Shown here: positions 1 through 64,000 of the stretch, one piece after another
How the letters are laid out: each line of letters opens with the position of its first letter
How positions within the stretch are numbered: the first letter of the stretch is position 1
IMG/VR virus record: IMGVR_UViG_3300036944_001324
Span: 1 to 64,000 of that record
Direction: 5' to 3' (one strand)
Source: a virus
Length of the DNA stretch: 64,000 bases
Translations under genes and position numbers: made by a program
The notes under the pieces: generated by a model
The model's input: only the letters and a program-made list of their open reading frames with translations
Databases searched by the model: none
Told to the model about the DNA's origin: nothing

Positions 1-1
1 A

Positions 2-1588
2 GCGAACATGCAGTCCGGTCGTGCTGGCGCCTGCACGTCTTACTACAACATCTTCGACGTCGAAGCATCGGCCATCGCCCAGCTGCAAGATCCACGGGCT
101 CCAGAAGACAAGCGCAACCGCAAGATCCACTTCGCGGTGAGCTATCATGGCCTCTTCATGAAGAAGGCCGCCTTGAACGAAAACGTCTTCACGTTCAGCT
201 GCAAGACAGCTCCGGATTTGTTCGACGCCTTCTACGGTAAGGACCGCGCTCTCTTTGAGAGCCTCTACAACCGTTACGAGCAAGATCCCACATTCAAGAA
301 GAACTACGTCAACGCCCGTGACTTGCTGGTGATGACTGAGCAGCAAGGGCCGAACATCGGCACCCACTACGACTTCTTCGCCGACAACGCGAACGCCCAC
401 ACTCCGTTCTTGGAACCTATCTACAGTTCCAACCTCTGCCTCGAGATCATGGAAGTGACACATCCTTACAAGGATAGCGATCAACTCCACAAGGCCGAGT
501 ACCACGGGATCATCAAGTTCCTGGACGGCAACGGCCAAGAACAGACGATCGCCCAGAACACGCTTTGCTGGTTCATCAAGGACGGTCAAGCAGACCTCAG
601 CACCGAGTTCCCAGCTGGTGAATTGGAAGAAGGCGCATACGTCAAGACCATCTTCGGCGAATACTTCGTCGAGAAAATCTTGGTGCGTGACCAACAGCCC
701 GAAGTAGCTCTGTGCTCCCTGGCTGGTATCGTTGAGCCGAACATCCGTGACGACGCTCACTACGAGCACGCCATGTACTACGCTCAACGCATGATCGACT
801 ACTGTATCCACAACAGCAGCTACCCGTTCGCCCACATTGCCTTCACGGCCAAGAAGCGTCTGAACGCCGGCATTGGTCTGCTGGGTGCCGCCACCACGAT
901 GGCGCGCAAGAAGCTGCACTACGATACCCAAGAAGGCCTGAACCAGATCCACCGCATGGCCGAACGACACATGTACTTTGCGATCCGTTCTTCCATCCGT
1001 CTGGGCAAGGAACGCGGCAACGCTCCATGGATTCACAAGACACTCTGGCCTAAGGGCTGGTTGCCTATCGACACGTACAAGCGTGAAGTCGACGAGATCT
1101 GTAACGAGCCCCTGCACTACGACTGGGAAGCGGAACGCCGCGCCCTGATCGAGAACAAGGGCATGCGTTTCTCCTGCTTGGTAGCCCACATGCCTACGGA
1201 GAGCTCCTCCAAGGCTGCCGGTGTTCCCAATTCGTGGTACCCAGTCCGTATGATCAGCATGGCCAAGAGCGATGCGTTCAACATCATCGACTGGACCGCT
1301 ACGGATTCGGATCTGCTCGGCTCTGACTACCAACTGGCCTTCACGATCAAACCGAAGGACATGATCAAGGTCTACGCCGTGATCCAGAAGTTCACGGACC
1401 AAGGTATCTCTGCAGATATCTACATGGACCGTTCACGCACTTTGGATATTTCAGCCACTGACTTGGTGGAACACGTTCTTCTGATGCAGCGTCTCGGCCT
1501 CAAGAGCCGTTACTACGTCAACTCCAAGACCGACGACGCAGAATCTGCAAAAGCAGAAGCTTGCGGTTCTGGAGGATGTACTCTCTAA
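2..1588 (+). CDS. nrdA: Ribonucleoside-diphosphate reductase large subunit (class I), 5'-truncated
   Basis: Reduces ribonucleoside diphosphates to deoxyribonucleotides together with the NrdB radical subunit encoded just downstream. The frame is open from the window edge, so only the C-terminal part is seen (526 residues after the first ATG at 8). Counting from that ATG, SNLCLEI at 141-147 gives the catalytic Asn-Cys-Glu triad. C236 in the EVALCSL segment matches the second redox-active cysteine, HMPTESS matches the conserved phosphate-binding loop, and the C-terminus CGSGGCTL carries the Cys pair that re-reduces the site. Compared with E. coli NrdA from memory, the gap between the two active-site cysteines is about 92 residues instead of 23, so an insertion of about 69 residues is present. 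First gene of an apparent nrdA-nrdB-DHFR unit. Family assignment is firm; the role of the insert is unknown. Confidence 0.96.
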   Translation, partial: ANMQSGRAGACTSYYNIFDVEASAIAQLQDPRAPEDKRNRKIHFAVSYHGLFMKKAALNENVFTFSCKTAPDLFDAFYGKDRALFESLYNRYEQDPTFKKNYVNARDLLVMTEQQGPNIGTHYDFFADNANAHTPFLEPIYSSNLCLEIMEVTHPYKDSDQLHKAEYHGIIKFLDGNGQEQTIAQNTLCWFIKDGQADLSTEFPAGELEEGAYVKTIFGEYFVEKILVRDQQPEVALCSLAGIVEPNIRDDAHYEHAMYYAQRMIDYCIHNSSYPFAHIAFTAKKRLNAGIGLLGAATTMARKKLHYDTQEGLNQIHRMAERHMYFAIRSSIRLGKERGNAPWIHKTLWPKGWLPIDTYKREVDEICNEPLHYDWEAERRALIENKGMRFSCLVAHMPTESSSKAAGVPNSWYPVRMISMAKSDAFNIIDWTATDSDLLGSDYQLAFTIKPKDMIKVYAVIQKFTDQGISADIYMDRSRTLDISATDLVEHVLLMQRLGLKSRYYVNSKTDDAESAKAEACGSGGCTL

Positions 1589-1601
1589 CACAACGTCATA
1601 A

Positions 1602-1626
1602 AGCTCCGGGCTCAATACCCGGAGCT
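1602..1626 (+). terminator. Hairpin between nrdA and nrdB
   Basis: A perfect 9-bp stem (AGCTCCGGG / CCCGGAGCT) with a 7-nt loop sits 14 nt after the nrdA stop. It is preceded by ACGTCATAA, resembling the 5' arm of the recurrent punctuation hairpins. No U-tract follows, so it may be an attenuating or processing hairpin rather than a full terminator. Confidence 0.5.
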
Positions 1627-1652
1627 CTGAACAAAAAGATACCAAGTACATC

Positions 1653-2825
1653 ATGAACCAAATCATCACCCCCGTCAATGCAGCGGCCGCCATCATGGCT
1701 AACATGCAAACGCCGTACGAAACCAGCATTGACAAGAAAATCTTCAACTTCGAGAAGACGGACTACGCAGAACCTTCCTTGTTCTTCGGTCAGGCCAGCG
1801 GCCTCTTCGACACCATCAACCAACACTACCCACAGCTCAAGCGCCTGTACAGCCGCCTCAAGGTTCTGGACTGGGGTGAAACAGAATTCCCCTTCTCGCA
1901 GTGCAATCTGGAGTTCAAACGGATGAAGCCTGAAGTGGCGCGTCCGATGATCGTTCAGCTTGGCTGGCAGTGGGAGACTGACTCCATCGCGGCACGCACC
2001 ATCGCGCCGGTGATGTCCAACTTCCTGACCAACGACACAGCCTTCCGCATGTACCAACGTATTGGGGACAATGAAAGTACCCATGCGGCAACCTACGCCG
2101 AAATCGTGCGGTTCTCTTTTGATAACCCCACTGAAGTGATGGACAGCGTGCTCGGTATCAGCGAAAGCGCTCAGCGCCTGGAAACCGTCTCCAAGGTGTT
2201 TGCTGAAGCCTACAAGGCCGGTCTTGAACTCTCCTTGGGTATTCGCAAGCGTGATCAGGAGACGTTCAACATCTTCTTCATGTTCGTAGTCGCTTTGTTC
2301 ATGATGGAGCGCCTGCAATTCATGATCTCTTTTGGTATCACGTTCACCTACGCGCAGCACAGCCACTTCCTACCCATCGGCAAGGCCGTGCAAAAGATCT
2401 GCCAAGACGAGTATGAAATTCATGCTCTGGCAGGTGCTCACATGTACAACATCCTCATGGACACCGGAGAAGGCATCACTGCTAACTGGGCGTGCCGTGA
2501 TACCATTGTCAAGATGTTCAACGAAATCATGGCGGTGGAGCAAAAATGGCTCCCCTTCCTGCTCGCTGGCAACGAAGACCTCTTTGGCGTTACGCTGCGT
2601 GACTACCAGCAATGGGGTTACTTCTGCGCTGGTGATGTGGCTTCCGTCCTTGGCATCAAGACAGACTTCACAGTTCCAAAGACAGTGCCTATTGACTTCC
2701 TCAAGAACTGGATCAACATCTCGTCGATCCAAGCTTCTTTGCAGGAAGAAAAGAGCGCCGCTTACATGATCGGTGCAGTCATCCGTGACGACATCGGTAA
2801 AGTCTTCGACGTTACGGGCCTCTAA
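1653..2825 (+). CDS. nrdB: Ribonucleoside-diphosphate reductase small subunit (class I radical subunit)
   Basis: Ferritin-fold subunit that holds the diiron-tyrosyl radical cofactor for NrdA. 390 residues, close to the usual 350-400. Visible ligands are D110 (WETDS), E141 and H144 (NESTHAATY), E219 (MMER) and the pair in QDEYEIHA (E253 and H257). Y148 lies four residues after H144, the position of the radical tyrosine in E. coli R2, so a tyrosyl-radical (class Ia-like) enzyme is expected. The last ligand pair is spaced DEYEIH rather than the usual DExxH, an extra residue within the helix. It starts 64 nt after nrdA and is followed 8 nt later by DHFR, consistent with one operon. Confidence 0.96.
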   Translation: MNQIITPVNAAAAIMANMQTPYETSIDKKIFNFEKTDYAEPSLFFGQASGLFDTINQHYPQLKRLYSRLKVLDWGETEFPFSQCNLEFKRMKPEVARPMIVQLGWQWETDSIAARTIAPVMSNFLTNDTAFRMYQRIGDNESTHAATYAEIVRFSFDNPTEVMDSVLGISESAQRLETVSKVFAEAYKAGLELSLGIRKRDQETFNIFFMFVVALFMMERLQFMISFGITFTYAQHSHFLPIGKAVQKICQDEYEIHALAGAHMYNILMDTGEGITANWACRDTIVKMFNEIMAVEQKWLPFLLAGNEDLFGVTLRDYQQWGYFCAGDVASVLGIKTDFTVPKTVPIDFLKNWINISSIQASLQEEKSAAYMIGAVIRDDIGKVFDVTGL

Positions 2826-2833
2826 GGCTTGTC

Positions 2834-3337
2834 ATGAAGATCGGACTGATCTTTGCCAAAGGCACCAACGAGGCCTTTGGCTACAAGAACGCGCTTCCTT
2901 GGGGACGTAACAAGGAAGACATGAAGCACTTCGCTGACATCACCAAAGGTCACGCAGTGCTCATGGGGCGCAACACTTGGGAGAGTCTGCCAGAGGCTTA
3001 CCGGCCTTTGCCAGACCGCACCAACATCATCATGACCCATAGTCAGATGTTACTGCCTAAGGGCAACTTTCACGTATCTTCTTTTGAAGAAGCTATGGCT
3101 GTCGCTAAGTTCAGTCATCGCGATGAGCTCTGGCTCATCGGTGGTGCCAGCCTGTTGCAGTCACTCCAACACCATGCAAGTATTGCCATTGTCACAGAAA
3201 TCGATACAGCATGTACGTTCGATGTACAGGCTCCGGTTCTGGATAAAAGCTGGCAATTAAAAGACACATGCCCAGCATCATTTGAAGGCATAGGTCAGTT
3301 CGGTACCACGTACCGTTTCCACACCTACTGTCGCTGA
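2834..3337 (+). CDS. Dihydrofolate reductase
   Basis: NADPH-dependent reduction of dihydrofolate to tetrahydrofolate, needed to recycle the cofactor oxidised by the thymidylate synthase encoded at 55565-56722. 167 residues, the standard DHFR length. Recognisable blocks are the N-terminal strand MKIGLIFA, LPWGRNKEDMKHF (the conserved L-P-W with an acidic residue downstream), the NADPH-binding VLMGRNTWESLP, then NIIMT and the WLIGGASLL glycine pair. The gene begins 8 nt after nrdB and closes the nucleotide-reduction operon. A GC-rich repeat plus T-run at about 3346-3370 follows it. Confidence 0.93.
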   Translation: MKIGLIFAKGTNEAFGYKNALPWGRNKEDMKHFADITKGHAVLMGRNTWESLPEAYRPLPDRTNIIMTHSQMLLPKGNFHVSSFEEAMAVAKFSHRDELWLIGGASLLQSLQHHASIAIVTEIDTACTFDVQAPVLDKSWQLKDTCPASFEGIGQFGTTYRFHTYCR

Positions 3338-3370
3338 TACTCTGTCCGCTGCGCTTTGCCGCGCTTTTTA

Positions 3371-3412
3371 ACTACCTCGGTGCTTCGGCACTGGGGTAGT
3401 CTTTTTATGCTG
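3371..3412 (+). terminator. Hairpin plus TTTATGCTGT element
   Basis: The stem ACTACC..GTGC / GCAC..GGTAGT with a TTCG tetraloop (3371-3400) is followed by CTTTTTATGCTGT. It separates the DHFR operon from the oxygenase gene. The ATG of the next gene lies only about 9 nt beyond TTTATG, so if TATG is a promoter the message would be nearly leaderless. Confidence 0.8.
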
Positions 3413-3417
3413 TAAAA

Positions 3418-4266
3418 ATGAACTACCAACCTTTTACACCCAAAACCCATCAAGAGCTCGCTCAATTGCTGGTGGACTCCAATAACCCCGCTGTCTGTAT
3501 CCAGCACTTTTCCAACGAGGGCTACGACCCCGATGAGATACAAAGCCAAATTACCAGCTTGATCAATCAGACGTCGTTGGTTGGTCGAACGCTGCGGGTA
3601 GGGGACGCAGCCATGCCGGTGAACAACCTGTGCCCGCAACCTACCGTGGAAAACGGTGTGTTTAAAACACCGCACGGTGCACGCATTCTTTTTGAGATGC
3701 AAGACCCCCACATCGTCCTGTACGATAACTTCATCACTCCGCTGGAATGCGATCAACTCATTGCGTTGTGCGCTGAACGCTTCAATCGTTCTTTGGTGGT
3801 CGGTGGTCCTGGTGAGACAGTGGCTGATACCCGGTCCTCACAGACAGCTCACCTTGCCATCGGGCAAGATCCGTACGTCAAGGCTTTGGAAGCCCGTATT
3901 GCCGAAACAGTTCACTGGCCTACTCTCAAAGCAGAGTCCTTGCAAATTATCAAGTATGAGCCAGGCCAGGAATACCAACCACACTACGACTTCTTCGAAT
4001 ACACCGAAGCAAGTCCTTATCTGGTCTCGCCTGGCTTTCAGCGAACAGCGACCATGATCTTGTACCTCCAGGAGCCTGAGGCAGGAGGAGCAACCAGTTT
4101 CCCTCGTCTTCGTCTGAAGGTACCTGCTCGCCGCGGACAGGCACTGTTCTTCAGTTACCCCACCCCAAATATCAACCACCAAACCCTGCACGGTGGTGAC
4201 CCAGTTATCGAAGGTGTGAAGATCATCGCAACAAAATGGTTCAAGACACTCCAGCACGGATGTTGA
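3418..4266 (+). CDS. 2-oxoglutarate/Fe(II) oxygenase, prolyl-4-hydroxylase-like
   Basis: Belongs by pattern to the prolyl-4-hydroxylase branch of the 2OG-Fe(II) dioxygenases, which hydroxylate protein side chains. 282 residues. The double-stranded beta-helix core is at roughly 98-276. The iron ligands are H189 and D191 (QPHYDFF) and H258 (LHGGDPV), and K268 in EGVKII is the expected 2-oxoglutarate-binding lysine. AGGATSFP and GQALFF are further family blocks. The first ~95 residues precede the catalytic domain and have no recognised motif. The start is the first ATG after the punctuation hairpin and lacks a clear Shine-Dalgarno sequence. The substrate cannot be read from sequence: a virion or host protein is likelier than a free amino acid, but this is inference. 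Confidence 0.88.
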   Translation: MNYQPFTPKTHQELAQLLVDSNNPAVCIQHFSNEGYDPDEIQSQITSLINQTSLVGRTLRVGDAAMPVNNLCPQPTVENGVFKTPHGARILFEMQDPHIVLYDNFITPLECDQLIALCAERFNRSLVVGGPGETVADTRSSQTAHLAIGQDPYVKALEARIAETVHWPTLKAESLQIIKYEPGQEYQPHYDFFEYTEASPYLVSPGFQRTATMILYLQEPEAGGATSFPRLRLKVPARRGQALFFSYPTPNINHQTLHGGDPVIEGVKIIATKWFKTLQHGC

Positions 4267-4328
4267 AATCTTTATGACGTCCTATATGGACAGCCTAATT
4301 TTCAACTTTCTTATGTGAGAGTCTCTCT

Positions 4329-5960
4329 ATGAAACAATCTGTGCTCTCGTCTCTGGGTCTGACTCATGTAGTCACCGAGAGCGAACAAGTCTTGGCTGCG
4401 CCCGTCAGCCAGATCCCCACTCCTATCGAAGTGACACCTGAGATCATCGAAGAAGTCGCTAAGGTGGCTCACGAAGCCAACCGCGGCATCAGTGAAGGCA
4501 CGCCTTTGTCGTGGGATGACAGTACCGACGAGATTCGCCAAAGCGCCATCGATGGCGTGCAAGCGATCGTCAACGATCCGACCATGACGCCTGAGAAGTC
4601 GCACAACAACTGGATGCGCTGGAAGGAGTCGAATGGCTGGGTCTTTGGTGAAGTCAAAGACGAAGAAGCCAAGACCCATCCCTGCATGGTTCCATACAAC
4701 GAACTGCCTGAAGACGAACGCGTCAAAGACCAAGTGTTCGTGGACACCGTCAAATCGGAGCTGATGAAGTACAAAGCTTCCGATGTCAGCGAAAACGACA
4801 TTCCTTCCCCGATCAACGAACAAGCAGTTCCATCGGAGAGCGATATCGATGAAACCACGATGGCGCTGGAAACACTCCTGGCGGCAGCTGACTTGCTGGA
4901 AAATACGCCTGACGAAGGCATGAACTCCACCAATGCCGAACTGGTGGAGACGATGCTTGCTACTGCTGTTGGTCCTCTGCAAGCCAGCTATGCGGTGCCT
5001 TCAGCCGAGTCGTACAAACACGGCAAGGTAGCGTCGCTCAAGAGCTTCGCCAAAGAAGGCATCATGGAACGCGCCACCGCCATCGTTGCCAAGCTGATGG
5101 AAATGGTCAAACGCATCGTTGCGTTCGTTACCGTCTGGGTGAAAGCTGCATTCAACGAACTCGAACGCGCCAAGGCTTATCTGCTGTACGTGCGTCGTCA
5201 GATCCAGAAATACCGCAACACCAACAAAACTGGTCCGGTTCTGACTACTGAGCGGATGCGTGGCATGACAGCTCCTTCCAACCAATCTGTCAAGGTTGGA
5301 TCTGACTTGGCGAGCAACGCCATCACGATGCTCGGTGAGATGTCCACGCGTTTCGTTACGCTGTCTCGTTTCGCTGGCTCCATGTTCAAAGAAACCGCGG
5401 ACAGCGTTACGGGTGAGTTCAAAGGTTCACACCTGATCAACAACATCTACACCGCTTTGGACAGCCTGGGAGGAACCCTTCACCAGTCCGGTACCAAGGC
5501 TTTCATTCTCTCGTCGAGTGGCTTGGGATGGCGTGAAGGAGGGTTGGTTGCGCAAGGTCAATCCGTACCAGTTGACGTTACGGATATCTACTTCCTGTCA
5601 GGTCAGATCGCGGGTTACCAAGCGCAGACCGAAATCACTGGCCTGTCGTTCTCCGACGCTGACCGTTTCCTGTCACAGTTCGGTCAGATCGTGTCCGTGA
5701 TTGAAACCCACCTGCGAACCATCTCGCAGTATGCTGCTTCTCTGTCCAAGGTCCAGACCATCTTGGAATCCGTGCAGCGCGCCGGTAGCTCGGAGCAACA
5801 TGGCGCCGCTCGCAACAAAGCCAAGTTGCGTGAAATCCGCATGACACTCAAGATGGGTCGCGCTTTGGCCAAAGCTGCGATGCACGTCAAGAGTACGACG
5901 ACTGACGCCATGATTGGCGCGGTTTCTCTGGTCAATCAGTCATCCAAGAACTGGTCGTAA
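4329..5960 (+). CDS. Inner virion-type protein with RyR domain
   Basis: 543 residues. It shares architecture with four paralogs (6025, 34986, 36790, 38218): an acidic N-terminal region, an S/A-x-E site (PSAE, 225-227), a second A-K-E at 241-243, a helix rich in aromatic and hydrophobic residues (about 250-290), then a long mixed C-terminal domain. In phiKZ-type phages such acidic proteins are packaged in the head and cut by the prohead protease after S/A-x-E. Unique here is a RyR domain at about 61-147, recognisable from NNWMRWKESNGWVFGE, THPCMVPYNELPEDER and the final VKD. RyR modules are ligand-binding domains named after ryanodine receptors and occur in several phage proteins. Membership in the inner-protein family and the RyR call are pattern-based; the function of the RyR part is unknown. 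Confidence 0.8.
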   Translation: MKQSVLSSLGLTHVVTESEQVLAAPVSQIPTPIEVTPEIIEEVAKVAHEANRGISEGTPLSWDDSTDEIRQSAIDGVQAIVNDPTMTPEKSHNNWMRWKESNGWVFGEVKDEEAKTHPCMVPYNELPEDERVKDQVFVDTVKSELMKYKASDVSENDIPSPINEQAVPSESDIDETTMALETLLAAADLLENTPDEGMNSTNAELVETMLATAVGPLQASYAVPSAESYKHGKVASLKSFAKEGIMERATAIVAKLMEMVKRIVAFVTVWVKAAFNELERAKAYLLYVRRQIQKYRNTNKTGPVLTTERMRGMTAPSNQSVKVGSDLASNAITMLGEMSTRFVTLSRFAGSMFKETADSVTGEFKGSHLINNIYTALDSLGGTLHQSGTKAFILSSSGLGWREGGLVAQGQSVPVDVTDIYFLSGQIAGYQAQTEITGLSFSDADRFLSQFGQIVSVIETHLRTISQYAASLSKVQTILESVQRAGSSEQHGAARNKAKLREIRMTLKMGRALAKAAMHVKSTTTDAMIGAVSLVNQSSKNWS

Positions 5961-5971
5961 TTCTCTGAACC

Positions 5972-6010
5972 AATCCCGTTCTCACGAGCGGGGTTCCTCT
6001 TTTTCTTTTT
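5972..6010 (+). terminator. Intrinsic terminator after RyR virion gene
   Basis: The stem AATCCCG / CGGGGTT (5972-5995) is followed by CTCTTTTTCTTTTT, a classical Rho-independent arrangement. Unlike most terminators in this window it lacks the TTTATGCCGT decamer. Confidence 0.8.
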
Positions 6011-6024
6011 CGGATATTCTAATC

Positions 6025-7335
6025 ATGAGCATTTTTCGTAAACTGGGTCTGGAAAGCACAGTAATTCCTGAAGAAGGTTTGCCCGTTCAAACACCGACAC
6101 CTGAACAAACTCCGGAGCCAACTCAGGCACCTGCTCCCGCCCCAACAGTAACCGGCAATGTTGATGGTGGCGACAGCGGTGTCAACCTCGAGTCCGACGC
6201 TGAAAGCATGCAGCTCGAAGCTGAAGCCGAAACCATGGAAGGCGAAGGCAATGACATCGGTCTGGCAGGCGCTGACATCTCCAAAGCCCTGATCACGCTG
6301 GAGAACATCTCCACCATCTTGGCCAAAGCCCCGGATGAAGAGATCAACGAAACCACTGCAGCGATCGTTGACGCCGCCATCCAGGACATCAACAGCCGCT
6401 TCGACATCGAGAACGCCAAGGAAATCTCGATCGAGTTCTTCCAAGTGCAGGGCGCCAAACAGTACCGCCATAGCGCTAACGAGGCGATCAACGAACGCCT
6501 GGAACAACTCAAGAAAGCAGCCTACGCCGTGGTCGAGAAGATCATCGGTTGGATCAAGCAGTTCTGGAGCTGGCTGACCGCCACCCACAAGAGCACCAAG
6601 AAGAAGTTGGAAGCCGCCATCGCCGCTGCCAAGAACATCACTGTGGATGCCACCGTCACTTTGCCGAAGTACCAAGCAGACCGTCTGGCTTCTGGCGACC
6701 TGGTCGCTTCGACGGTGATCAACAACGGCCGCACGCTCGAAGCAGTGTGCCACAGCTCGACTTTGTTCATCAAGAACGCTTTCCCGAAAGTGATCGGCGC
6801 GCAAATCGCTTTTGTTCTGCGTGAAGAAGGTGTGCATCTGGCCAAGATGTGCTTTGGTAACTTCAAGTCGGCAGGTGACGCGTACGTTCTGTACAGCGGT
6901 ATCGCCGGCCGTCACGTGGAAGTGGACTTCAGTGGCGATGATCCACGCAGTGCCTTCAAGGTGAACGTCTCCAAGGTCTCTTCGGAACGCGGTAGCAACG
7001 AACTGACACTGAAGGAACATGACGTTGACGTGCTGTGTCAGCAGGCTACCCGCACGCTGCAAGCCAGCACGCTTGGCTACGACGAGTGCATGTCCATGAT
7101 TCGCAAGCTCGAAGCATGGCGTGGTTCGGTTGGCGCTGCTGTGGGTGGTCTCGTGTCTCAACGCATCGCTCTCTTGAATAACTACTCTGCAGCGGTGTCC
7201 ACCCTGAGCTCTGTAGGCTACACCGAAGCGCTGCGTTACGCCGATGCAGTGGTTGGCGTTTTGAACGCATACACGAAGGCAGCCAAGCCTGGTAACGATC
7301 TGACCCCCAACACCAACACCCCCCTTCTCAACTAA
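6025..7335 (+). CDS. Inner virion-type protein, paralog
   Basis: 436 residues from ATG 6025, chosen because the upstream in-frame part overlaps the preceding gene and its terminator. Residues ~15-80 are acidic and Pro/Glu/Thr-rich. Then come an S-I-E site at 135-137 (EISIEFF) and an A-N-E at 151-153, followed by an amphipathic helix with several tryptophans (IIGWIKQFWSWL, about 170-181), the layout of its paralogs at 4329, 34986, 36790 and 38218. By analogy with phiKZ-type inner-body proteins, the N-terminal acidic propeptide would be removed inside the prohead. The C-terminal 250 residues are not recognisable. The gene follows the RyR-containing paralog and precedes a punctuation hairpin, so the pair forms a small structural island away from the main virion block. 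Confidence 0.72.
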   Translation: MSIFRKLGLESTVIPEEGLPVQTPTPEQTPEPTQAPAPAPTVTGNVDGGDSGVNLESDAESMQLEAEAETMEGEGNDIGLAGADISKALITLENISTILAKAPDEEINETTAAIVDAAIQDINSRFDIENAKEISIEFFQVQGAKQYRHSANEAINERLEQLKKAAYAVVEKIIGWIKQFWSWLTATHKSTKKKLEAAIAAAKNITVDATVTLPKYQADRLASGDLVASTVINNGRTLEAVCHSSTLFIKNAFPKVIGAQIAFVLREEGVHLAKMCFGNFKSAGDAYVLYSGIAGRHVEVDFSGDDPRSAFKVNVSKVSSERGSNELTLKEHDVDVLCQQATRTLQASTLGYDECMSMIRKLEAWRGSVGAAVGGLVSQRIALLNNYSAAVSTLSSVGYTEALRYADAVVGVLNAYTKAAKPGNDLTPNTNTPLLN

Positions 7336-7345
7336 TCATTGAGCC

Positions 7346-7391
7346 GACGGCATAAGAAGGAAGCTTACGGGCTTCCTTCTTTTATGCTGCC
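7346..7391 (+). terminator. Punctuation hairpin with mirrored GACGGCATAA/TTTATGCTGCC arms
   Basis: A long stem: GACGGCATAAGAAGGAAGC pairs with GCTTCCTTCTTTTATGCTGCC around a 6-nt loop. It is one of the clearest examples in which the conserved decamer forms the outer part of the stem. It lies between an inner virion gene and the dCTP deaminase gene. Confidence 0.85.
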
Positions 7392-7466
7392 TAGACAGTT
7401 TTTATTCATACCAAATCAATGGTGTGTTAACTATTTCTACCCATTCGAATACCGAAGGATTTTCTC

Positions 7467-8177
7467 ATGCTGATGTCTGATATCTGGATCAAGGAGCAGT
7501 GTCTCAATAAGGACCGTCCGATGATCACCCCTTTTTATCAAGAATCGATCTCTCACGTGGTCAACGATGTCACGCGCAATCCGCTCGGCGGTCTGATCGC
7601 CAACACCGTTAACACGACGAGCTACGGTCTGTCGTCCTACGGCTACGACTTGAGTCTTGGCAACAAATTCAAAATCTTGCGTTCTGTCAGTGACTTCTAT
7701 CGAGACGAAGTCACTGGTCGTCTGTACGATCGCGACCCCAACGTCATTTACAACGATGGCAAAGGCGCACAAGAAATTGAAATTGATCCCTGCAATTTCA
7801 ACCCACTTCTGTTCCGGGATGTAGAAGTCAAGGACGGCGAGAAGGTGGTCATTCCACCCCGTGGTTTTGCGCTCGGCGTGGTTGGGAACCATCTGGACCT
7901 GCCAGATGACATCATGGGTGTTTGCATGGAGAAATCTACCATTGCCCGTACCGCCATCGAAGTGACGGTCACTCCAGTGGAAGCAGGCTGGCGTGGTTAC
8001 CTCACTCTCGAGATCTGCAACAAGACCGACTACCCGGCAGTTCTGACCGCGGGCATGGGTATCACACAGCTGATGTTCTTCAAGGGTGACCAACCTTGCT
8101 CCGTTCCGTACCATGCGCGCAACGGTAAGTACCAAGATCAACCCGCAGAACCCGTGATTGCACGGATGAAGGATTGA
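7467..8177 (+). CDS. dCTP deaminase / dUTPase-superfamily protein
   Basis: Likely converts dCTP to dUTP (and ammonia) in the route to dTMP, feeding the phage thymidylate synthase. 236 residues, longer than the usual ~190. Family blocks are SSYGYDLSLG (56-65), EKSTIAR (155-161, compare KSSLAR of E. coli Dcd) and AGWRGYLTLEI (173-183). E182 is at the position of the catalytic glutamate, and a C-terminal Gly/Gln segment follows (GMGITQLMF). An insertion between the first two blocks (about 80-125) accounts for the extra length. An AAGGA ribosome-binding site lies about 8 nt upstream of ATG 7467. A bifunctional deaminase/dUTPase is also possible and cannot be distinguished here. Confidence 0.85.
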   Translation: MLMSDIWIKEQCLNKDRPMITPFYQESISHVVNDVTRNPLGGLIANTVNTTSYGLSSYGYDLSLGNKFKILRSVSDFYRDEVTGRLYDRDPNVIYNDGKGAQEIEIDPCNFNPLLFRDVEVKDGEKVVIPPRGFALGVVGNHLDLPDDIMGVCMEKSTIARTAIEVTVTPVEAGWRGYLTLEICNKTDYPAVLTAGMGITQLMFFKGDQPCSVPYHARNGKYQDQPAEPVIARMKD

Positions 8178-8178
8178 A

Positions 8179-8712
8179 ATGACACAAGACCTCGGGCGTG
8201 GGTGGTCGTCTGCAATCATTCCGTGTGATGAATTCGGACGCCCCTTCCCCAAACCCCACAGTCCATCTAACGATAAAGCAGGAACAACCATGACCACCCC
8301 AGAAGCCAATGTGCAGCACAGTCCTTTCATCAATGGCGTACCCCCTGCCATCGTGGAAGTCGATCCCGTTCCGCCCGAGTGGTACGAAGAACAAGAACGC
8401 ATCTCGCAGCAAGAACGCGCGGCTGAACTGGCTAAAGTTCAAGCCCAGGTCACTGCGATGAATGAAGCCTGCCAAACCGCTGGCGTCAATCCGATCGCAG
8501 TAGCGTTCCGTGCCCTGGCCAACGCCATGCAGTCCGACCCAGGCTACGCCTGGTCGTGGCATTGCAACATCGCGATGCCTATCCATGACGAGGGTGTTAC
8601 CCCTCGCACTGCCAACCTGGCGGCTGCACGGATCATGCGCCATGTCTTCGAAGTGGACACCATGACACAAGTCCAATCCGATTTCGACGCCGCAAAGCCC
8701 AAAGAGGCCTAA
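8179..8712 (+). CDS. Unrecognised protein with conserved C-terminal phage motif
   Basis: 177 residues. It begins 1 nt after the dCTP deaminase stop with AAGGA upstream, so it is probably co-translated. A second ATG at 8290 with its own AGGA is an alternative start and would give 140 residues. The C-terminal part (about 115-165), with AWSWHCNIAM, HDEG and AAARIMRHVFEVD, resembles short conserved proteins seen in many phages, from memory only. No catalytic motif or membrane segment is visible. Function unknown. Confidence 0.75.
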   Translation: MTQDLGRGWSSAIIPCDEFGRPFPKPHSPSNDKAGTTMTTPEANVQHSPFINGVPPAIVEVDPVPPEWYEEQERISQQERAAELAKVQAQVTAMNEACQTAGVNPIAVAFRALANAMQSDPGYAWSWHCNIAMPIHDEGVTPRTANLAAARIMRHVFEVDTMTQVQSDFDAAKPKEA

Positions 8713-8716
8713 CAAC

Positions 8717-8845
8717 ATGGCGCAGCAGACAGTACTCATCGGACACGAAAGCAACGTCATCTCCACACTGCTTCGGGAGATGCTTAAAGCCTGGATCGAG
8801 GAAGATACAGACATCCGCTACTGTTGTCTTGATACCAGTGCCTAA
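8717..8845 (+). CDS. Small hypothetical protein (42 aa)
   Basis: A short open frame starting 4 nt after the preceding stop and reading MAQQTVLIGHESNVIS..., ending in two adjacent cysteines and SA. It fills the only gap in this cluster in the same orientation with tight spacing, which supports translation. There is no strong Shine-Dalgarno site and no recognised motif. Confidence 0.45.
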   Translation: MAQQTVLIGHESNVISTLLREMLKAWIEEDTDIRYCCLDTSA

Positions 8846-8920
8846 CGGGTTCACTAACCTCGAAGCCCGCGCGTTTATACGTCGGATCACCAACACGTGA
8901 AACTCAAACAACGCCCGATC

Positions 8921-9478
8921 ATGCGAAGACCTTTCGCCACAGAAAAGGTCTTCGCAGGTATTGGCAACAGAGATGCACCAGAATGGGCCTTGAAGCTGTG
9001 CTCTTTGATTTCTGACATCCTTGCCAGTAGTGGTTACATCCTACGCTCCGGCGGGGCACCCGGATGTGATCAAGCTTTTCAGTCTCGGGCAAGCATTCAT
9101 TCAGAGATCTACGTACCGTGGCACGGCTTTGAAGGCTTCCCTATGAGGTGGCCAATACCAGATATCGCCTACGAAGCTGCACTCTACTACAAACCGTCTA
9201 TACGCTACGCCAGTGACGGTGTGGCGTCCATGACTGCTAGAAACATGATGCAGATACTGGGTCCCGATCTCAAGACCAAAGCAGACTTCGTGGTCTGTTA
9301 CACCAAGAACGGCAGACAAGAAAACTACGACGGCTACAAAGACGTATGTGGGACTGACTCAGCCATCACTTGTGCTAGAGACAACGGAATCCCGGTCATC
9401 AACATCTGCAATCCTGGTTGGTCTGAATACCTCTCAGCGATTACAGGTTTGGACTTCTTACACTTGGAGAACGCATGA
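8921..9478 (+). CDS. SLOG-superfamily (DprA/LOG-like) nucleotide-binding protein
   Basis: 185 residues from ATG 8921; a GTG at 8897 would add 8 residues and cannot be excluded. The Rossmann-like start KVFAGIGNRDAP, the glycine-rich loop GYILRSGGAPGCDQAF and a later polar pocket segment match the SLOG superfamily, which includes DprA and LOG and binds nucleotides or nucleotide-derived ligands. The GxRD and SGGA/GxD blocks are the usual signature. Its stop overlaps the next start (ATGA), so the two are translationally coupled. Close to nucleotide-metabolism genes, so nucleotide binding or hydrolysis is plausible. Precise activity unknown. Confidence 0.68.
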   Translation: MRRPFATEKVFAGIGNRDAPEWALKLCSLISDILASSGYILRSGGAPGCDQAFQSRASIHSEIYVPWHGFEGFPMRWPIPDIAYEAALYYKPSIRYASDGVASMTARNMMQILGPDLKTKADFVVCYTKNGRQENYDGYKDVCGTDSAITCARDNGIPVINICNPGWSEYLSAITGLDFLHLENA

Positions 9479-9906
9479 CAGAAACAGCACGCTTTAACTT
9501 TCACACGGTCGATCATCAAGAGCGTTTCAAGAAACGCATGGCTGAGAAACCCGGTCGTCTCACAGGCGCCACTATTGTGGTGGACGGTCAGATCGACAAC
9601 ATGCCCAGCCTCTTTCCGAACGCCTCCAACGTTTACGCAAAGCTCCTGGCCAACCTGCGCTCAGCGCAGTACCTGCCTGACGAGATCTCGATGCTCGACG
9701 ATTTCACCGTCGTCGGCTTTCCTCGTTCTGTTTTGTCTTTTGACAAACTGCAAACGGTGGACATGATCGTCTCCGTTCCTGATGGCGTCTTTGTTTTGGA
9801 GATTTTCTTCAATTACAAAGGTGGAACGTCCATTGACTACAGCACCGGTATCCATACTGGCCTTGCAACCACCGTGCGTGCCCCTACGAGGCCTCAACCA
9901 GAGTGA
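9475..9906 (+). CDS. Hypothetical protein
   Basis: 143 residues, coupled to the SLOG-like gene through an ATGA overlap. It has a mixed alpha/beta composition with a charged N-terminus and a C-terminal tail rich in Thr, Arg and Pro. I see no family motif, signal peptide or membrane segment. It ends the operon at a large convergent hairpin. Confidence 0.7.
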   Translation: MTETARFNFHTVDHQERFKKRMAEKPGRLTGATIVVDGQIDNMPSLFPNASNVYAKLLANLRSAQYLPDEISMLDDFTVVGFPRSVLSFDKLQTVDMIVSVPDGVFVLEIFFNYKGGTSIDYSTGIHTGLATTVRAPTRPQPE

Positions 9907-9914
9907 GGCAACAT

Positions 9915-9987
9915 AACCCCCTACCCCGCAGCACCGAGGCCTTGTAGAGGCTTTAATGGTGTTGAAGGGTAGGGGGTTTATGCCGTG
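9915..9987 (+). terminator. Large branched convergent terminator with TTTATGCCGT
   Basis: An outer stem AACCCCCTACCC / GGGTAGGGGGTT (9915-9926 with 9967-9978) encloses GCACC/GGTGT and GCCTTGTAGAGGC mini-stems and is followed by ATGCCGT. It lies between convergent genes (+ ending 9906, - ending 9991) and can serve both strands. Confidence 0.8.
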
Positions 9988-9990
9988 AGG

Positions 9991-11202
9991 CTATCGAGGG
10001 GTAGCCAGACCGAGAGCACTGCGCAGATTCTCAAGGCCTTTGGGAGCAGTCTCGTCGAAGTACGGATCAGCAACAGTCTTGAGAACGATCACAGGAACTT
10101 CCGTCAAAGCCAGTTCTTCGTACAGCGCTGTCGCTGCTTTCAAGATCGTGATGATCTGATCGAAACGCTTTTGCAATGCCTGAGCAAGATTACTTGCATC
10201 GAGATTCTTGAACGCGTATTCACGAGCCGTGTTCAAGTTGTCGGTTGCGTCAGCCTCTGGTTTGGGAAGCTTCCCGAGGTAGGTAGCCAGTCCCAACATA
10301 GCACCAGCCAACAAACGCAAGTAGCCGATCGCGGTTTCAGACCCGATACCTGAGACAACCGTGATGAGCATGCGATCACCCGGCTTGAAAACACCGACAG
10401 AATCACGCAAGTACTCTTTCCACAACCCCGTACCTTCACCGGCTGCAACTGTGCCCAGGTCATAGATACGTTCGTCAGCAGTGAACTCGTTCGAGCAAAG
10501 AATGGCTTCGTTCAGAGATCTGCTCAGAGGCGCCAAGGCACCCACCTGACGCATCGCATCAACGAATCGCTCGATCGCATCGACAGGGTTGTGGTACCAG
10601 CTCGCGTGGTTGGACAACCAGTCATTGGCCAGCGGCGCGTTAAGCTCAGGTGTAGCGCGACGACAGAAGTCGATAGGTGTAAAGTCGTGCACCGTCACGT
10701 AAGCTGACACAGCCGACGTATAGGCTTGGTAGCACTGGTCAATCACCTGCATCGCATCGTTACCAGTCTTGTTCAGCAAAGCCACGAGACGCTCGTTCAG
10801 CGCAGATGAAGCAGTGCTGGCCTGATTCATGATGTCGGCACCGCGTGCCTTCAAACGGTCAACGGTTTCATCCACGTTGGCGCCGGTTGGTTTGTCGGTG
10901 TACAAGCCGATAGGGTTTTCAGCATCGACAATGCCGTTGACAATGTCTTCCAAAGCCATGACTTCAGAGGCACTGATTGTGCGGCGCTTCTCGATAGCCA
11001 TGATTGCGTTGGCAACCTGGTTACCTTGATCGGCTTGGTCTCTGAGTTTGGAGAAATCAACAATGATCTCCCCGATGTCGGTGACGTCACCTGTCAGGCT
11101 TTCTTCGAGATTTTGCATCTGACCTGCATTGCCGTTGAAGCTGGTGCCTGGATCGGTTGGAACAAGGTTCACAACATCCAGATCGTCAAGAGGTGGGTTC
11201 AT
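9991..11202 (-). CDS. Unrecognised protein, probable virion component
   Basis: 403 residues on the minus strand, last of a three-gene unit with the metallopeptidase-like protein and a small protein; only 14 nt separate it from the upstream gene. It is mostly helical in appearance, Ala/Leu-rich, with an acidic first 60 residues and a moderately hydrophobic stretch around SETAIGYLRLLAGAMLGLATYL (about 305-325). No catalytic motif is recognised. Its placement next to portal and other virion genes makes a structural or ejected protein possible, but that is inference. Confidence 0.72.
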   Translation of the reverse strand: MNPPLDDLDVVNLVPTDPGTSFNGNAGQMQNLEESLTGDVTDIGEIIVDFSKLRDQADQGNQVANAIMAIEKRRTISASEVMALEDIVNGIVDAENPIGLYTDKPTGANVDETVDRLKARGADIMNQASTASSALNERLVALLNKTGNDAMQVIDQCYQAYTSAVSAYVTVHDFTPIDFCRRATPELNAPLANDWLSNHASWYHNPVDAIERFVDAMRQVGALAPLSRSLNEAILCSNEFTADERIYDLGTVAAGEGTGLWKEYLRDSVGVFKPGDRMLITVVSGIGSETAIGYLRLLAGAMLGLATYLGKLPKPEADATDNLNTAREYAFKNLDASNLAQALQKRFDQIITILKAATALYEELALTEVPVIVLKTVADPYFDETAPKGLENLRSALGLATPR

Positions 11203-11216
11203 TACGACCTCTTGAT

Positions 11217-11693
11217 TTAGTAAGCAGTCGTCTGGGTGCCAGCGACCATGTTCGTGCGAACAATGGCGGACAGCAGACGGGCGAACAAAGGCTCGATAGC
11301 TGCTGCGTTGTCCGACAGATCAGCCAGCAAAGGTGCGGGCACGTTGTAGCTGATGCCGAACAGCGACAGCACACTGGCGTTCAGGCCGCTACCCGCAGTG
11401 ATCTGCGGAACCACAGCGCCGTGGGCAATCGCGTAACGTGCATTCCACAAGGCCTTGATGTTCTGCACAGTGTCGACCATGGGGACAGGACGAACTTCCG
11501 TAAACACACCACAGATGTTTTCACTGACGGTCTTGAAGTGCTCGTCAAAGTACCCCATGGGGGATTCGACAGGCATGGACGGCAAGGGCAACGCATACGC
11601 AACAGCCAGCGCTACGGCGCGATGAAAGTTGACAGCCAGCGAAGTGCTGGCGATTTGCGAGATGGTGTCTTGGTCGAGGTATTGGTGATGCAT
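11217..11693 (-). CDS. Unrecognised protein
   Basis: 158 residues from ATG 11693 (MHHQYLDQD...). An earlier in-frame start at 11705 would add four residues. It has alternating hydrophobic and small residues, a Pro-rich loop (LPLPSMP) and no recognised motif. It sits between the metallopeptidase-like gene and the 403-residue gene with short gaps, so it is probably part of one minus-strand transcript. Confidence 0.65.
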   Translation of the reverse strand: MHHQYLDQDTISQIASTSLAVNFHRAVALAVAYALPLPSMPVESPMGYFDEHFKTVSENICGVFTEVRPVPMVDTVQNIKALWNARYAIAHGAVVPQITAGSGLNASVLSLFGISYNVPAPLLADLSDNAAAIEPLFARLLSAIVRTNMVAGTQTTAY

Positions 11694-11716
11694 GATTGAA
11701 AACAAGAAGAAAAGGA

Positions 11717-13021
11717 TTAGGCTTTAGCAGCCAGGCGTTGAGCGTTAACGAACAGGTCGTTATGTGCCAGTAGCTCGATGTCACGCTCCAGACGGAACGC
11801 AAAAGAAGCACGGCGGTTGGAAGTGAAGATATTGGCGATGTCTTCTGCAAGGGTAGTAAGTTCTCGACCACCCTTGAGCATTTTGTCAATGCTGTCAAGT
11901 TCTTTAAGAAGCCGTTCACGTGTGACGTGGTCCAACTCGAAGTTTTTGAGTTGAGCTACAACTGTTTCACGGATGCGCTGGAGGCGAACGTAAGGTTTGT
12001 CGTACTGGTTGGCTTGTTGGATAAAACGATCGCCACGACCACTGTAGAAGATCGTGGTTGCTGTGAGCAAAATACCAACCGCTATCCCAGCGCCAAAAGA
12101 AGCAAATCCGAGCGTAATACCCGCTAGCATAGAAACAGTCACTGGTCCCACGTAAAGCAGGAAGCTCTCAAAAGCGTTAACCCGACCCATTTCAGAATCG
12201 TACTCAGAACCAGCCCAGATACTGGCCAAGTCTTCAGCGAAGCCCCATTTGGCGGCAAAGTTATCTGCCAGAGCTTCACAGTTCACGCCAGCTACAGAGT
12301 TGTCCCCAAAGTCCGTTGCCAGTTTATGGTAGGTTCGAGCGAACACCACTGTAGAGATAGCGGTATCGTCTTTCATCGTGACACACTCGATGAACTCACG
12401 CGGATTACCGGTCAGGTCATTGGCAGCCACTTCCAGCGCATGCTCGTACGTAATACTGGTGTCGGTACCGACGCGAACTTGGTGCAGGCTTGCCAGAATT
12501 TGGGAAGCACGCACAGTGCGGTACATCAATTCAAAGGCAATAAACAAATGCCCGATCTCATGCATGAGAGCAGCCGCACACTGTCGAGGCGTGAAATTAG
12601 CTTTGCAAAACCGGAAACCCATTACTACGGGCGACACAAAAGTGGAATAAATCCCACCGATCTTGCCGTTCTTCAAATCAACAAAACCCTTTTTGGTGTT
12701 GGATTTTTTGATAGCCTCGATGAAACGGTTGGTCTCGGAGTTATAACCGTTATCAAAAATAATGGTACTCAAAACGTGCCGAGAATTTGCCATGACTGGC
12801 AGACACCCCGGCGGAATGAACGTATTGAGTTGAAGATCAATCTTGATGCCAAGACGATTGAAGACCAAGTCCACAATAGCCTTACAGGCCTTCGAGTCTT
12901 GTGCTTCGCGCATTGACCGACACTCGTACACTTGTTCGAACAACGCAGTCAGCTTGTCGCCGAAGTCATTCGTTTGTTGTGCAATCAGCTCGCAAGCAAT
13001 AGCACGTGCTTTGTGGTTCAT
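11717..13021 (-). CDS. Membrane-anchored zinc metallopeptidase-like protein
   Basis: 434 residues from ATG 13021, preferred over upstream in-frame codons because those encode a Cys-rich, unlikely N-terminus. HEIGH at 154-158 is a gluzincin HExxH motif, with the two zinc histidines and the catalytic Glu. EALAD at 249-253 supplies the expected third ligand and the flanking Asp, as in M48-like or related peptidases. Two closely spaced hydrophobic segments (about 286-326, Gly/Ala-rich) form a membrane hairpin, followed by a basic, helical C-terminal domain. It leads the minus-strand unit ending at 9991. Substrate unknown: candidates are host membrane proteins or virion parts. Confidence 0.78.
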   Translation of the reverse strand: MNHKARAIACELIAQQTNDFGDKLTALFEQVYECRSMREAQDSKACKAIVDLVFNRLGIKIDLQLNTFIPPGCLPVMANSRHVLSTIIFDNGYNSETNRFIEAIKKSNTKKGFVDLKNGKIGGIYSTFVSPVVMGFRFCKANFTPRQCAAALMHEIGHLFIAFELMYRTVRASQILASLHQVRVGTDTSITYEHALEVAANDLTGNPREFIECVTMKDDTAISTVVFARTYHKLATDFGDNSVAGVNCEALADNFAAKWGFAEDLASIWAGSEYDSEMGRVNAFESFLLYVGPVTVSMLAGITLGFASFGAGIAVGILLTATTIFYSGRGDRFIQQANQYDKPYVRLQRIRETVVAQLKNFELDHVTRERLLKELDSIDKMLKGGRELTTLAEDIANIFTSNRRASFAFRLERDIELLAHNDLFVNAQRLAAKA

Positions 13022-13165
13022 AGTTAGTCGCAGAAAAGAAAATGGAGCCACTACCCTCCGCATGACGCAGCAAGGGTAGCAGTTTGAAATTAAGCACATG
13101 ATTTAACAACTTTTATTCCTTCCCTATGCAGGAAGTCACACAAGACGCTTTTTTAGACACCGCCC

Positions 13166-13205
13166 AGGTATCCTAATGTATAAAGCCAGTCGTTCACTGG
13201 CTTAA
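13166..13205. promoter_or_regulatory. Divergent intergenic region with small hairpin
   Basis: The ~200-nt gap (13022-13223) lies between divergent genes (metallopeptidase -, DNA polymerase +), so it must contain start signals for both. Visible are AGCCAGTCGTTCACTGGCTT (a 7-bp hairpin) preceded by TATCCTAATGTATAAAG. On the plus strand CCCTATGCAGG also occurs at about 13122. No copy of TTTATGCCGT or of the GCGATATATA element is present. Confidence 0.35.
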
Positions 13206-13223
13206 AGTCTACCCCCAAACAAC

Positions 13224-14945
13224 ATGTCCACCACATTCAAACCTGAAGACGTTGTTTCCAAAGAGTGCAGATTCGTAACGTACGTGGGTAATCCTCATCC
13301 CGACGAACCGGATCTTCACGTTGTCAAAGAAATCGTCCACCTCAAAGACGGAAGAAAGGTCCCTAACCTTAACCTCCTGTACGACGCCCCAAGGCCCTAC
13401 TGGGTTACCAAGAAGGGCTTTCGTAACCACCAACAGCACAAGGAATGGGAAAAAGAAGAACGACTCGTCAGGAACGAGTGTCCAGAGCGCTTCTTGATCA
13501 GTCGTATCGCTGCAGCCATCGGTACCCCTTGGTTCCGAGGTAATCGCCGCAAGCTCTTCGAATGCCCGTACATCTACGGTGTTGACATCGACTCCACCAG
13601 CGTTATCAAACGCGCTTACGACGTCAAGTACAAGATCGATCCTACTCCTTGGACACTCGCCGAGTTCGACATCGAAACGGACATGACGACAGATGACGAT
13701 CAAGGTAAGATCCCAACCATGGGAACCCTTACCATGAAGGAGCGCATGCTCACAGTCGTCGTCAAGGACTACTTCAAGGGCTATGCGAACGCGTGTGAGC
13801 GCGTGGAGAAGCTCACCATGAAGTACCTTGGTAAGTGGATCATAGAGCGTAACATCAAGCCACAAATCATCGTGGTTGATACACCGCTCGATATGTTCAA
13901 AGCCATCTTCGCAGCCGCACATGAGTGGCAGCCTGACTGGTTATCCATTTGGAACATGGAGTTCGAAATGGATCGCTTCATGGAGATCTGTGAGCAGTAC
14001 GGTGCAAACCCTGCTGACATCGTCTGCGATCCACGCATCCCTGTCGAGTACCGCTCTTTCGAATACATCAAGAGCGAACCACAAAAGAAGACGTCCTCTG
14101 GCAAGATCACGCCAGTGAAACCTTCTGCCCGTTGGCACACTGTCAAAGTGCCTGCGTCGTTCTACATCATCGACCAGATGTGTGTGTACAAGCAAACCCG
14201 CATGGGAGAACAAGAAGAGCCTTACTACAGCTTGAACTTCATCATGGAGAAGGAGCTTAAATTTGGTAAGCTTGAAATCGAAGAAGCCAAGCACATCGAG
14301 CATGCCACAGCCGATTGGCATTACTACATGCAAAAGAACCACCCACTGGAATACGTGGTGTACAACCGGTTCGATTGTTTGGGCCCAGAACTGCTTGACG
14401 AGAAAATAAAGGACTTGGCGCTGACACTACCTTCGATGGCCAAGACATCGAACTTCGGGAAGTTCCCAAGCCAACCTCGCAGAACCTGTGACGACCTTCA
14501 TTGGGAAATCATGGACATGGGCTTGGTGATGGGTGTTAGCTCAAGCAACGTTTCTGATGAATACGACGATGACACCTTGTCAAGACAGGACTGGATTATC
14601 GCTTTGAAGGCAGCGCTTGTTGAGGACAACGGCCTGAAGATCATTGAAGAACTTCCCAACACAAATACACGTGTTTACGCTATGGTAGCTGATTTGGACG
14701 TTAGTGCAAGTTATCCAAATGGTGAGATTGCGCTTAACACGTCGAAAGAAACTACCGTTCGAGAGATCATCAGTATCGGTGATGTACCTGAAGAAGTATT
14801 CCGCATGCAGAACATGGGGATCTCTGGAGGGCACGTTAACGCAGTCGACTATTGCACCATGATGATGAACTTCCCGACCCATTTTGAAATGCTTGAAGCG
14901 TTCCAAGAAGACACGCAAGCTGCCTTGGTAGAAGTACCAGCTTAA
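13224..14945 (+). CDS. Family-B DNA polymerase, exonuclease and motif A portion
   Basis: 573 residues. The 3'-5' exonuclease domain is recognisable. Exo I is FDIETD with D149 and E151. Exo II is in IWNMEFEMD. Exo III is in VVYNRFDCLG with the Tyr-x3-Asp pattern. Polymerase motif A follows at DLDVSASYPN (about 490-499; D492 is the expected metal ligand). The frame then ends about 80 residues later. No motif B (Kx3NSxYG-like) or motif C (DTDS-like) is present, whereas T4 gp43 continues for nearly 500 residues after motif A. So the C-terminal palm/thumb must be encoded outside this window, or the family is atypical. Two DNA-binding-like ORFs follow immediately. Family assignment is firm; completeness is the question. 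Confidence 0.88.
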   Translation: MSTTFKPEDVVSKECRFVTYVGNPHPDEPDLHVVKEIVHLKDGRKVPNLNLLYDAPRPYWVTKKGFRNHQQHKEWEKEERLVRNECPERFLISRIAAAIGTPWFRGNRRKLFECPYIYGVDIDSTSVIKRAYDVKYKIDPTPWTLAEFDIETDMTTDDDQGKIPTMGTLTMKERMLTVVVKDYFKGYANACERVEKLTMKYLGKWIIERNIKPQIIVVDTPLDMFKAIFAAAHEWQPDWLSIWNMEFEMDRFMEICEQYGANPADIVCDPRIPVEYRSFEYIKSEPQKKTSSGKITPVKPSARWHTVKVPASFYIIDQMCVYKQTRMGEQEEPYYSLNFIMEKELKFGKLEIEEAKHIEHATADWHYYMQKNHPLEYVVYNRFDCLGPELLDEKIKDLALTLPSMAKTSNFGKFPSQPRRTCDDLHWEIMDMGLVMGVSSSNVSDEYDDDTLSRQDWIIALKAALVEDNGLKIIEELPNTNTRVYAMVADLDVSASYPNGEIALNTSKETTVREIISIGDVPEEVFRMQNMGISGGHVNAVDYCTMMMNFPTHFEMLEAFQEDTQAALVEVPA

Positions 14946-14956
14946 GGTGCGATACG

Positions 14957-15499
14957 ATGTTTGACCACTTGGTTTCACAACTCACCAAAGGCACTCCAAA
15001 AACATCCGAGGTCTGGTTGGAGTCTGCTCCTAACAAAAAATCTGCGACGGTAAGGAGCGTTGCAATCAAGATGCGTAACGTAGAGTCTGGAGAGATATTT
15101 CTTTTCCAGTCATTGGCAGCAGCCGGCCGATACTTTCGCATATCTGACCTGCGCATGATCAAGGGATTGGTTGATAACCCAGAACGGATGTGGCGCGGTC
15201 ATCAAGCTAAACCCTTGAAAGACAAGACTGATTGGGTGTCTCCTATCCAAAATAACGAATCCGTTTCCAAGGTCGTTAAAGGTGTCAATCACACTTACTA
15301 CCTCATCACTTGGAAGGATACCGGTGAGGAACAAGTTTGCATCGGATACGAGCAGGCTGCCTCCATTACTGGTGTAACCAGATCGTATCTCTCCAAGCTG
15401 GTGTGTTATGGTGACAAACCTAACAAACTCAACTTCAGTATCAGGAAAGCTTCGCAAGAAGATGTCCTCAGATACGAAAGCGGTCCAGTTACCGACTAA
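14957..15499 (+). CDS. Possible DNA-binding protein, homing-endonuclease-accessory-like
   Basis: 180 residues, 11 nt after the polymerase stop with an AAGGTG element upstream. It is a paralog of the gene at 15604: both open with MFD..L..QL, contain an MRN/RDxExGE-type beta-hairpin, a central W..QA+P segment, then a TGEE..(I/L)G segment followed by a helix-turn-helix-like stretch (AASITGVTRSYLSKLV). This layout recalls the NUMOD/IENR-type DNA-binding modules attached to homing endonucleases, but no HNH or GIY-YIG nuclease core is visible. Its position next to an apparently incomplete polymerase gene makes an intron or split-gene role worth testing. Confidence 0.6.
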   Translation: MFDHLVSQLTKGTPKTSEVWLESAPNKKSATVRSVAIKMRNVESGEIFLFQSLAAAGRYFRISDLRMIKGLVDNPERMWRGHQAKPLKDKTDWVSPIQNNESVSKVVKGVNHTYYLITWKDTGEEQVCIGYEQAASITGVTRSYLSKLVCYGDKPNKLNFSIRKASQEDVLRYESGPVTD

Positions 15500-15505
15500 G
15501 CAAAA

Positions 15506-15540
15506 AGAGAAAGTCTCATCAGCTTTCTCTTTTATGCCGT
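15506..15540 (+). terminator. Hairpin plus TTTATGCCGT
   Basis: The stem AGAGAAAG / CTTTCTCT (15506-15530) is followed directly by TTTATGCCGT. It separates the two paralogous ORFs, so the second probably has its own transcript start. Confidence 0.8.
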
Positions 15541-15603
15541 GCGTGTTTTTTCATTAGTTGATTACCCATCGTTTGAAGAGACTTTCACTTACTCATTTAA
15601 CAA

Positions 15604-16176
15604 ATGTTCGACATCCTTGCTCAACAATTGGTAGCCGGCCGTCCGTTCACTTCGTACATCTACAGCGAAGACTCCGATTACAAACCTGTCGCTCCTTCCA
15701 ACATCAAAAAGAACATACCGATCCAGATCCGTGATATGGAAACAGGGGTGGTGACCAATCACGACACTATCGTTTCGGCACTGGACGTCTATCCTGATCT
15801 TTACATCAAGGCACTTCACTCATTGCTGCGAGATCGCCGCAATACCTGGAAGAACCTGCAGGCCAGACCAGCTTCAGATACCAGTCACTGGCATGACCAT
15901 AAGGAAAAATACTTAGGCAAGTCTGCTAAACGTGCAAGACCGTACGTGATTTACGCGCAGCACAAGGGGACAGGAGAAGTCAAGCTCGGTCTGCGTCCCG
16001 AGATTGCCAGGCTCATGAAACTGAGCACGACAACTATTTTCCAGTTGTGCACAGAGCGTTCCCCAGGAAAAGACACTTACGTCTGGAGTGTTCGTTACGC
16101 AACGCAAGAGGATCTTGCCAAAGACACTACCTTCCGCTACATCCCGACGTGCATGAGTTTCTACGAACCGAGTTGA
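15604..16176 (+). CDS. Possible DNA-binding protein, paralog of 14957-15499
   Basis: 190 residues. It aligns along its length with the preceding ORF: MFDILAQQL start, IQIRDMETG, W+NLQARP, a TGEVKLGL hairpin, then an HTH-like RLMKLSTTTIFQLC and a shared ATQEDL near the C-terminus. Identity is low, so the duplication is old. No nuclease motif is seen. It is separated from its sister by a punctuation hairpin and ends at a symmetric convergent hairpin facing the portal gene. Confidence 0.6.
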   Translation: MFDILAQQLVAGRPFTSYIYSEDSDYKPVAPSNIKKNIPIQIRDMETGVVTNHDTIVSALDVYPDLYIKALHSLLRDRRNTWKNLQARPASDTSHWHDHKEKYLGKSAKRARPYVIYAQHKGTGEVKLGLRPEIARLMKLSTTTIFQLCTERSPGKDTYVWSVRYATQEDLAKDTTFRYIPTCMSFYEPS

Positions 16177-16231
16177 CGACATAAAAGACCTACCCGGACC
16201 ATCTAAGGCTCGGGTAGGTCTTTATGCCGTT
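16175..16231. terminator. Symmetric convergent punctuation hairpin
   Basis: GACGACATAAAAGACCTACCCGG pairs with CGGGTAGGTCTTTATGCCGT. Read from either strand it ends in T(T)TTATG(C/T)CGT(C), fitting its place between convergent genes (+ ending 16176, - ending 16239). Confidence 0.85.
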
Positions 16232-16238
16232 TAGGCGT

Positions 16239-18959
16239 TTAATTCATGTCAGGGAACGAGAGGTCAATGCCTCCAAGGTCATCCCCACTTCCACCGCCGA
16301 GATCCCCACCGCCGTCGCCGGTAGACGTGTCAGACCCATCGGAGTCAGACGAGGTTGAACTATCACTACTTCCACCCATACCGGACTCTTCTGATTTCAG
16401 AGCGTTGATTTCAGTGTCAGTAGCTGCAGCAACGGGCGTTGTCTTTTCCAAAATACCCAAGATGCTCTTGGCCACCAGCTCGGTGTGTTGCGAGATGTCT
16501 GCCTTGATGTCAAATGCTGGTCGGCCTTCTTCACCAATCGTGATCATTTCAAACAACTCAGGCGTGATGCCGTTAGCCGACAACCACCGGCGCATGTAAG
16601 ATGCCTTGGTAGCACCTTTGAGTGCGTCCAGACGCTGGGCCGCAGCTTCACCGATGATGGATGCGTCCAGGGTGTCTGTAGAGATGAAGTAGTTGATGAC
16701 CTTGTCGTACAGCTGTTCGTGGGTATCAACTGCTTCCAGTTGAACCTGCATGGATTTCACGTCAGGTTTAGCGAGGCTCGCTGTGAAGTTCGACAAGAAC
16801 TCCATGGTCAGCATGTGAATGAGCAACGGCACATTGTCCTTGAGAGTTTGAATCTCTTCGGGCAAGTTATCTTGCTCTGTAATCAACTTGATGTTTTCCT
16901 CGATCACCTTCTTGATTTCAATCACGAAGGTACCATCAGAAGAAACCAGCTGACGGCTGAATTGCGTGATGAGAGGTTCGAACTTATCCTGGATAGTCCG
17001 AATGCGCTTGGCAAGAAGCAAGTGCGAAGAAGCAGAGATGGATGCGAACTCAGGACGAGCTGCATCATCAATGAGTTCAGGAGGAACACCTACGCCACCG
17101 AGAATACGCTTGCGCAGATCTTCATCGAGTGTTTCATCGAACGGTTGGTGTGTAGTGTTGGATTCGCTGAAGTCTACCTTGGTATCTGGCAGACCTGGGT
17201 TACCACTCGTGCGAAACTCCAGACCCATGGTCTGGACCTGGTTGAGAACGTCCGAAGGGTTGAGCGAACTCGCAGGGGAGATGTGTTGTGTGGCACGAAC
17301 CACTTCCGCGATCACCTGGTCACGGGTTGCTTGTGGATCTGGATCGTCTTCATCGATAGTCACATCGACGATGCGCCGACCAATTGCGTTCTTCACGGCA
17401 CCCATCACCCGAACGAACAGAATCTGAGCACGCATGGCGCCAAGAATACGGGTATCGTCCAACAGGCTCTTACCAGTACCGTCGTCGTTGTACTGGTACG
17501 CGAAATACGTCATCATCTCACGAGGAATGAACAACACCTGCGTGTTTTGTTTTGACAATGTCCGCGCCAGCATCAGGCGGTAGATTTCCTGATTGCTAGA
17601 GATGGTCACTTCGTTACCGAATACGCCGTTGCGCAAACGAGCCAGTAGATCAGCTTCTACCAAGTCCGCGTAAATACGCGAAGCCTGAGCGAACGTCACA
17701 TCGTCGCAACTACCGCCAAAAGCCTGGCTGGCTTTTTGCAACAAGAAGCTACTCATGTCGCCATTGGTCCCGCTGCCTGCGTTTTTACCAAAGTTACGCA
17801 TGCTGTCAAAATGGCTCTTGTGGTTCTTGCGGGATAATGGATTACCCTCGCTATCCAAGACCACGTAGTAACCCACGGGGTCTTCAGGACGACCAGGCGG
17901 GAAAGCAGGAATGACGCTTTCACTGGGTAGATGCAGGATCAATGGCTCGCCCACGGTGTAGCGCTTGATCTCGTTGCCAGTCTTTACCTTGACCAGCGGT
18001 ACATGTTTGCGACGGGTGTTGCGATAGAGCAATGAAGTCAACTCGCGATCGTTCATCTTCTTATTCATCAACCCGGGCGTCTGGTTTTTGGAAGACTCGA
18101 AGTTCTCCAAACCAAACCGCTTACCGTTCAACGTGATCTGAAGTTCTTCCCGCTGACGATCGATGATCTTGGGAAGTTTCAGTGCGTCTGGATTATCGGT
18201 AACCGTAAGACCGGGTACTTCAATCCCAACTGCCTCGTTGACAAACACAACCTTGCTAGGAGTCTGAAGCTTCGCATCGAAGCGCTCAGAAGCAACGAAG
18301 TTCTCTACGGAGAAGTTAACCGACTCCCCAGGTTTTTGCAAGCCCTTACCCAGATACCCAACGGGCTTGAACCGACCGTTAGGCTCCATGTGGGCACTGA
18401 GACTTTCTCGCGAGATGGAAGTGTCCCCGTTAATCAGGTCATCCACTGAGCTTTCAGGGATAACAGCCACGGCGTAAGAGCCAGATCCAAACAAAGCCTG
18501 CTTGAATACTTCCGGCATCTTGCCAAGAAGGTTGTACTTCTCAGACAGGTACGCTTTGACCATCGGGATCAGCGTAGCTTGCAATGGCTGGACGTGCAGA
18601 CCATCGTTAATTCCGAAGGACAGCTCTTCCGTGAACATGTCGTTGGGTGACATGATGGATGCGACCATAATTTCGCATGCCAGCTTCAGCTCGGGAAAGA
18701 GCTGCATTTGTGTTTCGGCGTCTGAATCCTTTTGAGAAACACTGGCCGAAATGTTCTGCAGCTCGGCCTGCAAAGGCACCTCTGGTGTGCGACGACCTTT
18801 GCTGTCGTGCATCGGTGGTCGCACCGCAGACTGCAGCTTTGTTATCTGCGCAACCAGACCTGGATTGGTGCGTGTCAAACTGAGTATGGCAGACTGCTCA
18901 CTCGATTGACGCGCCTGCACCAGATAACTCGCTGGCGACTTGTCATTTGTTGGACTCAT
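16239..18959 (-). CDS. Portal-like protein
   Basis: 906 residues, in the size range of portal proteins of phiKZ-type and other jumbo phages. The N-terminal ~70 residues are basic and polar. The next segment (about 85-160: ELKLACEIMVASIMSP.., LIPMVKAYLSEKYNL) matches the helical wing of large myovirus portals from memory. The central part contains RRIVDVTID and VPPELIDDAARPE-like blocks typical of portal clip/stem regions. The C-terminus (about 855-906) is a low-complexity Ser/Asp/Gly tail. It would form the dodecameric ring at the DNA-entry vertex. It stands alone on the minus strand, with a hairpin upstream (18993-19021) whose minus strand reads TTTTTATG. No database comparison was possible, so the call rests on size, pattern and context. 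Confidence 0.7.
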   Translation of the reverse strand: MSPTNDKSPASYLVQARQSSEQSAILSLTRTNPGLVAQITKLQSAVRPPMHDSKGRRTPEVPLQAELQNISASVSQKDSDAETQMQLFPELKLACEIMVASIMSPNDMFTEELSFGINDGLHVQPLQATLIPMVKAYLSEKYNLLGKMPEVFKQALFGSGSYAVAVIPESSVDDLINGDTSISRESLSAHMEPNGRFKPVGYLGKGLQKPGESVNFSVENFVASERFDAKLQTPSKVVFVNEAVGIEVPGLTVTDNPDALKLPKIIDRQREELQITLNGKRFGLENFESSKNQTPGLMNKKMNDRELTSLLYRNTRRKHVPLVKVKTGNEIKRYTVGEPLILHLPSESVIPAFPPGRPEDPVGYYVVLDSEGNPLSRKNHKSHFDSMRNFGKNAGSGTNGDMSSFLLQKASQAFGGSCDDVTFAQASRIYADLVEADLLARLRNGVFGNEVTISSNQEIYRLMLARTLSKQNTQVLFIPREMMTYFAYQYNDDGTGKSLLDDTRILGAMRAQILFVRVMGAVKNAIGRRIVDVTIDEDDPDPQATRDQVIAEVVRATQHISPASSLNPSDVLNQVQTMGLEFRTSGNPGLPDTKVDFSESNTTHQPFDETLDEDLRKRILGGVGVPPELIDDAARPEFASISASSHLLLAKRIRTIQDKFEPLITQFSRQLVSSDGTFVIEIKKVIEENIKLITEQDNLPEEIQTLKDNVPLLIHMLTMEFLSNFTASLAKPDVKSMQVQLEAVDTHEQLYDKVINYFISTDTLDASIIGEAAAQRLDALKGATKASYMRRWLSANGITPELFEMITIGEEGRPAFDIKADISQHTELVAKSILGILEKTTPVAAATDTEINALKSEESGMGGSSDSSTSSDSDGSDTSTGDGGGDLGGGSGDDLGGIDLSFPDMN

Positions 18960-18992
18960 CAGTGAAACCTTTTAGAAAATAAACTCGACAGA

Positions 18993-19034
18993 CCTAGCAG
19001 CGAACATAAAAAGTCGCTAGGGCGACCATCTATG
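18993..19034. promoter_or_regulatory. Divergent intergenic hairpin with TTTTTATG (-) and CTATG (+)
   Basis: Between the portal gene (-) and the 1035-residue structural gene (+), CCTA..GCGA and TCGC..TAGG form a stem whose minus strand reads ACTTTTTATGTTCGC toward portal. The plus strand has ATCTATGTTG at 19028-19037 toward the other gene. Both strands thus offer a TATG start-type signal where no terminator is needed. Confidence 0.45.
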
Positions 19035-19096
19035 TTGTTTTTGCAATTCAGTCACCAACACAAGGGACCGTCATTATTCCCATGGAGAATTAGCTC

Positions 19097-22000
19097 GTGA
19101 GCATCAATCACCATAAGCTCTATTTGAACAATGTCTTTGCCTTGGCAGGGACTTTGGTCGTTAAATCAAAGTATTCAGCCGAGCGCATTAATAATCGACT
19201 GATCGCTTTGTACGGAGCGTCGGCGGTTGATAGCAATCAACCGGCTACCTGGAAATACTATTTGAACATCTGCGGGAACTACCATCCCACAGACCCACAG
19301 ATCACAATTCGATCTTTGGACACTTTGCAGTACATTGCGTTCACCAAGACCAACTTGATGACCCACACTGCTACGGCCCGTGCTTATCAGTACGGAAGCC
19401 GGTACTATCGTGAGTTGCTCGCACAGTATCCTGACCACGAAAACCTCATCCTTGGGATTCTCTATCCGGCAACTATGAGTCAGGTGCTCGATGCACCTGA
19501 TTTTTCTGTAGTGGCCTATCCCAGTCATTTGGTAGAGTCCAATGAGGAAAGCCTCATTCGGAACATCAACACGTGGCTTGAAAAGTTCTACCACCGATGG
19601 AACGTCAGTGCGTTTCACCTGACTGATGAGCTCTACGGTGCCTCTCTCTTAGGCGTCATGTACAGCCAGCTGGTCCCGCTGATTCTCAGTCTGCGTCAGC
19701 GCGCTTGCAAAACGCCAGAAGTGCACAGCTACCATGTTCGGCAATACCTTGCCTCCCACGGAATGCTGGATGTCTACCTGTCGCAGATGACCCAAAAGCA
19801 AGCACTGTTCTTTTACCGGAACATCAGCTACATCGAACGCCACAGTGGCAAGGTCTCCACCTTCGAATGGCTGACTGAGAAAGTGCTTACAGACCGCGGT
19901 CTGCCGCTCGTAGAATACGAGATGCGGCATGAGACGACCGACATGCCTGAAGAGCTCACACCCAAAGTGGTGTTCTCGACCAACCCACTCAACCGTATCG
20001 GCTCTAAGAGCACGACCGGTATTTCCACGGCAGCCATCATGGCCAAGGAAATCGCAGTTGCTTCTGGGAACTTCGAACGTATCGCTATTTCCTCTGGACC
20101 GACCGAGCGTAATCTTAAATACTCTCTGCAAGGCAAGGTAAAGACCAAGGTTCTTGAATCCTCACTGGTTCAAAACGCCGACAGCAGCACACAGTCCATT
20201 CAAGAGACCGCCTTGTCTCTGTGGGGTTACATGGCAGCCACCGGCAGGTACGCCATCTACACGCGTGTGAAAAACCCGATCACGGGCGAAGAGCTCACGC
20301 TGTCGATGCTCCAGGCTTACCATTACTTCTTTTACGCGTATTGCATGGTGCATGCCCGGCCACTGCAAACAGTCCCGTTGGTTTACGCACAATTCGTTCC
20401 GCGTATTCCGCCACCCACGCTTTCCGAAGTATTGAACAACGTCGACACTGGTTACGTCTCAGAAGACAAGATCATCGAGCTGATGAGTTTGAACACGACG
20501 CTCTCGTCGTTCGTCAACACCGAGATGTTTAAAGAAGGCTGCCAACAAGTCTTCACCAGTATAAATCAGCAAGCCACGCTGGTCGCGCAAGAAGAGCACT
20601 TCTATTCTCGCGGTCTGATGCACGGCGCTTTTGCCAAGCAGTATTCCGATTACCTGCTGACAACCTCAGAAACAGGCGAGGACATTAAGGCGTACTTCTC
20701 GTCCATAGACATCCCGACAACAGGCTTCTCTGATTTGGAATGGCAGCAGATCTACTTGGATCTGTTCCAGGCATGCACAGGCTTTGATATGCAAGCCGCT
20801 ATCCAAACCTCGGACCTGCAAAAAGCGATGGTTCGCTTGATGACCCAACTGTCATCTTACTCCGTTCAGTTCGTTTCTGAGTTGTCAGGAAGTAGCATCC
20901 GAAGCTTGAACTGGGCAGCCATTCGTCTTGGCGATAACTCTGGAGCTTCTCGAAGCTACTTTGAAATCATCACCAACATGCTTGAAGTCTTCAAGCTCAC
21001 AAGTGATGTTCACATGTACGTTCCGGTGCCAGTGCTACCGACGTCCAACGGCTTTTCTTTCAAGTCACCTAACTACTACCTCGGGATGCTAGAGATCCCA
21101 GTGAATGTTAGCTCTGATTCCAACAATAACAATGCCCGCCACGAGGTCATTATCCACGTTGCTGGTGTTGATCTGGACGATCGTTTCGACGCCAACGCAT
21201 CGACAGAAATCCCAAGCTGGGAAGCTTTCCAGACCATGACGGATGCGGAGATCGCGCAGATCCCGGACATCTACACGTGGGAATGCCGTCAACCACCTAT
21301 CGTGCCGACCAAGATCAACATCAACGATGTTGTTCACAATAGCGCATTGTCCAGCTTTACGAAGCTGACCAAACCTTCAGTAATCTTGCCTTCGTGGAAA
21401 GCTTACTGGGGTCCCAAGAACATGCGTTACTTCTCAGACGAAAACTCAGTGATCGTTCTGGAAGGTATTTGGTATTACGGTGGTCAAAACCAAATCGAAT
21501 CGTTCATGCCGACCATCGGTCGCAGTCTGGTAGAAAGTTTCACGTATGCCGGTGGAACTGACATCAATGTGACGATAGGGTACTACGACTACACTGGTGG
21601 ACCACTGAGGACCATCAACTTCGCACCGGGTTCTACCCCTGGTGATATGGACATCGGTGTTATCGGGCAGCTGCCGCAGGCCATTGAACTTGAATTGACT
21701 AACGGAGTTAACATCTTCGAGTCGATTACGTTCAACAACACCAAGGTCGATTACGCAGACATTGTGATGGTACCGTTCCACAACACGTACCAGTTCCAGT
21801 TCACCTACAAGAGTGACGACCACGACGTCGGAACGCTCAGCAACTTCACCAACGTGCCGGTCCTTGCTTTCTACGAGATGGCACCTCGTCTGGTGCTCGC
21901 GCCGTTCCTGTCGCAGTACCAGTCAGTTGATTTGACGTTCTTCACCGGTGACGTTAACGTCTACCATTTGCTGCCTCTCTATCAGCACTTCATTGCGGAT

Positions 22001-22204
22001 GGCCCATCACTTCAAGGTTGGGGCGCTGTCGATTTGGACGTGACCCAAGTTGATCCAGTACCTGCTAACCAACCACCTGTTGATGAAGGTGTGGTCTTCA
22101 CTACGTCGGGACCAGCTGCTATTGATGGCTTCGTCTTTGCATCGCCTGGCCCTGCCGTGATTGATCTGGACTTTGAAGCAACGATGGCTACTTTGCCACC
22201 GTAA
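19097..22204 (+). CDS. Large virion structural protein
   Basis: 1035 residues starting with GTG at 19097, the first in-frame start; GGAGAATTAGCTC upstream holds a GGAG ribosome-binding site. The N-terminal two thirds are helical and aromatic-rich. The last ~350 residues look beta-rich (many Val, Thr, Asn and Gly), and the extreme C-terminus contains a short tandem repeat (VVFTTSGPAAIDG then FVFASPGPAVIDL, about 1000-1030). It lies between the portal and another structural protein. It is probably a tail or head-associated virion protein; I recognise no named family. Confidence 0.62.
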   Translation: MSINHHKLYLNNVFALAGTLVVKSKYSAERINNRLIALYGASAVDSNQPATWKYYLNICGNYHPTDPQITIRSLDTLQYIAFTKTNLMTHTATARAYQYGSRYYRELLAQYPDHENLILGILYPATMSQVLDAPDFSVVAYPSHLVESNEESLIRNINTWLEKFYHRWNVSAFHLTDELYGASLLGVMYSQLVPLILSLRQRACKTPEVHSYHVRQYLASHGMLDVYLSQMTQKQALFFYRNISYIERHSGKVSTFEWLTEKVLTDRGLPLVEYEMRHETTDMPEELTPKVVFSTNPLNRIGSKSTTGISTAAIMAKEIAVASGNFERIAISSGPTERNLKYSLQGKVKTKVLESSLVQNADSSTQSIQETALSLWGYMAATGRYAIYTRVKNPITGEELTLSMLQAYHYFFYAYCMVHARPLQTVPLVYAQFVPRIPPPTLSEVLNNVDTGYVSEDKIIELMSLNTTLSSFVNTEMFKEGCQQVFTSINQQATLVAQEEHFYSRGLMHGAFAKQYSDYLLTTSETGEDIKAYFSSIDIPTTGFSDLEWQQIYLDLFQACTGFDMQAAIQTSDLQKAMVRLMTQLSSYSVQFVSELSGSSIRSLNWAAIRLGDNSGASRSYFEIITNMLEVFKLTSDVHMYVPVPVLPTSNGFSFKSPNYYLGMLEIPVNVSSDSNNNNARHEVIIHVAGVDLDDRFDANASTEIPSWEAFQTMTDAEIAQIPDIYTWECRQPPIVPTKININDVVHNSALSSFTKLTKPSVILPSWKAYWGPKNMRYFSDENSVIVLEGIWYYGGQNQIESFMPTIGRSLVESFTYAGGTDINVTIGYYDYTGGPLRTINFAPGSTPGDMDIGVIGQLPQAIELELTNGVNIFESITFNNTKVDYADIVMVPFHNTYQFQFTYKSDDHDVGTLSNFTNVPVLAFYEMAPRLVLAPFLSQYQSVDLTFFTGDVNVYHLLPLYQHFIADGPSLQGWGAVDLDVTQVDPVPANQPPVDEGVVFTTSGPAAIDGFVFASPGPAVIDLDFEATMATLPP

Positions 22205-22225
22205 AAAACAACACTCACTATTCGA

Positions 22226-22345
22226 ACAGGTGAAAATCCTGTAGCTAAATCGCACGCTCCTTAATCTTCGCCAGAAAGAGGGGTGTGCGTTATCGGTTTC
22301 ATCAACTCTTTTTCAAGAAAGGCGACATCCGTTAAAATACGGATG
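22226..22345 (+). promoter_or_regulatory. Intergenic leader with perfect small hairpin
   Basis: The 160-nt gap before the 22365 gene contains a weak ACAGG/CCTGT stem (22226-22242) and a perfect 7-bp palindrome CATCCGT-taaaa-ACGGATG (22326-22345) about 20 nt upstream of the start codon. No TTTATGCCGT copy is present. It could be an mRNA leader stem or an operator. Confidence 0.35.
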
Positions 22346-22364
22346 GTCCTTTACAGAAACAATC

Positions 22365-23210
22365 ATGGAAATTTTTCGTCGAACACTCTACGGTGGTGGG
22401 GCGCAAGTCGCGCAGCTTCTGCAGATCCCTCTGCCAATTTTGGTGAACTCCACACTCAACGAACGCCTGGGCATTCAGCAGGCTGCAACGTTGGGTCCTA
22501 CCGAACGTCCGGCGTTGCGTTACTTCACGCTCGGCATCGGTGGTCACGGCGCAACCACCGGTGTTGGGAATCTCCCACTCATCCAGTCGCTGCAGCACTC
22601 GTCCAGTCACTCGGGCCACTATCGCCAACTCCCGTTCGTGATGCGTACCGTTGGCAACGACATCACGGCCATCGAACGCGAGCGTTACGCCCTGCGCCGT
22701 ATCGAGACGATTGGCGGCGTTGACTACATCGTCTACTACGCTCGCCGTATCGACACCTCTGGTGCGCAGATCAAGTTCCAACGCCGCACAGTCGTGGGTT
22801 CAGTCACGACCGTTGAAGACTTCGTTCCAAGCGCTGCCGATCTGAACCCAGATCCACCAGACCTCAGCAACGGCGGTGTCAACACCACCGACGGCGTCTT
22901 CCTGATTGCCAGTTGCAAACTGGAAATCGTTCTGGACAGTTTCGACATCACTGAAATCCTGAACGCCGCCATCATCCTGTACAACTCCGAAGACTACGCC
23001 TTCGTCTCGGAAATCGGCCTGGTGACTGGCGTTGACCGTATGGTCCCGACCAATGACGGTGCAGGCGGCAGCTTCTCGTTCAACGAAGCGGTGTGCGCTC
23101 AGATCTTCACCCATGTGAACGCAATGCAGCCTCTCAAGAGTCAGCGTGACGGTCTCACCCTGACCTATGACGTAGGCACCAACGAGCCTTTGTTCGCTCT
23201 TCAGCCGTAA
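22365..23210 (+). CDS. Virion structural protein
   Basis: 281 residues, beta-rich with a Gly/Thr-rich middle, a Pro/Asp loop (LNPDPPDLSN) and a well-ordered C-terminal half. No signal peptide or membrane segment. It lies downstream of the 1035-residue virion gene and is followed by a strong hairpin, so it is a monocistronic unit. The composition (few Cys, high Thr/Ile/Val, C-terminal beta segments) fits a tail or head surface protein. No family recognised; the structural call is by context. Confidence 0.6.
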   Translation: MEIFRRTLYGGGAQVAQLLQIPLPILVNSTLNERLGIQQAATLGPTERPALRYFTLGIGGHGATTGVGNLPLIQSLQHSSSHSGHYRQLPFVMRTVGNDITAIERERYALRRIETIGGVDYIVYYARRIDTSGAQIKFQRRTVVGSVTTVEDFVPSAADLNPDPPDLSNGGVNTTDGVFLIASCKLEIVLDSFDITEILNAAIILYNSEDYAFVSEIGLVTGVDRMVPTNDGAGGSFSFNEAVCAQIFTHVNAMQPLKSQRDGLTLTYDVGTNEPLFALQP

Positions 23211-23211
23211 A

Positions 23212-23358
23212 CATCGGGATTAGGTACTTTTTATAAGAGTACCCTACATCCGATGGTGACTCGCGTCAAGGGTCTCGATCCCTCGCCACCAACAGTTACC
23301 TACCGTCCTTGACATCCCACAAGTGGAATCTTGGTGCGGTAGGTGACTGCCTTTATGC
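23212..23358 (+). ncRNA. Three-hairpin intergenic RNA region
   Basis: Between 23210 and 23378 three stems follow one another: CATCGG..TAGGTACT / AGTACCCTA..CCGATG (23212-23255), GGTG..AGGG / CCCT..CACC (23254-23291), and GTTACCTACCG / CGGTAGGTGAC (23295-23347), the last followed by CCTTTATGCCGT. The first is probably the terminator of the structural gene and the last the usual punctuation element. The middle part is unusually structured. A tRNA was considered and rejected. Confidence 0.4.
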
Positions 23359-23377
23359 CGTTTTGATTAATCCGTTT

Positions 23378-24001
23378 ATGTTACAGCTCGCCCAAGAGGG
23401 ACCCGATCATTTCTTTATTGTTGGTATCGACCCAGGCTCTACCACAATGGGGGTAGCTGCATTAGCGGTTCGTATCAGCGATCTTGAACTTCTGCGCATC
23501 GATTCATTCACGATCGATGCCAATAAACCATGTGGCGGTAAACCATACCCGTCCTCCCTGGAAGAAACCTACCCAGCCCGTTCTGTTCGCATGCTGGAAA
23601 TATCAAGGCGTCTTGCCAACACCTTTGATTACTACACACCTCTACAGATAGCGTGTGAAACCCCATTCTACAATCCTCGCAATCCCAACGCCTATGGTGT
23701 TTTGGTGGAGGTTGTTAAAACAGTAGAAAACGCAGTGCGTGATTGGAATCCATGGAGACCTCTGTACCGCATTGAATCAACTGCTGCTAAAAAGTCTGTT
23801 TCCCCAACTGACGAGGATGAACGCAAGCGCCTTCGCCTCATCAAAGACAGCAAAGAACGCATCAAAGAAACAGTTCGTATCTTTCCACCTTTGCAATTCC
23901 TTGACCTGAGCAAAATGTCAGAACACGAAATCGACGCAGTTGTTGTCGGTTACTGTCAATTGCTCAGACTGAGGAATCGTGATTTCACGGTCAGTCCATA
24001 A
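23378..24001 (+). CDS. RuvC-like Holliday junction resolvase
   Basis: 207 residues from ATG 23378; a TTG at 23309 would run through the hairpin and is rejected. RNase H-fold endonuclease: FIVGIDPGSTTMGVA gives the first metal-binding Asp (D18) in the DPGxxxxG loop. The second acidic residue is E94 (IACETPF). SEHEIDAVVVGY provides D186 of the C-terminal helix, the usual H/E-x-x-D arrangement. It would resolve branched replication intermediates before packaging. The start codon lies in TTTATG, within 26 nt of the punctuation element's TTTATGCCGT, so the leader is very short. Confidence 0.85.
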   Translation: MLQLAQEGPDHFFIVGIDPGSTTMGVAALAVRISDLELLRIDSFTIDANKPCGGKPYPSSLEETYPARSVRMLEISRRLANTFDYYTPLQIACETPFYNPRNPNAYGVLVEVVKTVENAVRDWNPWRPLYRIESTAAKKSVSPTDEDERKRLRLIKDSKERIKETVRIFPPLQFLDLSKMSEHEIDAVVVGYCQLLRLRNRDFTVSP

Positions 24002-24019
24002 TTAGCATTCGAGATCAAC

Positions 24020-24598
24020 ATGTCCGATACCAACGTATTCACCTCGTATATCCTCAAACTGGCCAAAGAGAACTTGGCCAAGCTCGTGTTTTATGTCATC
24101 GCTGCCATCCTCGCCATTTCGTTTCTGAAGTGGTTGATCTTTGGTGGTTTCAGTATCTTGTTCTCTGGCTTCTTCAAGCTCATCGGCTTGGGCGGTCATG
24201 ACGACAAGGACACCATCCAAGAACAAGGTGTCGCCATTGTTCAGCTTGAACAGGCTAACAATACAAACACTACAACCATTGACACGCTTAAGCAGTCCAA
24301 CGAGATTGCTCAAGAATCCCTGCAAAATCATTACGAAAGCCAAGCCAAGACCACGGCAGCATTCAATGAAGTACGCAACAAGGGCCAGAAGGCCTTTAAT
24401 GAGGCCAACAAGGGCTCTAAAACAAAGAAGCCAGGGGGTAGTGGCACCTCTACCGATAAAACGCCTTCTGAAGCTGTAGACGAACCCAGTCCGTTGGACG
24501 ACTCACAGTCACCCGAGAGCTTGCAGCTTGCTGCGGCTCAATACACCATGCTCACTGAGGCATATTGCCTCGCATCTCCGGGCACTTGCGCTAACTGA
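24020..24598 (+). CDS. Inner-membrane protein, candidate inner spanin
   Basis: 192 residues. The N-terminal ~55 residues contain one long or two adjacent hydrophobic segments (YVIAAILAISFLKWLIF and GFSILFSGFFKLIGL). Then comes a polar coiled-coil-like stretch (about 70-130, with LEQANN and LKQSNEIAQESL) and a low-complexity Lys/Gly/Ser/Pro tail ending in two Cys. It directly precedes a lipoprotein of the outer-spanin type, and inner spanins have an N-terminal membrane anchor followed by a periplasmic coiled coil. It starts 18 nt after the resolvase gene. The spanin role is inferred from topology and neighbour. Confidence 0.55.
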   Translation: MSDTNVFTSYILKLAKENLAKLVFYVIAAILAISFLKWLIFGGFSILFSGFFKLIGLGGHDDKDTIQEQGVAIVQLEQANNTNTTTIDTLKQSNEIAQESLQNHYESQAKTTAAFNEVRNKGQKAFNEANKGSKTKKPGGSGTSTDKTPSEAVDEPSPLDDSQSPESLQLAAAQYTMLTEAYCLASPGTCAN

Positions 24599-24641
24599 CG
24601 CAGTGCATCATTTCTCCAATCCTCTTTAAGGAACATTTTTC

Positions 24642-24983
24642 ATGAAGTCTATCTACCGAACCTTCCTTCTGTTGGTGATGATGGTTGTGACTGCTGCCCT
24701 CGTCGGCTGCGGGACACGCGAGCGTATTGTCACCGCCAAAGAAACCACCACCACGGTGCTCAGTGCACCGAAGAAGTACACCACCAACACGGTGGTTCCG
24801 TCCCCACCGTTCACAAAGCTCCAGTACGACTCCGGAACGTGGCCGCAGCGAGCCCAGTACAACGCCGATCTGAACGTCTTGTTGTATGGAGCCATCGGCC
24901 AGTGCAACGCCGACAAGGCCTCCTTGCGTGACTGGGAGATCAAAGAAAAAGCCAATATCGAGAAAGCGAATAAGGCAAAGTAA
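24642..24983 (+). CDS. Outer-membrane lipoprotein, o-spanin (Rz1-like)
   Basis: 113 residues with a classic lipoprotein signal: basic start MKSIYR, hydrophobic core and lipobox LVGC with the lipidated Cys near residue 23. The mature part is Thr/Pro-rich, followed by AIGQCNADKASLRDW, a motif I recall from Rz1/o-spanin-type proteins of many phages, then a Lys-rich helix. An o-spanin bridges to the inner spanin and fuses inner and outer membranes at lysis. Ribosome-binding TTAAGGA lies upstream. It implies a Gram-negative host. Its stop codon overlaps the next start (TAATGA). Confidence 0.75.
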   Translation: MKSIYRTFLLLVMMVVTAALVGCGTRERIVTAKETTTTVLSAPKKYTTNTVVPSPPFTKLQYDSGTWPQRAQYNADLNVLLYGAIGQCNADKASLRDWEIKEKANIEKANKAK

Positions 24984-25567
24984 TGACCAACCCGGCCCTC
25001 GAACTGGCGCGACAACGCGCTCAAGAAGACGCACAGCAAGGCGTTACGACGAACTCCATCCGCATGCCTGGCGGCGTTCGTCAATCCCCCACTGACTGGG
25101 GCGCCCTGCGTGGTCCTTCTGACCCCAACGCTGACGGAGGTATCTCCGTTGTTTCTCTCCCGTCAATCGCGGGTTACGAAATCGACGATGGTGGTCTTGG
25201 CGCTGAAGTGCATCCCGGCGACCAGCCCTACAAACAACTCCTTGCCAAACCTCGTGACGAGTTGACGCAAGAAGAACGTGACCTGGTGTATGACAAGCTC
25301 GTTGAAAAAGAACGTGCCTGGCAGGCCCAGCGCGACGCTATCGCGCTTGAGCATGACAAGTTCAACCTGCACAAAAGCAAGAGCACTTTCGATCTGGTGA
25401 AGAAGTTCGCCATTGGGTTCGGCGTTCTGGCCGCTGCTGGTTTCACTTCCCTCATCGGCCTTCTGGTTTGGGTCTCCGTCAAAAAGACGGATTTCACCGA
25501 TACCAGTGTGATCACTTCGATCCTGAACACTTTCAGCGCATTCTTCAACACCTTGGCCAGCATGTGA
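24983..25567 (+). CDS. Membrane protein in lysis cluster, holin candidate
   Basis: 194 residues, start overlapping the o-spanin stop. The N-terminal 130 residues are polar and charged, with a heptad-like helical stretch (TQEERDLVYDKLVEKERAW). The C-terminal part has one clear membrane segment (IGFGVLAAAGFTSLIGLLVW, about 145-165) and a hydrophobic end (SILNTFSAFFNTL). Its position in a spanin operon suggests a lysis role such as a pinholin- or holin-like protein. A structural membrane protein is an alternative. Confidence 0.55.
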   Translation: MTNPALELARQRAQEDAQQGVTTNSIRMPGGVRQSPTDWGALRGPSDPNADGGISVVSLPSIAGYEIDDGGLGAEVHPGDQPYKQLLAKPRDELTQEERDLVYDKLVEKERAWQAQRDAIALEHDKFNLHKSKSTFDLVKKFAIGFGVLAAAGFTSLIGLLVWVSVKKTDFTDTSVITSILNTFSAFFNTLASM

Positions 25568-25572
25568 CGATT

Positions 25573-25670
25573 AAGACACAGATCCCAATCCTGTGTCTTG
25601 AACCATTGTCGCTTGTGTTGAAATCACGTTAACGTGAACATCACAGAAGCCTCTCGAAAGGGAGGCTTCT
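25573..25670 (+). terminator. Double hairpin plus TTTATGTCGTC
   Basis: A first stem AAGACACAG / CTGTGTCTT (25573-25599) follows the lysis operon. A second AGAAGCCTC / GAGGCTTCT (25645-25670) runs directly into TTTATGTCGTC (25670-25680), a close variant of the recurrent decamer, 35 nt before the next start codon. Confidence 0.8.
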
Positions 25671-25714
25671 TTATGTCGTCTGGTTCTTTGTTTATCTTTC
25701 TCATTTCTCACCCC

Positions 25715-26380
25715 ATGAAACAACCAACCAGCGTCTCTCTGGAAGCCATCACCGGTGGCGTCGAAAAAGAAGTCGTCATGTATGCCCGCATCGGCAATCG
25801 TGAAGGCCTCAACCAAGCTGCTTCGTCGATGAAGCAAATCCAGGCTCAACTGATGGGTCCTCGTTCTCGCATTCGTATTCGGTACGAGGAGAAGAACGGT
25901 GCAGCGCCTACCTGCGTGATGACCACCAAGAAACCCGTTGATCACAATGGCACCCAGGTCATGAAGGAGACGAACGCAGACGTCTCCAAAGAAGCGCTGG
26001 ACGTCTTCATGATCTCTTGCGATCAAGTGTTCCACAAAACACGCTACGAGTTTCCCATCGAGAAAGCCACGATCTTGACCAAGGATCTGCGCGCTGAGAT
26101 CGAAGTCACCGGCCTGAAGTTCGAAGTGGACGTGTTCACTGTCGATGGCAAGGAAAGCGAATGGTGCAAGATCGACGTTGAAGTGCAGGAACTGATTCCA
26201 CAACTGGAAGCCAAGGGCCTGAAACTCTCCGACGTGGAACTGAACCTGAACGTGAAACTCTCCGGCCTGCCGTTCCAGCCGGAAGCCTTCTTTGTGGACA
26301 CGGGTGAAAAGACTGGCCCCATGCGCGAGCTGGTCACCATGATCTACGAAAAGCAGTTCATCACCAAACTGGTCGATTAA
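25715..26380 (+). CDS. CYTH-like (triphosphate tunnel) domain protein
   Basis: 221 residues from ATG 25715; an earlier GTG lies inside the hairpin and is rejected. Alternating basic/acidic beta strands resemble the CYTH/TTM fold: SRIRIRYEE (strand with Arg pairs), a TTKKPVD segment, KETNADVSKE, KTRYEFP, KFEVDVF and CKIDVEVQ, in the order expected for tunnel strands. The N-terminal ExExK signature is not clear (VEKEVVMYARI at about 18-28). CYTH proteins bind or hydrolyse triphosphates. The fold call is moderate; no specific substrate can be inferred. Confidence 0.5.
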   Translation: MKQPTSVSLEAITGGVEKEVVMYARIGNREGLNQAASSMKQIQAQLMGPRSRIRIRYEEKNGAAPTCVMTTKKPVDHNGTQVMKETNADVSKEALDVFMISCDQVFHKTRYEFPIEKATILTKDLRAEIEVTGLKFEVDVFTVDGKESEWCKIDVEVQELIPQLEAKGLKLSDVELNLNVKLSGLPFQPEAFFVDTGEKTGPMRELVTMIYEKQFITKLVD

Positions 26381-26387
26381 CCACTGA

Positions 26388-26431
26388 GACAGCATAAGAG
26401 GCTCCCTTGCGGGAGCCTCTTTTTATGCCGT
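26388..26431. terminator. Convergent punctuation hairpin
   Basis: GACAGCATAAGAGGCTCCC pairs with GGGAGCCTCTTTTTATGCCGT around a TTGC loop. It lies between convergent genes and reads (A/T)TTATG-like from both strands. Confidence 0.85.
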
Positions 26432-26435
26432 TTGT

Positions 26436-27350
26436 TTAGGCGATAGCGCGTTCGATAGCGGCAATCAAAGCCACTGCGTGACGGTTCGAAGCCGCCTGGG
26501 TCATGTGGATCGCGTCGGTACCGACGTCGGTAGAGAAGAAGTCCTCGTTCCATCCAGCGTGTTGCAGACCGTAGTCAGCAGCGATCTGCAGAGTGGCTGC
26601 ATTGTTAGCTGCTCGACCAGCGACAGCATTGTTGATGTTGAAGACACCGGTGAGGACAGGGATACGGTCTTCACGCAAAACGATGTCCACCAGCTTGCGC
26701 ATGTTCGTGTCGAAATTAGGAACATTGCGGAAAGCGTCGTTGAAGCCCGTTTGCAAAACGACGACTTTGTGAGCACGCGTGATCAGCTCGAAAGCGGGCT
26801 GTGGTCCGTTGGGCCAGTACTCGGTAGGAAGACCTGCGTCAGGGATCGCGTAACCACCGAGCAAGTCACGGGTAGTCAACCCACCAGCTGCATGATCGGT
26901 CACCGTCCAAGCAGTGCGGTTTTGTTTGATGTAGTCGATCGGTGACAGGACCACCAACACACCGCGCATCACGCTGTCACCGCAAAGGTCGACAGAGATA
27001 GGCTTTGTGGCGGTGCCTGCCCGCAGAACAGTCTCGACCGTGACACCGTCAGAACCAACGTACTGACACGCCAGGTTGCTACCGGCGTACCAGGAGCGCA
27101 GCAGGTAACCTGCAGGACGCTTGTTCTTGGTGTATTCAACAATGGTCGATTGAGGAGCCGCAATCAACTCTTGGATCTTCGAGATCACTTGGGTGTTGTT
27201 GCCCGTGATTTGGTCTTTGATCCAGGCCACGACATCATGGTCGCAATACGACAAAAAGTAAGTCTTGATGGCCGCCGTCGTTGCGTCATCTTTTTCCAGT
27301 TGCGAGAGCAGCAGTGCAATCGTTCGTTTTTCAGTGACAAGCATCACCAT
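26436..27350 (-). CDS. SGNH/GDSL-family hydrolase
   Basis: 304 residues. The C-terminal ~185 residues carry the SGNH blocks: DLCGDSVMRG (Ser126 nucleophile in GDS), the oxyanion Gly in AAGGLTTRD, Asn204 in VLQTGFNDA, and a DAIHM segment near 281-285 supplying the Asp-x-x-His pair. The first ~115 residues are a separate, mostly helical and beta region, perhaps a virion attachment domain. In phages such esterases or deacetylases often sit on tail fibres or tailspikes and modify surface polysaccharide. Being downstream of large structural genes on the same strand supports that. Alternative: a free lipase-like enzyme. Confidence 0.78.
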   Translation of the reverse strand: MVMLVTEKRTIALLLSQLEKDDATTAAIKTYFLSYCDHDVVAWIKDQITGNNTQVISKIQELIAAPQSTIVEYTKNKRPAGYLLRSWYAGSNLACQYVGSDGVTVETVLRAGTATKPISVDLCGDSVMRGVLVVLSPIDYIKQNRTAWTVTDHAAGGLTTRDLLGGYAIPDAGLPTEYWPNGPQPAFELITRAHKVVVLQTGFNDAFRNVPNFDTNMRKLVDIVLREDRIPVLTGVFNINNAVAGRAANNAATLQIAADYGLQHAGWNEDFFSTDVGTDAIHMTQAASNRHAVALIAAIERAIA

Positions 27351-27419
27351 GAGAGTGGTTCCTTATGTGTTTGGCAAGAGAAGTCTATTCATAGCGTTTG
27401 CCAGAAACCACTCACTATA

Positions 27420-27459
27420 GACGGCATAAAAGCCTCCCGTTTCCAGGAGGCTTTTTTAT
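27420..27459 (-). terminator. Punctuation hairpin between minus-strand genes
   Basis: On the minus strand AAAAGCCTCC / GGAGGCTTTT is followed by TATGCCGTC. It separates the small virion gene (27473-27841) from the downstream SGNH hydrolase gene and shows that the decamer follows transcript direction. Confidence 0.85.
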
Positions 27460-27472
27460 ACCCCTACAGGGA

Positions 27473-27841
27473 TTAGACCCCGCCAGTGCACGCGACGCTG
27501 TTGGCCGTGCGTGTCATGTCCAGGAAACCACCGGAGCCGATCTTGTAGCGAACAACCAAGTCGACGCCCTTGCAGTACAGAGCCACCATCAGCGCTTTAG
27601 GACCCACCGAAGGAAGAGCAATGCCGGAGATGGACATGGGAGCGTCCAAAGCGATGGTGAGCGACTGCAGCACCGTTTCATCGACTTCGTCGTAAGCGTT
27701 TTCCAGCATTGCGCGCAACTCGGCAGCAGTGATGCCTTCTTCGAAGGCAGTGCCAACCGCAGTAGCGAACGCTGAGTCGGTTTCAAAACGCTCGATCAAA
27801 GCGTCGATGGTAGGGAAAGAGAACATCTGTTGACCTGACAT
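27473..27841 (-). CDS. Small probable virion protein
   Basis: 122 residues from ATG 27841 (MSGQQMFSF...). The longer in-frame extension would run into the upstream hairpin and is rejected. The N-terminal half is acidic and helical (ETDSAFATAVGTAF, AELRAMLENAYDEVDE), the C-terminal half beta-like with two Cys. It follows a perfect 11-bp hairpin and precedes the SGNH hydrolase gene. It may be a chaperone or tail accessory protein; function unknown. Confidence 0.65.
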   Translation of the reverse strand: MSGQQMFSFPTIDALIERFETDSAFATAVGTAFEEGITAAELRAMLENAYDEVDETVLQSLTIALDAPMSISGIALPSVGPKALMVALYCKGVDLVVRYKIGSGGFLDMTRTANSVACTGGV

Positions 27842-27879
27842 TCGGATTTTACTCCAAAAATAAATGAATAGGCAGTACG

Positions 27880-27907
27880 CACGTGTTGGACCGAAATCCA
27901 ACACGTG
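27880..27907 (-). terminator. Perfect 11-bp hairpin after the large baseplate-like gene
   Basis: CACGTGTTGGA / TCCAACACGTG with a 6-nt loop lies just past the stop of the 983-residue gene on the minus strand. A T-rich stretch (CATTTATTTTTGG) follows 18 nt later. No decamer follows. Confidence 0.65.
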
Positions 27908-27916
27908 TTACCGGGT

Positions 27917-30868
27917 TCAGCTTTGAGCGTGGCGCAAGAAGTCCACAGTGATGTCCTCGCGCACGATGAGCTGACCGTTGGGCAGCGCGGCGAGTTTCTT
28001 ACGGATAGAGCAGCGTTCGCTGTCCTCCAACATGGTGATAGCTTCGAGGTTTCGAAGTCCACCAAGTCCAGACAAACTCACACTGATTACGTCACTGCCG
28101 TAGCGTTGACGCAATTCAGACGTAATGGCTGACATGGATACCGTCGAATTCTTGAAGTGTTTGTCAATCACTTCAATGGTTGTTGTAGTGAGAGCGTCAC
28201 GAAGGTCCGCGTTTTCAAACGTGGCATCTCCCACGTACAGACGCGCCGTCAATGCCTGTCCAGCCTGAACTTGGGCGATGTTACCGCCTTCGATCAGCGC
28301 ACGGATAGAACCCATGCTCACCTTCGGATGGAAATAGACCTTGGTCTGATCCAGGAGATCGCCATTCATCCGAGGAAGGTCACGTGTCACCCAACCAACC
28401 ACAGTTGCAACCATTTCGTTGCGATACAGGCTTGTCGAGTAGTCGTCTGCAAAGTAGTAAACCCCGTCGATGAAGAACATGTCAATCTGACGCGACAGGT
28501 AAGAGTGACCGATAGGTGTCGGAACGCCATTGGTCAAGATCACATCACCCCGGCGATGCAAGATGCGTGGCTGACCATTGCTGTCAAGTTTGACGTCACC
28601 TTGTTTACCGATCAGGTTGTACGAGATCGTTCCGTTGGCTTCGACCGTGAACGTAGCGCCCGTTACAGGGTCACGTTCGTACACGTCTGTTTCGTAGGTG
28701 TCGAAGATGTCCGTTGCATAGGTCTGGTGAGCTGCCGAGGACGGGATGGACCGCGACGAGGACCAAAGATTTTTCAGAGCCTTACCAAAAACGACAGAAA
28801 TGCGTTCTTGTGTCACACCAGCAATACGGTTCGGAAGCAAGAACCGTCCGAGCAAGGTATCCATGGAGTGGTTGGTCCAACCCATCGGCATCACTGAAGA
28901 GGCCGAATAGATCATGTCAAAGGACTGCGCAAGACCCACAGGGATGATACGCTCATCCAAGTTCAGAATCTTGAAACCAGTCAGTTGGAGATTGTCGTTG
29001 CTGTCAACGTCGAAACGCGTCTGAATGAAGAATTCAAAAATCATTTCGTTTTGGGCAGTCCGACCTACAAGCGTACCGTTAAGGTAACAGCGTACGCTTT
29101 CACCAACAGGTTGGTAGCTCAGTTGTAGATGGACCTGACTGTCATCGAGTTCGCGCCACGGGGCATTGCTCTGCGTCTTCACAACGATGCGGTATCCGCC
29201 GTCGATTCGTGTGATACCCATCTCAGCAGTGCTGACCTGCAGACCCGTGGTGTCGTTCTGGTCCACGAACATGGATGTCTCAGAAGTGGGACTGTCCAAG
29301 TAGTAAGGCCGCAGCGAGAACTCGTTGTTGGTAGCGTCCAGCACGTAGTGAAACGGCGTGTACAGGAAGTTGCGCGAAGAAACACTCAGCGAGCGACGCT
29401 CTGGCTCCAGCGCCATGATGTCGGCTTGCGCAGCCTCAGAGACGATCTTGACAATACCGTTAACGTTCTCGTAGAGGATCTCGGGAACGAGCGTCAAGCG
29501 ATCGCCGTTACCCAGCGTCTTGGAATGCTGCAGCGCTTCCTGGAACGAAACAATCAGCGATTCGATAGAAGCAGACCCAGCAGTCACCAACTTCTCATCG
29601 AATGGTTTCGGCATAGCCCGGGTAGCCAGGTACTCGCGTTCCGTCAAAGTATCAACGTACTTGACAACCTCGAAACCTTCACGGGTCAAAGACGCTTGGA
29701 TTTGTGGTCCGGTGATAGGGATCTGTCGCTGACCGACCGAGTTCATGATGACGCGTTCACGCAATTCTTCAAAACCCAAAGCTGCAGCACCACCGGAGAC
29801 GATCGTGTTGGTAAACACGTAGACAGACCGCATGGCTTGCCACGCGGCTACGTAGTTGGTCTTTTCCGACAGATCGATCGTGTTCCACTTCGCATCGAAA
29901 GCACTGGGCTTGAAGTTCGTGGTGTTGATACGAACCTCACCTTTGGTGGTGTAGATGTCGACCCGCAGAGAACCGGAGATGCTGCCTTGTGTCAGATACA
30001 CTTGAGGCACATGAACGCCAAGCGTTCCATCACCCACCTTCAGAACCGCGGTGCGCGTGTTCGGATCGTAGATCTGTTCCGTATGGGTTGTCTTGATTTC
30101 ACGCCACAGACCCAGCGTTGCATTGTTCTTGTAGAACACCCGAGCATAACAGAACTCGTCACTGAAGCCAAGTTGTTTGTTGTACCCGGTAGCCTGGTTG
30201 ATGTCAGAGTTGATCGAGGACACCCGCGTCTGGAGCATTTCCACGTCGATGCCAACCCAAGCACTTTTATCGCTCGACTGGACGAATGTCTTCCAGTTGG
30301 GTTCGTTGGTTCTGAAGACCTGCAAAGGGGTCACGTTGTCGAGGTCGTAAACGACGCTCAAGGCACCGTGCTGCATTTCCTTGATCTCAATCGGATACAT
30401 CAAGGTAAAGATCGTGTCAGCGACTTCAACGGTACTGTAGCGCGGAATCACCACCTTGCGAATGTTCGTGGCGGGGTCCAAGATCATCCGAGACAACAGC
30501 TCTTCTTTGTTGATCATGAACCGGAACGATGCGTTCGCAGGGATTGCGAAACGATCGATGTAGTCCTTGTCACTCATGTGCAGGTACAAGTCATCGATCG
30601 TCTGGGCTGCAGCGGGATACAGACGACGTGTCGTCGTTTCGTTGTCGATCACGAAAGCCGCGGTGTTCACAGCCGAAGCTTCCATGAGGTTAACAAACGG
30701 GTTGGTGGCATCTACCAATTCAATACCACCGCCCAGAACGTCTTGGACTTGCTCGATCATCAACCGCTGGATGGCAGTCGGGTTAAAACGCACACGGTCC
30801 ACGTTTTTCAAAAAGCGCGATACAGGTGTATCGACAGCGTCACGTGCGGTGCTGTACAGTTCAGTCAT
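27917..30868 (-). CDS. Very large structural protein, baseplate-like
   Basis: 983 residues from ATG 30868 (MTELYSTARD...); an upstream in-frame ATG would add 11 hydrophobic residues. Mixed alpha/beta, long and without low complexity. A middle segment (VGQRQIPITGPQIQASLTREGFEVVKYVDTL, about 410-440) looks like the domain boundary seen in baseplate wedge proteins of the gp6/J type, by impression only. It probably shares a transcript with the 380-residue gene upstream (39-nt gap). A virion role is likely from length and neighbours; the baseplate assignment is tentative. Confidence 0.55.
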   Translation of the reverse strand: MTELYSTARDAVDTPVSRFLKNVDRVRFNPTAIQRLMIEQVQDVLGGGIELVDATNPFVNLMEASAVNTAAFVIDNETTTRRLYPAAAQTIDDLYLHMSDKDYIDRFAIPANASFRFMINKEELLSRMILDPATNIRKVVIPRYSTVEVADTIFTLMYPIEIKEMQHGALSVVYDLDNVTPLQVFRTNEPNWKTFVQSSDKSAWVGIDVEMLQTRVSSINSDINQATGYNKQLGFSDEFCYARVFYKNNATLGLWREIKTTHTEQIYDPNTRTAVLKVGDGTLGVHVPQVYLTQGSISGSLRVDIYTTKGEVRINTTNFKPSAFDAKWNTIDLSEKTNYVAAWQAMRSVYVFTNTIVSGGAAALGFEELRERVIMNSVGQRQIPITGPQIQASLTREGFEVVKYVDTLTEREYLATRAMPKPFDEKLVTAGSASIESLIVSFQEALQHSKTLGNGDRLTLVPEILYENVNGIVKIVSEAAQADIMALEPERRSLSVSSRNFLYTPFHYVLDATNNEFSLRPYYLDSPTSETSMFVDQNDTTGLQVSTAEMGITRIDGGYRIVVKTQSNAPWRELDDSQVHLQLSYQPVGESVRCYLNGTLVGRTAQNEMIFEFFIQTRFDVDSNDNLQLTGFKILNLDERIIPVGLAQSFDMIYSASSVMPMGWTNHSMDTLLGRFLLPNRIAGVTQERISVVFGKALKNLWSSSRSIPSSAAHQTYATDIFDTYETDVYERDPVTGATFTVEANGTISYNLIGKQGDVKLDSNGQPRILHRRGDVILTNGVPTPIGHSYLSRQIDMFFIDGVYYFADDYSTSLYRNEMVATVVGWVTRDLPRMNGDLLDQTKVYFHPKVSMGSIRALIEGGNIAQVQAGQALTARLYVGDATFENADLRDALTTTTIEVIDKHFKNSTVSMSAITSELRQRYGSDVISVSLSGLGGLRNLEAITMLEDSERCSIRKKLAALPNGQLIVREDITVDFLRHAQS

Positions 30869-30907
30869 GTCTAAAACCAGTTGAATAAAATGAAAACCCA
30901 ATGAGTA

Positions 30908-32050
30908 TCAGGCTTCCAGGGGTGCCCCCATAGCCCAACTATCCAATACTTCTCGGGCACGATCGCTATCGTTAATGATAGACGCGTAGTACTCTTTTGT
31001 GACCCACCATTCAAGCTCGCGGGTCTGAGGGTCAATGCGTGGGTAGGCACGGCAGTTAAACACTGCCATTTCTTCACGGGATATCTTGGCCATCGATTGC
31101 TCTCGAGTCACCTCGGTACGCATAGACGGATGGAAAGCACCCACCACACGGTTAAAGGACCACACCAAAATTTCATCATCCACGATCGAGCCATTGGCTT
31201 GAAACTGGATCTGAACTTTAGCGCTAGCATCGTTGTAGGGCTTCTCGATGTTGTAGTCAAACTGCGCGCCCCGTGGCACACTCAGCGGGAAAGCAGCACC
31301 ACACGCCCAGATACCAACCACGGTCGTACGGCTCGGGTCAAGGATCAACCGATAGACCCGCGTCTGGTAATCGATCAGGTTGGCGATCATCATGTCGGTG
31401 TACGGAACAAGCAGTCCTTCGAACACATGACCCATGTAATGGACCCAGTAATCGAACAGCTTTGTGATAGGGTCCCCCCTGCTATTGCGAAAAGTGGCGG
31501 TGATATTGTATGCGGAATAATTTATCGCAGTACCATCAACCATCGTGTGTTGTTCGCGGTACTGGCCCTGCGGGGAATCATAAATCGGGATGAGCGTATC
31601 TGGAACGCCAGAGAAGCTTTCGATGTGATTGCTGAGCAGCGGTATGAACGCGTTCAAGGGATCGATCAGCGGGCAATTGAGCCCCATCGATGTACCGGTG
31701 ACATCAGTGGATTCCTGACCGAACACTTGAAGACGAGGGTCCAGCATACAGCGCACTGCGCGGTGTACACTCTTTTCTTCCGTGGTCAGCAGCGGGTAAT
31801 ACCGCCGCACGTTCTTCAGATTAGCGCTTTGCAGGTTCAGCAAAGGGCGTGTAAAAAAGACCATCCCGTAATGGTCTTTGTTCATCGGCACAGGCAGAGG
31901 AGTCTGCATGTGGTTAATACCGAAGAAGCTATTGGTAACCGGATTACCAAAGCTGCTCGGAATTTCTTCACCTCGTCCTGCATTCATGGACGGAGCGGAA
32001 GCAAACCCTAGACGACGAAGGTCTTCGATTGAAATATTATCAGAGGCCAT
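30908..32050 (-). CDS. Virion structural protein
   Basis: 380 residues from ATG 32050 (MASDNISIEDL...), preferred to an ATG six codons upstream. The N-terminus is polar and probably extended. The centre contains a Tyr/Trp-rich segment (FDYWVHYMGHVFEGLLVPY, about 205-223), and the C-terminus is acidic. First gene of the minus-strand structural unit. Upstream, at 32148-32198, is a hairpin carrying TTATGCAGTC toward this gene. No family recognised. Confidence 0.6.
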   Translation of the reverse strand: MASDNISIEDLRRLGFASAPSMNAGRGEEIPSSFGNPVTNSFFGINHMQTPLPVPMNKDHYGMVFFTRPLLNLQSANLKNVRRYYPLLTTEEKSVHRAVRCMLDPRLQVFGQESTDVTGTSMGLNCPLIDPLNAFIPLLSNHIESFSGVPDTLIPIYDSPQGQYREQHTMVDGTAINYSAYNITATFRNSRGDPITKLFDYWVHYMGHVFEGLLVPYTDMMIANLIDYQTRVYRLILDPSRTTVVGIWACGAAFPLSVPRGAQFDYNIEKPYNDASAKVQIQFQANGSIVDDEILVWSFNRVVGAFHPSMRTEVTREQSMAKISREEMAVFNCRAYPRIDPQTRELEWWVTKEYYASIINDSDRAREVLDSWAMGAPLEA

Positions 32051-32147
32051 AAAACGTTTTCTTCCCAATCAAATGGAACTTTTCAGTACTGCCAAAAAGC
32101 AGCAAACTCGATTGACACCCAACCAGATTGACTTGACCCACAGATAG

Positions 32148-32198
32148 ACTGCATAAGAGCAAAGCTGCGTCACAAGTACGCGCTTTGCTCTTGACAGT
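32148..32198. promoter_or_regulatory. Punctuation-type hairpin in a divergent promoter region
   Basis: ACTGCATAAGAGCAAAGC..GCGT pairs with ACGC..GCTTTGCTCTTGACAGT. The minus strand reads GCTCTTATGCAGTC about 100 nt upstream of the minus-strand structural unit. It lies between divergent genes (- starting 32050, + starting 32273), where no terminator is expected, so it argues that the element has a start function. Confidence 0.55.
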
Positions 32199-32272
32199 TT
32201 ACCTGTGAGGATAGCGTAGACTTTTTTGATTTCCCACATCCCTACTTTTTCATAGCAACGAGGATTCTTTTA

Positions 32273-33397
32273 ATGAGCTTACAAGCTGGTGCCATGGCCG
32301 CAGGAGCAGTGCTTGCTACCTTCGCCGATGTCGGCGGAGAAATTGGCAAGTACAACTCCATCATGAACAACTCTCGCTCCCTCATCGGGGTGAGTCAAGC
32401 AGCGCGCGTTGAGCCGCTCACCTTGGTGGACAACACCTTGGTCCATCTGGATTATTTGCCGGATGTACTCCAAACTCTCCAAAGCCAGTTCACAGGATTC
32501 TGGCTCCAGGCACTGGCGATGCTCACCGACCTCAACGGTGTGAATGTTGCCAAGATTCTCGACCCCATCAATCCTTCCCGTGATCCCGACTACGTCGAGT
32601 TCACCAAGAGCCTGCGTCGCCAAGCCGGCATGGAAGCCATCTCTCACATGAGCATGGAAGCCTACAAGTGGGCACTGCCTACCGCTGGTCAGCGATTCCT
32701 GGCAAAGGAAGCAGACGCTGGTAAAGGCGCGGTTGCTGATGCCATCAAGGAAGTCAAAGACTCTGCCAACCTGGCCGTCGGCAAGCTGATCAACGTCAAG
32801 GTGAAGAACCAGGGCGAAGAAGCCAACATTCCCGTGGCTATCCGTCTGATGGTTGTCGAGATGGACCCTTCGTCTCTCACCGCCCTCGTGGGTGACAAGA
32901 GCCAAAACCAAAGCTTCGGCCAACGCGTGTTCGAGTGGCGTGCCGGTCGTCTGGGCTTCATCTCCGATCTGATCTTGTGCAACGACCTGATCAAGGAAAA
33001 GAAGCGCATGCTGGCCAAAGACAAGGAAGGTGTGTACTCCGAAGTACGTCGCCGCCAGTCCCAGCACAAGAAGGCAGGCATGCTCAGCGGCCAAGCGTCC
33101 GCAGCAGAAGCTTCCAACCTGTACGTGATCTCCAAGGCATCGGCTGAAAACCTGGCCATGCAGTTCGGCTACGACATCGACAACTTCTCGCACCGTGAGA
33201 AGATCTTCGAGAACACCGCAGCCATGATCATCGCTGTGATCGATCCCAACTACGAGCGTGTGGTGTTCTACCACAACGGCCTGCGTCAATCGACCAGTCT
33301 GGGTATCCGTGACATCAAGGTTGCGAACAAAGGTTCCGGCCCGAACATCATGGACATCTTCCAAGCTTACAAAGAAGGAGCTGCACCGCGCTTCTAA
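32273..33397 (+). CDS. Virion structural protein
   Basis: 374 residues opening with an Ala/Gly-rich N-terminus (AGAMAAGAVLATFADVGG). Conserved-looking segments include a hydrophobic beta sheet region (IPVAIRLMVVEMDP), the basic KEKKRMLAKDKEGVYSEVRRR and a C-terminal GSGPNIMDIF. It starts the large plus-strand virion block that leads into three inner-body paralogs, similar to phiKZ-type phages where head genes adjoin inner-body genes. Ends at a hairpin. Structural role by context. Confidence 0.6.
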   Translation: MSLQAGAMAAGAVLATFADVGGEIGKYNSIMNNSRSLIGVSQAARVEPLTLVDNTLVHLDYLPDVLQTLQSQFTGFWLQALAMLTDLNGVNVAKILDPINPSRDPDYVEFTKSLRRQAGMEAISHMSMEAYKWALPTAGQRFLAKEADAGKGAVADAIKEVKDSANLAVGKLINVKVKNQGEEANIPVAIRLMVVEMDPSSLTALVGDKSQNQSFGQRVFEWRAGRLGFISDLILCNDLIKEKKRMLAKDKEGVYSEVRRRQSQHKKAGMLSGQASAAEASNLYVISKASAENLAMQFGYDIDNFSHREKIFENTAAMIIAVIDPNYERVVFYHNGLRQSTSLGIRDIKVANKGSGPNIMDIFQAYKEGAAPRF

Positions 33398-33401
33398 GAA
33401 C

Positions 33402-33425
33402 AGGGAGGGTTTCAGTACCCTCCCT
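33402..33425 (+). terminator. Hairpin after 374-residue virion gene
   Basis: AGGGAGGGT / ACCCTCCCT with a 6-nt loop, then CTTACACGACG, a poor match to the decamer. The next gene starts 54 nt on. Confidence 0.6.
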
Positions 33426-33478
33426 CTTACACGACGCCAATGCACTGATTTCCCATCTACCCTTTCTTTGAAACATCC

Positions 33479-34363
33479 ATGAATTTCTCCAACTACTTCA
33501 AGCAGCTCCTGCCGTACTTCGGTCGGGACCGTGCCGTCGAAGACGCTCGCGTGGTTCGCAATGAACTGCTCAGCGTTGCCATCCCGTCCTACGAACTGGC
33601 GATGGAAGCATTCAAGACCAACGTCACCTCCAAACGTGGCCAGGGCTTTGCCAAGCAATACCGCCTGATGGTCGGCAGCCACAAGAACTCGTTCGTCTTT
33701 GACATCCTGGAACGCCTGAAAAAGCTGCCCAAGGTTCTGGACGCCATCGACGCCGAGTTGGCCAAGACGTTCGACAACAAGGTCGTCACCATCGCTCTGG
33801 ACGTGCGCAAGGCCAACGTGCTGCGCGCTCTCGAGTGCGTCGGCTTTGTGAGCAAGTTCTCGATCAGTCTGCTCAACGTGATCTACGTTGACGAGACCTC
33901 TGACATGGGTAAGACCCAACCGCATTCGAGCGACGTCCAACAAGGCGAGTACGCCCGCATCGAACGCTTCTTCATCGACTTTTGCTCTTTGCTCAAGAGC
34001 CTGACCGATGTGAAGGACCCTGCCAAGTCGTTTGCTGACATCCCTGATGTTCAAGCTGACGGCGTGGAACAACTGCGCGACGTCTTTGACGACAGCCGCA
34101 TTGATCCCATGCAACTCTTTACCCGGACCAACTTCCGCGGTAACCCCATCTACTTCGTTCGCTCCGTGATGGTCGACTGGCAGATGGATCGCTTCAAGCA
34201 CACCCAAGAGCAAAAGAAGCTGTTGGAGCTGCGTCTGCTGCACCTGCAACGCCGCAAGCAAAACAACCCCGACGCCGGCATCGAGCGCGACATCGAAATC
34301 ACGTCTTCGCGCGTGGCTTCGCTCGCTGAGACGCTGCGCAAGTACGAGGAGAGTTTCGCATGA
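33479..34363 (+). CDS. Virion-block protein
   Basis: 294 residues with strongly biased codon use and a helical, charged composition. The last ~65 residues (QEQKKLLELRLLHLQRRKQ.. to AETLRKYEESF) form an evident coiled coil. Its stop overlaps the next start (ATGA), so the two are translationally coupled. It may act as a scaffold, chaperone or structural protein in head assembly; no family recognised. Confidence 0.62.
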   Translation: MNFSNYFKQLLPYFGRDRAVEDARVVRNELLSVAIPSYELAMEAFKTNVTSKRGQGFAKQYRLMVGSHKNSFVFDILERLKKLPKVLDAIDAELAKTFDNKVVTIALDVRKANVLRALECVGFVSKFSISLLNVIYVDETSDMGKTQPHSSDVQQGEYARIERFFIDFCSLLKSLTDVKDPAKSFADIPDVQADGVEQLRDVFDDSRIDPMQLFTRTNFRGNPIYFVRSVMVDWQMDRFKHTQEQKKLLELRLLHLQRRKQNNPDAGIERDIEITSSRVASLAETLRKYEESFA

Positions 34364-34950
34364 AAGTGGTCGTCGCTTACCCCAATGGCTTCGTGGGCTA
34401 CTCGGTAGGCTGGCCTATTCGTCAGTACTCCGCTGACATGGAAGAGAAACTCGCAGCGATGCGTTTTTCCAAAGTGACCGCTCCCAAAGAAAAGAGCGTG
34501 ATCTCCAACCCCATCGTCGAGAACCTGTTCTCGCAGTGGCGTTCCATGTCCCGGCGTGGTACGGACGTCGACTTCGTGTCGGACGTGATTGCTGCGGCAG
34601 CTCAAGCATTTGGCACCACCGATATCTACGAGTGGTGTTTCATGCAGACCAAGAGCCCGTACTTCACGGCCGACCATCGTCAGTTCTTGAACGATACGTT
34701 CGAGTTCATTGAGACGGGTCGTCGCAAGTTCAGCCACGCCACTTGGAACAAGGTGTTGCGCGTTCGCATGGTCAATCCTCAGGATGCCCTGCAGCCGTAC
34801 AACTACCAGGAATTCTTCCGCATCAGCGCTCCGCTGCAATACAAGCCATCTTCGCACATCTACACGTTGATTGAGCGCTGGCTTGCTCAACCGGGTGGGT
34901 TTGATGACATGCTCCAAACCCTGCACATCCTCTTTGGTGAGCACGAGTAA
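34360..34950 (+). CDS. Virion-block protein
   Basis: 196 residues, coupled to the preceding gene by ATGA. Rich in aromatic residues (YPNGFVGYSVGWPIRQY; EWCFMQTKSPYFTADHRQFLNDTFEF). No motif, signal or membrane segment seen. Its fixed place between the coiled-coil protein and the inner-body paralogs suggests a head-assembly role by context only. Confidence 0.6.
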   Translation: MKVVVAYPNGFVGYSVGWPIRQYSADMEEKLAAMRFSKVTAPKEKSVISNPIVENLFSQWRSMSRRGTDVDFVSDVIAAAAQAFGTTDIYEWCFMQTKSPYFTADHRQFLNDTFEFIETGRRKFSHATWNKVLRVRMVNPQDALQPYNYQEFFRISAPLQYKPSSHIYTLIERWLAQPGGFDDMLQTLHILFGEHE

Positions 34951-34985
34951 TTCGTCACGCCTTCATTCAGAAAACGGAAATTCTC

Positions 34986-36701
34986 ATGAATCCATTGCTC
35001 AAACAAATCCTGGCTGGCGTTATGGTGCCCGCCAAGGAGAACTTGATCGATCAAGCCGCCCAAGCCAACCAGACAGCGGGCACTACCGATCCTGAACAAG
35101 TTCAAAAGAACGTCGACTTCCAAGCGGAAATCGATCGTCTCAAAGAACTCCAAGGCGACAATAGCGACGGCGGTACATCCACCGATCCTGTTGAAGGAAA
35201 CCCTGACGACGCAGCTGGCGGTGACGACGGTTCTCAACCGAGTCCTGACACTACCGGCGGCGGCGCTGGTGGTACTGACGGTGGTACCGAAGGCGGCGAA
35301 GGCGGTGACAACGGCGACCCCGACAACACCGACCCCGAACAAGATCCAGAACAAGAGCCCGAAGAAGATCCCGGCAACGGCGATGTTCCCGAAGAAGCAG
35401 AAGCTTCGGCCGACGGTGAAGAAGGCGATCAAGAGCCTGATGAAGACACCGAACCTCCAACGGAAGACGCAGAGATCGCTCAAGAAGCTCTGCGTGTGGC
35501 GGTTGAAGCACTGGAGGCTATTGGCCGTGCTCACGAGATGGGTGTTGTGAAACCCCAGCACATCGCGCTGTTCGATCTGGCGATTGAATCGCAATACCTG
35601 AACATCGGCATCACTGCCCGTCCTGGTGTCAGTCTCGAGTCCGTCTTGCCTGAAGGCAGCGCTGGCAAGGTCAAGTACGCCGCCGGCAAGGTGGCTGAAT
35701 TCCTGCGCCAGATCCTGGCCAAGATGAAAGAATACTACACCAAGGTCCTGCGTTGGATTCGTGACTTCTTCCAAGGCTATCGCGAAGCCAATGGCGTGTT
35801 CGCCAAGAACACCGAAGGCCTGCTCAAGCGTATCCAATACCTCAAGGGTAAAGAACGTGATCAAGCTGAGATCGACCAACTGGCTGAAAAGAAAGCCATC
35901 TCTGGCCGGCGCCTGTCTACCGACGGCAGTGTTCCTACGCTAGATTCCATCGCCAGTGGCATTGCAGCGATGCAGTCCATCGGCAAGGGTATCCGCTACT
36001 CGATCACGGAAGAAGAAGCCTACGGTCCTTTGGTGGACTTGGTGTCTGACTTCGACGTGGATGACATGGAAGGCAAACTCGCCAGTACGTCCAACGGCAT
36101 TCGTCCTGAAACCATGTTCCGCATCGCGGGAACAAGCTCCGTGTTTGAAAACTCGGACCTGTACCGCAGCTCTAGCATCAAGGAATCGAGCTTCACCAAC
36201 ATGGTGGATTTCAGCATTCGCAATCTGTTTGGTCTGTCCAGCTATGTGTGGACTTTGGCCGGTCGTGATGTGAGAAACATCGATTCTGTCGTTCACTTCA
36301 ACCACGGTTACAAGTTCGGCATCCATACCGAGCGTCGTGACGTGATGGTTCCTCTTCTCACCAACCTTGCAGACTGCGAGAAAGCCATGCAGATGGTGGC
36401 TCCTTTGCTCAAGGAACTGCAAGCCATGGGTGAGATGACCAAGGTGATGGAAGCTGTTGAAGCCACCATCATCAAGAACCAGTCCGTGATGAAGAACCTG
36501 GTGGACACCCTTGATATGGAAGAAACCTCTAAGATGAAAGTCTTGATGGCTTACTCGACCGGACAGTCGGCTTACACCAACTTGTTCGTCAAGAGCGTGA
36601 CGCTTCACATGCAAAACCTCGATGCGGTGGTCAAGGCGATTCACACCTGGGTTGCCCAGAGCCTGAACATCATTGCACCTGAAAAGGCCCCAGCGGCCTA
36701 A
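34986..36701 (+). CDS. Inner virion-type protein with long acidic repeat region
   Basis: 571 residues. Residues ~55-165 are extremely acidic and Gly/Asp/Glu/Pro-rich (runs of GGD, DPEQ, EPEEDP). An S-L-E site at 216-218 (VSLESV) lies at the homologous place to the cleavage-like sites of the paralogs, followed by a Lys-rich amphipathic helix (FLRQILAKMKEYYTKVLRWIRDFF, about 237-260). The C-terminal ~300 residues form a mixed domain. In phiKZ-type phages comparable proteins are internal head proteins cut by the prohead protease after S/A-x-E. The acidic region resembles a DNA-mimicking or scaffold-like propeptide. ATG 34986 lies 35 nt after the upstream stop. Confidence 0.74.
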   Translation: MNPLLKQILAGVMVPAKENLIDQAAQANQTAGTTDPEQVQKNVDFQAEIDRLKELQGDNSDGGTSTDPVEGNPDDAAGGDDGSQPSPDTTGGGAGGTDGGTEGGEGGDNGDPDNTDPEQDPEQEPEEDPGNGDVPEEAEASADGEEGDQEPDEDTEPPTEDAEIAQEALRVAVEALEAIGRAHEMGVVKPQHIALFDLAIESQYLNIGITARPGVSLESVLPEGSAGKVKYAAGKVAEFLRQILAKMKEYYTKVLRWIRDFFQGYREANGVFAKNTEGLLKRIQYLKGKERDQAEIDQLAEKKAISGRRLSTDGSVPTLDSIASGIAAMQSIGKGIRYSITEEEAYGPLVDLVSDFDVDDMEGKLASTSNGIRPETMFRIAGTSSVFENSDLYRSSSIKESSFTNMVDFSIRNLFGLSSYVWTLAGRDVRNIDSVVHFNHGYKFGIHTERRDVMVPLLTNLADCEKAMQMVAPLLKELQAMGEMTKVMEAVEATIIKNQSVMKNLVDTLDMEETSKMKVLMAYSTGQSAYTNLFVKSVTLHMQNLDAVVKAIHTWVAQSLNIIAPEKAPAA

Positions 36702-36706
36702 ACCAT

Positions 36707-36739
36707 AGGAGGCGTAGGCGATGACCGCCTGCGCCCCCT
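36707..36739 (+). terminator. GC-rich hairpin between inner-body genes
   Basis: AGG.GGCG.AGGCG / CCGCCT.CGCC.CCT around ATGA, an imperfect but GC-rich stem, followed by CTGATCTCTTTTCACC. It is followed by a pyrimidine-rich leader (TTTCTTTTCCCTTCTTTTT) before the next start. Confidence 0.5.
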
Positions 36740-36789
36740 GATCTCTTTTCACCTGTTTCTTTTCCCTTCTTTTTCTGAGAAAGAATTTC

Positions 36790-38046
36790 ATGAACGCTTC
36801 TTTTACCCGGCAACTGCGTGGTGGCCAAGGCGCATTCTCCCGCGAGAACCTGGAAAACGCCGATCTGCCACAACTGCCACCTGAACAAGTCGAACCGGCC
36901 CTGGCCGAAACCGACACCGTGGTCGCTGAAGTCGAGACCGAAGTGCCTACCGCTGTCGCGGAACTGGACGAAGGCACCGACGCCATCGCCGAAGCCGAAG
37001 GCGATGCCAACACCCTGGAAAACACCGCCCAGATCCTGGAAGACGCGATCGCTGCCGAGCCCGTGAATGACCCGGCCAATCCCGAAGCCGAACCCATTCC
37101 TGGCGAAGTGCCTACCGACGTGGAACCCGCCGGTGCTGAAATTGCCGACCTGGCTATCGAAGCCATCTCCAGCAAGTACGCCATGGCTCGCCCTGCCCGC
37201 ATCAGCGCTGAAAGCTTCGCTTCCGGCGCCGCTCGCGTGGCTACCTACCGCGCCCTGTCGACCGAAGCCTTCGAGAAGGCTGGTGAACTGCGCGCCCGTG
37301 CCGTTGAAGGCATCAAGAAGCTGATCGCCTGGTTCAAGGATTTCCTGAAGTCCGTGTTCGACAAGCGCACCAAGCTGGAAAAGCGCATCGCTGCTCTGAC
37401 CGCCTCGGCCAACTCGCTGACCGGCGAAGTCGCTGCTGACGCCAAGATCAAGGTCGGTGGCTGGGGCGCCGTCGTGGGTGAGGCCGTTGCTACCGATCCC
37501 GCTCCTGCTCTGAAGGAACTGGTGAACTTCGTCAACGAATTCGGCCAGATCGCCAAGATCGGTGGCAAGTCCATCGCCGAAACCGGCGACGTGGCTGAAG
37601 TGGACCTGAACCCCAAGAAGCTGGCCGGCCTGACCCTGAAGTTCTCCGCCACTGGTGGCAAGTACTCGGTGACCAAGGAACAATCGGGCAAGCCCGAAGC
37701 CGTGGAAATGGCACCTCTGAACGACGCCGCCATCAAGGCCGTGCTGCGCGACGCGCACAAGGCTCTGAAGTCGCTGACGCTGGCCGAAGCCAACTTCAAC
37801 GTCTTGATCAAAGACATGGAAGGCGCCTACGGCACCCTGAAGTCGGCCGTGACTGGCAAGGAAGGCGGCGAGAAGGTTGACCGCTCTGCTGTGATCGCTC
37901 GTTACCAAGCTTTCAGCAAGCTGTCGGGTTCCGTGTCAGCTGTGGCTCTGGCTGTGATCGGCAACGCTGTCTCGATGGTCGAGAAGTCGATGGCTGCCCA
38001 CAAGGCACCCGCCGCCGCTGCTGCTCCTGCACCCGCTGCCGCCTAA
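36790..38046 (+). CDS. Inner virion-type protein, probably very abundant
   Basis: 418 residues. The N-terminus MNASFTRQLRGGQGAFSREN matches that of the next paralog (QLR then SREN), which may be a packaging tag. Residues 30-125 are acidic. S-A-E at 139-141 (ISAESF) and S-T-E at 157-159 are cleavage-like sites, followed by FEKAGELRARAVEGIKK and the helix LIAWFKDFLKSVF. The C-terminus is an Ala/Pro-rich tail. Codon use is unusually extreme (Leu almost always CTG, Ala GCC, Lys AAG), stronger than in neighbouring genes and its paralog, suggesting very high expression. Family by shared architecture with 4329, 6025, 34986 and 38218. Confidence 0.76.
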   Translation: MNASFTRQLRGGQGAFSRENLENADLPQLPPEQVEPALAETDTVVAEVETEVPTAVAELDEGTDAIAEAEGDANTLENTAQILEDAIAAEPVNDPANPEAEPIPGEVPTDVEPAGAEIADLAIEAISSKYAMARPARISAESFASGAARVATYRALSTEAFEKAGELRARAVEGIKKLIAWFKDFLKSVFDKRTKLEKRIAALTASANSLTGEVAADAKIKVGGWGAVVGEAVATDPAPALKELVNFVNEFGQIAKIGGKSIAETGDVAEVDLNPKKLAGLTLKFSATGGKYSVTKEQSGKPEAVEMAPLNDAAIKAVLRDAHKALKSLTLAEANFNVLIKDMEGAYGTLKSAVTGKEGGEKVDRSAVIARYQAFSKLSGSVSAVALAVIGNAVSMVEKSMAAHKAPAAAAAPAPAAA

Positions 38047-38100
38047 CCGTTTCTACGGTTAAATAAAAGCAGGCTCTTCGGGGCCTGCTTTTATGCTGTT
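38045..38100 (+). terminator. Double hairpin with TTTATGCTGTT
   Basis: AACCGTttctACGGTT (38045-38060) overlaps the end of the gene. AAAAGCAGG / CCTGCTTTT (38065-38092) then runs straight into TATGCTGTT, so the decamer overlaps the stem's 3' arm. Confidence 0.85.
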
Positions 38101-38217
38101 TGTTTCTTTGTGAATTATGTGCGTAGCAGTTAACACCGCGTGAGAACCATGGTATGGATTTCCTCACCTTTAGTTATACCGACAACTTCTTTCTTTTCTT
38201 CCTAGGAAAAACCTGAC

Positions 38218-39369
38218 ATGACTTCTTACACCAAACAACTGCGTACCAGCAAGGGCGTGATTGCCGCTCTCTCGCGCGAAAACATCGATCAAGCTCCAGC
38301 ACCAGTGGCTGATGAGATGACACCCGAAGCAGCGACTGCCGTTCTGGCTGAGCCCGTTGCCCAAGAAATCGAACAAGACGTTCTCGCCCCCGCTGAACAA
38401 ATCGAGCAAGGCACTGACGCTCTGATGGAAGCAGAAGCCGACGCCGGCCTGCTGGAAAACACCGCCCAGATCCTGGAAGACGCATCCGGTGAAACTGCGG
38501 CCGACGTCGATGTGGCGACACCCGAGCTGGCCAACATTACCGTGGAGCGCATCTCTGCCAAGTACGGCATGGCCCGCACTGCCGTCCTGTCCAAGGAAAG
38601 CCTGGGCGCTGCTGCTGGTCGCGTTGAATCCACCCGCTTCATCTCCAAGGAAGCTTTCGAGAAAGCTGGTGAACTGCGCAAGCGTGTGAGCGAAGGCGTG
38701 GCCAAACTGATCGAGTGGTTCAAGAACCTGATCAAGAACATTTTCGACAAGCGCACCAAACTGGAAAATCGTCTGAACGCAGTGTTGGCCATGACAAAGA
38801 CCAAAGAGGGCGTTAAAGCCAGCGAAGACGCCACGATCAACGTCACCAGGGACATTGCCGAACTCAATGTTTCTGATGTCAGCGCTTTGATCTATAAATT
38901 CAAAAAGGTCGAAGAACTGGCCAAGGAAAACGCAGCTTCCATGCAAGGCATGGAAAACGAAACCCTTGACTTCAATCCCAAGAAACTCGGCGGTGTCACG
39001 TTGATCTGCGACATCGTTGACGGCAAAGTCTCGGTTACCAAGCAGACGGAAAAAGGACAGGAGACGTTGAAGAAAGCCGTTCCTACCCTGACTGACGTGA
39101 CCGAAGCTGCCAAGATGGGCCTGACCATCCTGAAAGATCTGAAAACAGCCGAAGCATCGTGTGAAAAGATCGTTGCCGAAATGGGTAGCGCTACACAAAA
39201 ACTCAAAGCCCTGGTCACCGGTGAAGACAATGGTGCTGGGGCAACACGTGGTAACATTCTGGCACGTTACCAAGGTGTCACCACTCTGGCAGGCGCGTTG
39301 AGCGCCGTCACACTGAAAGTGGTCGCTGACCTCAGCACTATGTGCGAGCAAAGTTTGGCTGCTTACTAA
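38218..39369 (+). CDS. Inner virion-type protein, close paralog of 36790-38046
   Basis: 383 residues, clearly a duplicate of the preceding gene: MTSYTKQLR start, SREN at 19-22, an acidic region with LENTAQILEDA, S-K-E at 125-127 (LSKESL), S-K-E at 143-145 (ISKEAF), then the conserved FEKAGELRKRV and LIEWFKNLIKNIF helix and FDKRTKLENR. The acidic propeptide is shorter and the codon bias weaker than in its sister. Both cleavage-like sites are retained. Expected location: inside the capsid, processed during maturation. Confidence 0.76.
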   Translation: MTSYTKQLRTSKGVIAALSRENIDQAPAPVADEMTPEAATAVLAEPVAQEIEQDVLAPAEQIEQGTDALMEAEADAGLLENTAQILEDASGETAADVDVATPELANITVERISAKYGMARTAVLSKESLGAAAGRVESTRFISKEAFEKAGELRKRVSEGVAKLIEWFKNLIKNIFDKRTKLENRLNAVLAMTKTKEGVKASEDATINVTRDIAELNVSDVSALIYKFKKVEELAKENAASMQGMENETLDFNPKKLGGVTLICDIVDGKVSVTKQTEKGQETLKKAVPTLTDVTEAAKMGLTILKDLKTAEASCEKIVAEMGSATQKLKALVTGEDNGAGATRGNILARYQGVTTLAGALSAVTLKVVADLSTMCEQSLAAY

Positions 39370-39393
39370 ACACTGCCATCGCATAAAGCACTG

Positions 39394-39463
39394 CAAGGGT
39401 GGTAACCCTTGTGAGTTCCTGCAACGGGAGGAGAGGCTGCAAGGCCTCTCCTTTTATGCCGTC
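39394..39463 (+). terminator. Double hairpin with TTTATGCCGTC
   Basis: CAAGGGT / ACCCTTG (39394-39411) and GGAGAGGC / GCCTCTCC (39430-39451) are followed by TTTTATGCCGTC (39452-39463). An upstream ATCGCATAAAGC at 39378-39389 mirrors the 5' arm. Confidence 0.85.
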
Positions 39464-39534
39464 AAACACTCTATCATGTGCTGGGTCCCTTTGTTGAGTG
39501 ACTTGTTCTTTTTACCTCTTAAGGAGTTTTACGC

Positions 39535-40506
39535 ATGAAAGCGTCCGCTATCGTTACGGTCGCAAGCAATGTGCTTGTACCGTATATCCTGCTTGCCTTA
39601 GGTTGGCAGGCTTTCTCTTTCCTTCAAGCAAACAACTGGTTGTATTACGCAGCGTTTGCCGTCTTGGCGTGGATCGTTCTGTGGAACGCTACCCCGCACT
39701 ACCTGGTGTGGAAACGCAAGGACATGCCCACTGCTCTCAAGCGGAAAGCTTCTTTGAGCTTCCTTGAATCAGCGCTACGGGGCGCGGTTGTCATGCCGTT
39801 CAGCATGAGCGCATTCTTCGTTGTACCCATCGTTCTTTTGTTCGTCAAGGAAAAGGACAACAAACTACCCGGTATCTTTGATCTACTCTACGGTGACGTC
39901 AACGGCATCCACGGTGACAGTGTCTTTTGGGTTTGGAATCCTGAGATCGGTGAAGAGATTCGCATCGAACTACCGCAGACCCTGGACATCGAAACGGAAC
40001 AACGCAACCGTTTCATTGAAGTGAACTACTTCTTGGAAGGTGTCTGGCAACGCACGTGGGCATCCCGTGTTGTGTGGTTGCTTCGCAATCGCTCGACCAA
40101 GCTCAGCGAGAAGATGGGCGTTCGCATTGCCAACTACCGTGAATGGAAGTACTGGGGTCCTCTCAAGCCTATCGATCGTCTGGCTACCGGTAGCTATGTG
40201 ATGCAGATGGGTAAACACTTCGAGGTGTACCAGATCGTGTCCTTGGGCAAGTGGTTTGGCAAGTTCCCCATGATCTGTCGCCAGCGTTACGGCTACAAAC
40301 TGGGCAATCAGATGGGTCCATTCATCACTACCCACGAAATGGCTCGCAAGACCAGCTCGGAAGTGATCAACATCGCTTACACCATCAAGGGTGACAAGGG
40401 ACCATCGAGCCAGGCCTTTCCGTTGAACCCTCTGGTTGAAAACGAAGACGGTAGCGTGAGCCTGGCTCTCGACTTGATCGATCAGAAGACAGGACGGCCT
40501 CTCTGA
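39535..40506 (+). CDS. Membrane protein, unrecognised
   Basis: 323 residues. At least two membrane segments at the N-terminus (VPYILLALGWQAFSFL; YYAAFAVLAWIVLW) and a third at about 90-105 (FSMSAFFVVPIVLLFV), followed by a long soluble domain with Trp/Tyr-rich blocks (YREWKYWGPLKP; MICRQRYGYKLG). A YGYKLG-type ending is familiar from membrane proteins of several phages, but I cannot give a family. Strong AAGGAG ribosome-binding site 8 nt upstream. Monocistronic between two punctuation hairpins. Confidence 0.7.
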   Translation: MKASAIVTVASNVLVPYILLALGWQAFSFLQANNWLYYAAFAVLAWIVLWNATPHYLVWKRKDMPTALKRKASLSFLESALRGAVVMPFSMSAFFVVPIVLLFVKEKDNKLPGIFDLLYGDVNGIHGDSVFWVWNPEIGEEIRIELPQTLDIETEQRNRFIEVNYFLEGVWQRTWASRVVWLLRNRSTKLSEKMGVRIANYREWKYWGPLKPIDRLATGSYVMQMGKHFEVYQIVSLGKWFGKFPMICRQRYGYKLGNQMGPFITTHEMARKTSSEVINIAYTIKGDKGPSSQAFPLNPLVENEDGSVSLALDLIDQKTGRPL

Positions 40507-40563
40507 GGCTCTTTCAATGCAAAGGTAAGGCAACCCCTTACGTCAGTTCTTAAAATAGCTTGT

Positions 40564-40630
40564 AGGGGCATTTAAGCCCTTTTAAAAGCAATCGTCATAG
40601 AGCCAGGGTTACAACCCTGGCTCTTATGCT
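40564..40630 (+). terminator. Tandem hairpins ending in TTATGCTGTC
   Basis: AGGGGC/GCCCT (40564-40580) with a TTTT run, then the perfect stem AGAGCCAGGGT / ACCCTGGCTCT (40599-40623) continuing into TTATGCTGTC. Confidence 0.85.
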
Positions 40631-40719
40631 GTCTTCCTAATTACGTCGAACGATTTTGCGTTCTTGAAATCGTGTGTAACGATCGCTAAAGCTATCGACT
40701 AAGAAAGAGATTTTCCATT

Positions 40720-42312
40720 ATGCCTATTGTCAGTATCCCTCTTTTGGATGTGGATCAAACTATCACGCGTCCAGCTGTTCTTGACGTAGTTCGTCAAGTC
40801 AAAGACATCACGGGAATACCACAAGCCACTCCAGTTGTCTACATCGGTCAGGGTGAGAGCCGTCATCAGTTCGGTTCTACCGCGGGATCGCAAGAAGACA
40901 CCACCAAAATCAACTCCACCCAAATGGTCACCATTGAAGTGGACGAGCGCTACGACGAGGGGTTCTTCACTGCAAACGCGGGACACCGCCCTGAGCAGCA
41001 TCCTGATTTCATTGATCCGCACCTTGGGGTTATCGTCAAACCCATCTATGCCGTCAGTGAGTTCGATGTGAACTTCGTATATCGGACACCTTCTCGCTCG
41101 GAAGCTATTCGCTGGCGCAACGATGCCCAGTTCAAGGCTTCCCAGATGCGTGACGTGAACATGCACGAGCTCACGTACTACTACCTGATCCCCAACGCTT
41201 GCATCAACTTGCTCCAGCACATTCACGAGCTGCGTGAAAAGCAAGCACCCTACGGCGATACGTTCGAAGAATACGTGCGTGAGCGAATGACCACCCGCTC
41301 TACGGACGCCGTGGACATGACAGGTACTCACATGCGTCTTGTCATCCGTGAAACACAGATGCGGGTTCAGGGTGTGTTTGACTTCCAAGCACAACCTGAA
41401 AAGCAAGAGAAGAATGCTGACAATGGTGGTTGGGAAGTACGGTTTACGTACAAGTTCAGCTTCAGCAAGCCCGTTGCTTCTTCGGTGCAGTATCCGATCA
41501 TCGTTCACAACCAACTGATCGACGATAAGTTCATTCCCCAAACACCTGTTGACCACGAACGCATTCAAGCACGCGCAGCCCTTTCGACGAATGCACTGCA
41601 TTACTTCGAAGCCCACCGGATGCAGGCATCCATCGTTGGTGAGAAGACCCTCAAGTTTTTCCCGGCTATCGATGAGTGGCAGCCTCGACAGCTCGCGCCC
41701 GATACCCGACCCTACCTGTCTGTGTTGCTGGAAATCGATCCTGCCAACGACCGCTTCTTGGTCAACCTCGCGGACCTTGGTGATTACATCATCGATCCAG
41801 AGATCCTTGACTTCATCCGTGCGGGCGAGCATTTCTTTTTGAACAAGCTGCATTCTTCTTTGATGCAGGTGAGCCTGTACCGCAACGAGCAATTGGTCCG
41901 CCATGACCGGTTCTCTATCGGTGCCGATCTGAACGTCACACTGCTTGAACCCTCGGATCTTCGCTGCACGTACCGGTTGATTCTTTCGTTTTGCTCCGAC
42001 ATCACGAAAGTGGATTACCGTGCTGTGCGTCGGACCAAGCCGTATCCAAACGTCATGCAAAAGCTGGTCCGTATGGCTCGTGCTAACCGCGGACAAATCC
42101 GTCGTCTGCTGCCGTACTTGGACATCGAGCATTTGTTCATGGATCTTCCCAACACTGGCTTTAGCCGGCAAGAGATCATTGACTCCATTGTGTCGATGAA
42201 AACGGTCATGAACTACCACGCAGAAGCCTCACGCAAAGACGTGAGTACCACCACGGTAAGCGCAAGGTTCGAAGAACCCAAGCTGGGACCGCCGCAGATC
42301 ATCCAACCTTAA
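40720..42312 (+). CDS. Virion (tail/baseplate block) protein
   Basis: 530 residues starting MPIVSIPLLDVDQTIT. The sequence is beta-rich in the first 240 residues and helical later, with many Arg and aromatic residues. First gene of an eight-gene co-directional run (40720-48631) with short gaps and ATGA couplings. No enzymatic motif. Position and size suggest a tail or baseplate component, but no homolog was recognised. Confidence 0.58.
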   Translation: MPIVSIPLLDVDQTITRPAVLDVVRQVKDITGIPQATPVVYIGQGESRHQFGSTAGSQEDTTKINSTQMVTIEVDERYDEGFFTANAGHRPEQHPDFIDPHLGVIVKPIYAVSEFDVNFVYRTPSRSEAIRWRNDAQFKASQMRDVNMHELTYYYLIPNACINLLQHIHELREKQAPYGDTFEEYVRERMTTRSTDAVDMTGTHMRLVIRETQMRVQGVFDFQAQPEKQEKNADNGGWEVRFTYKFSFSKPVASSVQYPIIVHNQLIDDKFIPQTPVDHERIQARAALSTNALHYFEAHRMQASIVGEKTLKFFPAIDEWQPRQLAPDTRPYLSVLLEIDPANDRFLVNLADLGDYIIDPEILDFIRAGEHFFLNKLHSSLMQVSLYRNEQLVRHDRFSIGADLNVTLLEPSDLRCTYRLILSFCSDITKVDYRAVRRTKPYPNVMQKLVRMARANRGQIRRLLPYLDIEHLFMDLPNTGFSRQEIIDSIVSMKTVMNYHAEASRKDVSTTTVSARFEEPKLGPPQIIQP

Positions 42313-42325
42313 CTCATTCACCCCC

Positions 42326-43687
42326 ATGCCCGTTATCACGAAAAAGCCCTCTGCACCTGCCGAGGTGCGGCCATCTATACCTGCGGTGGCCAGTCCACCG
42401 GCCAAGCCGGTTATTGTGGATACCTTGCAAAAGCCTCGCAGTACGCTAGGTGCGTATGTGGAAGGTGCTGTTTACACGGTCGACTACTACAGCCAGGTCC
42501 TCACGGAAGACAGTGCTCTTTACGCACACGACCCAAGCGCCAGTGCTATCAACCAAACTTTCAAGAAGATCAGCCGTCTTGAGATCCGTTTGACAGAAGG
42601 GTTGACCAGTCAACAAGACGAGCAAGAAAAGACATTCACAGTTCGCGGGTCTGGTCATATCACACACGGCGTGATCCCTAACGCTGGTGACATGTTCGCT
42701 GCTGACGTCGGTGATGGTCGGGAAGGTATCTTCCAAGTCAACACCAGTGAAAAACGGTCTATCTTCAAAGACTCTGTTTATTACGTTCAGTTCCAATTGC
42801 TTTACTTCTCCAAGGACAACGCAGTCAAGCGTGCCGATCTGGAAAACAAAGCAGTTGCGAAGTACCACTACATCCGTGACTTTGCCCGCTGGGGTCAAAA
42901 CCCCGTGGTGTCCGACGGTCGTTACAAGAGCTTGCAAGAACTGCAGGTTCTCTACACCCAGATGGTCAACCACTACTTTGAATGGTTCTACTCGCGTGAC
43001 CGCGGAACCTTCCTTGTCCCAGGTCAATCGGGTAGCGTGTACGATCCGAACATCGTCGCGGCGATGCACGCCATCGTTCCTGTGCGGGACTTTCCCGACA
43101 TTCAAAAAGTGCGCCACTGGAGCACCCAAGACGACAACCTGCTCAAGCAGCCTAACTTGCTGACGGCTTTGCTCAAGCGTGATGACAAACTCCTCATCAT
43201 TGCCAATCGCAAGATGGGAACAGTCAACGTTGGTGCTTTCACCAACTACGCCCCTATGCGTTCTATCCGGTACTCCGGCATGGACCGGATCGTCTACCCG
43301 ATCTTGCAAAACGGCAGCATCGACCATTCTCGCAACGGGATGGATCGCGCTGCTGTTCCTGAGCCTCTTGCCGACGTCCCGTCTTTGTACGGACACCTTG
43401 AAGCGATGGGTCGCACCGAGAAGCCTGCGATGGCTGTTGATATCCCTGAGATCCATCCGGTTCTCATTGATGACAACTACATCCTGTCCGGTGCGTTCTA
43501 CACGAACTCCACAGGTGTGAGTCTGCTGGAGAAACTCACTCGTGACTACCTGGAAGGTGAGGGAATTAATCCTGAACACCTGCATTATCTGGCTAGCAAT
43601 TATTTCGCGTGGGGTGGTCTGGAGCGTTTTTACTACATTCCAATTTTGATCATTCTCACGCAGTCCCTTTTGCGTGATTCGATATGA
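42326..43687 (+). CDS. Virion (tail/baseplate block) protein
   Basis: 453 residues, starting 13 nt after the previous stop. The first ~40 residues are Pro/Ala/Lys-rich (an extended linker); the rest is mixed beta/alpha with Tyr/Phe-rich segments. The C-terminus ends with a hydrophobic helix (YYIPILIILTQSLL). It is coupled by ATGA to the next gene. Structural role by context. Confidence 0.58.
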   Translation: MPVITKKPSAPAEVRPSIPAVASPPAKPVIVDTLQKPRSTLGAYVEGAVYTVDYYSQVLTEDSALYAHDPSASAINQTFKKISRLEIRLTEGLTSQQDEQEKTFTVRGSGHITHGVIPNAGDMFAADVGDGREGIFQVNTSEKRSIFKDSVYYVQFQLLYFSKDNAVKRADLENKAVAKYHYIRDFARWGQNPVVSDGRYKSLQELQVLYTQMVNHYFEWFYSRDRGTFLVPGQSGSVYDPNIVAAMHAIVPVRDFPDIQKVRHWSTQDDNLLKQPNLLTALLKRDDKLLIIANRKMGTVNVGAFTNYAPMRSIRYSGMDRIVYPILQNGSIDHSRNGMDRAAVPEPLADVPSLYGHLEAMGRTEKPAMAVDIPEIHPVLIDDNYILSGAFYTNSTGVSLLEKLTRDYLEGEGINPEHLHYLASNYFAWGGLERFYYIPILIILTQSLLRDSI

Positions 43688-44274
43688 CTGAAAAACTCGG
43701 AACAGATCACTATATCTTCGTTCCTCTCTTCCAAGTGACGGTTCCTCAGGAAGCTTTGCGTACCGAAGAAGAGGTTCGTATCCTGGGTACACCCACCACC
43801 ATGAACAAACGCTACGACGCTCAGTTGAGTCGTCAACGTACAACTACGTTCATGAACATCGCTAAGATGGCAACTCTCAGTCACAAAGGCTGGGGGGTTG
43901 CTATCGTTAAACACAGCGATTGCAAAACGATCTACGAATACATCCAGAACCACCTGGATGCATGGGCGAACTTGCTCGGTCACACCATCCATCGCCCCAA
44001 GGCTCCCTACGAGGACTTGTTCATTCTGGATCAGTTCGCGCAGCAGGTCTTCCAGCACGCCCGCTGGCAGTACAGCAATCCGGAAAACGTGCAAAACGCA
44101 TTCATGCGTCAGATCGACAGCCTGGGATTGCTCGGCGAGTTCAGTGTGTTCCAGCCGTCCATCATTTCTCGCACACGCCAGGAAACCGTGGAAAAGCCCG
44201 AGGAGACCGAAGGCATGAAACGCGAGCCTTTGACGGAGTTCTTCCTGCGCAGCCAGCTTGGTAAGAAGAAGTAA
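43684..44274 (+). CDS. Virion (tail/baseplate block) protein
   Basis: 196 residues, ATGA-coupled to the preceding gene and separated by 2 nt from the next. A helical segment (YEYIQNHLDAWANLLG) occurs in the middle, followed by a C-terminal charged tail. No motif recognised. The tight coupling implies that the products work in fixed proportion, as in baseplate or tail assemblies. Confidence 0.58.
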   Translation: MTEKLGTDHYIFVPLFQVTVPQEALRTEEEVRILGTPTTMNKRYDAQLSRQRTTTFMNIAKMATLSHKGWGVAIVKHSDCKTIYEYIQNHLDAWANLLGHTIHRPKAPYEDLFILDQFAQQVFQHARWQYSNPENVQNAFMRQIDSLGLLGEFSVFQPSIISRTRQETVEKPEETEGMKREPLTEFFLRSQLGKKK

Positions 44275-44276
44275 CC

Positions 44277-45692
44277 ATGACGTTCAAAGAAACGCCGTTA
44301 GCTCCTTTGGCTGAAGAGATCATCTTCAGCGGTGGGACGTCAGGAGCCTATACCTGGACTTTCGAGTTCAAGCTCCAAGAAGATGCCCCACCGGACCTCA
44401 CCGACACCGACATCGCGGTTACCGATCGAGAGCAAAACGGTTACTACCGACCTCTCAAAGTAACCAACATTGATTTCATCAAGGACTTTGAAAAAGCAGC
44501 TTCTGAACACGTTAACTGTTCGGTGCTGGTTGCTACCGGCATGTGGTTGAAAGTGATTCAGCCCAGCCGTAAACAACTCCTTGTGCATATCACTCGCCAA
44601 AAGCTCAAACGGGTAGAAGGTGAGACAGATGAGGAAGAAGAAACAAAAGTCTTCATCTACAAAGCACTGATCAAACTCGATGAGTCCCAAGACTCTGACA
44701 GTAACACGTCTTCGGAACTCACACGCAAAGAACTTGACATGCGTGGGTTCGTAACACTCGATCTCGATCTTATCGATCGGGCTGTTGAACAAGCCCGCAA
44801 CATCGCTATCGGCGGTGTCTGGAGAAAGACAACCTCGCAGAAAGTCATCCAGTCCATCTTGATGAAAGAATGCGAAAACATCGAAGTCGATGGCGAGAAA
44901 GCCGTCCTCGGTGTGGAGTTTGCCAAAGGCTACTCCGAGGAAGTCAAAGAGCATGTGATCATCGAGCAAGGCCTTCCCTTGCTTAACGTAGCGCACCACA
45001 TCCATGCCAACGTATCAGGTGTGTGGCCTACCGGCATCAACTGCTACTTCCACGAAGGTTACTGGTACGTCTTTCCACTCTACGACACCAGTCGTTTTGA
45101 TGACGAGACCAAAACACTGACCATCGTGAGGATACCGGACAAGGTCTACCAAAGCCCTGAGAACACATTCATCAATGACGCTGGAAGAGTAAAGCTGGTT
45201 GCTACCTCCAACAGCAGTGTTTTGGATGCAACCCATTTGCGTTACATGACACAAGGCGATGGTGTTCGCTTCGCAGATGCCGAAGCCATGATGAGTGATT
45301 GGGTTGAGACATCAGACAACAAAGCCAAAGCAGTGCGTTCCAAGACGAACTCTGAGCTGCGCATTGATGATAAGTCCACACCCGATCATCACACCAAGCT
45401 TAGCAAAGACCGTATTTCCTCCAACCCTCTGCTGGAGTACAGTCGTCTTGCAGGGCGTAAAGGCAAGATCCTTGCGTTTGCTTGGGAGAATGCCGACCAC
45501 ACCTTGCTTCATCCCGGGATGATGTGCAAGATCCTCTACAACGCCAAAGATGACGTTGCTGAGCTCGAAGGAGTTTTGCTCAACGCTCAGGCCTCCATCC
45601 AGTTGTTTGGACAAGGCCTTACCGCTGACTCCTACAGAACAACTTGCATGTTGTTTATTTTCTGTAACGTTGGTGAGGAGACTGAACAATGA
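44277..45692 (+). CDS. Virion protein, possible tail-hub-like
   Basis: 471 residues. Beta-strand-rich N-terminus (FSGGTSGAYTWTFEFKL), an acidic linker (EGETDEEEETK) at about 118-128 and a later polar region. Placement in the baseplate run and strand-rich character would suit a hub-type protein (T4 gp27 or Mu gp44 type), but no diagnostic motif was seen, so this is a guess. Its stop overlaps the next start (ATGA). Confidence 0.55.
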   Translation: MTFKETPLAPLAEEIIFSGGTSGAYTWTFEFKLQEDAPPDLTDTDIAVTDREQNGYYRPLKVTNIDFIKDFEKAASEHVNCSVLVATGMWLKVIQPSRKQLLVHITRQKLKRVEGETDEEEETKVFIYKALIKLDESQDSDSNTSSELTRKELDMRGFVTLDLDLIDRAVEQARNIAIGGVWRKTTSQKVIQSILMKECENIEVDGEKAVLGVEFAKGYSEEVKEHVIIEQGLPLLNVAHHIHANVSGVWPTGINCYFHEGYWYVFPLYDTSRFDDETKTLTIVRIPDKVYQSPENTFINDAGRVKLVATSNSSVLDATHLRYMTQGDGVRFADAEAMMSDWVETSDNKAKAVRSKTNSELRIDDKSTPDHHTKLSKDRISSNPLLEYSRLAGRKGKILAFAWENADHTLLHPGMMCKILYNAKDDVAELEGVLLNAQASIQLFGQGLTADSYRTTCMLFIFCNVGEETEQ

Positions 45693-45943
45693 CCGTACAA
45701 GACAAACCAACTACCTTTCTGTCGTGCACGGGTGTAGATGGTCAGCGCGTGGAAGAAACAACGACTCAAAGATTCGAAGTCCTGCCTGCGGGTGTATACC
45801 GTAAAGCAGGCTACGACGAGTTGGTAAGGCTTTCTTACCAAACCAAGAGTCGTGTCTACTTTTATCGTGAGGGTGCTGTTGAAGTCGACTCACTAGCCAC
45901 GCAAATCTTCATGAAAATCTATAAGCCTTGGACCCCCGATTAA
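45689..45943 (+). CDS. Small virion-block protein
   Basis: 84 residues, ATGA-coupled to the preceding gene. Compact, beta-like, with a VDG turn and an aromatic C-terminal half (SRVYFYREGAVEV). Possibly a small tail or LysM-like protein; I cannot confirm LysM motifs. Function unknown. Confidence 0.55.
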   Translation: MTVQDKPTTFLSCTGVDGQRVEETTTQRFEVLPAGVYRKAGYDELVRLSYQTKSRVYFYREGAVEVDSLATQIFMKIYKPWTPD

Positions 45944-45967
45944 CGCTCAGAAAGCGAAAACCTCAGA

Positions 45968-47692
45968 ATGACGATCCTTAACCTCACCGTTCTCGACATT
46001 AGCAAACCCGCTAAAGAAGTCCTGATCGATAAGCTCAACGCAGCCAACAGCCTGAACCTGCAGCCCAATGACTTCGTGATGGGTGCCCCTGAAGTTCAGG
46101 TCAACCCCAACTACGACACCAAGATCGTTTTGGCGCCAACGACATCGAGTCAGTGGTATGAATCCTTGAGCATTTTCTACAAACGCATCAAGCTCCAAGA
46201 AGTCTTCGAAGTGAACCTCAAGGCGTTCACGACGGGGGTGGAAACCACGCTGGAGGAAATCCTTCCACTCATCAACGCAACGTACGGCATCTACCTCACA
46301 CCGGATGATGTTGAACCTGCAACGATCGTGTTTTCCAATCCAGCAGTGCTCACCAGCGGTGGCACTGTCTCCGTTGTGGCAAAGACAACGTCTCCTCTCT
46401 TCCAGGGCAACAAGACCATCCAAATCAACGTGACAAACGTTGAAGGTCCTGCGATCTACGAAGACAACCAAACCTACTTCGCCGTGGTGAGTGACACAGG
46501 TGTCGACTCCGTCAAGGCTTTCAACAGCTTGGGTCTGCAACTCGACACGTTCAACTACCTGGACAACAGTGTTCTGCATTCTTCTTTGATCAAGAAGATG
46601 GTCCACTGGCCTAACAACGACATCATGGTCATCGGTGATTTCGATTACTCGCACACCGACTCCTTCAACGTCACAACCCGCTACCAGCACAAGCTGGTTC
46701 GCATGAACAGTCGCGGCCGTTTGAATGGTGTCTCTGCGGCCAGTCGCTTCGGTGTTGAATTCAACCTTCGTTACTATCCGGATGCCAAGAACGGTTTCGT
46801 GTATGTCCTGGACGCCACCAACCAGATCGGCGGCAATCTCCACGGCTTGCACCGCTATCTGGAAGACGGCACGTACGACAACGCATTTGCGGCTGCAGCC
46901 GTTACAGCGGCACCTTCGATCATCCTTGACATGACGACCGATGAAGACGGCAACATCTTCATTGCCTACGGTGACGCTGGCAACATCAAAGTCAAGAAAC
47001 TGCTTCCCACCGGAGCCGATGACGTCACTCCAGAAGTCACCATCGACCTGGCCATGGAAAGCGCCGATGTTGCGGACATGGCCGCTTCCGTGGACGGTAT
47101 CTTCGTTCGGTTGAAGATGCCTGCCAATCGCACCAAGCAAAACGTGATCACACTCAACGGTGTTGAGCTGTGGGACCCGGATGTTGTTTCGTCGGAAGGC
47201 CGCTGGATCGAGATCTTGAAGATCAATCTGGACATGACGCCTGACATGGACTTCAATCCATACCACAATGACCGCGGAGCCAACGCTCTGGGTATCGCCG
47301 ATCAATCGGGCTACAACGTCGCCAACAGCCTGTGCCCTATCTCAGGCTTCATCTCTTACGTTGCACTGACTGTGTCGCCTCTGACGGGCTTTGAACGCCC
47401 TTGCACGGTATCCTTGGCGGCTGCTGATGCCCGCCACCAAGGTATCACCGGTCATTACTACGATGACCTGCATTGGGACCGCATCGAAGGTACAGCACCC
47501 AACGCAACCAATGAAGCGATGGTGTGGGGAACTTACCGACCCTTGAGCCAGTCCGGCTTCAGCGCAGCTGAGTCCATCATCGCTCTGTACTCTCGCGGTG
47601 GTGACATGCCTCAGGTCGTTGTTGAACTCAACGGCTCTACCATCAAGGATGTGATCGCAGTATCCGAGGACAATCCGAATGTCACCCCGTGA
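45968..47692 (+). CDS. Virion protein: N-terminal shared domain plus beta-propeller-like region
   Basis: 574 residues. Residues ~1-120 resemble the whole of the gene at 48206: LNAANSLNLQPNDFVMGAPEV, a 'YxRI' strand and a late acidic LTPDDVEPATI match its LSDN..IDPDDFVVNVPQV, YYDRI and LPADVVDITL. From about 150 on there are repeated 'NDI-VIGDFDY', 'NGFVYVLDATNQI' and 'GNIFIAYGDAGNI' strands, typical of an NHL/delta-60-type propeller. A propeller fused to a tail-type domain fits a receptor- or host-binding role. It overlaps the next gene by 14 nt. Structural assignment by context. Confidence 0.62.
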   Translation: MTILNLTVLDISKPAKEVLIDKLNAANSLNLQPNDFVMGAPEVQVNPNYDTKIVLAPTTSSQWYESLSIFYKRIKLQEVFEVNLKAFTTGVETTLEEILPLINATYGIYLTPDDVEPATIVFSNPAVLTSGGTVSVVAKTTSPLFQGNKTIQINVTNVEGPAIYEDNQTYFAVVSDTGVDSVKAFNSLGLQLDTFNYLDNSVLHSSLIKKMVHWPNNDIMVIGDFDYSHTDSFNVTTRYQHKLVRMNSRGRLNGVSAASRFGVEFNLRYYPDAKNGFVYVLDATNQIGGNLHGLHRYLEDGTYDNAFAAAAVTAAPSIILDMTTDEDGNIFIAYGDAGNIKVKKLLPTGADDVTPEVTIDLAMESADVADMAASVDGIFVRLKMPANRTKQNVITLNGVELWDPDVVSSEGRWIEILKINLDMTPDMDFNPYHNDRGANALGIADQSGYNVANSLCPISGFISYVALTVSPLTGFERPCTVSLAAADARHQGITGHYYDDLHWDRIEGTAPNATNEAMVWGTYRPLSQSGFSAAESIIALYSRGGDMPQVVVELNGSTIKDVIAVSEDNPNVTP

Positions 47693-48143
47693 CAAGTTCT
47701 TGGAGATGCTTAGCTCGCTCTCCAATACCCCCATCAACGAAGATCTTTTTATCGTCTCACCACCTATCACGGTAGACGGTATCAAGACTACCGTCTCCGT
47801 AACACCGGTTAGCAAGTCTAACCTGTACGGAGCACGGGTTGTTGATTACACCCGCTTTGATCTTTCTTCTTTGGGGGGAGTCTCCCTCAAAAGCAATGAT
47901 GAAGACTACTCCCACGAGTTGGTAGAACGACTGGTACGGTACAACTTGTTTAAGTACCGTATCAAAGATAACCGACAACCCAACGCAACCAAGACGCGTT
48001 TTCTGACGCTCAGCAAAAACGACGTTGAATCTGCCGTGCTCCCTCGTGTGTTCAGCACACCTGTAACTGTCGCATTACGCGCAGCAGCCGCCAGTGACTT
48101 CTTTGTAGGTTCGTTGTCCGTAACCCTGCTGCCCAGCATTTAA
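47679..48143 (+). CDS. Virion protein, related to 45968 N-terminus and 48206
   Basis: 154 residues, overlapping the upstream gene by 14 nt. It shares with the other two the layout 'short helix, N-x-D-F/L-x-V-x-x-P, strand with Y-G-A, then Y-x-R/V-F', but similarity is weak. It is probably a small capping or attachment subunit of the same assembly. The three adjacent genes look like an old tandem family. Confidence 0.5.
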   Translation: MSPRDKFLEMLSSLSNTPINEDLFIVSPPITVDGIKTTVSVTPVSKSNLYGARVVDYTRFDLSSLGGVSLKSNDEDYSHELVERLVRYNLFKYRIKDNRQPNATKTRFLTLSKNDVESAVLPRVFSTPVTVALRAAAASDFFVGSLSVTLLPSI

Positions 48144-48205
48144 TCGAGTCTCGCCAATCGTTTGGCGAGCTCTGCAATCAACTCTTTTAACCCCAGTCAA
48201 CTGAC

Positions 48206-48631
48206 ATGCCCGTACCAGATATCAAAACCAAGTTCTTCGCTGTCGTCAACAAGCACCTGTCTGACAACAGCAAGCCCACCATCGATCCCGACGATTTCGT
48301 CGTGAACGTTCCGCAGGTCTACACCGGCTCTGCCTACAACCGCAACACCCGCCTGGTTCTGGATGCTCCTTTGGACTCCACCAGCGTCGGCCGCACCACG
48401 ATCTACTACGATCGCATCAACTTGGCAACCATCACCGGTCTGCAAGTTGAAAAGGGTGCGTTCACAACGCTGCATGCGCTCCTGCCTTCCATCAATGAAC
48501 TGATGGGTGTGGAGTTCTTGCCGGCCGACGTCGTTGACATCACACTGCCCGCCAGCGGCACGTTCGAGATGGCTGCAACGTCGTCCAACCTGATCTACTC
48601 GGGCGCCATGACGCTCACGCTGATCATCTAA
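48206..48631 (+). CDS. Virion protein, single-domain paralog of 45968 N-terminus
   Basis: 141 residues, essentially one domain: a helical start (KTKFFAVVNKHLSDN), DPDDFVVNVPQVY, NTRLVLDAPLDS, YYDRINLAT, then LMGVEFLPADVVDITLP and a beta tail. It aligns with the N-terminal 120 residues of the 574-residue gene. It is the last gene of the tail run, followed by a punctuation hairpin. Confidence 0.6.
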   Translation: MPVPDIKTKFFAVVNKHLSDNSKPTIDPDDFVVNVPQVYTGSAYNRNTRLVLDAPLDSTSVGRTTIYYDRINLATITGLQVEKGAFTTLHALLPSINELMGVEFLPADVVDITLPASGTFEMAATSSNLIYSGAMTLTLII

Positions 48632-48637
48632 CGCATC

Positions 48638-48683
48638 GACGGCATAAAGCGAGCCTCCCGGGAAGGGAGGCTCGTATGTCGTT
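48638..48683 (+). terminator. Punctuation hairpin with GACGGCATA / TATGTCGT arms
   Basis: CGAGCCTCCC / GGGAGGCTCG (48650-48674), flanked by GACGGCATAAAG upstream and TATGTCGTT downstream. Marks the end of the virion operon. Confidence 0.87.
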
Positions 48684-48710
48684 TCAGTAACCGCGTTTGT
48701 GAGTTTATCC

Positions 48711-48956
48711 ATGTCTCTTTCTGAAATTGAAATTCTTTTGCTAGCCGCCATTGGTGTCTTCATCTTGTATCTTGCTTACGAGCGGTACCGACTACGTCAC
48801 TACTACATCAAAACTGGAGATCTGCCGGACGGCATGGTTGTTAGCTCCTTTTGTAAGGGCGGCCAACTCTACCACATCGTCTCTGATGGCGAAGGTTATT
48901 CTCGCCCAATGAAGTCTATGATCGCTGGTGCGTGTTTCGACGGAGAACTGAAATGA
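48711..48956 (+). CDS. Small membrane protein
   Basis: 81 residues from ATG 48711; an in-frame GTG four codons earlier is less likely. One N-terminal membrane segment (ILLLAAIGVFILYLAY), then a basic patch and a soluble tail: VVSSFCKGGQLYHIVSDGEGYS..AGACFDGE. This tail is similar to that of the membrane protein at 49296, suggesting a duplication. Its stop overlaps the next start (ATGA). Confidence 0.7.
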   Translation: MSLSEIEILLLAAIGVFILYLAYERYRLRHYYIKTGDLPDGMVVSSFCKGGQLYHIVSDGEGYSRPMKSMIAGACFDGELK

Positions 48957-49294
48957 AAAAATTCATCATTTTCCTCGGCCTGTTTCTGCTCACCAGTCTG
49001 GTTAATGCTCAGTGGTCGGCGATCAAGGTTATTAATCACAAACCGGTGATAATTATCGAGAAAACGTCAGAATGTTTGTCGACTGACCAAGCTTCTGATG
49101 GACCTATGGCGCACCTGGTCAAGATACGTTCAAACACCACACAACCTTGTACGTCTAACGTTTACAGGTATATCGTCAAAGACGGAGCCGGCACGATGTA
49201 CATTGTGACACAGCATGAGGGTGTCATCACAGGGTACTTGCGGTACACGCTTTTGTTCCTGGAAGACAACACAGTTCGTTTGATAAAAGGTTGA
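48953..49294 (+). CDS. Secreted/periplasmic small protein
   Basis: 113 residues from ATG 48953 in an ATGA overlap. Classic signal peptide MKKFIIFLGLFLLTSLVNA with cleavage expected near NA|QW at 19-20. The mature part is short, with three Cys and a C-terminal hydrophobic strand. It may act in the host periplasm or membrane. Flanked by two related membrane proteins, so the three form a small envelope-directed cluster. Confidence 0.7.
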   Translation: MKKFIIFLGLFLLTSLVNAQWSAIKVINHKPVIIIEKTSECLSTDQASDGPMAHLVKIRSNTTQPCTSNVYRYIVKDGAGTMYIVTQHEGVITGYLRYTLLFLEDNTVRLIKG

Positions 49295-49295
49295 C

Positions 49296-49871
49296 ATGGG
49301 TTCATTGTTGGATATCTTGCAGTTCTTTCACTTGTTGGGTACCGAACCCAACATACCTGTCTCGGTATTTATACCGATGATCGCAGTGATAGGCTGCTTG
49401 GCTGGGTTGTGCTTTTACTTCTTCGTGAGGTACCACAACGCCAAAGTAGAGAATAACTACGTTCGTCATACCAAACACCAACATACGGAAGCAGGGTCTT
49501 TGCTCAAGACCTATTGCTTGAATGGCGACCTGTTTGGGATGTATGCTGATGGCAAAGGCGATTCGTACGAACTGATCATTCAGAACCAATGCGCCGGTTG
49601 TGCTTTTCCATCCCAGACAGACAGCTCGCTTTATATGGCGAGAGATGTTTCAACAAAACAGCCTTCCGCTACCACACACCCACTAAGACGTGCTAAGGAC
49701 GCACCAGCTCGCAGAAGTGCAACTAGTGATGAGGATAACTCGTTACAAATGCAAAGCAGTTTGACACTCCATCAATCCATGGCGTTAGCTTCCCAGGTCT
49801 CGCAAGACACATGCACATCCTCAACCGACAGTTCAGGCTCAGATGCGTCCTGTAGTTGTGCCGGTGACTAA
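49296..49871 (+). CDS. Membrane protein with Ser/Cys-rich tail, paralog of 48711 product
   Basis: 191 residues. One membrane segment (VFIPMIAVIGCLAGLCFYFFV, about 24-44) precedes a domain resembling the 48711 product: LLKTYCLNGDLFGMYADGKGDSY..CAGCAF. The last ~90 residues are low-complexity, Ser/Thr-rich, ending CSCAGD with clustered cysteines. No enzymatic motif. It starts 1 nt after the secreted protein's stop. Confidence 0.65.
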   Translation: MGSLLDILQFFHLLGTEPNIPVSVFIPMIAVIGCLAGLCFYFFVRYHNAKVENNYVRHTKHQHTEAGSLLKTYCLNGDLFGMYADGKGDSYELIIQNQCAGCAFPSQTDSSLYMARDVSTKQPSATTHPLRRAKDAPARRSATSDEDNSLQMQSSLTLHQSMALASQVSQDTCTSSTDSSGSDASCSCAGD

Positions 49872-49880
49872 ATCGATACC

Positions 49881-49941
49881 AAAAAATCTCAGCGATATAT
49901 GCTAGAGTTGAGGTACAAGAGTTATCTAGCCTTGTAACCTC
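49881..49941 (+). promoter_or_regulatory. Early-type promoter (copy 1) with leader hairpin
   Basis: AAAAAATCTCAGCGATATATGC (49881-49902) shares 20 of 22 positions with the copy at 53219. Downstream GAGGTACAAG / CTTGTAACCTC (49910-49941) forms a stem. The 49972 gene follows, with ACGGAGAATCC as its ribosome-binding module. Which polymerase reads it is unknown. Confidence 0.7.
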
Positions 49942-49971
49942 TTCACTAACTATCTAACGGAGAATCCGACA

Positions 49972-50271
49972 ATGAGCGAAATCAAAACATACAACGACAT
50001 TGCCTTTGACATTTTGCGCCTGCGCAAGCAGATGCAAGATGAGTTGCAAAGTCGTTGCCGTGTGGTGATGAACAAGCTAGATATGGCCGTGGATGCCGGT
50101 CAGGTGAAACCTTCTCGTGAGGTGGCGCTGTGTAAGAGCATTTGGGATGAGTTCAACGCCATCCCTGTCACGATTCGCAATACCTGCGATCCTGACATTT
50201 CTTCTGAGTTGACCACGCTGATCGAAACAGCTGGTTATATCCCTAACTTCAAGGTTTGGGAAATGCGTTAA
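49972..50271 (+). CDS. Small helical protein, probable early gene
   Basis: 99 residues, first gene after an early-type promoter. Highly charged, helical, beginning MSEIKTYNDIAFDILRLRKQM. No recognised family. Leader CGGAGAATCCGACA precedes the ATG. Likely an early host-takeover factor by position only. Confidence 0.7.
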   Translation: MSEIKTYNDIAFDILRLRKQMQDELQSRCRVVMNKLDMAVDAGQVKPSREVALCKSIWDEFNAIPVTIRNTCDPDISSELTTLIETAGYIPNFKVWEMR

Positions 50272-50318
50272 CGGCATACAAGCAAGGAAGGTGAAAACCT
50301 TCCTTGCTTTATGTCCTC
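50271..50318 (+). terminator. Punctuation hairpin ACGGCATACAA...TTTATGTCCTC
   Basis: AAGCAAGGAAGG / CCTTCCTTGCTT (50280-50309) with flanking ACGGCATAC and TATGTCC. The start of the next gene follows at 50353. Confidence 0.85.
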
Positions 50319-50352
50319 TTTATTTTTGCTTTGCTTTTTAAGGAGCATTCCT

Positions 50353-51015
50353 TTGAAACTGAAAACAGACGAATTTTTGCGTGAAGGCGGCAACCGCAAA
50401 ATGGAACGCGCGGTTTCTGCCCTGGTCGAGAAGTACCCTGAAGCACTCGACATCCTCGTTAAACATGTCCGTGAGAACTATGTTCCCGATCACGCCTTCG
50501 TGAGTAACCAAGTGGTGGAGATGTGGCACAAAGACGTCGGCATTCATGCCTTGGTCGCTGAACTCACAGGCAAGTACTCTGATGCTGAGAACGAGATCCA
50601 GTTCTTGACCCACTTCTTCAGTTACGCTCCATTGGTGTTGACAGCGTCCATCGCACTGCGTTTTGACAAGATTCATCCCAAAGACTTTTTCTTGGTGTGC
50701 GACCGTACTCGCAACATGGGTGGCCCTGAAGCAACCTCACTGGCTATTGCCCGAATGATGGTTGAACGGTTAATCGGTCAACGAGGTGTCTACAACACTT
50801 CACTAGAACCTATCATGCATCACACCTCGATGGGTTTTCGACGGCAAGCGTTCACGTCAGATGACGGTCCTCCCACGTACGATCATCATGATCTCGTCGC
50901 GGCTTATAACCACTTCTATCTTTTTACTTCCCACACTTCCCATGAAGAACTTCCAACAAACCCCCAAAGCCAAGCGTTTGTCAATGGCAAGTCAGAAAGC
51001 AGCTCTGGCTCATAG
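50353..51015 (+). CDS. Unrecognised protein
   Basis: 220 residues from TTG 50353, chosen because AAGGAG lies 7-8 nt upstream and the residues encoded before it are hydrophobic leader-like noise. Mixed alpha/beta, no motif seen; Cys- and His-containing stretches (HHTSMGFRRQAF, YDHHDLVAAYNHFY) may be a metal site but are not diagnostic. The C-terminus is Ser-rich. A second gene begins inside its 3' end in another frame. Confidence 0.6.
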   Translation: MKLKTDEFLREGGNRKMERAVSALVEKYPEALDILVKHVRENYVPDHAFVSNQVVEMWHKDVGIHALVAELTGKYSDAENEIQFLTHFFSYAPLVLTASIALRFDKIHPKDFFLVCDRTRNMGGPEATSLAIARMMVERLIGQRGVYNTSLEPIMHHTSMGFRRQAFTSDDGPPTYDHHDLVAAYNHFYLFTSHTSHEELPTNPQSQAFVNGKSESSSGS

Positions 51016-51187
51016 CGTCTCTATGGTGTTTCAACCACGGGAGGCGTGGTCCACCAAACAAAAGCTCGGTGGTGTGGCGCTATCCGTGCTTGATGACAAG
51101 CAACTGCATCCGAGTCGGCGTCGCAGTTACGCTTTCGATTACGGCATGTGCTTTGCTTTGCCGCGCGAAGCCCGTCGCCCTTACTAA
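50942..51187 (+). CDS. Small basic protein overlapping the previous gene
   Basis: 81 residues from ATG 50942, overlapping the upstream gene by 74 nt in a different frame. Basic N-terminus (MKNFQQTPKAKRLS) and Arg-rich C-terminus (HPSRRRSYAFDYG). Reading-frame extent and composition favour a real gene, but the overlap is larger than usual and there is no Shine-Dalgarno site. Confidence 0.45.
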   Translation: MKNFQQTPKAKRLSMASQKAALAHSVSMVFQPREAWSTKQKLGGVALSVLDDKQLHPSRRRSYAFDYGMCFALPREARRPY

Positions 51188-51213
51188 CACTAACACACAG
51201 AAATAAAAGACTT

Positions 51214-51624
51214 ATGTCTACCCCAGCCTACCTTCGTAATCCCATTTACCTCTCGCTCCGTCCTGACCACGCCAGAACCCTTGCCACCGTTATTTCTGAC
51301 AACGGCAAGGTGGCCATGACTGGTGATTTTCGGTTCATGGAAAAACCATTGCTGCGTAAGGTGGTGAAGCTTCAGCGCGCAGGCACTAACGAACACGTGT
51401 TCTTTTACCACATTATCGTGGAAGAGCCGGGCACTCGTTACAAGGCAAGCTACGAGATGATCTCCACGGAGAAGCTCGGCTCCTTCCTGCGCTACCGCGG
51501 TATGCGTCCCCGGCTGTTTACGCACTTCGGCTTGGTACCCCCAGAAGAAGTGAAGAACAGTTGCCGTGACGTGTCTAACTTCCTTCAACTGCTCGAAGAA
51601 ATTAACAGCGGTTACCCGCTCTGA
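51214..51624 (+). CDS. Unrecognised small protein
   Basis: 136 residues from ATG 51214; upstream in-frame codons are rejected as they overlap the previous gene. Basic and hydrophobic, with an aromatic HVFFYHIIVEEPG segment. No motif. It is in a run of co-directional small genes in the region read from the early-type promoters. Confidence 0.6.
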   Translation: MSTPAYLRNPIYLSLRPDHARTLATVISDNGKVAMTGDFRFMEKPLLRKVVKLQRAGTNEHVFFYHIIVEEPGTRYKASYEMISTEKLGSFLRYRGMRPRLFTHFGLVPPEEVKNSCRDVSNFLQLLEEINSGYPL

Positions 51625-51633
51625 AAGAAAATC

Positions 51634-52488
51634 ATGAAGAAATCACGTTACAACGAGATCATTGCTCGCAAGCAAACCAAACTCCAGCAACGTCGCAACA
51701 AGCGTTACGCTGGAAACCATGCTCTTTCTTCCGACGTATTTTTGCAAGCGAAAGCGTCACTGGAAAACATGGTGAACGCACATAACTGCTTCCTGAGCAC
51801 GGACGGTCTCTCTGTGTTCGGGGATGCGTACCCCGCTGAAAACTTCAAAACGCAAGGCATGAAGAAAACCGCCGAACTACTCGATGCTCCTTACAAGAGC
51901 AGAAAGTATGTTCGCGGTGCACGGCTCACTCGCGCTGAGCGCAAACAGGCAGTACACGCGGTCATGCACGAGACACGGATCTACAACATCGTCATCACGC
52001 GCAAACAGGTTGGCGAGATCATTAAAGCCTTTTGCCCCTGCAAGCCACGACGTACAAAACTGCAAGAGCCAATCTTCCCTAGTCTGTGCCGTAAACCTCG
52101 TTGGGTAAACGACATGGCCGAGTTGGTCCTTACGTACGTCCAGTTTGGTTCTGGTTACCCTACATGGTCGTACTACACAAGTGGCCGCATTTTTAAGTAT
52201 GAAGGAATGCCTTCATTTATCGAAAAAAGGCTGAAGGCCTTTGTGAACACGTTCTCTAAGTCGCTCGATTGGGACGAAGGTGAATTCGATAAAGATCCAA
52301 GTGCTTCGCGTGCAGAGATTTTGAAACATGCTGAAGCTGCTGTACCGACTCTCCAGCGCATGCTGCGTTATGATGATTTGGAACAAGGACCGTATTTGAG
52401 AGCGCCGGTCGGAGCGTTGGATGTTGAATCTGCCGCTCGTTTTTCTGCACCTGTTAGCGAGGGATTCCTGCCAGACAGACTCGACTGA
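51634..52488 (+). CDS. Basic protein, paralog of 52522-53214
   Basis: 284 residues, rich in Lys and Arg. A shared core with the next gene is '(A)xLTRxERKxxxxxxxxTRxY' (RGARLTRAERKQ; KALTRRERKRL) followed by a helix and 'ITR'. It could bind nucleic acid given its charge; a CxCKxR.. segment is near residue 132. No family recognised. SD weak. Confidence 0.6.
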   Translation: MKKSRYNEIIARKQTKLQQRRNKRYAGNHALSSDVFLQAKASLENMVNAHNCFLSTDGLSVFGDAYPAENFKTQGMKKTAELLDAPYKSRKYVRGARLTRAERKQAVHAVMHETRIYNIVITRKQVGEIIKAFCPCKPRRTKLQEPIFPSLCRKPRWVNDMAELVLTYVQFGSGYPTWSYYTSGRIFKYEGMPSFIEKRLKAFVNTFSKSLDWDEGEFDKDPSASRAEILKHAEAAVPTLQRMLRYDDLEQGPYLRAPVGALDVESAARFSAPVSEGFLPDRLD

Positions 52489-52521
52489 CTCACTCAAGCA
52501 TCTCAATCACAGGGCTAAATC

Positions 52522-53214
52522 ATGAAAAACCAAGCGTTCTACGCACGGCTGCGAAATGCACGCAGCTTCCTTCGTTTCTGTCAAGATACCCACAGTGAAC
52601 TGAGCGTCCTCAAAAAAGATGGTACAGTCACGCCTTTCAACGCAGGTGCTGTGGCTTCTTGGAACAAGTGGGCTCAGACAGGTACTTTCAAAACCACCGG
52701 CAAAGCGCTCACAAGGCGCGAACGCAAGCGTTTGGCAAGGCGTCTGTACAGCACCAGGTCGTACCTATACCCCGACATCACTCGTTCCAATGCATTCGCA
52801 CTCACAAAGAGCGCGTACCCAAGGAAGGCTGTGACTATCCACCATAGCGCGCTTTGCAAGTCATTGCGTAACTGTCTGCCGTACTGGTTGACGACAGGCG
52901 TGATAGTGAGCAACCTGGTGATGAACAATGACCGGATCAAGAGAAAGACCATCTCGAATAAAGGGTGGGTCCCTTTCCCTGGTTGGTGGTGTGGTGATAG
53001 GACTCTCGCGTCTGAACTCAGAGCTTCTGAATACGCGCCGGATAACGGTAGCAAGGTCTACCTATCGGGCGTCACAGCTGACCAGACAGCTGAAGTGCCA
53101 ACCTATCATCCAGTGGCTGGTCCTGAGACGACGAAACTCAAAGTCAATCTCGAGGACCCGGACTCAGTTGCTGAAGGCGTTCGTATTGCGAAGCGTTCTC
53201 TTCGTCGCCTTTGA
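52522..53214 (+). CDS. Basic protein, paralog of 51634-52488
   Basis: 230 residues with the shared TRRERKRLARRLYSTRSYLY core. The C-terminal ~70 residues diverge and are Thr/Val-rich. The strong positive charge suggests RNA or DNA contact. Upstream is CAGGGC, a modest ribosome-binding site. Next to it lies the second early-type promoter. Confidence 0.6.
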   Translation: MKNQAFYARLRNARSFLRFCQDTHSELSVLKKDGTVTPFNAGAVASWNKWAQTGTFKTTGKALTRRERKRLARRLYSTRSYLYPDITRSNAFALTKSAYPRKAVTIHHSALCKSLRNCLPYWLTTGVIVSNLVMNNDRIKRKTISNKGWVPFPGWWCGDRTLASELRASEYAPDNGSKVYLSGVTADQTAEVPTYHPVAGPETTKLKVNLEDPDSVAEGVRIAKRSLRRL

Positions 53215-53218
53215 TCCT

Positions 53219-53281
53219 AAAAAATCTCAGCGATATATACCAGTTGTGAGATTGAAGGAAGTATCATCTTCCTTCTCTCAC
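53219..53281 (+). promoter_or_regulatory. Early-type promoter (copy 2) with 5' leader hairpin
   Basis: AAAAAATCTCAGCGATATATAC (53219-53240). Transcripts would begin near a strong stem GTGAGA..GAAGGAA / TTCCTTC TCTCAC (53246-53281), then TTTAACCAACCC and ACGGAGTATCC before the ATG at 53314. The 5' stem could stabilise the message. Confidence 0.78.
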
Positions 53282-53313
53282 TTTAACCAACCCATCTACG
53301 GAGTATCCGAACC

Positions 53314-53652
53314 ATGAACGCAACTCAAATCCCTTTCTCGATTCCTAACGTTACTGCTCGCAAGCTGATCGAAAGCTTTCAGCGTTTACAGTTGACTCGT
53401 GCCCCGGCTACTGGATCTGCACGCATTCTCTCGTTTGAAGTTAACTGTAAACAAAAAGACGGCCGTGAAGCCGTGGCCGTAACCATCAAGCTCAGCTACC
53501 TTGGTGACGATCCAATCAACTACATCTACGAAGGCCACTTCGTAAACGACGATGCGGTTGTTCAGTACGGCTCTTATGTCGGTGATGAGCGTAACTTCCG
53601 CTGCGGTGACATCGGTTTGTTCACCGAAGCCGTGATTACCGGAACCGTTTAA
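53314..53652 (+). CDS. Unrecognised early protein
   Basis: 112 residues, first in a run of very small genes preceded by nearly identical leaders. No motif. It has alternating polar and hydrophobic beta strands (AVTIKLSYLGDDPINYIYEG), perhaps a small OB- or SH3-like fold. No transmembrane segment. Confidence 0.65.
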   Translation: MNATQIPFSIPNVTARKLIESFQRLQLTRAPATGSARILSFEVNCKQKDGREAVAVTIKLSYLGDDPINYIYEGHFVNDDAVVQYGSYVGDERNFRCGDIGLFTEAVITGTV

Positions 53653-53679
53653 CCACTTCCACTTTTAAGGAGTATCCTC

Positions 53680-54033
53680 ATGAAGTTCTTTTTTATCCCC
53701 ACTGCCGTCGTCGAAACACACAGCCATTTCATCGATGAATTTACAAACGGCAATGATCCACTGTCCTTCGAATGTGCAAGTCGCGCAATCGGTAAAAAGA
53801 ACGGTGTCACGGCAGAAATGCTGATGTTCGTAGTGAATGATGACACCACTTTCGTTGGTGTCATCTATCGCCTGCAAAGCGATACCGATGTTTCCATCAT
53901 CGCTTTCAGCGACGACGCCGATGAGAAGCAAATTTTCGCCGGCATGCGTAACGACCCCATTGTTACCGAAGCTACCGAAGAGCAGTTCAACGCAATGAAG
54001 AACAAGGCTCTGGCCACCATCATGGATCTTTGA
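53680..54033 (+). CDS. Unrecognised early protein
   Basis: 117 residues. TTAAGGAGTATCCTC directly precedes the ATG, one of the recurring leader modules. Mixed beta strands in the N-terminal half, a helical, acidic C-terminus (EATEEQFNAMKNKAL). Function unknown. Confidence 0.68.
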   Translation: MKFFFIPTAVVETHSHFIDEFTNGNDPLSFECASRAIGKKNGVTAEMLMFVVNDDTTFVGVIYRLQSDTDVSIIAFSDDADEKQIFAGMRNDPIVTEATEEQFNAMKNKALATIMDL

Positions 54034-54082
54034 TCCAGTCCCATCAATTCACTCTGTTTCCAAACCTAAGGAGTTTCCTACC

Positions 54083-54298
54083 ATGAAAAACATTCGCTTC
54101 AATCGCAAATCACGCAAGACAGCCGCTAACGCTAATGCCAGTTATAAAGCCGGTTACAAAGCCGGCTGGGAAGCTTGTCACGATGCTTTCACAGCGTCCA
54201 TGCGGAAGACCATGGATAGTACAAATCAGCGCGTCGAAGAAAATAGTATCTTCTACGATCGCTTGGTTGAGCATCGTCAAAACGCTAAGGGTGGCTAA
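54083..54298 (+). CDS. Small basic protein with YKAG repeat
   Basis: 71 residues. Basic N-terminus, then a short tandem repeat (ASYKAGYKAGWEAC) and a helical C-terminus. TAAGGAGTTTCCTACC precedes the ATG. Lys/Arg-rich; may contact nucleic acid. No family. Confidence 0.62.
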   Translation: MKNIRFNRKSRKTAANANASYKAGYKAGWEACHDAFTASMRKTMDSTNQRVEENSIFYDRLVEHRQNAKGG

Positions 54299-54350
54299 CA
54301 GTAGTCACTTCTCGTAACACCCATTTTTCAATTTAAGGAGTATCCTCATC

Positions 54351-54539
54351 ATGTCCAAGACCCAAGTTTACAACTACCTGCAAATCGCCGCCATCCTGAT
54401 GGTGGCTCTTATGGCGTACATGTTCAATGCTGACAACAAAGTGAACCTGCAGACCTCCATCGTCCTGGAAGCAATCATCCTCACCATCACCTTGGTGTGG
54501 CGCATTGCTTTCAGTGAAGAAATCAAAGAAGGCGCTTAA
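54351..54539 (+). CDS. Small two-segment membrane protein
   Basis: 62 residues with two hydrophobic segments (LQIAAILMVALMAYMF; SIVLEAIILTITLVWRIAF) separated by a short polar loop. TTTAAGGAGTATCCTCATC precedes the ATG. Compact holin-like or immunity-like topology, but not in a lysis cluster. Function unknown. Confidence 0.65.
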   Translation: MSKTQVYNYLQIAAILMVALMAYMFNADNKVNLQTSIVLEAIILTITLVWRIAFSEEIKEGA

Positions 54540-54548
54540 AACCGCCTG

Positions 54549-54610
54549 ACAGCATATACCTCCAAGCGTGCAAGCTGCCTTCGGGTGGCTTGCACGCTTT
54601 GTATGTTGCT
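54549..54610 (+). terminator. Punctuation hairpin GACAGCATA...GTATGTTGCT
   Basis: The stem AAGCGTGCAAGC / GCTTGCACGCTT (54564-54599) is flanked by GACAGCATATACC and TGTATGTTGCT, a divergent version of the common arms. It closes the small-gene cluster; the next gene (dNMP kinase) starts ~140 nt later. Confidence 0.82.
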
Positions 54611-54749
54611 GGTTTCTTTTTTCTGTCTTATTGAACCCATGTGTGTAGGTGCGAACTAAAATCGCATTCCAAAAATCTTGACTCATACATCATCGTAGCG
54701 GAGCTACTGAGCGTGAGTTTCGTTTATTCTTTTTTTTTGGTGTTTTCTC

Positions 54750-55553
54750 ATGACTCAGTACATCATTGTCGAGGGCCCTGACTGCGTAGGCAAAGGTTAT
54801 TTCATCGATCAGTTCAAACAGTTCATGAAACGGCCTTTGAATACCCCGTTCGATGAAACAGATCTGGAAACACGTGATCCTGATTTGTTCGAAACCCTCA
54901 AAGAAGCCCGTTGGGTCGCTGAATCCGGCCAGACGACCGGTGTCTTTCAGACGATGGAAGAAGCAACGCGCTTCATCAAGGATACGACTACGTTTATCCC
55001 CGTAACACAACCACTCAGCATGGCTGTGGCGGAGATCCCCAACGCCACCCCTGAGAACAAAGAGTTCTCACGCAAGATCCACGCAGGCGAGATGACCCAG
55101 GACCAGATCGCAGAAGAATACCTGCAGGTGATCTACGATCATTTCAACTATGCCAAGTTGTTGGGCCAAACGCACGACATCGTTCTGATGGATCGCTCAC
55201 TGCCGTCCTACTACGCCTACCAGATCGCAACTATGGGTTACGCCGACAAGCTTCCTTACTGGGAACAGCTGCATGAAATGATGACCGGTGAAGTTAACTT
55301 CATCGTCATCCATCTGGACGCTCCGGTGGAAGTCCTTGCTGAGCGCAAAGCCAAAAAGAAAGGCGTCTCTGTTCTGGACGAGATCTTCTTTGAACGCATC
55401 GACAAGATCCGCGCCGGCTATGCTGAGTGCTACGCCCGCAAGTACTTCCCGCACCAAATCAAAGTGGACGCCACTGTCACAGGCGAGCATCCCTACGATC
55501 CCCTCTTTCGCAGTCTCATGCTCAATCTCATCAACGCAACCGCACCCAAGTAA
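54750..55553 (+). CDS. Deoxynucleoside monophosphate kinase (thymidylate-kinase-like)
   Basis: Phosphorylates dNMPs to dNDPs for replication. 267 residues with P-loop VEGPDCVGKG (G9-x4-G14-K15), the conserved acidic and aromatic pocket, MDRSLPSYYAYQ (the DR-x pair of NMP kinases) and a later beta strand ending in HLDAP with a Lys-rich lid (ERKAKKKG). The thymidylate-kinase fold is clear; specificity (dTMP or broad dNMP) is not. It lies 11 nt before thymidylate synthase, so the pair probably forms a dTTP-making unit. Confidence 0.82.
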   Translation: MTQYIIVEGPDCVGKGYFIDQFKQFMKRPLNTPFDETDLETRDPDLFETLKEARWVAESGQTTGVFQTMEEATRFIKDTTTFIPVTQPLSMAVAEIPNATPENKEFSRKIHAGEMTQDQIAEEYLQVIYDHFNYAKLLGQTHDIVLMDRSLPSYYAYQIATMGYADKLPYWEQLHEMMTGEVNFIVIHLDAPVEVLAERKAKKKGVSVLDEIFFERIDKIRAGYAECYARKYFPHQIKVDATVTGEHPYDPLFRSLMLNLINATAPK

Positions 55554-55564
55554 GAAAGAAAACC

Positions 55565-56722
55565 ATGACAGCCGTTATCACCCAGTACGAACAAGAATAC
55601 CTGCGAATTGGTCACAACCTCCTGAACAACGGCCGCTGGAAGAACTCCCGCCCTGGCCTGCGTACCTTGTCTTCTGACGAAGAACAAATGGTGGTTGACC
55701 TGCGCGGCAACAAACTGGCTTTGTTGTCGACCAAGCAAGTTATCTTCGAGACGTTCTTTCACGAAAACGTTTGGTTCCTCTCAGGCTCCCCCAATGTGGC
55801 CTATCTGAAACAAAACGGCATCTCCATCTGGGATGACTGGGTGATCCCCAATACCGCAGTTTTCGAGCACTGTGACAACCCTACCGGGCAAGACATGCTC
55901 ACGTATCTGCGCTGCAAGTCACCCGAGCGTTACAAGCTGTGGAAGGGCTACAAGGCCGATCACAATATCGGTCGCCCCACGCGTGACGTCGTGAAAGCTT
56001 TCATCGCCGCCACGACCACCGCAGGTCTTCCCATGTATCCTTTGTTCCGTTTGGTATCCGGCAACATCGGTAACGGTGCATATGGCCCCATGTGGCGTCA
56101 CTGGCCTGAACTGCGGGCCGTCACACCTGTGGAAGCGCGTGACAAACGTGGCTACCTCAACGAGATCGGGCATGTCGGTCTCTACCACGACAAGGTACCC
56201 AATCGCCTTGTTGGTCGTCACATCGATCAGTTCGCAGACGCCATCAAAGCACTGCGCGAGACTCCCGACTCACGTCGGATCATCGTCAGTGCCTGGAACC
56301 CAGCGTTGTTGGAAGAAACGGTTCTTCCTCCTTGCCATTCCTTCTTCCAGTTCCTGAGTTACGACAACGGCCCTGGCAAGAAGCGTTCCTTGACGCTGAA
56401 GCTGACTCAGCGCAGTGCAGACTACGCAGTTGGGACGCCCTTTAACGCGGGTCAGTACTCGTTGCTGGCTCACATGGTCGCTCACATCACGAACCACGTG
56501 GCTGAGAAGCTGGTGATCTCCTTCAACGACTGCCACCTCTACGAAGACCAGATCGAAAAGTTCAAGGAGCAGTTGACGCGCGAACCCATCTACATCAACC
56601 CCACGATTTCTTTCGTGGGTGATGTTCGGGAACTCGACGACTTCAAGTTCGATAACTTGGTTGTCAAGGGCTACGACGAAGGTTCCTACCATCCGAACAT
56701 CAGCTACCCTGTAGCGGTGTAA
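55565..56722 (+). CDS. thyA: Thymidylate synthase (ThyA-type)
   Basis: Methylates dUMP to dTMP using methylene-tetrahydrofolate; the DHFR at 2834-3337 regenerates the folate. 385 residues from ATG 55565, longer than typical ThyA (~265-300), with extra residues around 80-140 and a ~25-residue Gly/Asp/Lys segment near 265-275. Active-site Cys257 is in LPPCHSFFQF. LTQRSADYAVG (283-286 R-S-x-D) and N294 are the dUMP-binding residues. FNDCHLYEDQ is the GDxHLY variant, with Cys for Ala. N-terminal WKNSRPG gives the conserved Arg. Followed by a simple hairpin terminator. Confidence 0.95.
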   Translation: MTAVITQYEQEYLRIGHNLLNNGRWKNSRPGLRTLSSDEEQMVVDLRGNKLALLSTKQVIFETFFHENVWFLSGSPNVAYLKQNGISIWDDWVIPNTAVFEHCDNPTGQDMLTYLRCKSPERYKLWKGYKADHNIGRPTRDVVKAFIAATTTAGLPMYPLFRLVSGNIGNGAYGPMWRHWPELRAVTPVEARDKRGYLNEIGHVGLYHDKVPNRLVGRHIDQFADAIKALRETPDSRRIIVSAWNPALLEETVLPPCHSFFQFLSYDNGPGKKRSLTLKLTQRSADYAVGTPFNAGQYSLLAHMVAHITNHVAEKLVISFNDCHLYEDQIEKFKEQLTREPIYINPTISFVGDVRELDDFKFDNLVVKGYDEGSYHPNISYPVAV

Positions 56723-56734
56723 ATACCGTCCACT

Positions 56735-56767
56735 AAAAGCCAGGGCTTGACGGTCCTGGCTTTTTAA
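56735..56767 (+). terminator. Hairpin terminator after thyA
   Basis: AAAAGCCAGG / CCTGGCTTTTT with a 10-nt loop. It is followed by AACTGTCTG, a degraded form of the decamer. The next ATG is at 56780, 13 nt beyond the end of this element. Confidence 0.75.
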
Positions 56768-56779
56768 CTGTCTGTTCAA

Positions 56780-57148
56780 ATGACTTACACCAGAACCCTA
56801 TCTGTACAACGCTCCGCAGCCATCGCTGCCTTGGCTAGTGCATCATTGATTGCGTCACCTTCCTCCGGTATTAAGATGCCGGAAGTTTGGAAGCCAACGA
56901 CTGATCGTGATTTCTTTCCCGACTTTCAGGTCAAAGATCTGCGGGCTTCCTTGGACGACATCACCGTTCGCATGAAGAACGTACGTGCCAAGAAGAACTG
57001 GCAACGTCAAGAACTGGAGCTTCTTAAGCAACATCGGCGTATTCTCTCAGGTCACCTGAACGCTATCGAGAACGCTGCCGTAATTACCCCGGAGCTCTTG
57101 AACAATGCAGACAACGCAGTCGAAGACTACCGTAGTGCCGTAAGCTAG
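56780..57148 (+). CDS. Unrecognised small protein
   Basis: 122 residues. Ala/Ser-rich N-terminus, then a basic, helical C-terminal half (DITVRMKNVRAKKNWQRQELELLKQHRR). The helical core shows weak similarity in layout to the next gene (L..LK..I; (V/I)TP(E/D)HL/LL). Short leader, no SD. Unknown function. Confidence 0.6.
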   Translation: MTYTRTLSVQRSAAIAALASASLIASPSSGIKMPEVWKPTTDRDFFPDFQVKDLRASLDDITVRMKNVRAKKNWQRQELELLKQHRRILSGHLNAIENAAVITPELLNNADNAVEDYRSAVS

Positions 57149-57214
57149 AAAAAGTTGGCGATATATAGTGGATAGGAGATAGAAACCCCCGTATGTTCTC
57201 TTTAACCAATCCAC
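57147..57214 (+). promoter_or_regulatory. Early-type promoter (copy 3)
   Basis: AGAAAAAGTTGGCGATATATAG (57147-57168) matches the core GCGATATATA of the other copies; the upstream half differs (GTTG for TCTCA). A weaker leader stem GTGGAT / ATCCAC (57168-57173 and 57209-57214) encloses TTTAACCAAT. The 57219 gene follows. Confidence 0.65.
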
Positions 57215-57218
57215 CACC

Positions 57219-57503
57219 ATGAACGCAACTGTCGCCAAAGTCAGTCATGAACTGATGGTTCAGTTTGCTTTGAGCGATTGTGAAAATGCGCTCGAGCGAA
57301 TTGACGCAGCTCTAACCCAGCTGAAAAACAACAAGCTCACAGACAAAGACCCTGAGATCATCTGCTTGAACAACCTCAAGACGGATATTTCAGGCCTTGC
57401 TGTGCCACTGCAAGAAACACCCAGTCTGGTAACACCCGACCACCTGACTGCCGTTGAACGCCGATCGAACATTGCGCTGCAATATATCGGCTTTCTTATC
57501 TAA
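57219..57503 (+). CDS. Unrecognised early protein
   Basis: 94 residues, acidic and helical (DCENALERIDAALTQLKNN), ending with VTPDHLTAVERRSNIALQYIG. First gene after promoter copy 3. A weak relation to the preceding 122-residue protein is possible. No motif. Confidence 0.65.
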   Translation: MNATVAKVSHELMVQFALSDCENALERIDAALTQLKNNKLTDKDPEIICLNNLKTDISGLAVPLQETPSLVTPDHLTAVERRSNIALQYIGFLI

Positions 57504-57538
57504 CAACCCTTTCAACCAACAAAAGGAGTATCCTCATT

Positions 57539-58282
57539 ATGAACACTCAACCTATCCCCATCGTGCAAAACAAAAGCGCCACTTACTACTCAGAAGACGA
57601 CCTGCGCAGTATTCGGAGCCATCCCGTGCGCGTCATCGTCTCTTTCGTTCTGGATCTGCTCGCAGACAACGGTATCAACTACCGTGCCAAGATCCGCAAT
57701 CCCAAGCGGGTCCAAGTGATCAAGATCCGCAGCATCGACACCAGCAGCGAAATCGCTATCATCGTCCCAAGCGATGATCCGAAGAAGTTCTCCGTGCGGT
57801 TCCACGAACATACCGATCGCTACTGCACCACTACACCGTCACGCATCGTGATTCGCAAGGTGGACTTTGACTGTGACTCAGTCGATGCCAAGAGCCTGGA
57901 GAACTTCATGACGACCCACGTCCTGAAGTGGTTGACACCCCGCGCTGACAACCTCAAACCAGCGCCGGTTCACATGCTGGTGTTGGAAGACACGCCAGTT
58001 TGCCCGAGTCCTCTCGTGGCTATCGGATTCGTGGTGGAGCACGCAAGCATCACCACCGAAAACGGCAATCTGGTGGCGACCATCTCTAACAAGGGTCGTC
58101 ACATCACACGCGTCAATCGGCGCGTTCCCGACATCGTTGCAGACAACACACGTGAGACCTTGATCGGTCGCATTTACGTGGAGTTCTTCAACGGTGAGTA
58201 TCTCTTCATGTCTGAGCGAATCTTTGAACAGCAGTTCAGTTTCTTTCGTGAAGGTATGATCGATACCTCTGTGAAACACTGA
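57539..58282 (+). CDS. Unrecognised early protein
   Basis: 247 residues. AAAGGAGTATCCTCATT precedes the ATG, one of the recurring leader modules, with TTCAACCAAC just upstream. Polar, beta-rich, with several Cys and a Pro-rich middle. No motif recognised. Followed 36 nt later by a membrane-protein gene. Confidence 0.66.
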   Translation: MNTQPIPIVQNKSATYYSEDDLRSIRSHPVRVIVSFVLDLLADNGINYRAKIRNPKRVQVIKIRSIDTSSEIAIIVPSDDPKKFSVRFHEHTDRYCTTTPSRIVIRKVDFDCDSVDAKSLENFMTTHVLKWLTPRADNLKPAPVHMLVLEDTPVCPSPLVAIGFVVEHASITTENGNLVATISNKGRHITRVNRRVPDIVADNTRETLIGRIYVEFFNGEYLFMSERIFEQQFSFFREGMIDTSVKH

Positions 58283-58318
58283 GCTTTTTTCATCTAAAGA
58301 AAGGTGGTTACCGTGACC

Positions 58319-58582
58319 ATGAAAAAGTTCTATCTCTTCCTGTGGAAAGCCTTTATGATCATCGTTGCTATTGCTGCGGTGATTGGATTGTTCATCGGTG
58401 GCACTATGGCTGCCTTTGGACTGGCTATGCGATTCGCACCAGTGGTGGTCGTGGTCGCTGGTTTGGTTTGGGCGTTGATGCGTGCTGCAAAGTACGCAGA
58501 AGACGAAGAGAACCAGGCCATGAACTTGGCCAAAGCTATCCGCGAACAAAAGGAAGCCGAAGCCAACAAAGCACCTAGTTGA
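58319..58582 (+). CDS. Small two-segment membrane protein
   Basis: 87 residues from ATG 58319 (a GTG two codons earlier is possible). Two membrane segments (AFMIIVAIAAVIGLFIGG; MRFAPVVVVVAGLVWALM) then an acidic/Lys helix. Topology suits a small inner-membrane protein. Monocistronic end before a hairpin. Confidence 0.65.
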   Translation: MKKFYLFLWKAFMIIVAIAAVIGLFIGGTMAAFGLAMRFAPVVVVVAGLVWALMRAAKYAEDEENQAMNLAKAIREQKEAEANKAPS

Positions 58583-58598
58583 TGCGTTGGTATTGCTT

Positions 58599-58652
58599 GA
58601 CAGCATAAAGCCCTCTGTAGCCCCGATAAAGGGCTACAGAGGGTATTTTATG
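58599..58652 (+). terminator. Perfect 13-bp hairpin with TTTTATGGG
   Basis: CCCTCTGTAGCCC / GGGCTACAGAGGG (58611-58643) with flanking GACAGCATAAAG and TATTTTATGGGC. The 3' decamer is degraded (TATGGGCA). Confidence 0.85.
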
Positions 58653-58739
58653 GGCATTTCTTTTTCGGGTAGTCTCTGAACACGAATGACCACGCTCTCA
58701 AGCTGTCTCTTTCTTTCTTTTTCACTTTAGGAATTCATC

Positions 58740-58919
58740 ATGGCAACCACCAAGCCTACCAGCAAACCAGCTCCCAAAGTCAGTCAAGCTGACAAAGCCA
58801 AAGCAGCCAAAGTACGCGCTACTTTGCCTATGAAAAAAGCCACTGACGACGACGTGATGTCGATGGCTAAATCGCTGTCGGTCTTCAACAGCGAAATCAG
58901 CAAAGCTCGCAGCTTCTGA
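58740..58919 (+). CDS. Small basic protein (59 aa)
   Basis: A 59-residue frame: MATTKPTSKPAPKVSQADKAK... with a Lys/Ala/Pro-rich first half and a helical second half ending SKARSF. TTTAGGAATTCATC upstream gives an AGGA site. Histone-like composition; may bind DNA or RNA. Too short for firm assignment. Confidence 0.5.
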   Translation: MATTKPTSKPAPKVSQADKAKAAKVRATLPMKKATDDDVMSMAKSLSVFNSEISKARSF

Positions 58920-58978
58920 ACGCACTTGTGCAAAGGAAAGTAAAGAGTACCATTCTTACCTTTTAACCAACTTGTTGC

Positions 58979-59356
58979 ATGAGTGTTACCGAGACTACCC
59001 ATTACCTTAACGATGTCGAGCTGAGTAAATTCGAACAGTTTGTTTATTCGTTAAGCCAGTTCACCGCCCACCTGCACGAGTATGCATGGATTGGCGTTTT
59101 CATCTCTGGTGTTTTCATCGTATCTGCATGGGCGATCTTTCGTTACCATGAGAGCAAGATCGAAGACTACGAGTTCTTCAAACAAAACATACACGTCGTT
59201 GGGCGCTTCACCAGTAAGACATTTGAAATGTTTCGCTGGTGGTCCAAGACCTTCCCACCGCTGTCTGTAGCCATTGTGTTGTTCAGCATCTGGACACGCT
59301 TTGATACGATAGCTTTTATACGTGTCTTCGGCATCAAGCACGTAAGAGATAACTGA
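58979..59356 (+). CDS. Small membrane protein
   Basis: 125 residues. A central hydrophobic segment (WIGVFISGVFIVSAWAIF, about 40-57) and a second near residue 98 (LSVAIVLFSIWTRF). Mostly helical. The upstream leader carries TTTTAACCAAC and a partial stem (GTAA/TTAC), like the early leaders, but no GCGATATATA copy was seen. Function unknown. Confidence 0.6.
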   Translation: MSVTETTHYLNDVELSKFEQFVYSLSQFTAHLHEYAWIGVFISGVFIVSAWAIFRYHESKIEDYEFFKQNIHVVGRFTSKTFEMFRWWSKTFPPLSVAIVLFSIWTRFDTIAFIRVFGIKHVRDN

Positions 59357-59388
59357 TTTATTTAGCTCTTCTTTAAGGTGTCAACCCC

Positions 59389-60039
59389 ATGCAGTTTGCT
59401 TTGGCTTTCCAACGTCGTGATTTGTTTATCCCGAGTTTCTTCTCGGGTATTTTCAGTGAGATGGATTACGAGAACGCGCAGCGCGTAGCAACCTCTCGAC
59501 AGACACCTGTAAGTATTTTTACCCACACTCCGTATTTGGTCGAAGCGGTCTTTGATCCCTACTTCCTTCACTTGATCCCTTACACGATCGTTGCTGCTCG
59601 CAAGGATGGGGAGTTGCACGTCTTTACGTATCAGCGCAAAGACGACCATCCAATACCAGAGCTGCGCGGTAAATGGAGCATCGGTATCGACAGTCAACCC
59701 AGTAGCCTTCCAGACGTCAATATGGGGATGCTGGACATCCTCACACATCATGCATCGCGTTCCGTGTTCGATGAGATGGGTTTGGACTTGGACAAAGAAT
59801 CTCTGCACCGCTGTATGAGTTATGCGTCGTTCCTCATGGATAAGAGCAGTGAGTTTACCCGCTCTTGTCTCGGCGTCGCACATCGCGTCAACCTACCATC
59901 TGTTCCACGCCTTACTCCGAGTGAAAACTCTGGAGTCTTGAATGGCCAATGGCTCGATGGTGAGACGATCCAGCAAATGCGTGAGGATGGCCTGATGGAC
60001 ACATGGAGCGAAATGCTTCTTGAAGAAGAGTTTGTTTAA
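59389..60039 (+). CDS. Unrecognised protein
   Basis: 216 residues. AAGGTGTCAACCCC precedes the ATG. Mixed alpha/beta with a Phe-rich N-terminus (FIPSFFSGIF) and an acidic C-terminus. No signal peptide, membrane segment or catalytic motif. Closed by a punctuation hairpin. Confidence 0.64.
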   Translation: MQFALAFQRRDLFIPSFFSGIFSEMDYENAQRVATSRQTPVSIFTHTPYLVEAVFDPYFLHLIPYTIVAARKDGELHVFTYQRKDDHPIPELRGKWSIGIDSQPSSLPDVNMGMLDILTHHASRSVFDEMGLDLDKESLHRCMSYASFLMDKSSEFTRSCLGVAHRVNLPSVPRLTPSENSGVLNGQWLDGETIQQMREDGLMDTWSEMLLEEEFV

Positions 60040-60041
60040 CC

Positions 60042-60090
60042 CAAACCGGCATATTGCCTGGGCTTTTATAGCCCAGGCCTTTATGCCGTC
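60042..60090 (+). terminator. Punctuation hairpin with TTTATGCCGTC
   Basis: GCCTGGGC / GCCCAGGC (60056-60078) then CTTTATGCCGTC; the upstream ACCGGCATATTG mirrors it in part. Immediately followed by promoter copy 4. Confidence 0.87.
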
Positions 60091-60106
60091 TAAATCGCTG
60101 TATCCT

Positions 60107-60170
60107 AGATTTTTTTGGTCATATATAGTAGTTGGGAGATAAAGAGAAGAATGCTCTTCTAAACTCTCAA
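60107..60170 (+). promoter_or_regulatory. Early-type promoter (copy 4) with leader hairpin
   Basis: AGATTTTTTTGGTCATATATAG (60107-60128), the most divergent copy (T tract instead of A tract, GGTC for GGCG) but same core ATATATAG. Leader stem TTGGGAG..AGAAGA / TCTTCT..CTCTCAA (60132-60170), TTCAACCAACC and TTTAAGGAGTATCC lead to the ATG at 60198. Confidence 0.7.
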
Positions 60171-60197
60171 TTCAACCAACCTTTAAGGAGTATCCAC

Positions 60198-60545
60198 ATG
60201 TTCGCATCTTTCAACTTTTCTGAATTCGCCGCCATCTTCGCTGTCTACGCAGTGGCGGTTGTGATCTCGCAAATCTTCCTGCCACAACTCGTCGTCTTGA
60301 TGTCCAAGGCCAGCGTTCGCAACCTCAACTTCGGTGCCGTTCTTTCGCTCACCAGCCTTGGTGCCTGGATCGCCAGCATCGTGATCTTTGGTTGGGAAGC
60401 CGTTGCTGTCTTCATCATCGGCTCCATTACCGAAGTTATCATTGGTTACGTTCGCCGCAAGACCATCGTCGCTGCCGCGATTAAGGGTTTCGCAGACGCG
60501 ACAGCGCCCCTGAACTTCAACGATATCGACAGCAAAGCGCTGTAA
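60198..60545 (+). CDS. Small membrane protein
   Basis: 115 residues from ATG 60198; an upstream in-frame ATG lies in the leader and is rejected. Three hydrophobic segments (AAIFAVYAVAVVISQIFLPQ; AVLSLTSLGAWIASIVIFG; VFIIGSITEVIIGYV). Small integral membrane protein, perhaps affecting the host envelope during early infection. No family. Confidence 0.68.
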   Translation: MFASFNFSEFAAIFAVYAVAVVISQIFLPQLVVLMSKASVRNLNFGAVLSLTSLGAWIASIVIFGWEAVAVFIIGSITEVIIGYVRRKTIVAAAIKGFADATAPLNFNDIDSKAL

Positions 60546-60554
60546 GGGACTGAC

Positions 60555-60806
60555 ATGCCTTCTTCCACCGCAGCTGATCTCGAAGCAATTCGGGACGTAA
60601 CGGTAAGTTACATGAACAAGGTAATCAGTGACATCACTGATTACCGTGCAGGTGCTGAAGGCAACAAAGCCCTCAGCCCTGCACTCAAGAACGAGGTCAC
60701 GAGCCTCTGCGCTCAGCGCGTAGAAGCCAACTTGACCAACATCAACAAGAACATCGAGCGCTTCAAGTCGGGTGCGCTCGGAGTTTTTGATCAGCCCTCT
60801 AGCTAA
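60555..60806 (+). CDS. Small helical protein
   Basis: 83 residues, charged and helical, with no membrane segment. It starts 9 nt after the preceding stop, and its own stop overlaps the ATG of the next frame (TAATGG). Function unknown. Confidence 0.62.
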   Translation: MPSSTAADLEAIRDVTVSYMNKVISDITDYRAGAEGNKALSPALKNEVTSLCAQRVEANLTNINKNIERFKSGALGVFDQPSS

Positions 60807-60817
60807 TGGAGGCTGAT

Positions 60818-61342
60818 ATGGCAGTTACCCGACGTCCCCGCAGCGTGGGCAGCCTGCAAGATCTGCAGCAACTGTTCTCGCCCCTTGATCCCCAAGAAAC
60901 CAAACTGAAAGAAACTGAAATCATGAACACCGCACAAAACGCTTCCTCCACCAACAACGTGAACGCTTCTCCTGCTGACATGGCCGAAGCCCTGCAAATG
61001 ATCCAAGCCACGCGCCAAGCGCTGAACGAGCAAGTGGCCCGCGCCGCTGCCACGGCACAAGCCAGCGAAGAACAAGCTGCCGACGCCGTCAAGCGTGTCT
61101 CCGAAATGCGCACCGACTTCGAAAGCGCCACCAGCGACCTCAAGGCCCGCATCAACGTCCTCGAAGCTGCTGCCAAGGCTGCCAATGGCGGCACTGCTCC
61201 TGTCAAGAAGCCCGTGTACAAGCGTGCTCTCGACATCGCTCAGCAAGTCGGCGGCGTTGGCGCCCTGATCGGTGGCGTGGTCTACGGCGGCAAGCTCGCC
61301 TACGACCGCTTCACTGGTGACGGCGACACTGCTCAGGTCTAA
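60818..61342 (+). CDS. Helical protein with coiled-coil middle
   Basis: 174 residues from ATG 60818, preferred because GGAGG lies 5 nt upstream; an ATG four codons earlier overlaps the previous stop. Long helical, Ala/Gln/Glu-rich middle (IQATRQALNEQVARAAATAQASEEQAADAV) looks like a coiled coil, and a Gly-rich hydrophobic C-terminus (VGALIGGVVYGG) could contact a membrane. Codon use is strongly biased (GCC, AAG), suggesting high expression. Ends at a convergent hairpin. Confidence 0.66.
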   Translation: MAVTRRPRSVGSLQDLQQLFSPLDPQETKLKETEIMNTAQNASSTNNVNASPADMAEALQMIQATRQALNEQVARAAATAQASEEQAADAVKRVSEMRTDFESATSDLKARINVLEAAAKAANGGTAPVKKPVYKRALDIAQQVGGVGALIGGVVYGGKLAYDRFTGDGDTAQV

Positions 61343-61348
61343 ACACTG

Positions 61349-61394
61349 ACGGCATAGCTAGCAGACCCTCACGGGTCTGCTAGCTTGTCCTGAT
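61349..61394. terminator. Convergent hairpin with 13-bp perfect stem
   Basis: AGCTAGCAGACCC / GGGTCTGCTAGCT (61356-61385) around TCAC, preceded by GACGGCAT. The minus strand reads GCTATGCCGTC after the stem. It lies between converging genes. Confidence 0.87.
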
Positions 61395-61405
61395 GTTCTT
61401 TTTTT

Positions 61406-62941
61406 TTAGATTCCGAAGTCAGCGAAGCTGGTATCGTTGACCACACTGATCATCTCGCCACCGACCTTCAGTCGCGTGGTATCGGGTTTATCAATATCGT
61501 CAGGGATGATACCACCAGCTACGAACTTCAAAACGAAGTAAAGATGCTCAAGTGGTGTTTGTTGGATCTTGCGGTGTTTACCACGCTGGATAGCGAGGTA
61601 AGCATTACCCTTGCTGTCCTTCTCGATGTTGATGAAAAGCTCCCCATCGATAACCTGACCCAGTTGTTTCGTACCGGAGTAGTAACCACCACCCACCAAG
61701 TCTTTAACGAGGTTGGCAGAACCTTCACGTACCTTGGATTTGATGTCAGGAGACAGCTGGTGCGGTGTGATCATAGTGATGCCGCGTGACGCCATGAACG
61801 CCTTGATGCGTTCGTACATGTTGCGAATATCAACACCGGCCGGACCCTGATCGCAACCAGTGGTAGGAATCTTGAGCAAGTAATCCAAAGCACAAAGACG
61901 AACTTCGTAACCTTGGGCTTCGAGCTTGATGATCTCGTTGCAGATGTCCTTGTAAGTCCACATCGATGGATTGACTTCGTACAAGAAGATGTTCCAGCCT
62001 CGAGCTGTAAGCTTCTCGTAAACGTACTTGGCCACTTCATCGGCCGTAGCTTCGATGTTGGTGAGCAATTCACCAGTTTCGTTCTCATACAAAGACTTGT
62101 ACAGGAACTGCATGTTGGAAGTTAGTGCGTCTTCAAACGAGAACCGAACCAACGCCGGCTTCTTGTCCTTGTTACGCAGGCAGACAGCATCGTTCCAGAT
62201 GGCAACCTGCTTGAAGATGCTCAAAGAGAACCCAGTTTTCCAATTGTGTTCCTGCGCACCAATCACCCATTGTTCACCAGGGCGAAACCCCATGTCCAGT
62301 GCACGGTTCAAACCCTGCCAACCAGTCATCAGGATGGCCGTACCGTTTTCTTGTTCTTGGATCTGGCGGATGATCTCAGCTGAAGCATGCAAGTCAGCCA
62401 GATTGAGCATAGCGTTAATGGCCGGGTCCTTAGACTCAACGTTAACTTGGTAAGGCTCGAGTTTACTCACCAACTCACTGATCCATTGGCGAGTGTTAGT
62501 AATGCTGTCGCGTTCTTGACGGAACGAGAAAGCAGCCTTGTTCAGCAGAGCATCAACTTCCTGATTGCGAAAGTGAGCACTGATGTTCTTTTGCAGATTG
62601 ATTACAGCCAGTTCGATGGCCGGTTGATCAAGGTCTTTATTCAGTACCTGCTCTGCACCAGAGTACAAACCATCGTCACCATGGCAAGCGTGACGCATAG
62701 ACAGCAACAAACTGTCCTTGTCGTATTGGTGAGTAACTGGGTTCTCAGCCATCTCCATGGCGATCTTCTTGAGAGCCGAGAGAACTTCACGTTCTTGACT
62801 CACCCCGATGATAATCTCGGGAACCACTACCGCCTTGATCAACTTGCGGACCAGCTCCGCAGAGTTCTCTGATTTTTCTTTCAGTTGGCTTTCACGAAAA
62901 AGCAAGGCGATAGCCTTGATGAGAAGCAGCTTATAGTCCAT
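61406..62941 (-). CDS. DnaB-like replicative helicase with modified P-loop
   Basis: 511 residues from ATG 62941; upstream in-frame ATG adds a Cys-rich unlikely N-terminus. The RecA-like core is at about 200-470. The Walker A loop reads AQEHNWKT (229-236), equivalent to DnaB's A-R-P-S-M-G-K-T, with the usual Gly before Lys replaced by Trp. Walker B is near residue 335 (LCALDYLLKI), followed by ITPHQLSP (motif H3-like) and an arginine-finger type segment. The N-terminal 195 residues are helical. It would unwind DNA ahead of the virus-coded polymerase. Alone on the minus strand. Confidence 0.85.
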   Translation of the reverse strand: MDYKLLLIKAIALLFRESQLKEKSENSAELVRKLIKAVVVPEIIIGVSQEREVLSALKKIAMEMAENPVTHQYDKDSLLLSMRHACHGDDGLYSGAEQVLNKDLDQPAIELAVINLQKNISAHFRNQEVDALLNKAAFSFRQERDSITNTRQWISELVSKLEPYQVNVESKDPAINAMLNLADLHASAEIIRQIQEQENGTAILMTGWQGLNRALDMGFRPGEQWVIGAQEHNWKTGFSLSIFKQVAIWNDAVCLRNKDKKPALVRFSFEDALTSNMQFLYKSLYENETGELLTNIEATADEVAKYVYEKLTARGWNIFLYEVNPSMWTYKDICNEIIKLEAQGYEVRLCALDYLLKIPTTGCDQGPAGVDIRNMYERIKAFMASRGITMITPHQLSPDIKSKVREGSANLVKDLVGGGYYSGTKQLGQVIDGELFINIEKDSKGNAYLAIQRGKHRKIQQTPLEHLYFVLKFVAGGIIPDDIDKPDTTRLKVGGEMISVVNDTSFADFGI

Positions 62942-63216
62942 GGGTATTGTTAAAGTCGTTTCGTCAGAGGGAAATGAAGCAAGAACTTTTCGATTGTAAC
63001 CACAACCCAAGTCCTGCTCTACACAGAGATAAACGACGCTGTGCAAAAGACTACCGGACCAATTAATATGTACTGAGATTGCTGCTTTTTGGCTAACCTC
63101 TTTTTGATGTGACGGTGGATTCCGGGCACAAAAGGACGTAACTATGCGCTTAATCTCTATGACTGCACAAGCAGACCACTATTTTGTATTCAAGACGTTT
63201 TGAAAAGGACGCATCT
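62942..63216. promoter_or_regulatory. Divergent intergenic region upstream of helicase
   Basis: A 275-nt gap between divergent genes (helicase -, 63217 +). It contains a short leader-peptide-like frame (63144-63203) and a duplicated AAAAGGACG ribosome-binding module, but no copy of the GCGATATATA or TTTATGCCGT elements. I see no strong hairpin. Both genes must start within it. Confidence 0.4.
63144..63203 (+). CDS. Possible leader peptide (19 aa)
   Basis: A short frame MRLISMTAQADHYFVFKTF ending in TGA, with AAAAGGACG 6 nt before its ATG. The same module AAAAGGACG lies right at its end, 6 nt before the GTG of the next gene. The tight, duplicated arrangement suggests translation-coupled control (leader peptide), but such a small frame can also be chance. 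Confidence 0.35.
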   Translation: MRLISMTAQADHYFVFKTF

Positions 63217-63792
63217 GTGATTCCTCAACACGCCATTATCCTGACCCAGTCAGTGGTACGCGTACTCAAAAACAAACGACTCTCCTTGGAGGTCGTTACT
63301 GACTACAGTCAGATGCGAGCCTTGTTCTCGCAGAACGATTTGGCTGCGATCCTTGCGCTGCAGACCAGCGCGCTCACGCAGTCGATTCACGACAGCTTTT
63401 ATTATGCGTTGGTAGATAAGTGGAGAAGCTCTGCTAAAGAGCACGTACAGGAGCTGGACTCCGTATTGCTTCCCTTGTCCCAAAGCGAACTTGTGGCCAA
63501 CTACCTTCGGGAACAGTTGTCTTTGCCAGAAGGCAAGGATCTGGACCCAGCTGCTTCGCCAGTTCAAGTGGTTGACCTCAACGGCAGTGGCATCGCTGTG
63601 GTGCTTGACGTAGGCGCGATTCAATATCTCGCCGACGGAGCAAACAAATACACAGTCGTGCGCGCTGTCATGCAAGTGTTCCTCAAGTACATGCCTTTGG
63701 ATAAGCTGGCGAGCCAGGAATGGTTCCGTCGCTTGGTTCATCTGTCGGCCGTGTACTCGACTTTGCGTCCTCCGCAGCCAGTGATTAGCTGA
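63217..63792 (+). CDS. Unrecognised protein
   Basis: 191 residues from GTG 63217, chosen for the AAAAGGACG site upstream; a TTG 11 codons earlier lacks one. Helical, Leu/Val-rich, with LNGSGIAVVLDVG in the middle and a C-terminal helix. No motif recognised. Next to the helicase, so a replication-related role is possible but unsupported. Confidence 0.6.
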   Translation: MIPQHAIILTQSVVRVLKNKRLSLEVVTDYSQMRALFSQNDLAAILALQTSALTQSIHDSFYYALVDKWRSSAKEHVQELDSVLLPLSQSELVANYLREQLSLPEGKDLDPAASPVQVVDLNGSGIAVVLDVGAIQYLADGANKYTVVRAVMQVFLKYMPLDKLASQEWFRRLVHLSAVYSTLRPPQPVIS

Positions 63793-63974
63793 GGACAACC
63801 TTTGTTTTTGACTTGAAAAAGACTGACAACGCTTTTACAACCGTATTTGTATTGTTGGTTATATCAGTCAAATACTCCACAATTGTCTGAGGAGTGCGTG
63901 ATTCTGGAAGTTTCATGCCCCTGGACGGTTCTTTTTCTTTTCTCTCATCTTTTTTCCTTGCAAGGATTTTCCCG

Positions 63975-64000
63975 ATGACCAAACTCTCCGCCATCGCGTC
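63975..64000 (+). CDS. Start of a gene truncated by the window end
   Basis: CTTGCAAGGATTTTCCCG precedes ATG 63975, giving an AAGGA site. The frame reads MTKLSAIA before the window ends. Too little is visible to identify it. Confidence 0.4.

Follow-up and report, generated by a model that had tools for sequence, protein, structure and literature searches.

Hairpins with a TATG tail as putative intrinsic terminators at the gene ends of a phiKZ-like jumbo phage

Canonical intrinsic terminators are recognized by a strong, GC-rich hairpin that immediately follows a gene and by a tract of some 6-8 U adjoining the stem. Short specific sequences can also stall an elongating polymerase, as in the class II termination signal of T7 RNA polymerase and in bacterial sigma- and core-element-dependent pausing, and in the Neisseria DNA-uptake sequence terminators the gene-end hairpins are flanked by inverted pairs of a conserved short word, ATGCCGTC. 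The operons of phiKZ were reportedly mapped by Ceyssens in 2014. The late promoters of this phage need little beyond a TATG core, with its G as position +1 (PMC4666361), and GP123, a core subunit of the phiKZ nvRNAP, grips the non-template TATG at positions -3 to +1 by means of a pocket of its own (PMC12809450). As for the end of transcription, the paper on the structure of the AR9 enzyme states outright that termination by the two multisubunit polymerases of phiKZ-like phages is undescribed (PMC9209446), termination is not mentioned in a 2026 review of jumbo phages (PMC13282480), and neither are terminators in a review of the history of phiKZ.

The window studied here comprises the first 64 kb of a virus record of 271,654 bp. 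Genes were called by a codon model, hairpins were scanned, and the analysis was rerun on a held-out set of six 20-kb stretches outside the window (120 kb), the two sets together representing 184 kb, of which 29 kb lie between genes and 155 kb inside them. The proteins of the window match families of phiKZ-like jumbo phages (phrog_3004, 3222, and 3248, for example), and the closest annotated relative of one structural protein is found in Burkholderia phage FLC9, with 35% amino-acid identity; a nucleotide search of known phages with 20 kb of this DNA returned no match. Scanning the window against Rfam and for tRNAs gave no hits, and only 4 sigma-70-like promoters were found, versus 13 expected.

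According to a first-pass annotation, about twenty transcription-unit ends would share a GC-rich hairpin followed by TTTATGCCGTY. We find about 19 such elements in the window, and all 13 of the examples given are present (Table 1). Judged from their sequence, these elements are very probably intrinsic transcription terminators, and the explanation that best accounts for the whole, to which we assign a probability of about 0.7, is that they would be intrinsic terminators of the phage polymerase carrying a TATG tail.

Table 1. Hairpin elements of the window, with one gene-end hairpin for contrast
Feature	Position	Strand	Details
Antisense-only element	1592..1630	.	Hairpin 1599-1629; minus-strand tail TTTATGACGTT
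Sense-tail element	3371..3414	+	Hairpin 3371-3400; tail TTTTTATGCTGTA; without 5' mirror
Two-armed element	7346..7391	.	Minus tail CTTATGCCGTC; hairpin 7354-7381; plus tail TTTATGCTGCC
Long-loop hairpin	9908..9987	+	CCCCCTACCC...GGGTAGGGGG; tail TTTATGCCGTG; 5' side CAACATAA, a weak antisense tail
Sense-tail hairpin	15503..15541	+	Tail TTTATGCCGTG; without 5' mirror
Two-armed, convergent genes	16175..16231	.	Minus tail TTTATGTCGTC; plus tail TTTATGCCGTT
Long-loop hairpin	23296..23362	+	Tail TTTATGCCGTT
Hairpin	25645..25680	+	Tail TTTATGTCGTC; clear 5' mirror absent
Two-armed, convergent genes	26388..26432	.	Minus tail CTTATGCTGTC; plus tail TTTATGCCGTT
Minus-strand candidate terminator	27420..27459	-	Tail TTTATGCCGTC; downstream of gene 27473-27904(-)
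Hairpin	38063..38100	+	Tail TTTATGCTGTT
Hairpin	39426..39463	+	Tail TTTATGCCGTC
Hairpin 40599-40624	40590..40633	.	Plus tail CTTATGCTGTC; weak minus tail TATGACGAT
Two-armed element	48638..48685	.	Minus tail TTTATGCCGTC; plus tail TATGTCGTT
Two-armed element	50270..50318	.	Minus tail TGTATGCCGTT; plus tail TTTATGTCCTC
16-bp hairpin 54564-54599	54548..54611	.	Minus tail TATATGCTGTC; plus tail TGTATGTTGCT
Hairpin 58607-58647	58599..58658	.	Minus tail TTTATGCTGTC; plus tail TTTTATGGGC
Hairpin 60056-60078	60048..60090	.	Plus tail TTTATGCCGTC; minus tail TATGCCGGT
Convergent-gene element	61348..61385	.	Minus tail GCTATGCCGTC; without plus TATG
Contrast: gene-end hairpin without TATG	5972..6010	+	Ordinary T-rich tail CCTCTTTTTCTTTTT

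The search of the full genome that the first-pass annotation had proposed gave 20 exact copies of TTTATGCCGTY in the whole record versus none of the reversed pattern, and with up to two mismatches the window alone holds 51 matches, versus 24 +/- 5 in shuffles. The shorter TATGYYGTY is distributed very unevenly over the 184 kb, with 57 copies between genes and 6 in coding sequence, that is, 1.95 versus 0.039 per kb, a 50-fold difference, while the corresponding intergenic and coding counts are 1 and 2 for a scrambled motif and 0 and 10 for a reversed one; within the window, 22 of the 23 TATGYYGT sites are intergenic. Forty of the 57 intergenic copies stand directly 3' of a detected short-loop hairpin, and others have long-loop hairpins. 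Strong upstream hairpins are present at 63 intergenic TATGYYGT sites; the 49 nt upstream of such sites have a median MFE of -21.1, versus about -9.5 where TATG occurs otherwise (p about 1e-18 to 1e-28). Seen from the hairpins, a TATG tail follows 13 of 25 gene-end hairpins in the window and 24 of 42 in the held-out set. In all, TATG is found in 43 of the 72 gene-end tails of this phage versus about 2% of its in-gene hairpins. Roughly 40% of the gene-end hairpins are without a TATG tail, such as those at 5972, 33399, 36706, and 56735.

The tail has the consensus YTYY-TATG-CYGTY, where TATG is the strongest part and YYGTY is also conserved beyond it. The idea that a decamer is kept while stems differ holds for the stems, which are unrelated among copies; the invariant core, however, is reduced to TATG, with a short T-rich stretch before it and YYGTY after it. 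Measured from the outermost G-C pair, the T at position -1, just before the G of TATG, usually lies at 3-7 nt (mode 6), a spacing close to the distance between stem and transcript end in ordinary intrinsic terminators. Tails are present on both strands in 22 of 49 elements, and 9 of 40 co-directional elements have an antisense tail only, a point that weighs against the terminator model. A 3' copy without its 5' mirror does occur, as had been noted, but the asymmetry is not one-sided, since 5' arms without a 3' copy are found at 1592-1630 and 61348-61385.

The elements could alternatively be ordinary Rho-independent terminators with a stem extended by A-tract and U-tract, the decamer being the stereotyped base of a long hairpin. 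Even though the folds show that the arms are able to pair in many elements, we regard this reading as quite improbable. When the two arms are read as one stem, an A.C mismatch appears at tail position 6 in 9 of 22 two-armed elements and a mismatch at position 9 in 10 of 22, a comparison that bears on the positions after TATG and not on TATG itself, since the elements had been chosen for having TATG complete on one strand or both. Moreover, pyrimidines are retained on both strands at the same paired position, tails remain where the mirror is absent, and a scan for T-rich terminators in the first 20 kb picks up a single one of the TATG elements located there. As the arms mispair freely and each strand keeps its own pyrimidines, the 5' mirror would be the tail of the opposite strand rather than a pairing partner, and the function beyond base pairing suggested earlier finds its backing in this comparison. 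A separate phage protein might instead read the tail as RNA or DNA, be it a factor for termination or 3' processing or a protein that binds DNA at the inverted repeat; the conservation of YYGTY, which falls outside the known promoter pocket, and the inverted repeat created by the second arm would fit such a protein. We consider it unlikely, as TATG, the strongest part of the tail, matches the pocket motif of the polymerase, the variable spacing of the arms and the one-armed elements disfavour a dimeric DNA-binding protein, and we know of no such factor. Two further candidates were discarded: repeats of the REP/BIME type, given the unrelated stems and the lack of any Rfam family match, and the Neisseria DNA-uptake sequence, given that the tail has the opposite orientation and variable letters and occurs in phages whose hosts are unrelated.

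The first-pass annotation had also read the elements as terminators combined with late promoters, where the TATG after the hairpin would start the next transcription unit. This agrees with the published motif of the phiKZ late promoters, which require TATG with its G as +1 (PMC4666361), and some sites do stand upstream of a co-directional gene. The terminator half of this proposal is sustained by the placement of the elements, present in 10 of 13 convergent gaps versus 2 of 14 divergent ones in this phage (p=0.002), and in 27 of 54 versus 2 of 48 in the pooled relatives (p=1e-7). Between co-directional genes, the median position of the sense copy is 45 nt after the upstream stop codon, versus 119 nt ahead of the next start codon. 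With the elements masked, TATG shows no excess upstream of genes (65 versus 78 +/- 9 in shuffles). The preference for convergent over divergent gaps, the proximity to stop codons, and this lack of upstream excess together point to the behaviour of a terminator and not of a promoter, since a promoter in a convergent gap would yield antisense RNA and it is the divergent gaps that must hold promoters. In addition, the logo of the phiKZ late promoters is without the YYGTY extension, and P119L has neither hairpin nor YYGTY. A role as promoter of the next gene is hence not supported as a general function of the elements, and the combined reading as a whole appears improbable, even if termination and restart possibly take place at some co-directional sites.

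The TATG tail is not restricted to this phage. Counting this phage and eight isolates, nine phages have it after 42-75% of their gene-end hairpins, the isolates being phiKZ (9/14), 201phi2-1 (8/19), OBP (9/13), FLC9 (11/18), LucasX (9/20), Kodama (9/20), KpHz_2 (10/17), and Special G (9/12); most IMG/VR relatives also carry it. An unprompted 4-mer test of the tails ranked TATG as the most enriched word in at least eight of the fifteen phages examined, and TTATGYCGTY occurs 100 times in 17 related records, versus about 26 for its reversed control. Downstream of the orthologous phrog_3248 gene, 9 of 11 relatives, two of the eleven being near-identical, have a hairpin and TATG with unrelated stems. 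Few TATG tails are found in PCH45 (3/22), L033 (1/8), and EL (4/14), practically none in the gene-end hairpins of SPN3US (0/18) and AR9 (1/15), and the three matches of phiR1-37 (3/18) are all inside stems. PHIKZ298, a phiKZ gene with a 3' UTR RNA of ~100 nt by Northern, has the tail TTATAT and not TATG, which counts against the model. The p40 5' UTR is another phiKZ ncRNA with Northern data, its position being only approximate.

The homologue of GP123 in this phage is encoded at G000:67782-69446, with the solved relatives 7ogp, 7ogr, 8que, and 9rjs; the window protein 13224-14945 was ruled out as such a homologue by alignment (12% identity). All six pocket residues, S144, F151, H185, H331, S334, and Q466, are present in it. 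Nearly all phages with TATG tails retain them, the exceptions being P144 in EL and Y151 in one relative, with position 185 being H or Y, while N398 and Y399 are not conserved. The pocket is altered in SPN3US (C144, F185, E334), in pVa-21 (T334, E466), and also in AR9; PCH45 and L033 retain it despite their few TATG tails. In the GP123 tree, SPN3US and pVa-21 are sisters, representing one nested loss, and AR9 is the outgroup. The correlation between pocket and tail is thus suggestive and does not amount to many independent events, as it comprises one loss within the family plus the distant AR9.

For the TATG-tailed terminators we propose, the reader would be the RNA polymerase encoded by the phiKZ-like phage itself, presumably the non-virion one, although termination may in part be the work of the virion polymerase. 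The strand being read would provide a GC-rich RNA hairpin, a short T-rich stretch, and, where a full U-tract would otherwise stand, TATG (usually as TATGYYGTY), and the second arm would be a tail of the same kind serving the opposite strand, making the sites often usable from both directions. A motif recognized by the core enzyme could in principle be read again in elongation: the GP123 pocket would re-grip TATG and stall the polymerase, with the RNA 3' end halted about 6 nt from the base of the hairpin, which would then free the transcript, and YYGTY may slow forward movement. This manner of halting is tentative, at odds somewhat under even, and since the phiKZ complex engaged in transcription lacks a complete TATG pocket (PMC12809450), re-gripping during elongation is something that we infer. 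The link to the late-promoter core nevertheless seems meaningful, since one and the same pocket of the polymerase could read TATG in both roles. One word, TATG, and one pocket of the core polymerase might accordingly place the start at promoters, stall the enzyme after a hairpin for release, and possibly allow restart at some sites, a unifying view that we hold as a doubtful but conceivable one.

If correct, this would tie termination to a start-site motif, and could help to explain how TATG can be common in the genome yet rarely start transcription. A tail motif shared across the family would offer a direct and cheap in vitro test of termination by the nvRNAP, as well as improved operon maps of nucleus-forming phages. 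Our full-text literature search returned no description of the tail, an earlier mention being possible in the operon-mapping and differential RNA-seq studies of phiKZ; as far as that search reached, the tail would represent a new variant form of intrinsic terminator.

Similar to bacterial intrinsic (Rho-independent) terminators, these elements have a GC-rich hairpin right after the stop codon, often common to convergent genes, and an expected end about 6-8 nt beyond the stem; contrary to them, the read strand has a short T-rich stretch and the conserved TATGYYGTY instead of a full U-tract. With the phiKZ late promoter motif (PMC4666361, PMC12809450) they share four identical letters and the same polymerase family, whose pocket residues are retained here, but they stand after hairpins at gene ends, are extended by YYGTY, and avoid divergent positions. 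Gene-end hairpins are likewise found in AR9, phiR1-37, and SPN3US, giant phages with multisubunit polymerases of their own; however, the tails of AR9 and SPN3US are T-rich without TATG, and the TATG matches of phiR1-37 are few and lie within stems. Finally, unlike the T7 class II signal or the sigma- and core-element-dependent pauses, the candidate signal described here comes after a hairpin and is identical to the motif that the beta-like core subunit binds at start sites.

In two tails of the window, the AUG lies in frame with the downstream gene, and these tails might have a second role as start codons, or the true starts might be later ones. The elements follow a rule of convergent or co-directional gaps, to which one hairpin in a divergent gap represents an exception.

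Sites of interest within the window and in two other stretches of sequence (L016 and L017)
Position	Feature	Detail
Window 25670-25680	Tail, AUG in frame	ORF from 25673
Window 50308-50318	Tail, AUG in frame	ORF from 50311
Window 32147-32191	Hairpin in divergent gap	Minus-strand tail TTATGCAGTC
L016:16155-16194 / 17694-17733	Terminator pair	AGGAGGACCYTTCGGGGTCCTCCT + TTTATGTCGATTCTAT
L017:6644-7251 (record 246644-247251)	Hairpin cluster	About 600 nt

The two terminators of L016, almost identical and 1.5 kb apart, probably lie after duplicated genes. The cluster in L017, apparently non-coding and with at least six strong hairpins, could represent a structured RNA or small genes that were missed. 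Positions 1-20000 of the window hold 4 sigma-70-like promoter matches, where shuffles give 13.3, a deficit in keeping with a phage avoiding the host polymerase.

Among the relatives, most tails of pVa-21 and SPN3US are T-runs. In several of them GTC(T) comes next (TTTTTTGTCT), which gives the impression that GTY, the downstream portion of the signal, predated TATG. Several tails of Serratia phage PCH45 carry TGTG (TTTGTGCTGTC) at the position of the relatives' TATG.

Follow-up and report, generated by a model that had tools for sequence, protein, structure and literature searches.

In other phages, proteins of the RyR family capture or destroy a bacterial alarm molecule, and phage proteins that act against nucleotide immune signals are usually regarded as products made after infection. 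The gene at 4329..5960 (+) of the window, the whole 64,000-nt stretch of viral DNA analysed here, raised the question of why an RyR domain would reside in a protein of the phage head. RyR evasion domains are themselves known; what is new is the siting of such a domain in the propeptide of a head protein.

An RyR domain in a phiKZ-type internal head protein

The open reading frame encodes a product of 543 aa, and a Pfam profile search of this product returned two matches on the single uninterrupted frame. The RyR family (PF02026) matched residues 88-135 (E=2e-11, 44.4 bits) and the phiKZ_IP family (PF12699) matched residues 174-355 (E=7.6e-9, 35.7 bits), above the curated cut-offs of 27.4 and 27 bits, respectively. 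The original prediction had described an RyR module in a putative head protein; both parts were borne out, and the head protein could be assigned to the phiKZ-type internal head proteins. Apart from this 543-aa precursor, nothing in the 271,654-bp record matched PF02026. The phiKZ_IP profile matched five genes of the record, every one inside the window. Besides the RyR-bearing gene, these were a tandem paralogue of 436 aa that lacks RyR, at 6025..7335 (+) (phiKZ_IP E=3.2e-10; phrog_6807 internal head protein E=2e-12), and three further paralogues at 34986..36701, 36790..38046 and 38218..39369 (all +).

A conserved protein encoded nearby, at 27917-30901, had its nearest named relatives in Burkholderia phage FLC9, Xanthomonas phage LucasX and Pseudomonas phage Noxifer; the alignments covered at least 96% of the protein and showed 34-40% identity. 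A prohead protease homologue of the phiKZ gp175 type was found at G000:126345-127067 (40% identity), and a major capsid homologue lay elsewhere in the same record. Together, these relationships placed the virus among the giant phages of the phiKZ group. Near the internal head protein genes, a 193-aa protein (8897-9478) gave a weak, sub-threshold DprA-like match (DNA_processg_A). Two adjacent look-alike ORFs of 180 and 190 aa (14957-16176), right behind a DNA polymerase gene, had no Pfam match.

An AlphaFold2 model of residues 1-245, built with a 75-sequence alignment, showed a well-defined RyR domain at residues 36-152 (4434..4784, +), with pLDDT around 97 and helices at 37-54, 67-82, 88-101 and 128-151. 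Outside the domain, residues 1-35 were disordered with low pLDDT, and the linker at about 155-170 was weak. Foldseek gave a probability of 1.00 to the BtRyR and BtRyR/human chimera structures, and VIA-align gave a Z of 9.8 across 121 residues with an rmsd of 3.2; in both searches, the top solved structures were BtRyR and the Repeat12 domains of animal RyR. A sequence-only search of the PDB matched the domain to the same BtRyR and RyR Repeat12 families, at 1e-24 and weaker. The model and the structure searches thus recovered the four-helix RyR fold of PF02026. A profile search and a structure prediction were among the checks originally proposed for the module, and neither refuted it. The span first given for it, 4509-4769 (residues 61-147), was correct as far as it went but omitted the first helix.

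RyDEP, reported in a 2026 preprint, is a phage glycosidase built on an RyR domain; it opens 2'cADPR and 3'cADPR, defeats Thoeris and requires H75, W78, H100 and D117 for its activity (PMC13232231). As the reference for alignment, we used Mycobacterium phage DyoEdafos gp78, which matches PDB chain 35tm_A along all 138 residues. All four ligand and catalytic residues were present in the window domain, each offset by 17 and with identical spacing. H92 (4602..4604, +), the counterpart of catalytic H75, was His in all 75 viral RyR domains. W95 (4611..4613, +), corresponding to W78, which stacks on the adenine, and H117 (4677..4679, +), corresponding to H100, which contacts the phosphate, were likewise invariant. 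D134 (4728..4730, +), the counterpart of catalytic D117, was Asp in 73 of 75. The domain that keeps these residues has 40-50% identity to other RyR domains and is somewhat more divergent than most viral ones. Of the 31 positions that at least 90% of the 75 domains conserve, it retains 27, a count near the bottom of the range. In the alignment, the helix 1-2 loop, which contributes to the ligand cavity in RyDEP, was shorter by about four residues.

Six of eight RyDEP homologues tested bind the 2'/3'cADPR signals and two do not; homologues that lack hydrolytic activity are said to be highly conserved relative to RyDEP, and two sponge-type homologues tested also counter Thoeris (PMC13232231). The window domain shares with RyDEP and the sponge homologues the PF02026 family, the same four helices and the spacing of the ligand and catalytic residues. 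We considered these conserved residues as a discriminator between sponge and glycosidase and dropped them, because sponge candidates from Ruegeria and Pectobacterium phages retained the same four residues in the alignment. H92, W95, H117 and D134 therefore cannot separate the two activities. Judged by this homology, the ligand can probably be narrowed from nucleotides in general to the 2'/3'cADPR signals of Thoeris defence (PMC13232231). RyDEP itself is a free 138-aa early-to-mid protein in a NARP1 operon, whereas the window domain lies inside the propeptide of a head protein. A NAPRTase-type or NARP1-like partner gene had no match in the record. A Tad2 partner was also rejected, as the only match was sub-threshold and lay inside the ribonucleotide reductase gene.

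The predicted cleavage site and the probable origin of the insertion

The phiKZ protease recognizes S/A/G-x-E, with LSxE preferred (PMC10449902), and the cleavage motif in SPN3US is A-x-E (PMC10052503). We aligned 37 internal head proteins from this phage, its IMG/VR relatives, FLC9, PCH45 and phiKZ. The SAE at residues 225-227 (5001..5009, +) fell in the column where [SAG]xE was best conserved, in 88% of filled rows, while the next column reached 73%. A maturation site had been proposed at this motif, and its conservation agrees with that proposal. With its profile match above cut-off, its S/A/G-x-E at the family position, its paralogous set and its long propeptide, the protein resembles the phiKZ internal head proteins of PF12699. 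Since the conserved SAE lies downstream of RyR, the domain is placed within the propeptide, about 227 aa long, of which RyR takes up about 117. The predicted mature internal head protein of about 316 aa (5010..5957, +) is supported by the phiKZ_IP match at 174-355 and by homology to the paralogues. The major capsid homologue, looked at as a comparison, lacked an obvious S/A-x-E where its N-terminus was expected.

A motif scan revealed two further candidate sites, ALE 179-181 (4863..4871, +), a possible protease site past RyR, and AKE 241-243 (5049..5057, +), a second [SAG]xE about 16 residues after the SAE. Many internal head proteins in the 37-protein alignment had such a second motif about 10-16 residues past the first, ahead of an amphipathic helix, and double cleavage may be the rule among them. 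Residues 50-178 contained no [SAG]xE, compared with 2.7 expected from shuffling (P=0.04), a weak depletion. The sole upstream motif, AHE49, was located within the first RyR helix of the AlphaFold2 model. FLC9 gp334 (L132:1417-3702) represents the opposite extreme to the window protein, being a 762-aa internal head protein with 29 [SAG]xE in a propeptide of about 430 aa.

The sequences on both sides of RyR resembled the paralogue at 6025. The disordered N-terminus, residues 1-35 (4329..4433, +), may be a head-targeting end; residues 4-38 aligned with residues 2-31 of the paralogue with a local score of 43, against a shuffled mean of 24.8 (P=0.003). Past residue 150, local alignment matched the protein to the propeptide and amphipathic region of the same paralogue (P=0.0005). 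Matches on both flanks imply an insertion into a head protein and not a chance junction. Most simply, one copy of a duplicated internal head protein would have gained RyR, in frame, within its propeptide. The GC and GC3 of the RyR segment matched those of the gene and were genome-like. When the mature head part served as a tblastn query against 50,697 phage records, no relatives were recovered at an E of up to 10, and the paralogues at 36790 and 6025 likewise recovered none; members of the internal head protein family have diverged too far to be found from a single query. Inspection by eye of the regions upstream of these genes revealed no common promoter.

Rarity of the fusion

By Pfam search, RyR was present in one of the 37 internal head proteins. 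None of the other 36 contained RyR or any further curated Pfam domain at convincing significance, and 12 relatives carried internal head proteins without RyR. Of the RyR ORFs compared, 103 came from IMG/VR and 16 belonged to named phages, and none was fused to phiKZ_IP. A single ORF of that set exceeded 304 aa, and it was an artefact. The 694-aa RyR ORF of L171, tried as a second fusion, proved to be an out-of-frame overlap with the portal gene, the true RyR gene being about 117 aa. RyR proteins of 308 and 452 aa are listed in BFVD for RP12 and RSL1, both outside the fusion count. No second copy of the RyR-phiKZ_IP fusion was found, and the 35-mer at the junction was seen in this metagenomic record alone. 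The phiKZ-like phages PCH45, YC1, BUCTxx100 and Ea277G belong to the same phage group and have both internal head proteins and an RyR domain, but there RyR is a free protein of about 116-143 aa whose gene lies well away from those for the internal head proteins. A literature search for internal head proteins together with Thoeris returned nothing.

Possible roles of the RyR domain

We favour, with a probability of roughly 40%, a phiKZ-type internal head protein precursor whose propeptide carries a RyDEP-like RyR domain that is freed by cleavage, acts on cADPR signals, stays at least partly in the head and is ejected. The propeptide would carry the precursor into the prohead, in keeping with the targeting and core formation for which giant-phage propeptides are thought to serve (PMC10052503). 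The protease would then cut at SAE227, and perhaps also at ALE181, to free a folded RyR fragment of about 20-25 kDa, which would bind or hydrolyse 2'/3'cADPR. Some of this fragment would remain in the head and be ejected with the DNA, providing counter-defence from the first moment of infection. A folded RyR would offer the protease no accessible internal cleavage motif, so it should be harder to mince than ordinary propeptides. If it were released as a folded block, at least part of it could plausibly be retained and ejected. The long propeptides of SPN3US are cut away at several sites; most of the fragments exit, but some remain in heads (PMC10052503). Ejection of internal head proteins also has precedent, as C-terminally tagged gp93, gp94, gp95 and gp163 of phiKZ are injected (PMC10449902).

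Related arrangements are known. Packaged NAD/ADP-ribose domains on head proteins have been proposed as a general strategy of contractile-tailed phages (PMC9503650), and the window protein, like those domains fused to MuF, portal or capsid peptidase, puts an NAD-signal domain on a head protein. RyR is unmentioned among those fusions, and the window RyR differs in occupying a propeptide predicted to be cut off. A further parallel is offered by T4 Alt and the T4 internal proteins with a capsid targeting sequence, whose N-terminal leader takes them into the prohead and is cleaved off by the prohead protease. The T4 cargo is what remains as the mature protein, whereas the RyR domain lies on the side that the cut would remove.

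The fullest form of the favoured reading, in which the particle carries an anti-Thoeris cADPR sponge or glycosidase that is freed in the prohead, ejected with the genome and able to capture the signal before phage gene expression, is put forward tentatively. Several observations count against the best explanation: the fusion is single, the helix 1-2 loop is shortened, four of the 31 conserved positions are changed, and two of the eight RyDEP homologues are non-binding. The original interpretation, in which the domain is removed or released on maturation or delivered into the host if retained, was partly supported. The arrangement suggests that this phage may carry a counter-defence protein as a component of its particle rather than make it only post-infection. 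If so, a particle-loaded copy would give a giant phage a means to blunt Thoeris from the outset, and head-protein propeptides, usually seen as discarded targeting tags, could bear functional cargo.

The domain might instead work as a cytoplasmic sponge or glycosidase while the precursor accumulates before packaging, the propeptide later being cut and discarded, so that an abundant sponge comes at little extra cost. Head proteins are expected to be late products, and Thoeris signalling may have started by the time they appear. In addition, the four phiKZ-like phages with a free RyR gene manage cytoplasmic expression with it, so a fusion would require some other benefit. In favour of this role are the abundance of internal head proteins (phiKZ inner body proteins reach 100-200 copies per virion; PMC13282480) and the action of free RyR proteins of other phages inside the infected cell (PMC13232231). 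Propeptides are also generally expected to exit the head (PMC10052503), which counts against retention, and use in the producing cell followed by discard is nearly as good a reading as retention and ejection.

A structural role in assembly is possible but less probable than either of these. The domain would dimerise in the prohead core, as RyDEP homodimerises through helices 1 and 4 (PMC13232231), and aid packing, with ligand binding incidental or directed at a common nucleotide such as ATP. Structure entries of animal RyR Repeat12 with ATP analogues fit such a ligand, and the presumed core-forming function of giant-phage propeptides (PMC10052503) fits such a place. Against this, 36 other internal head proteins, four of them paralogues from the same genome, manage without RyR, and the intact ligand residues would be unneeded in a purely structural part.

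Drift and artefact are both unlikely. A recent insertion without selected function would agree with a fusion that occurs once and is shared by no near relative, yet it is improbable given the open frame, the genome-like composition and the four pocket residues kept at such divergence. An assembly artefact fusing two genes, although the record is metagenomic and its junction 35-mer occurs nowhere else, is the least probable of all, as the frame is unbroken, the composition is uniform, and the paralogue-like sequence on both sides would require an insertion and not a simple end-to-end join.

RyR genes were also observed among virion genes in several unrelated phages (L018:2486-3358; L171 at about 5989-6342; L021:2372-2833). 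In F116-like phages, the gene lies between capsid-type and tail genes; in L171, between the portal gene and a scaffold-like gene; and in phi40:1, it is flanked by two structural genes verified by mass spectrometry. There may be a wider association of RyR proteins with virions. In Acidovorax phage ACP17 (L019:2071-2839), there is overlap between the RyR gene and one annotated DUF2493, a SLOG-type nucleotide-binding family, and the pair is possibly a nucleotide-signal cassette.
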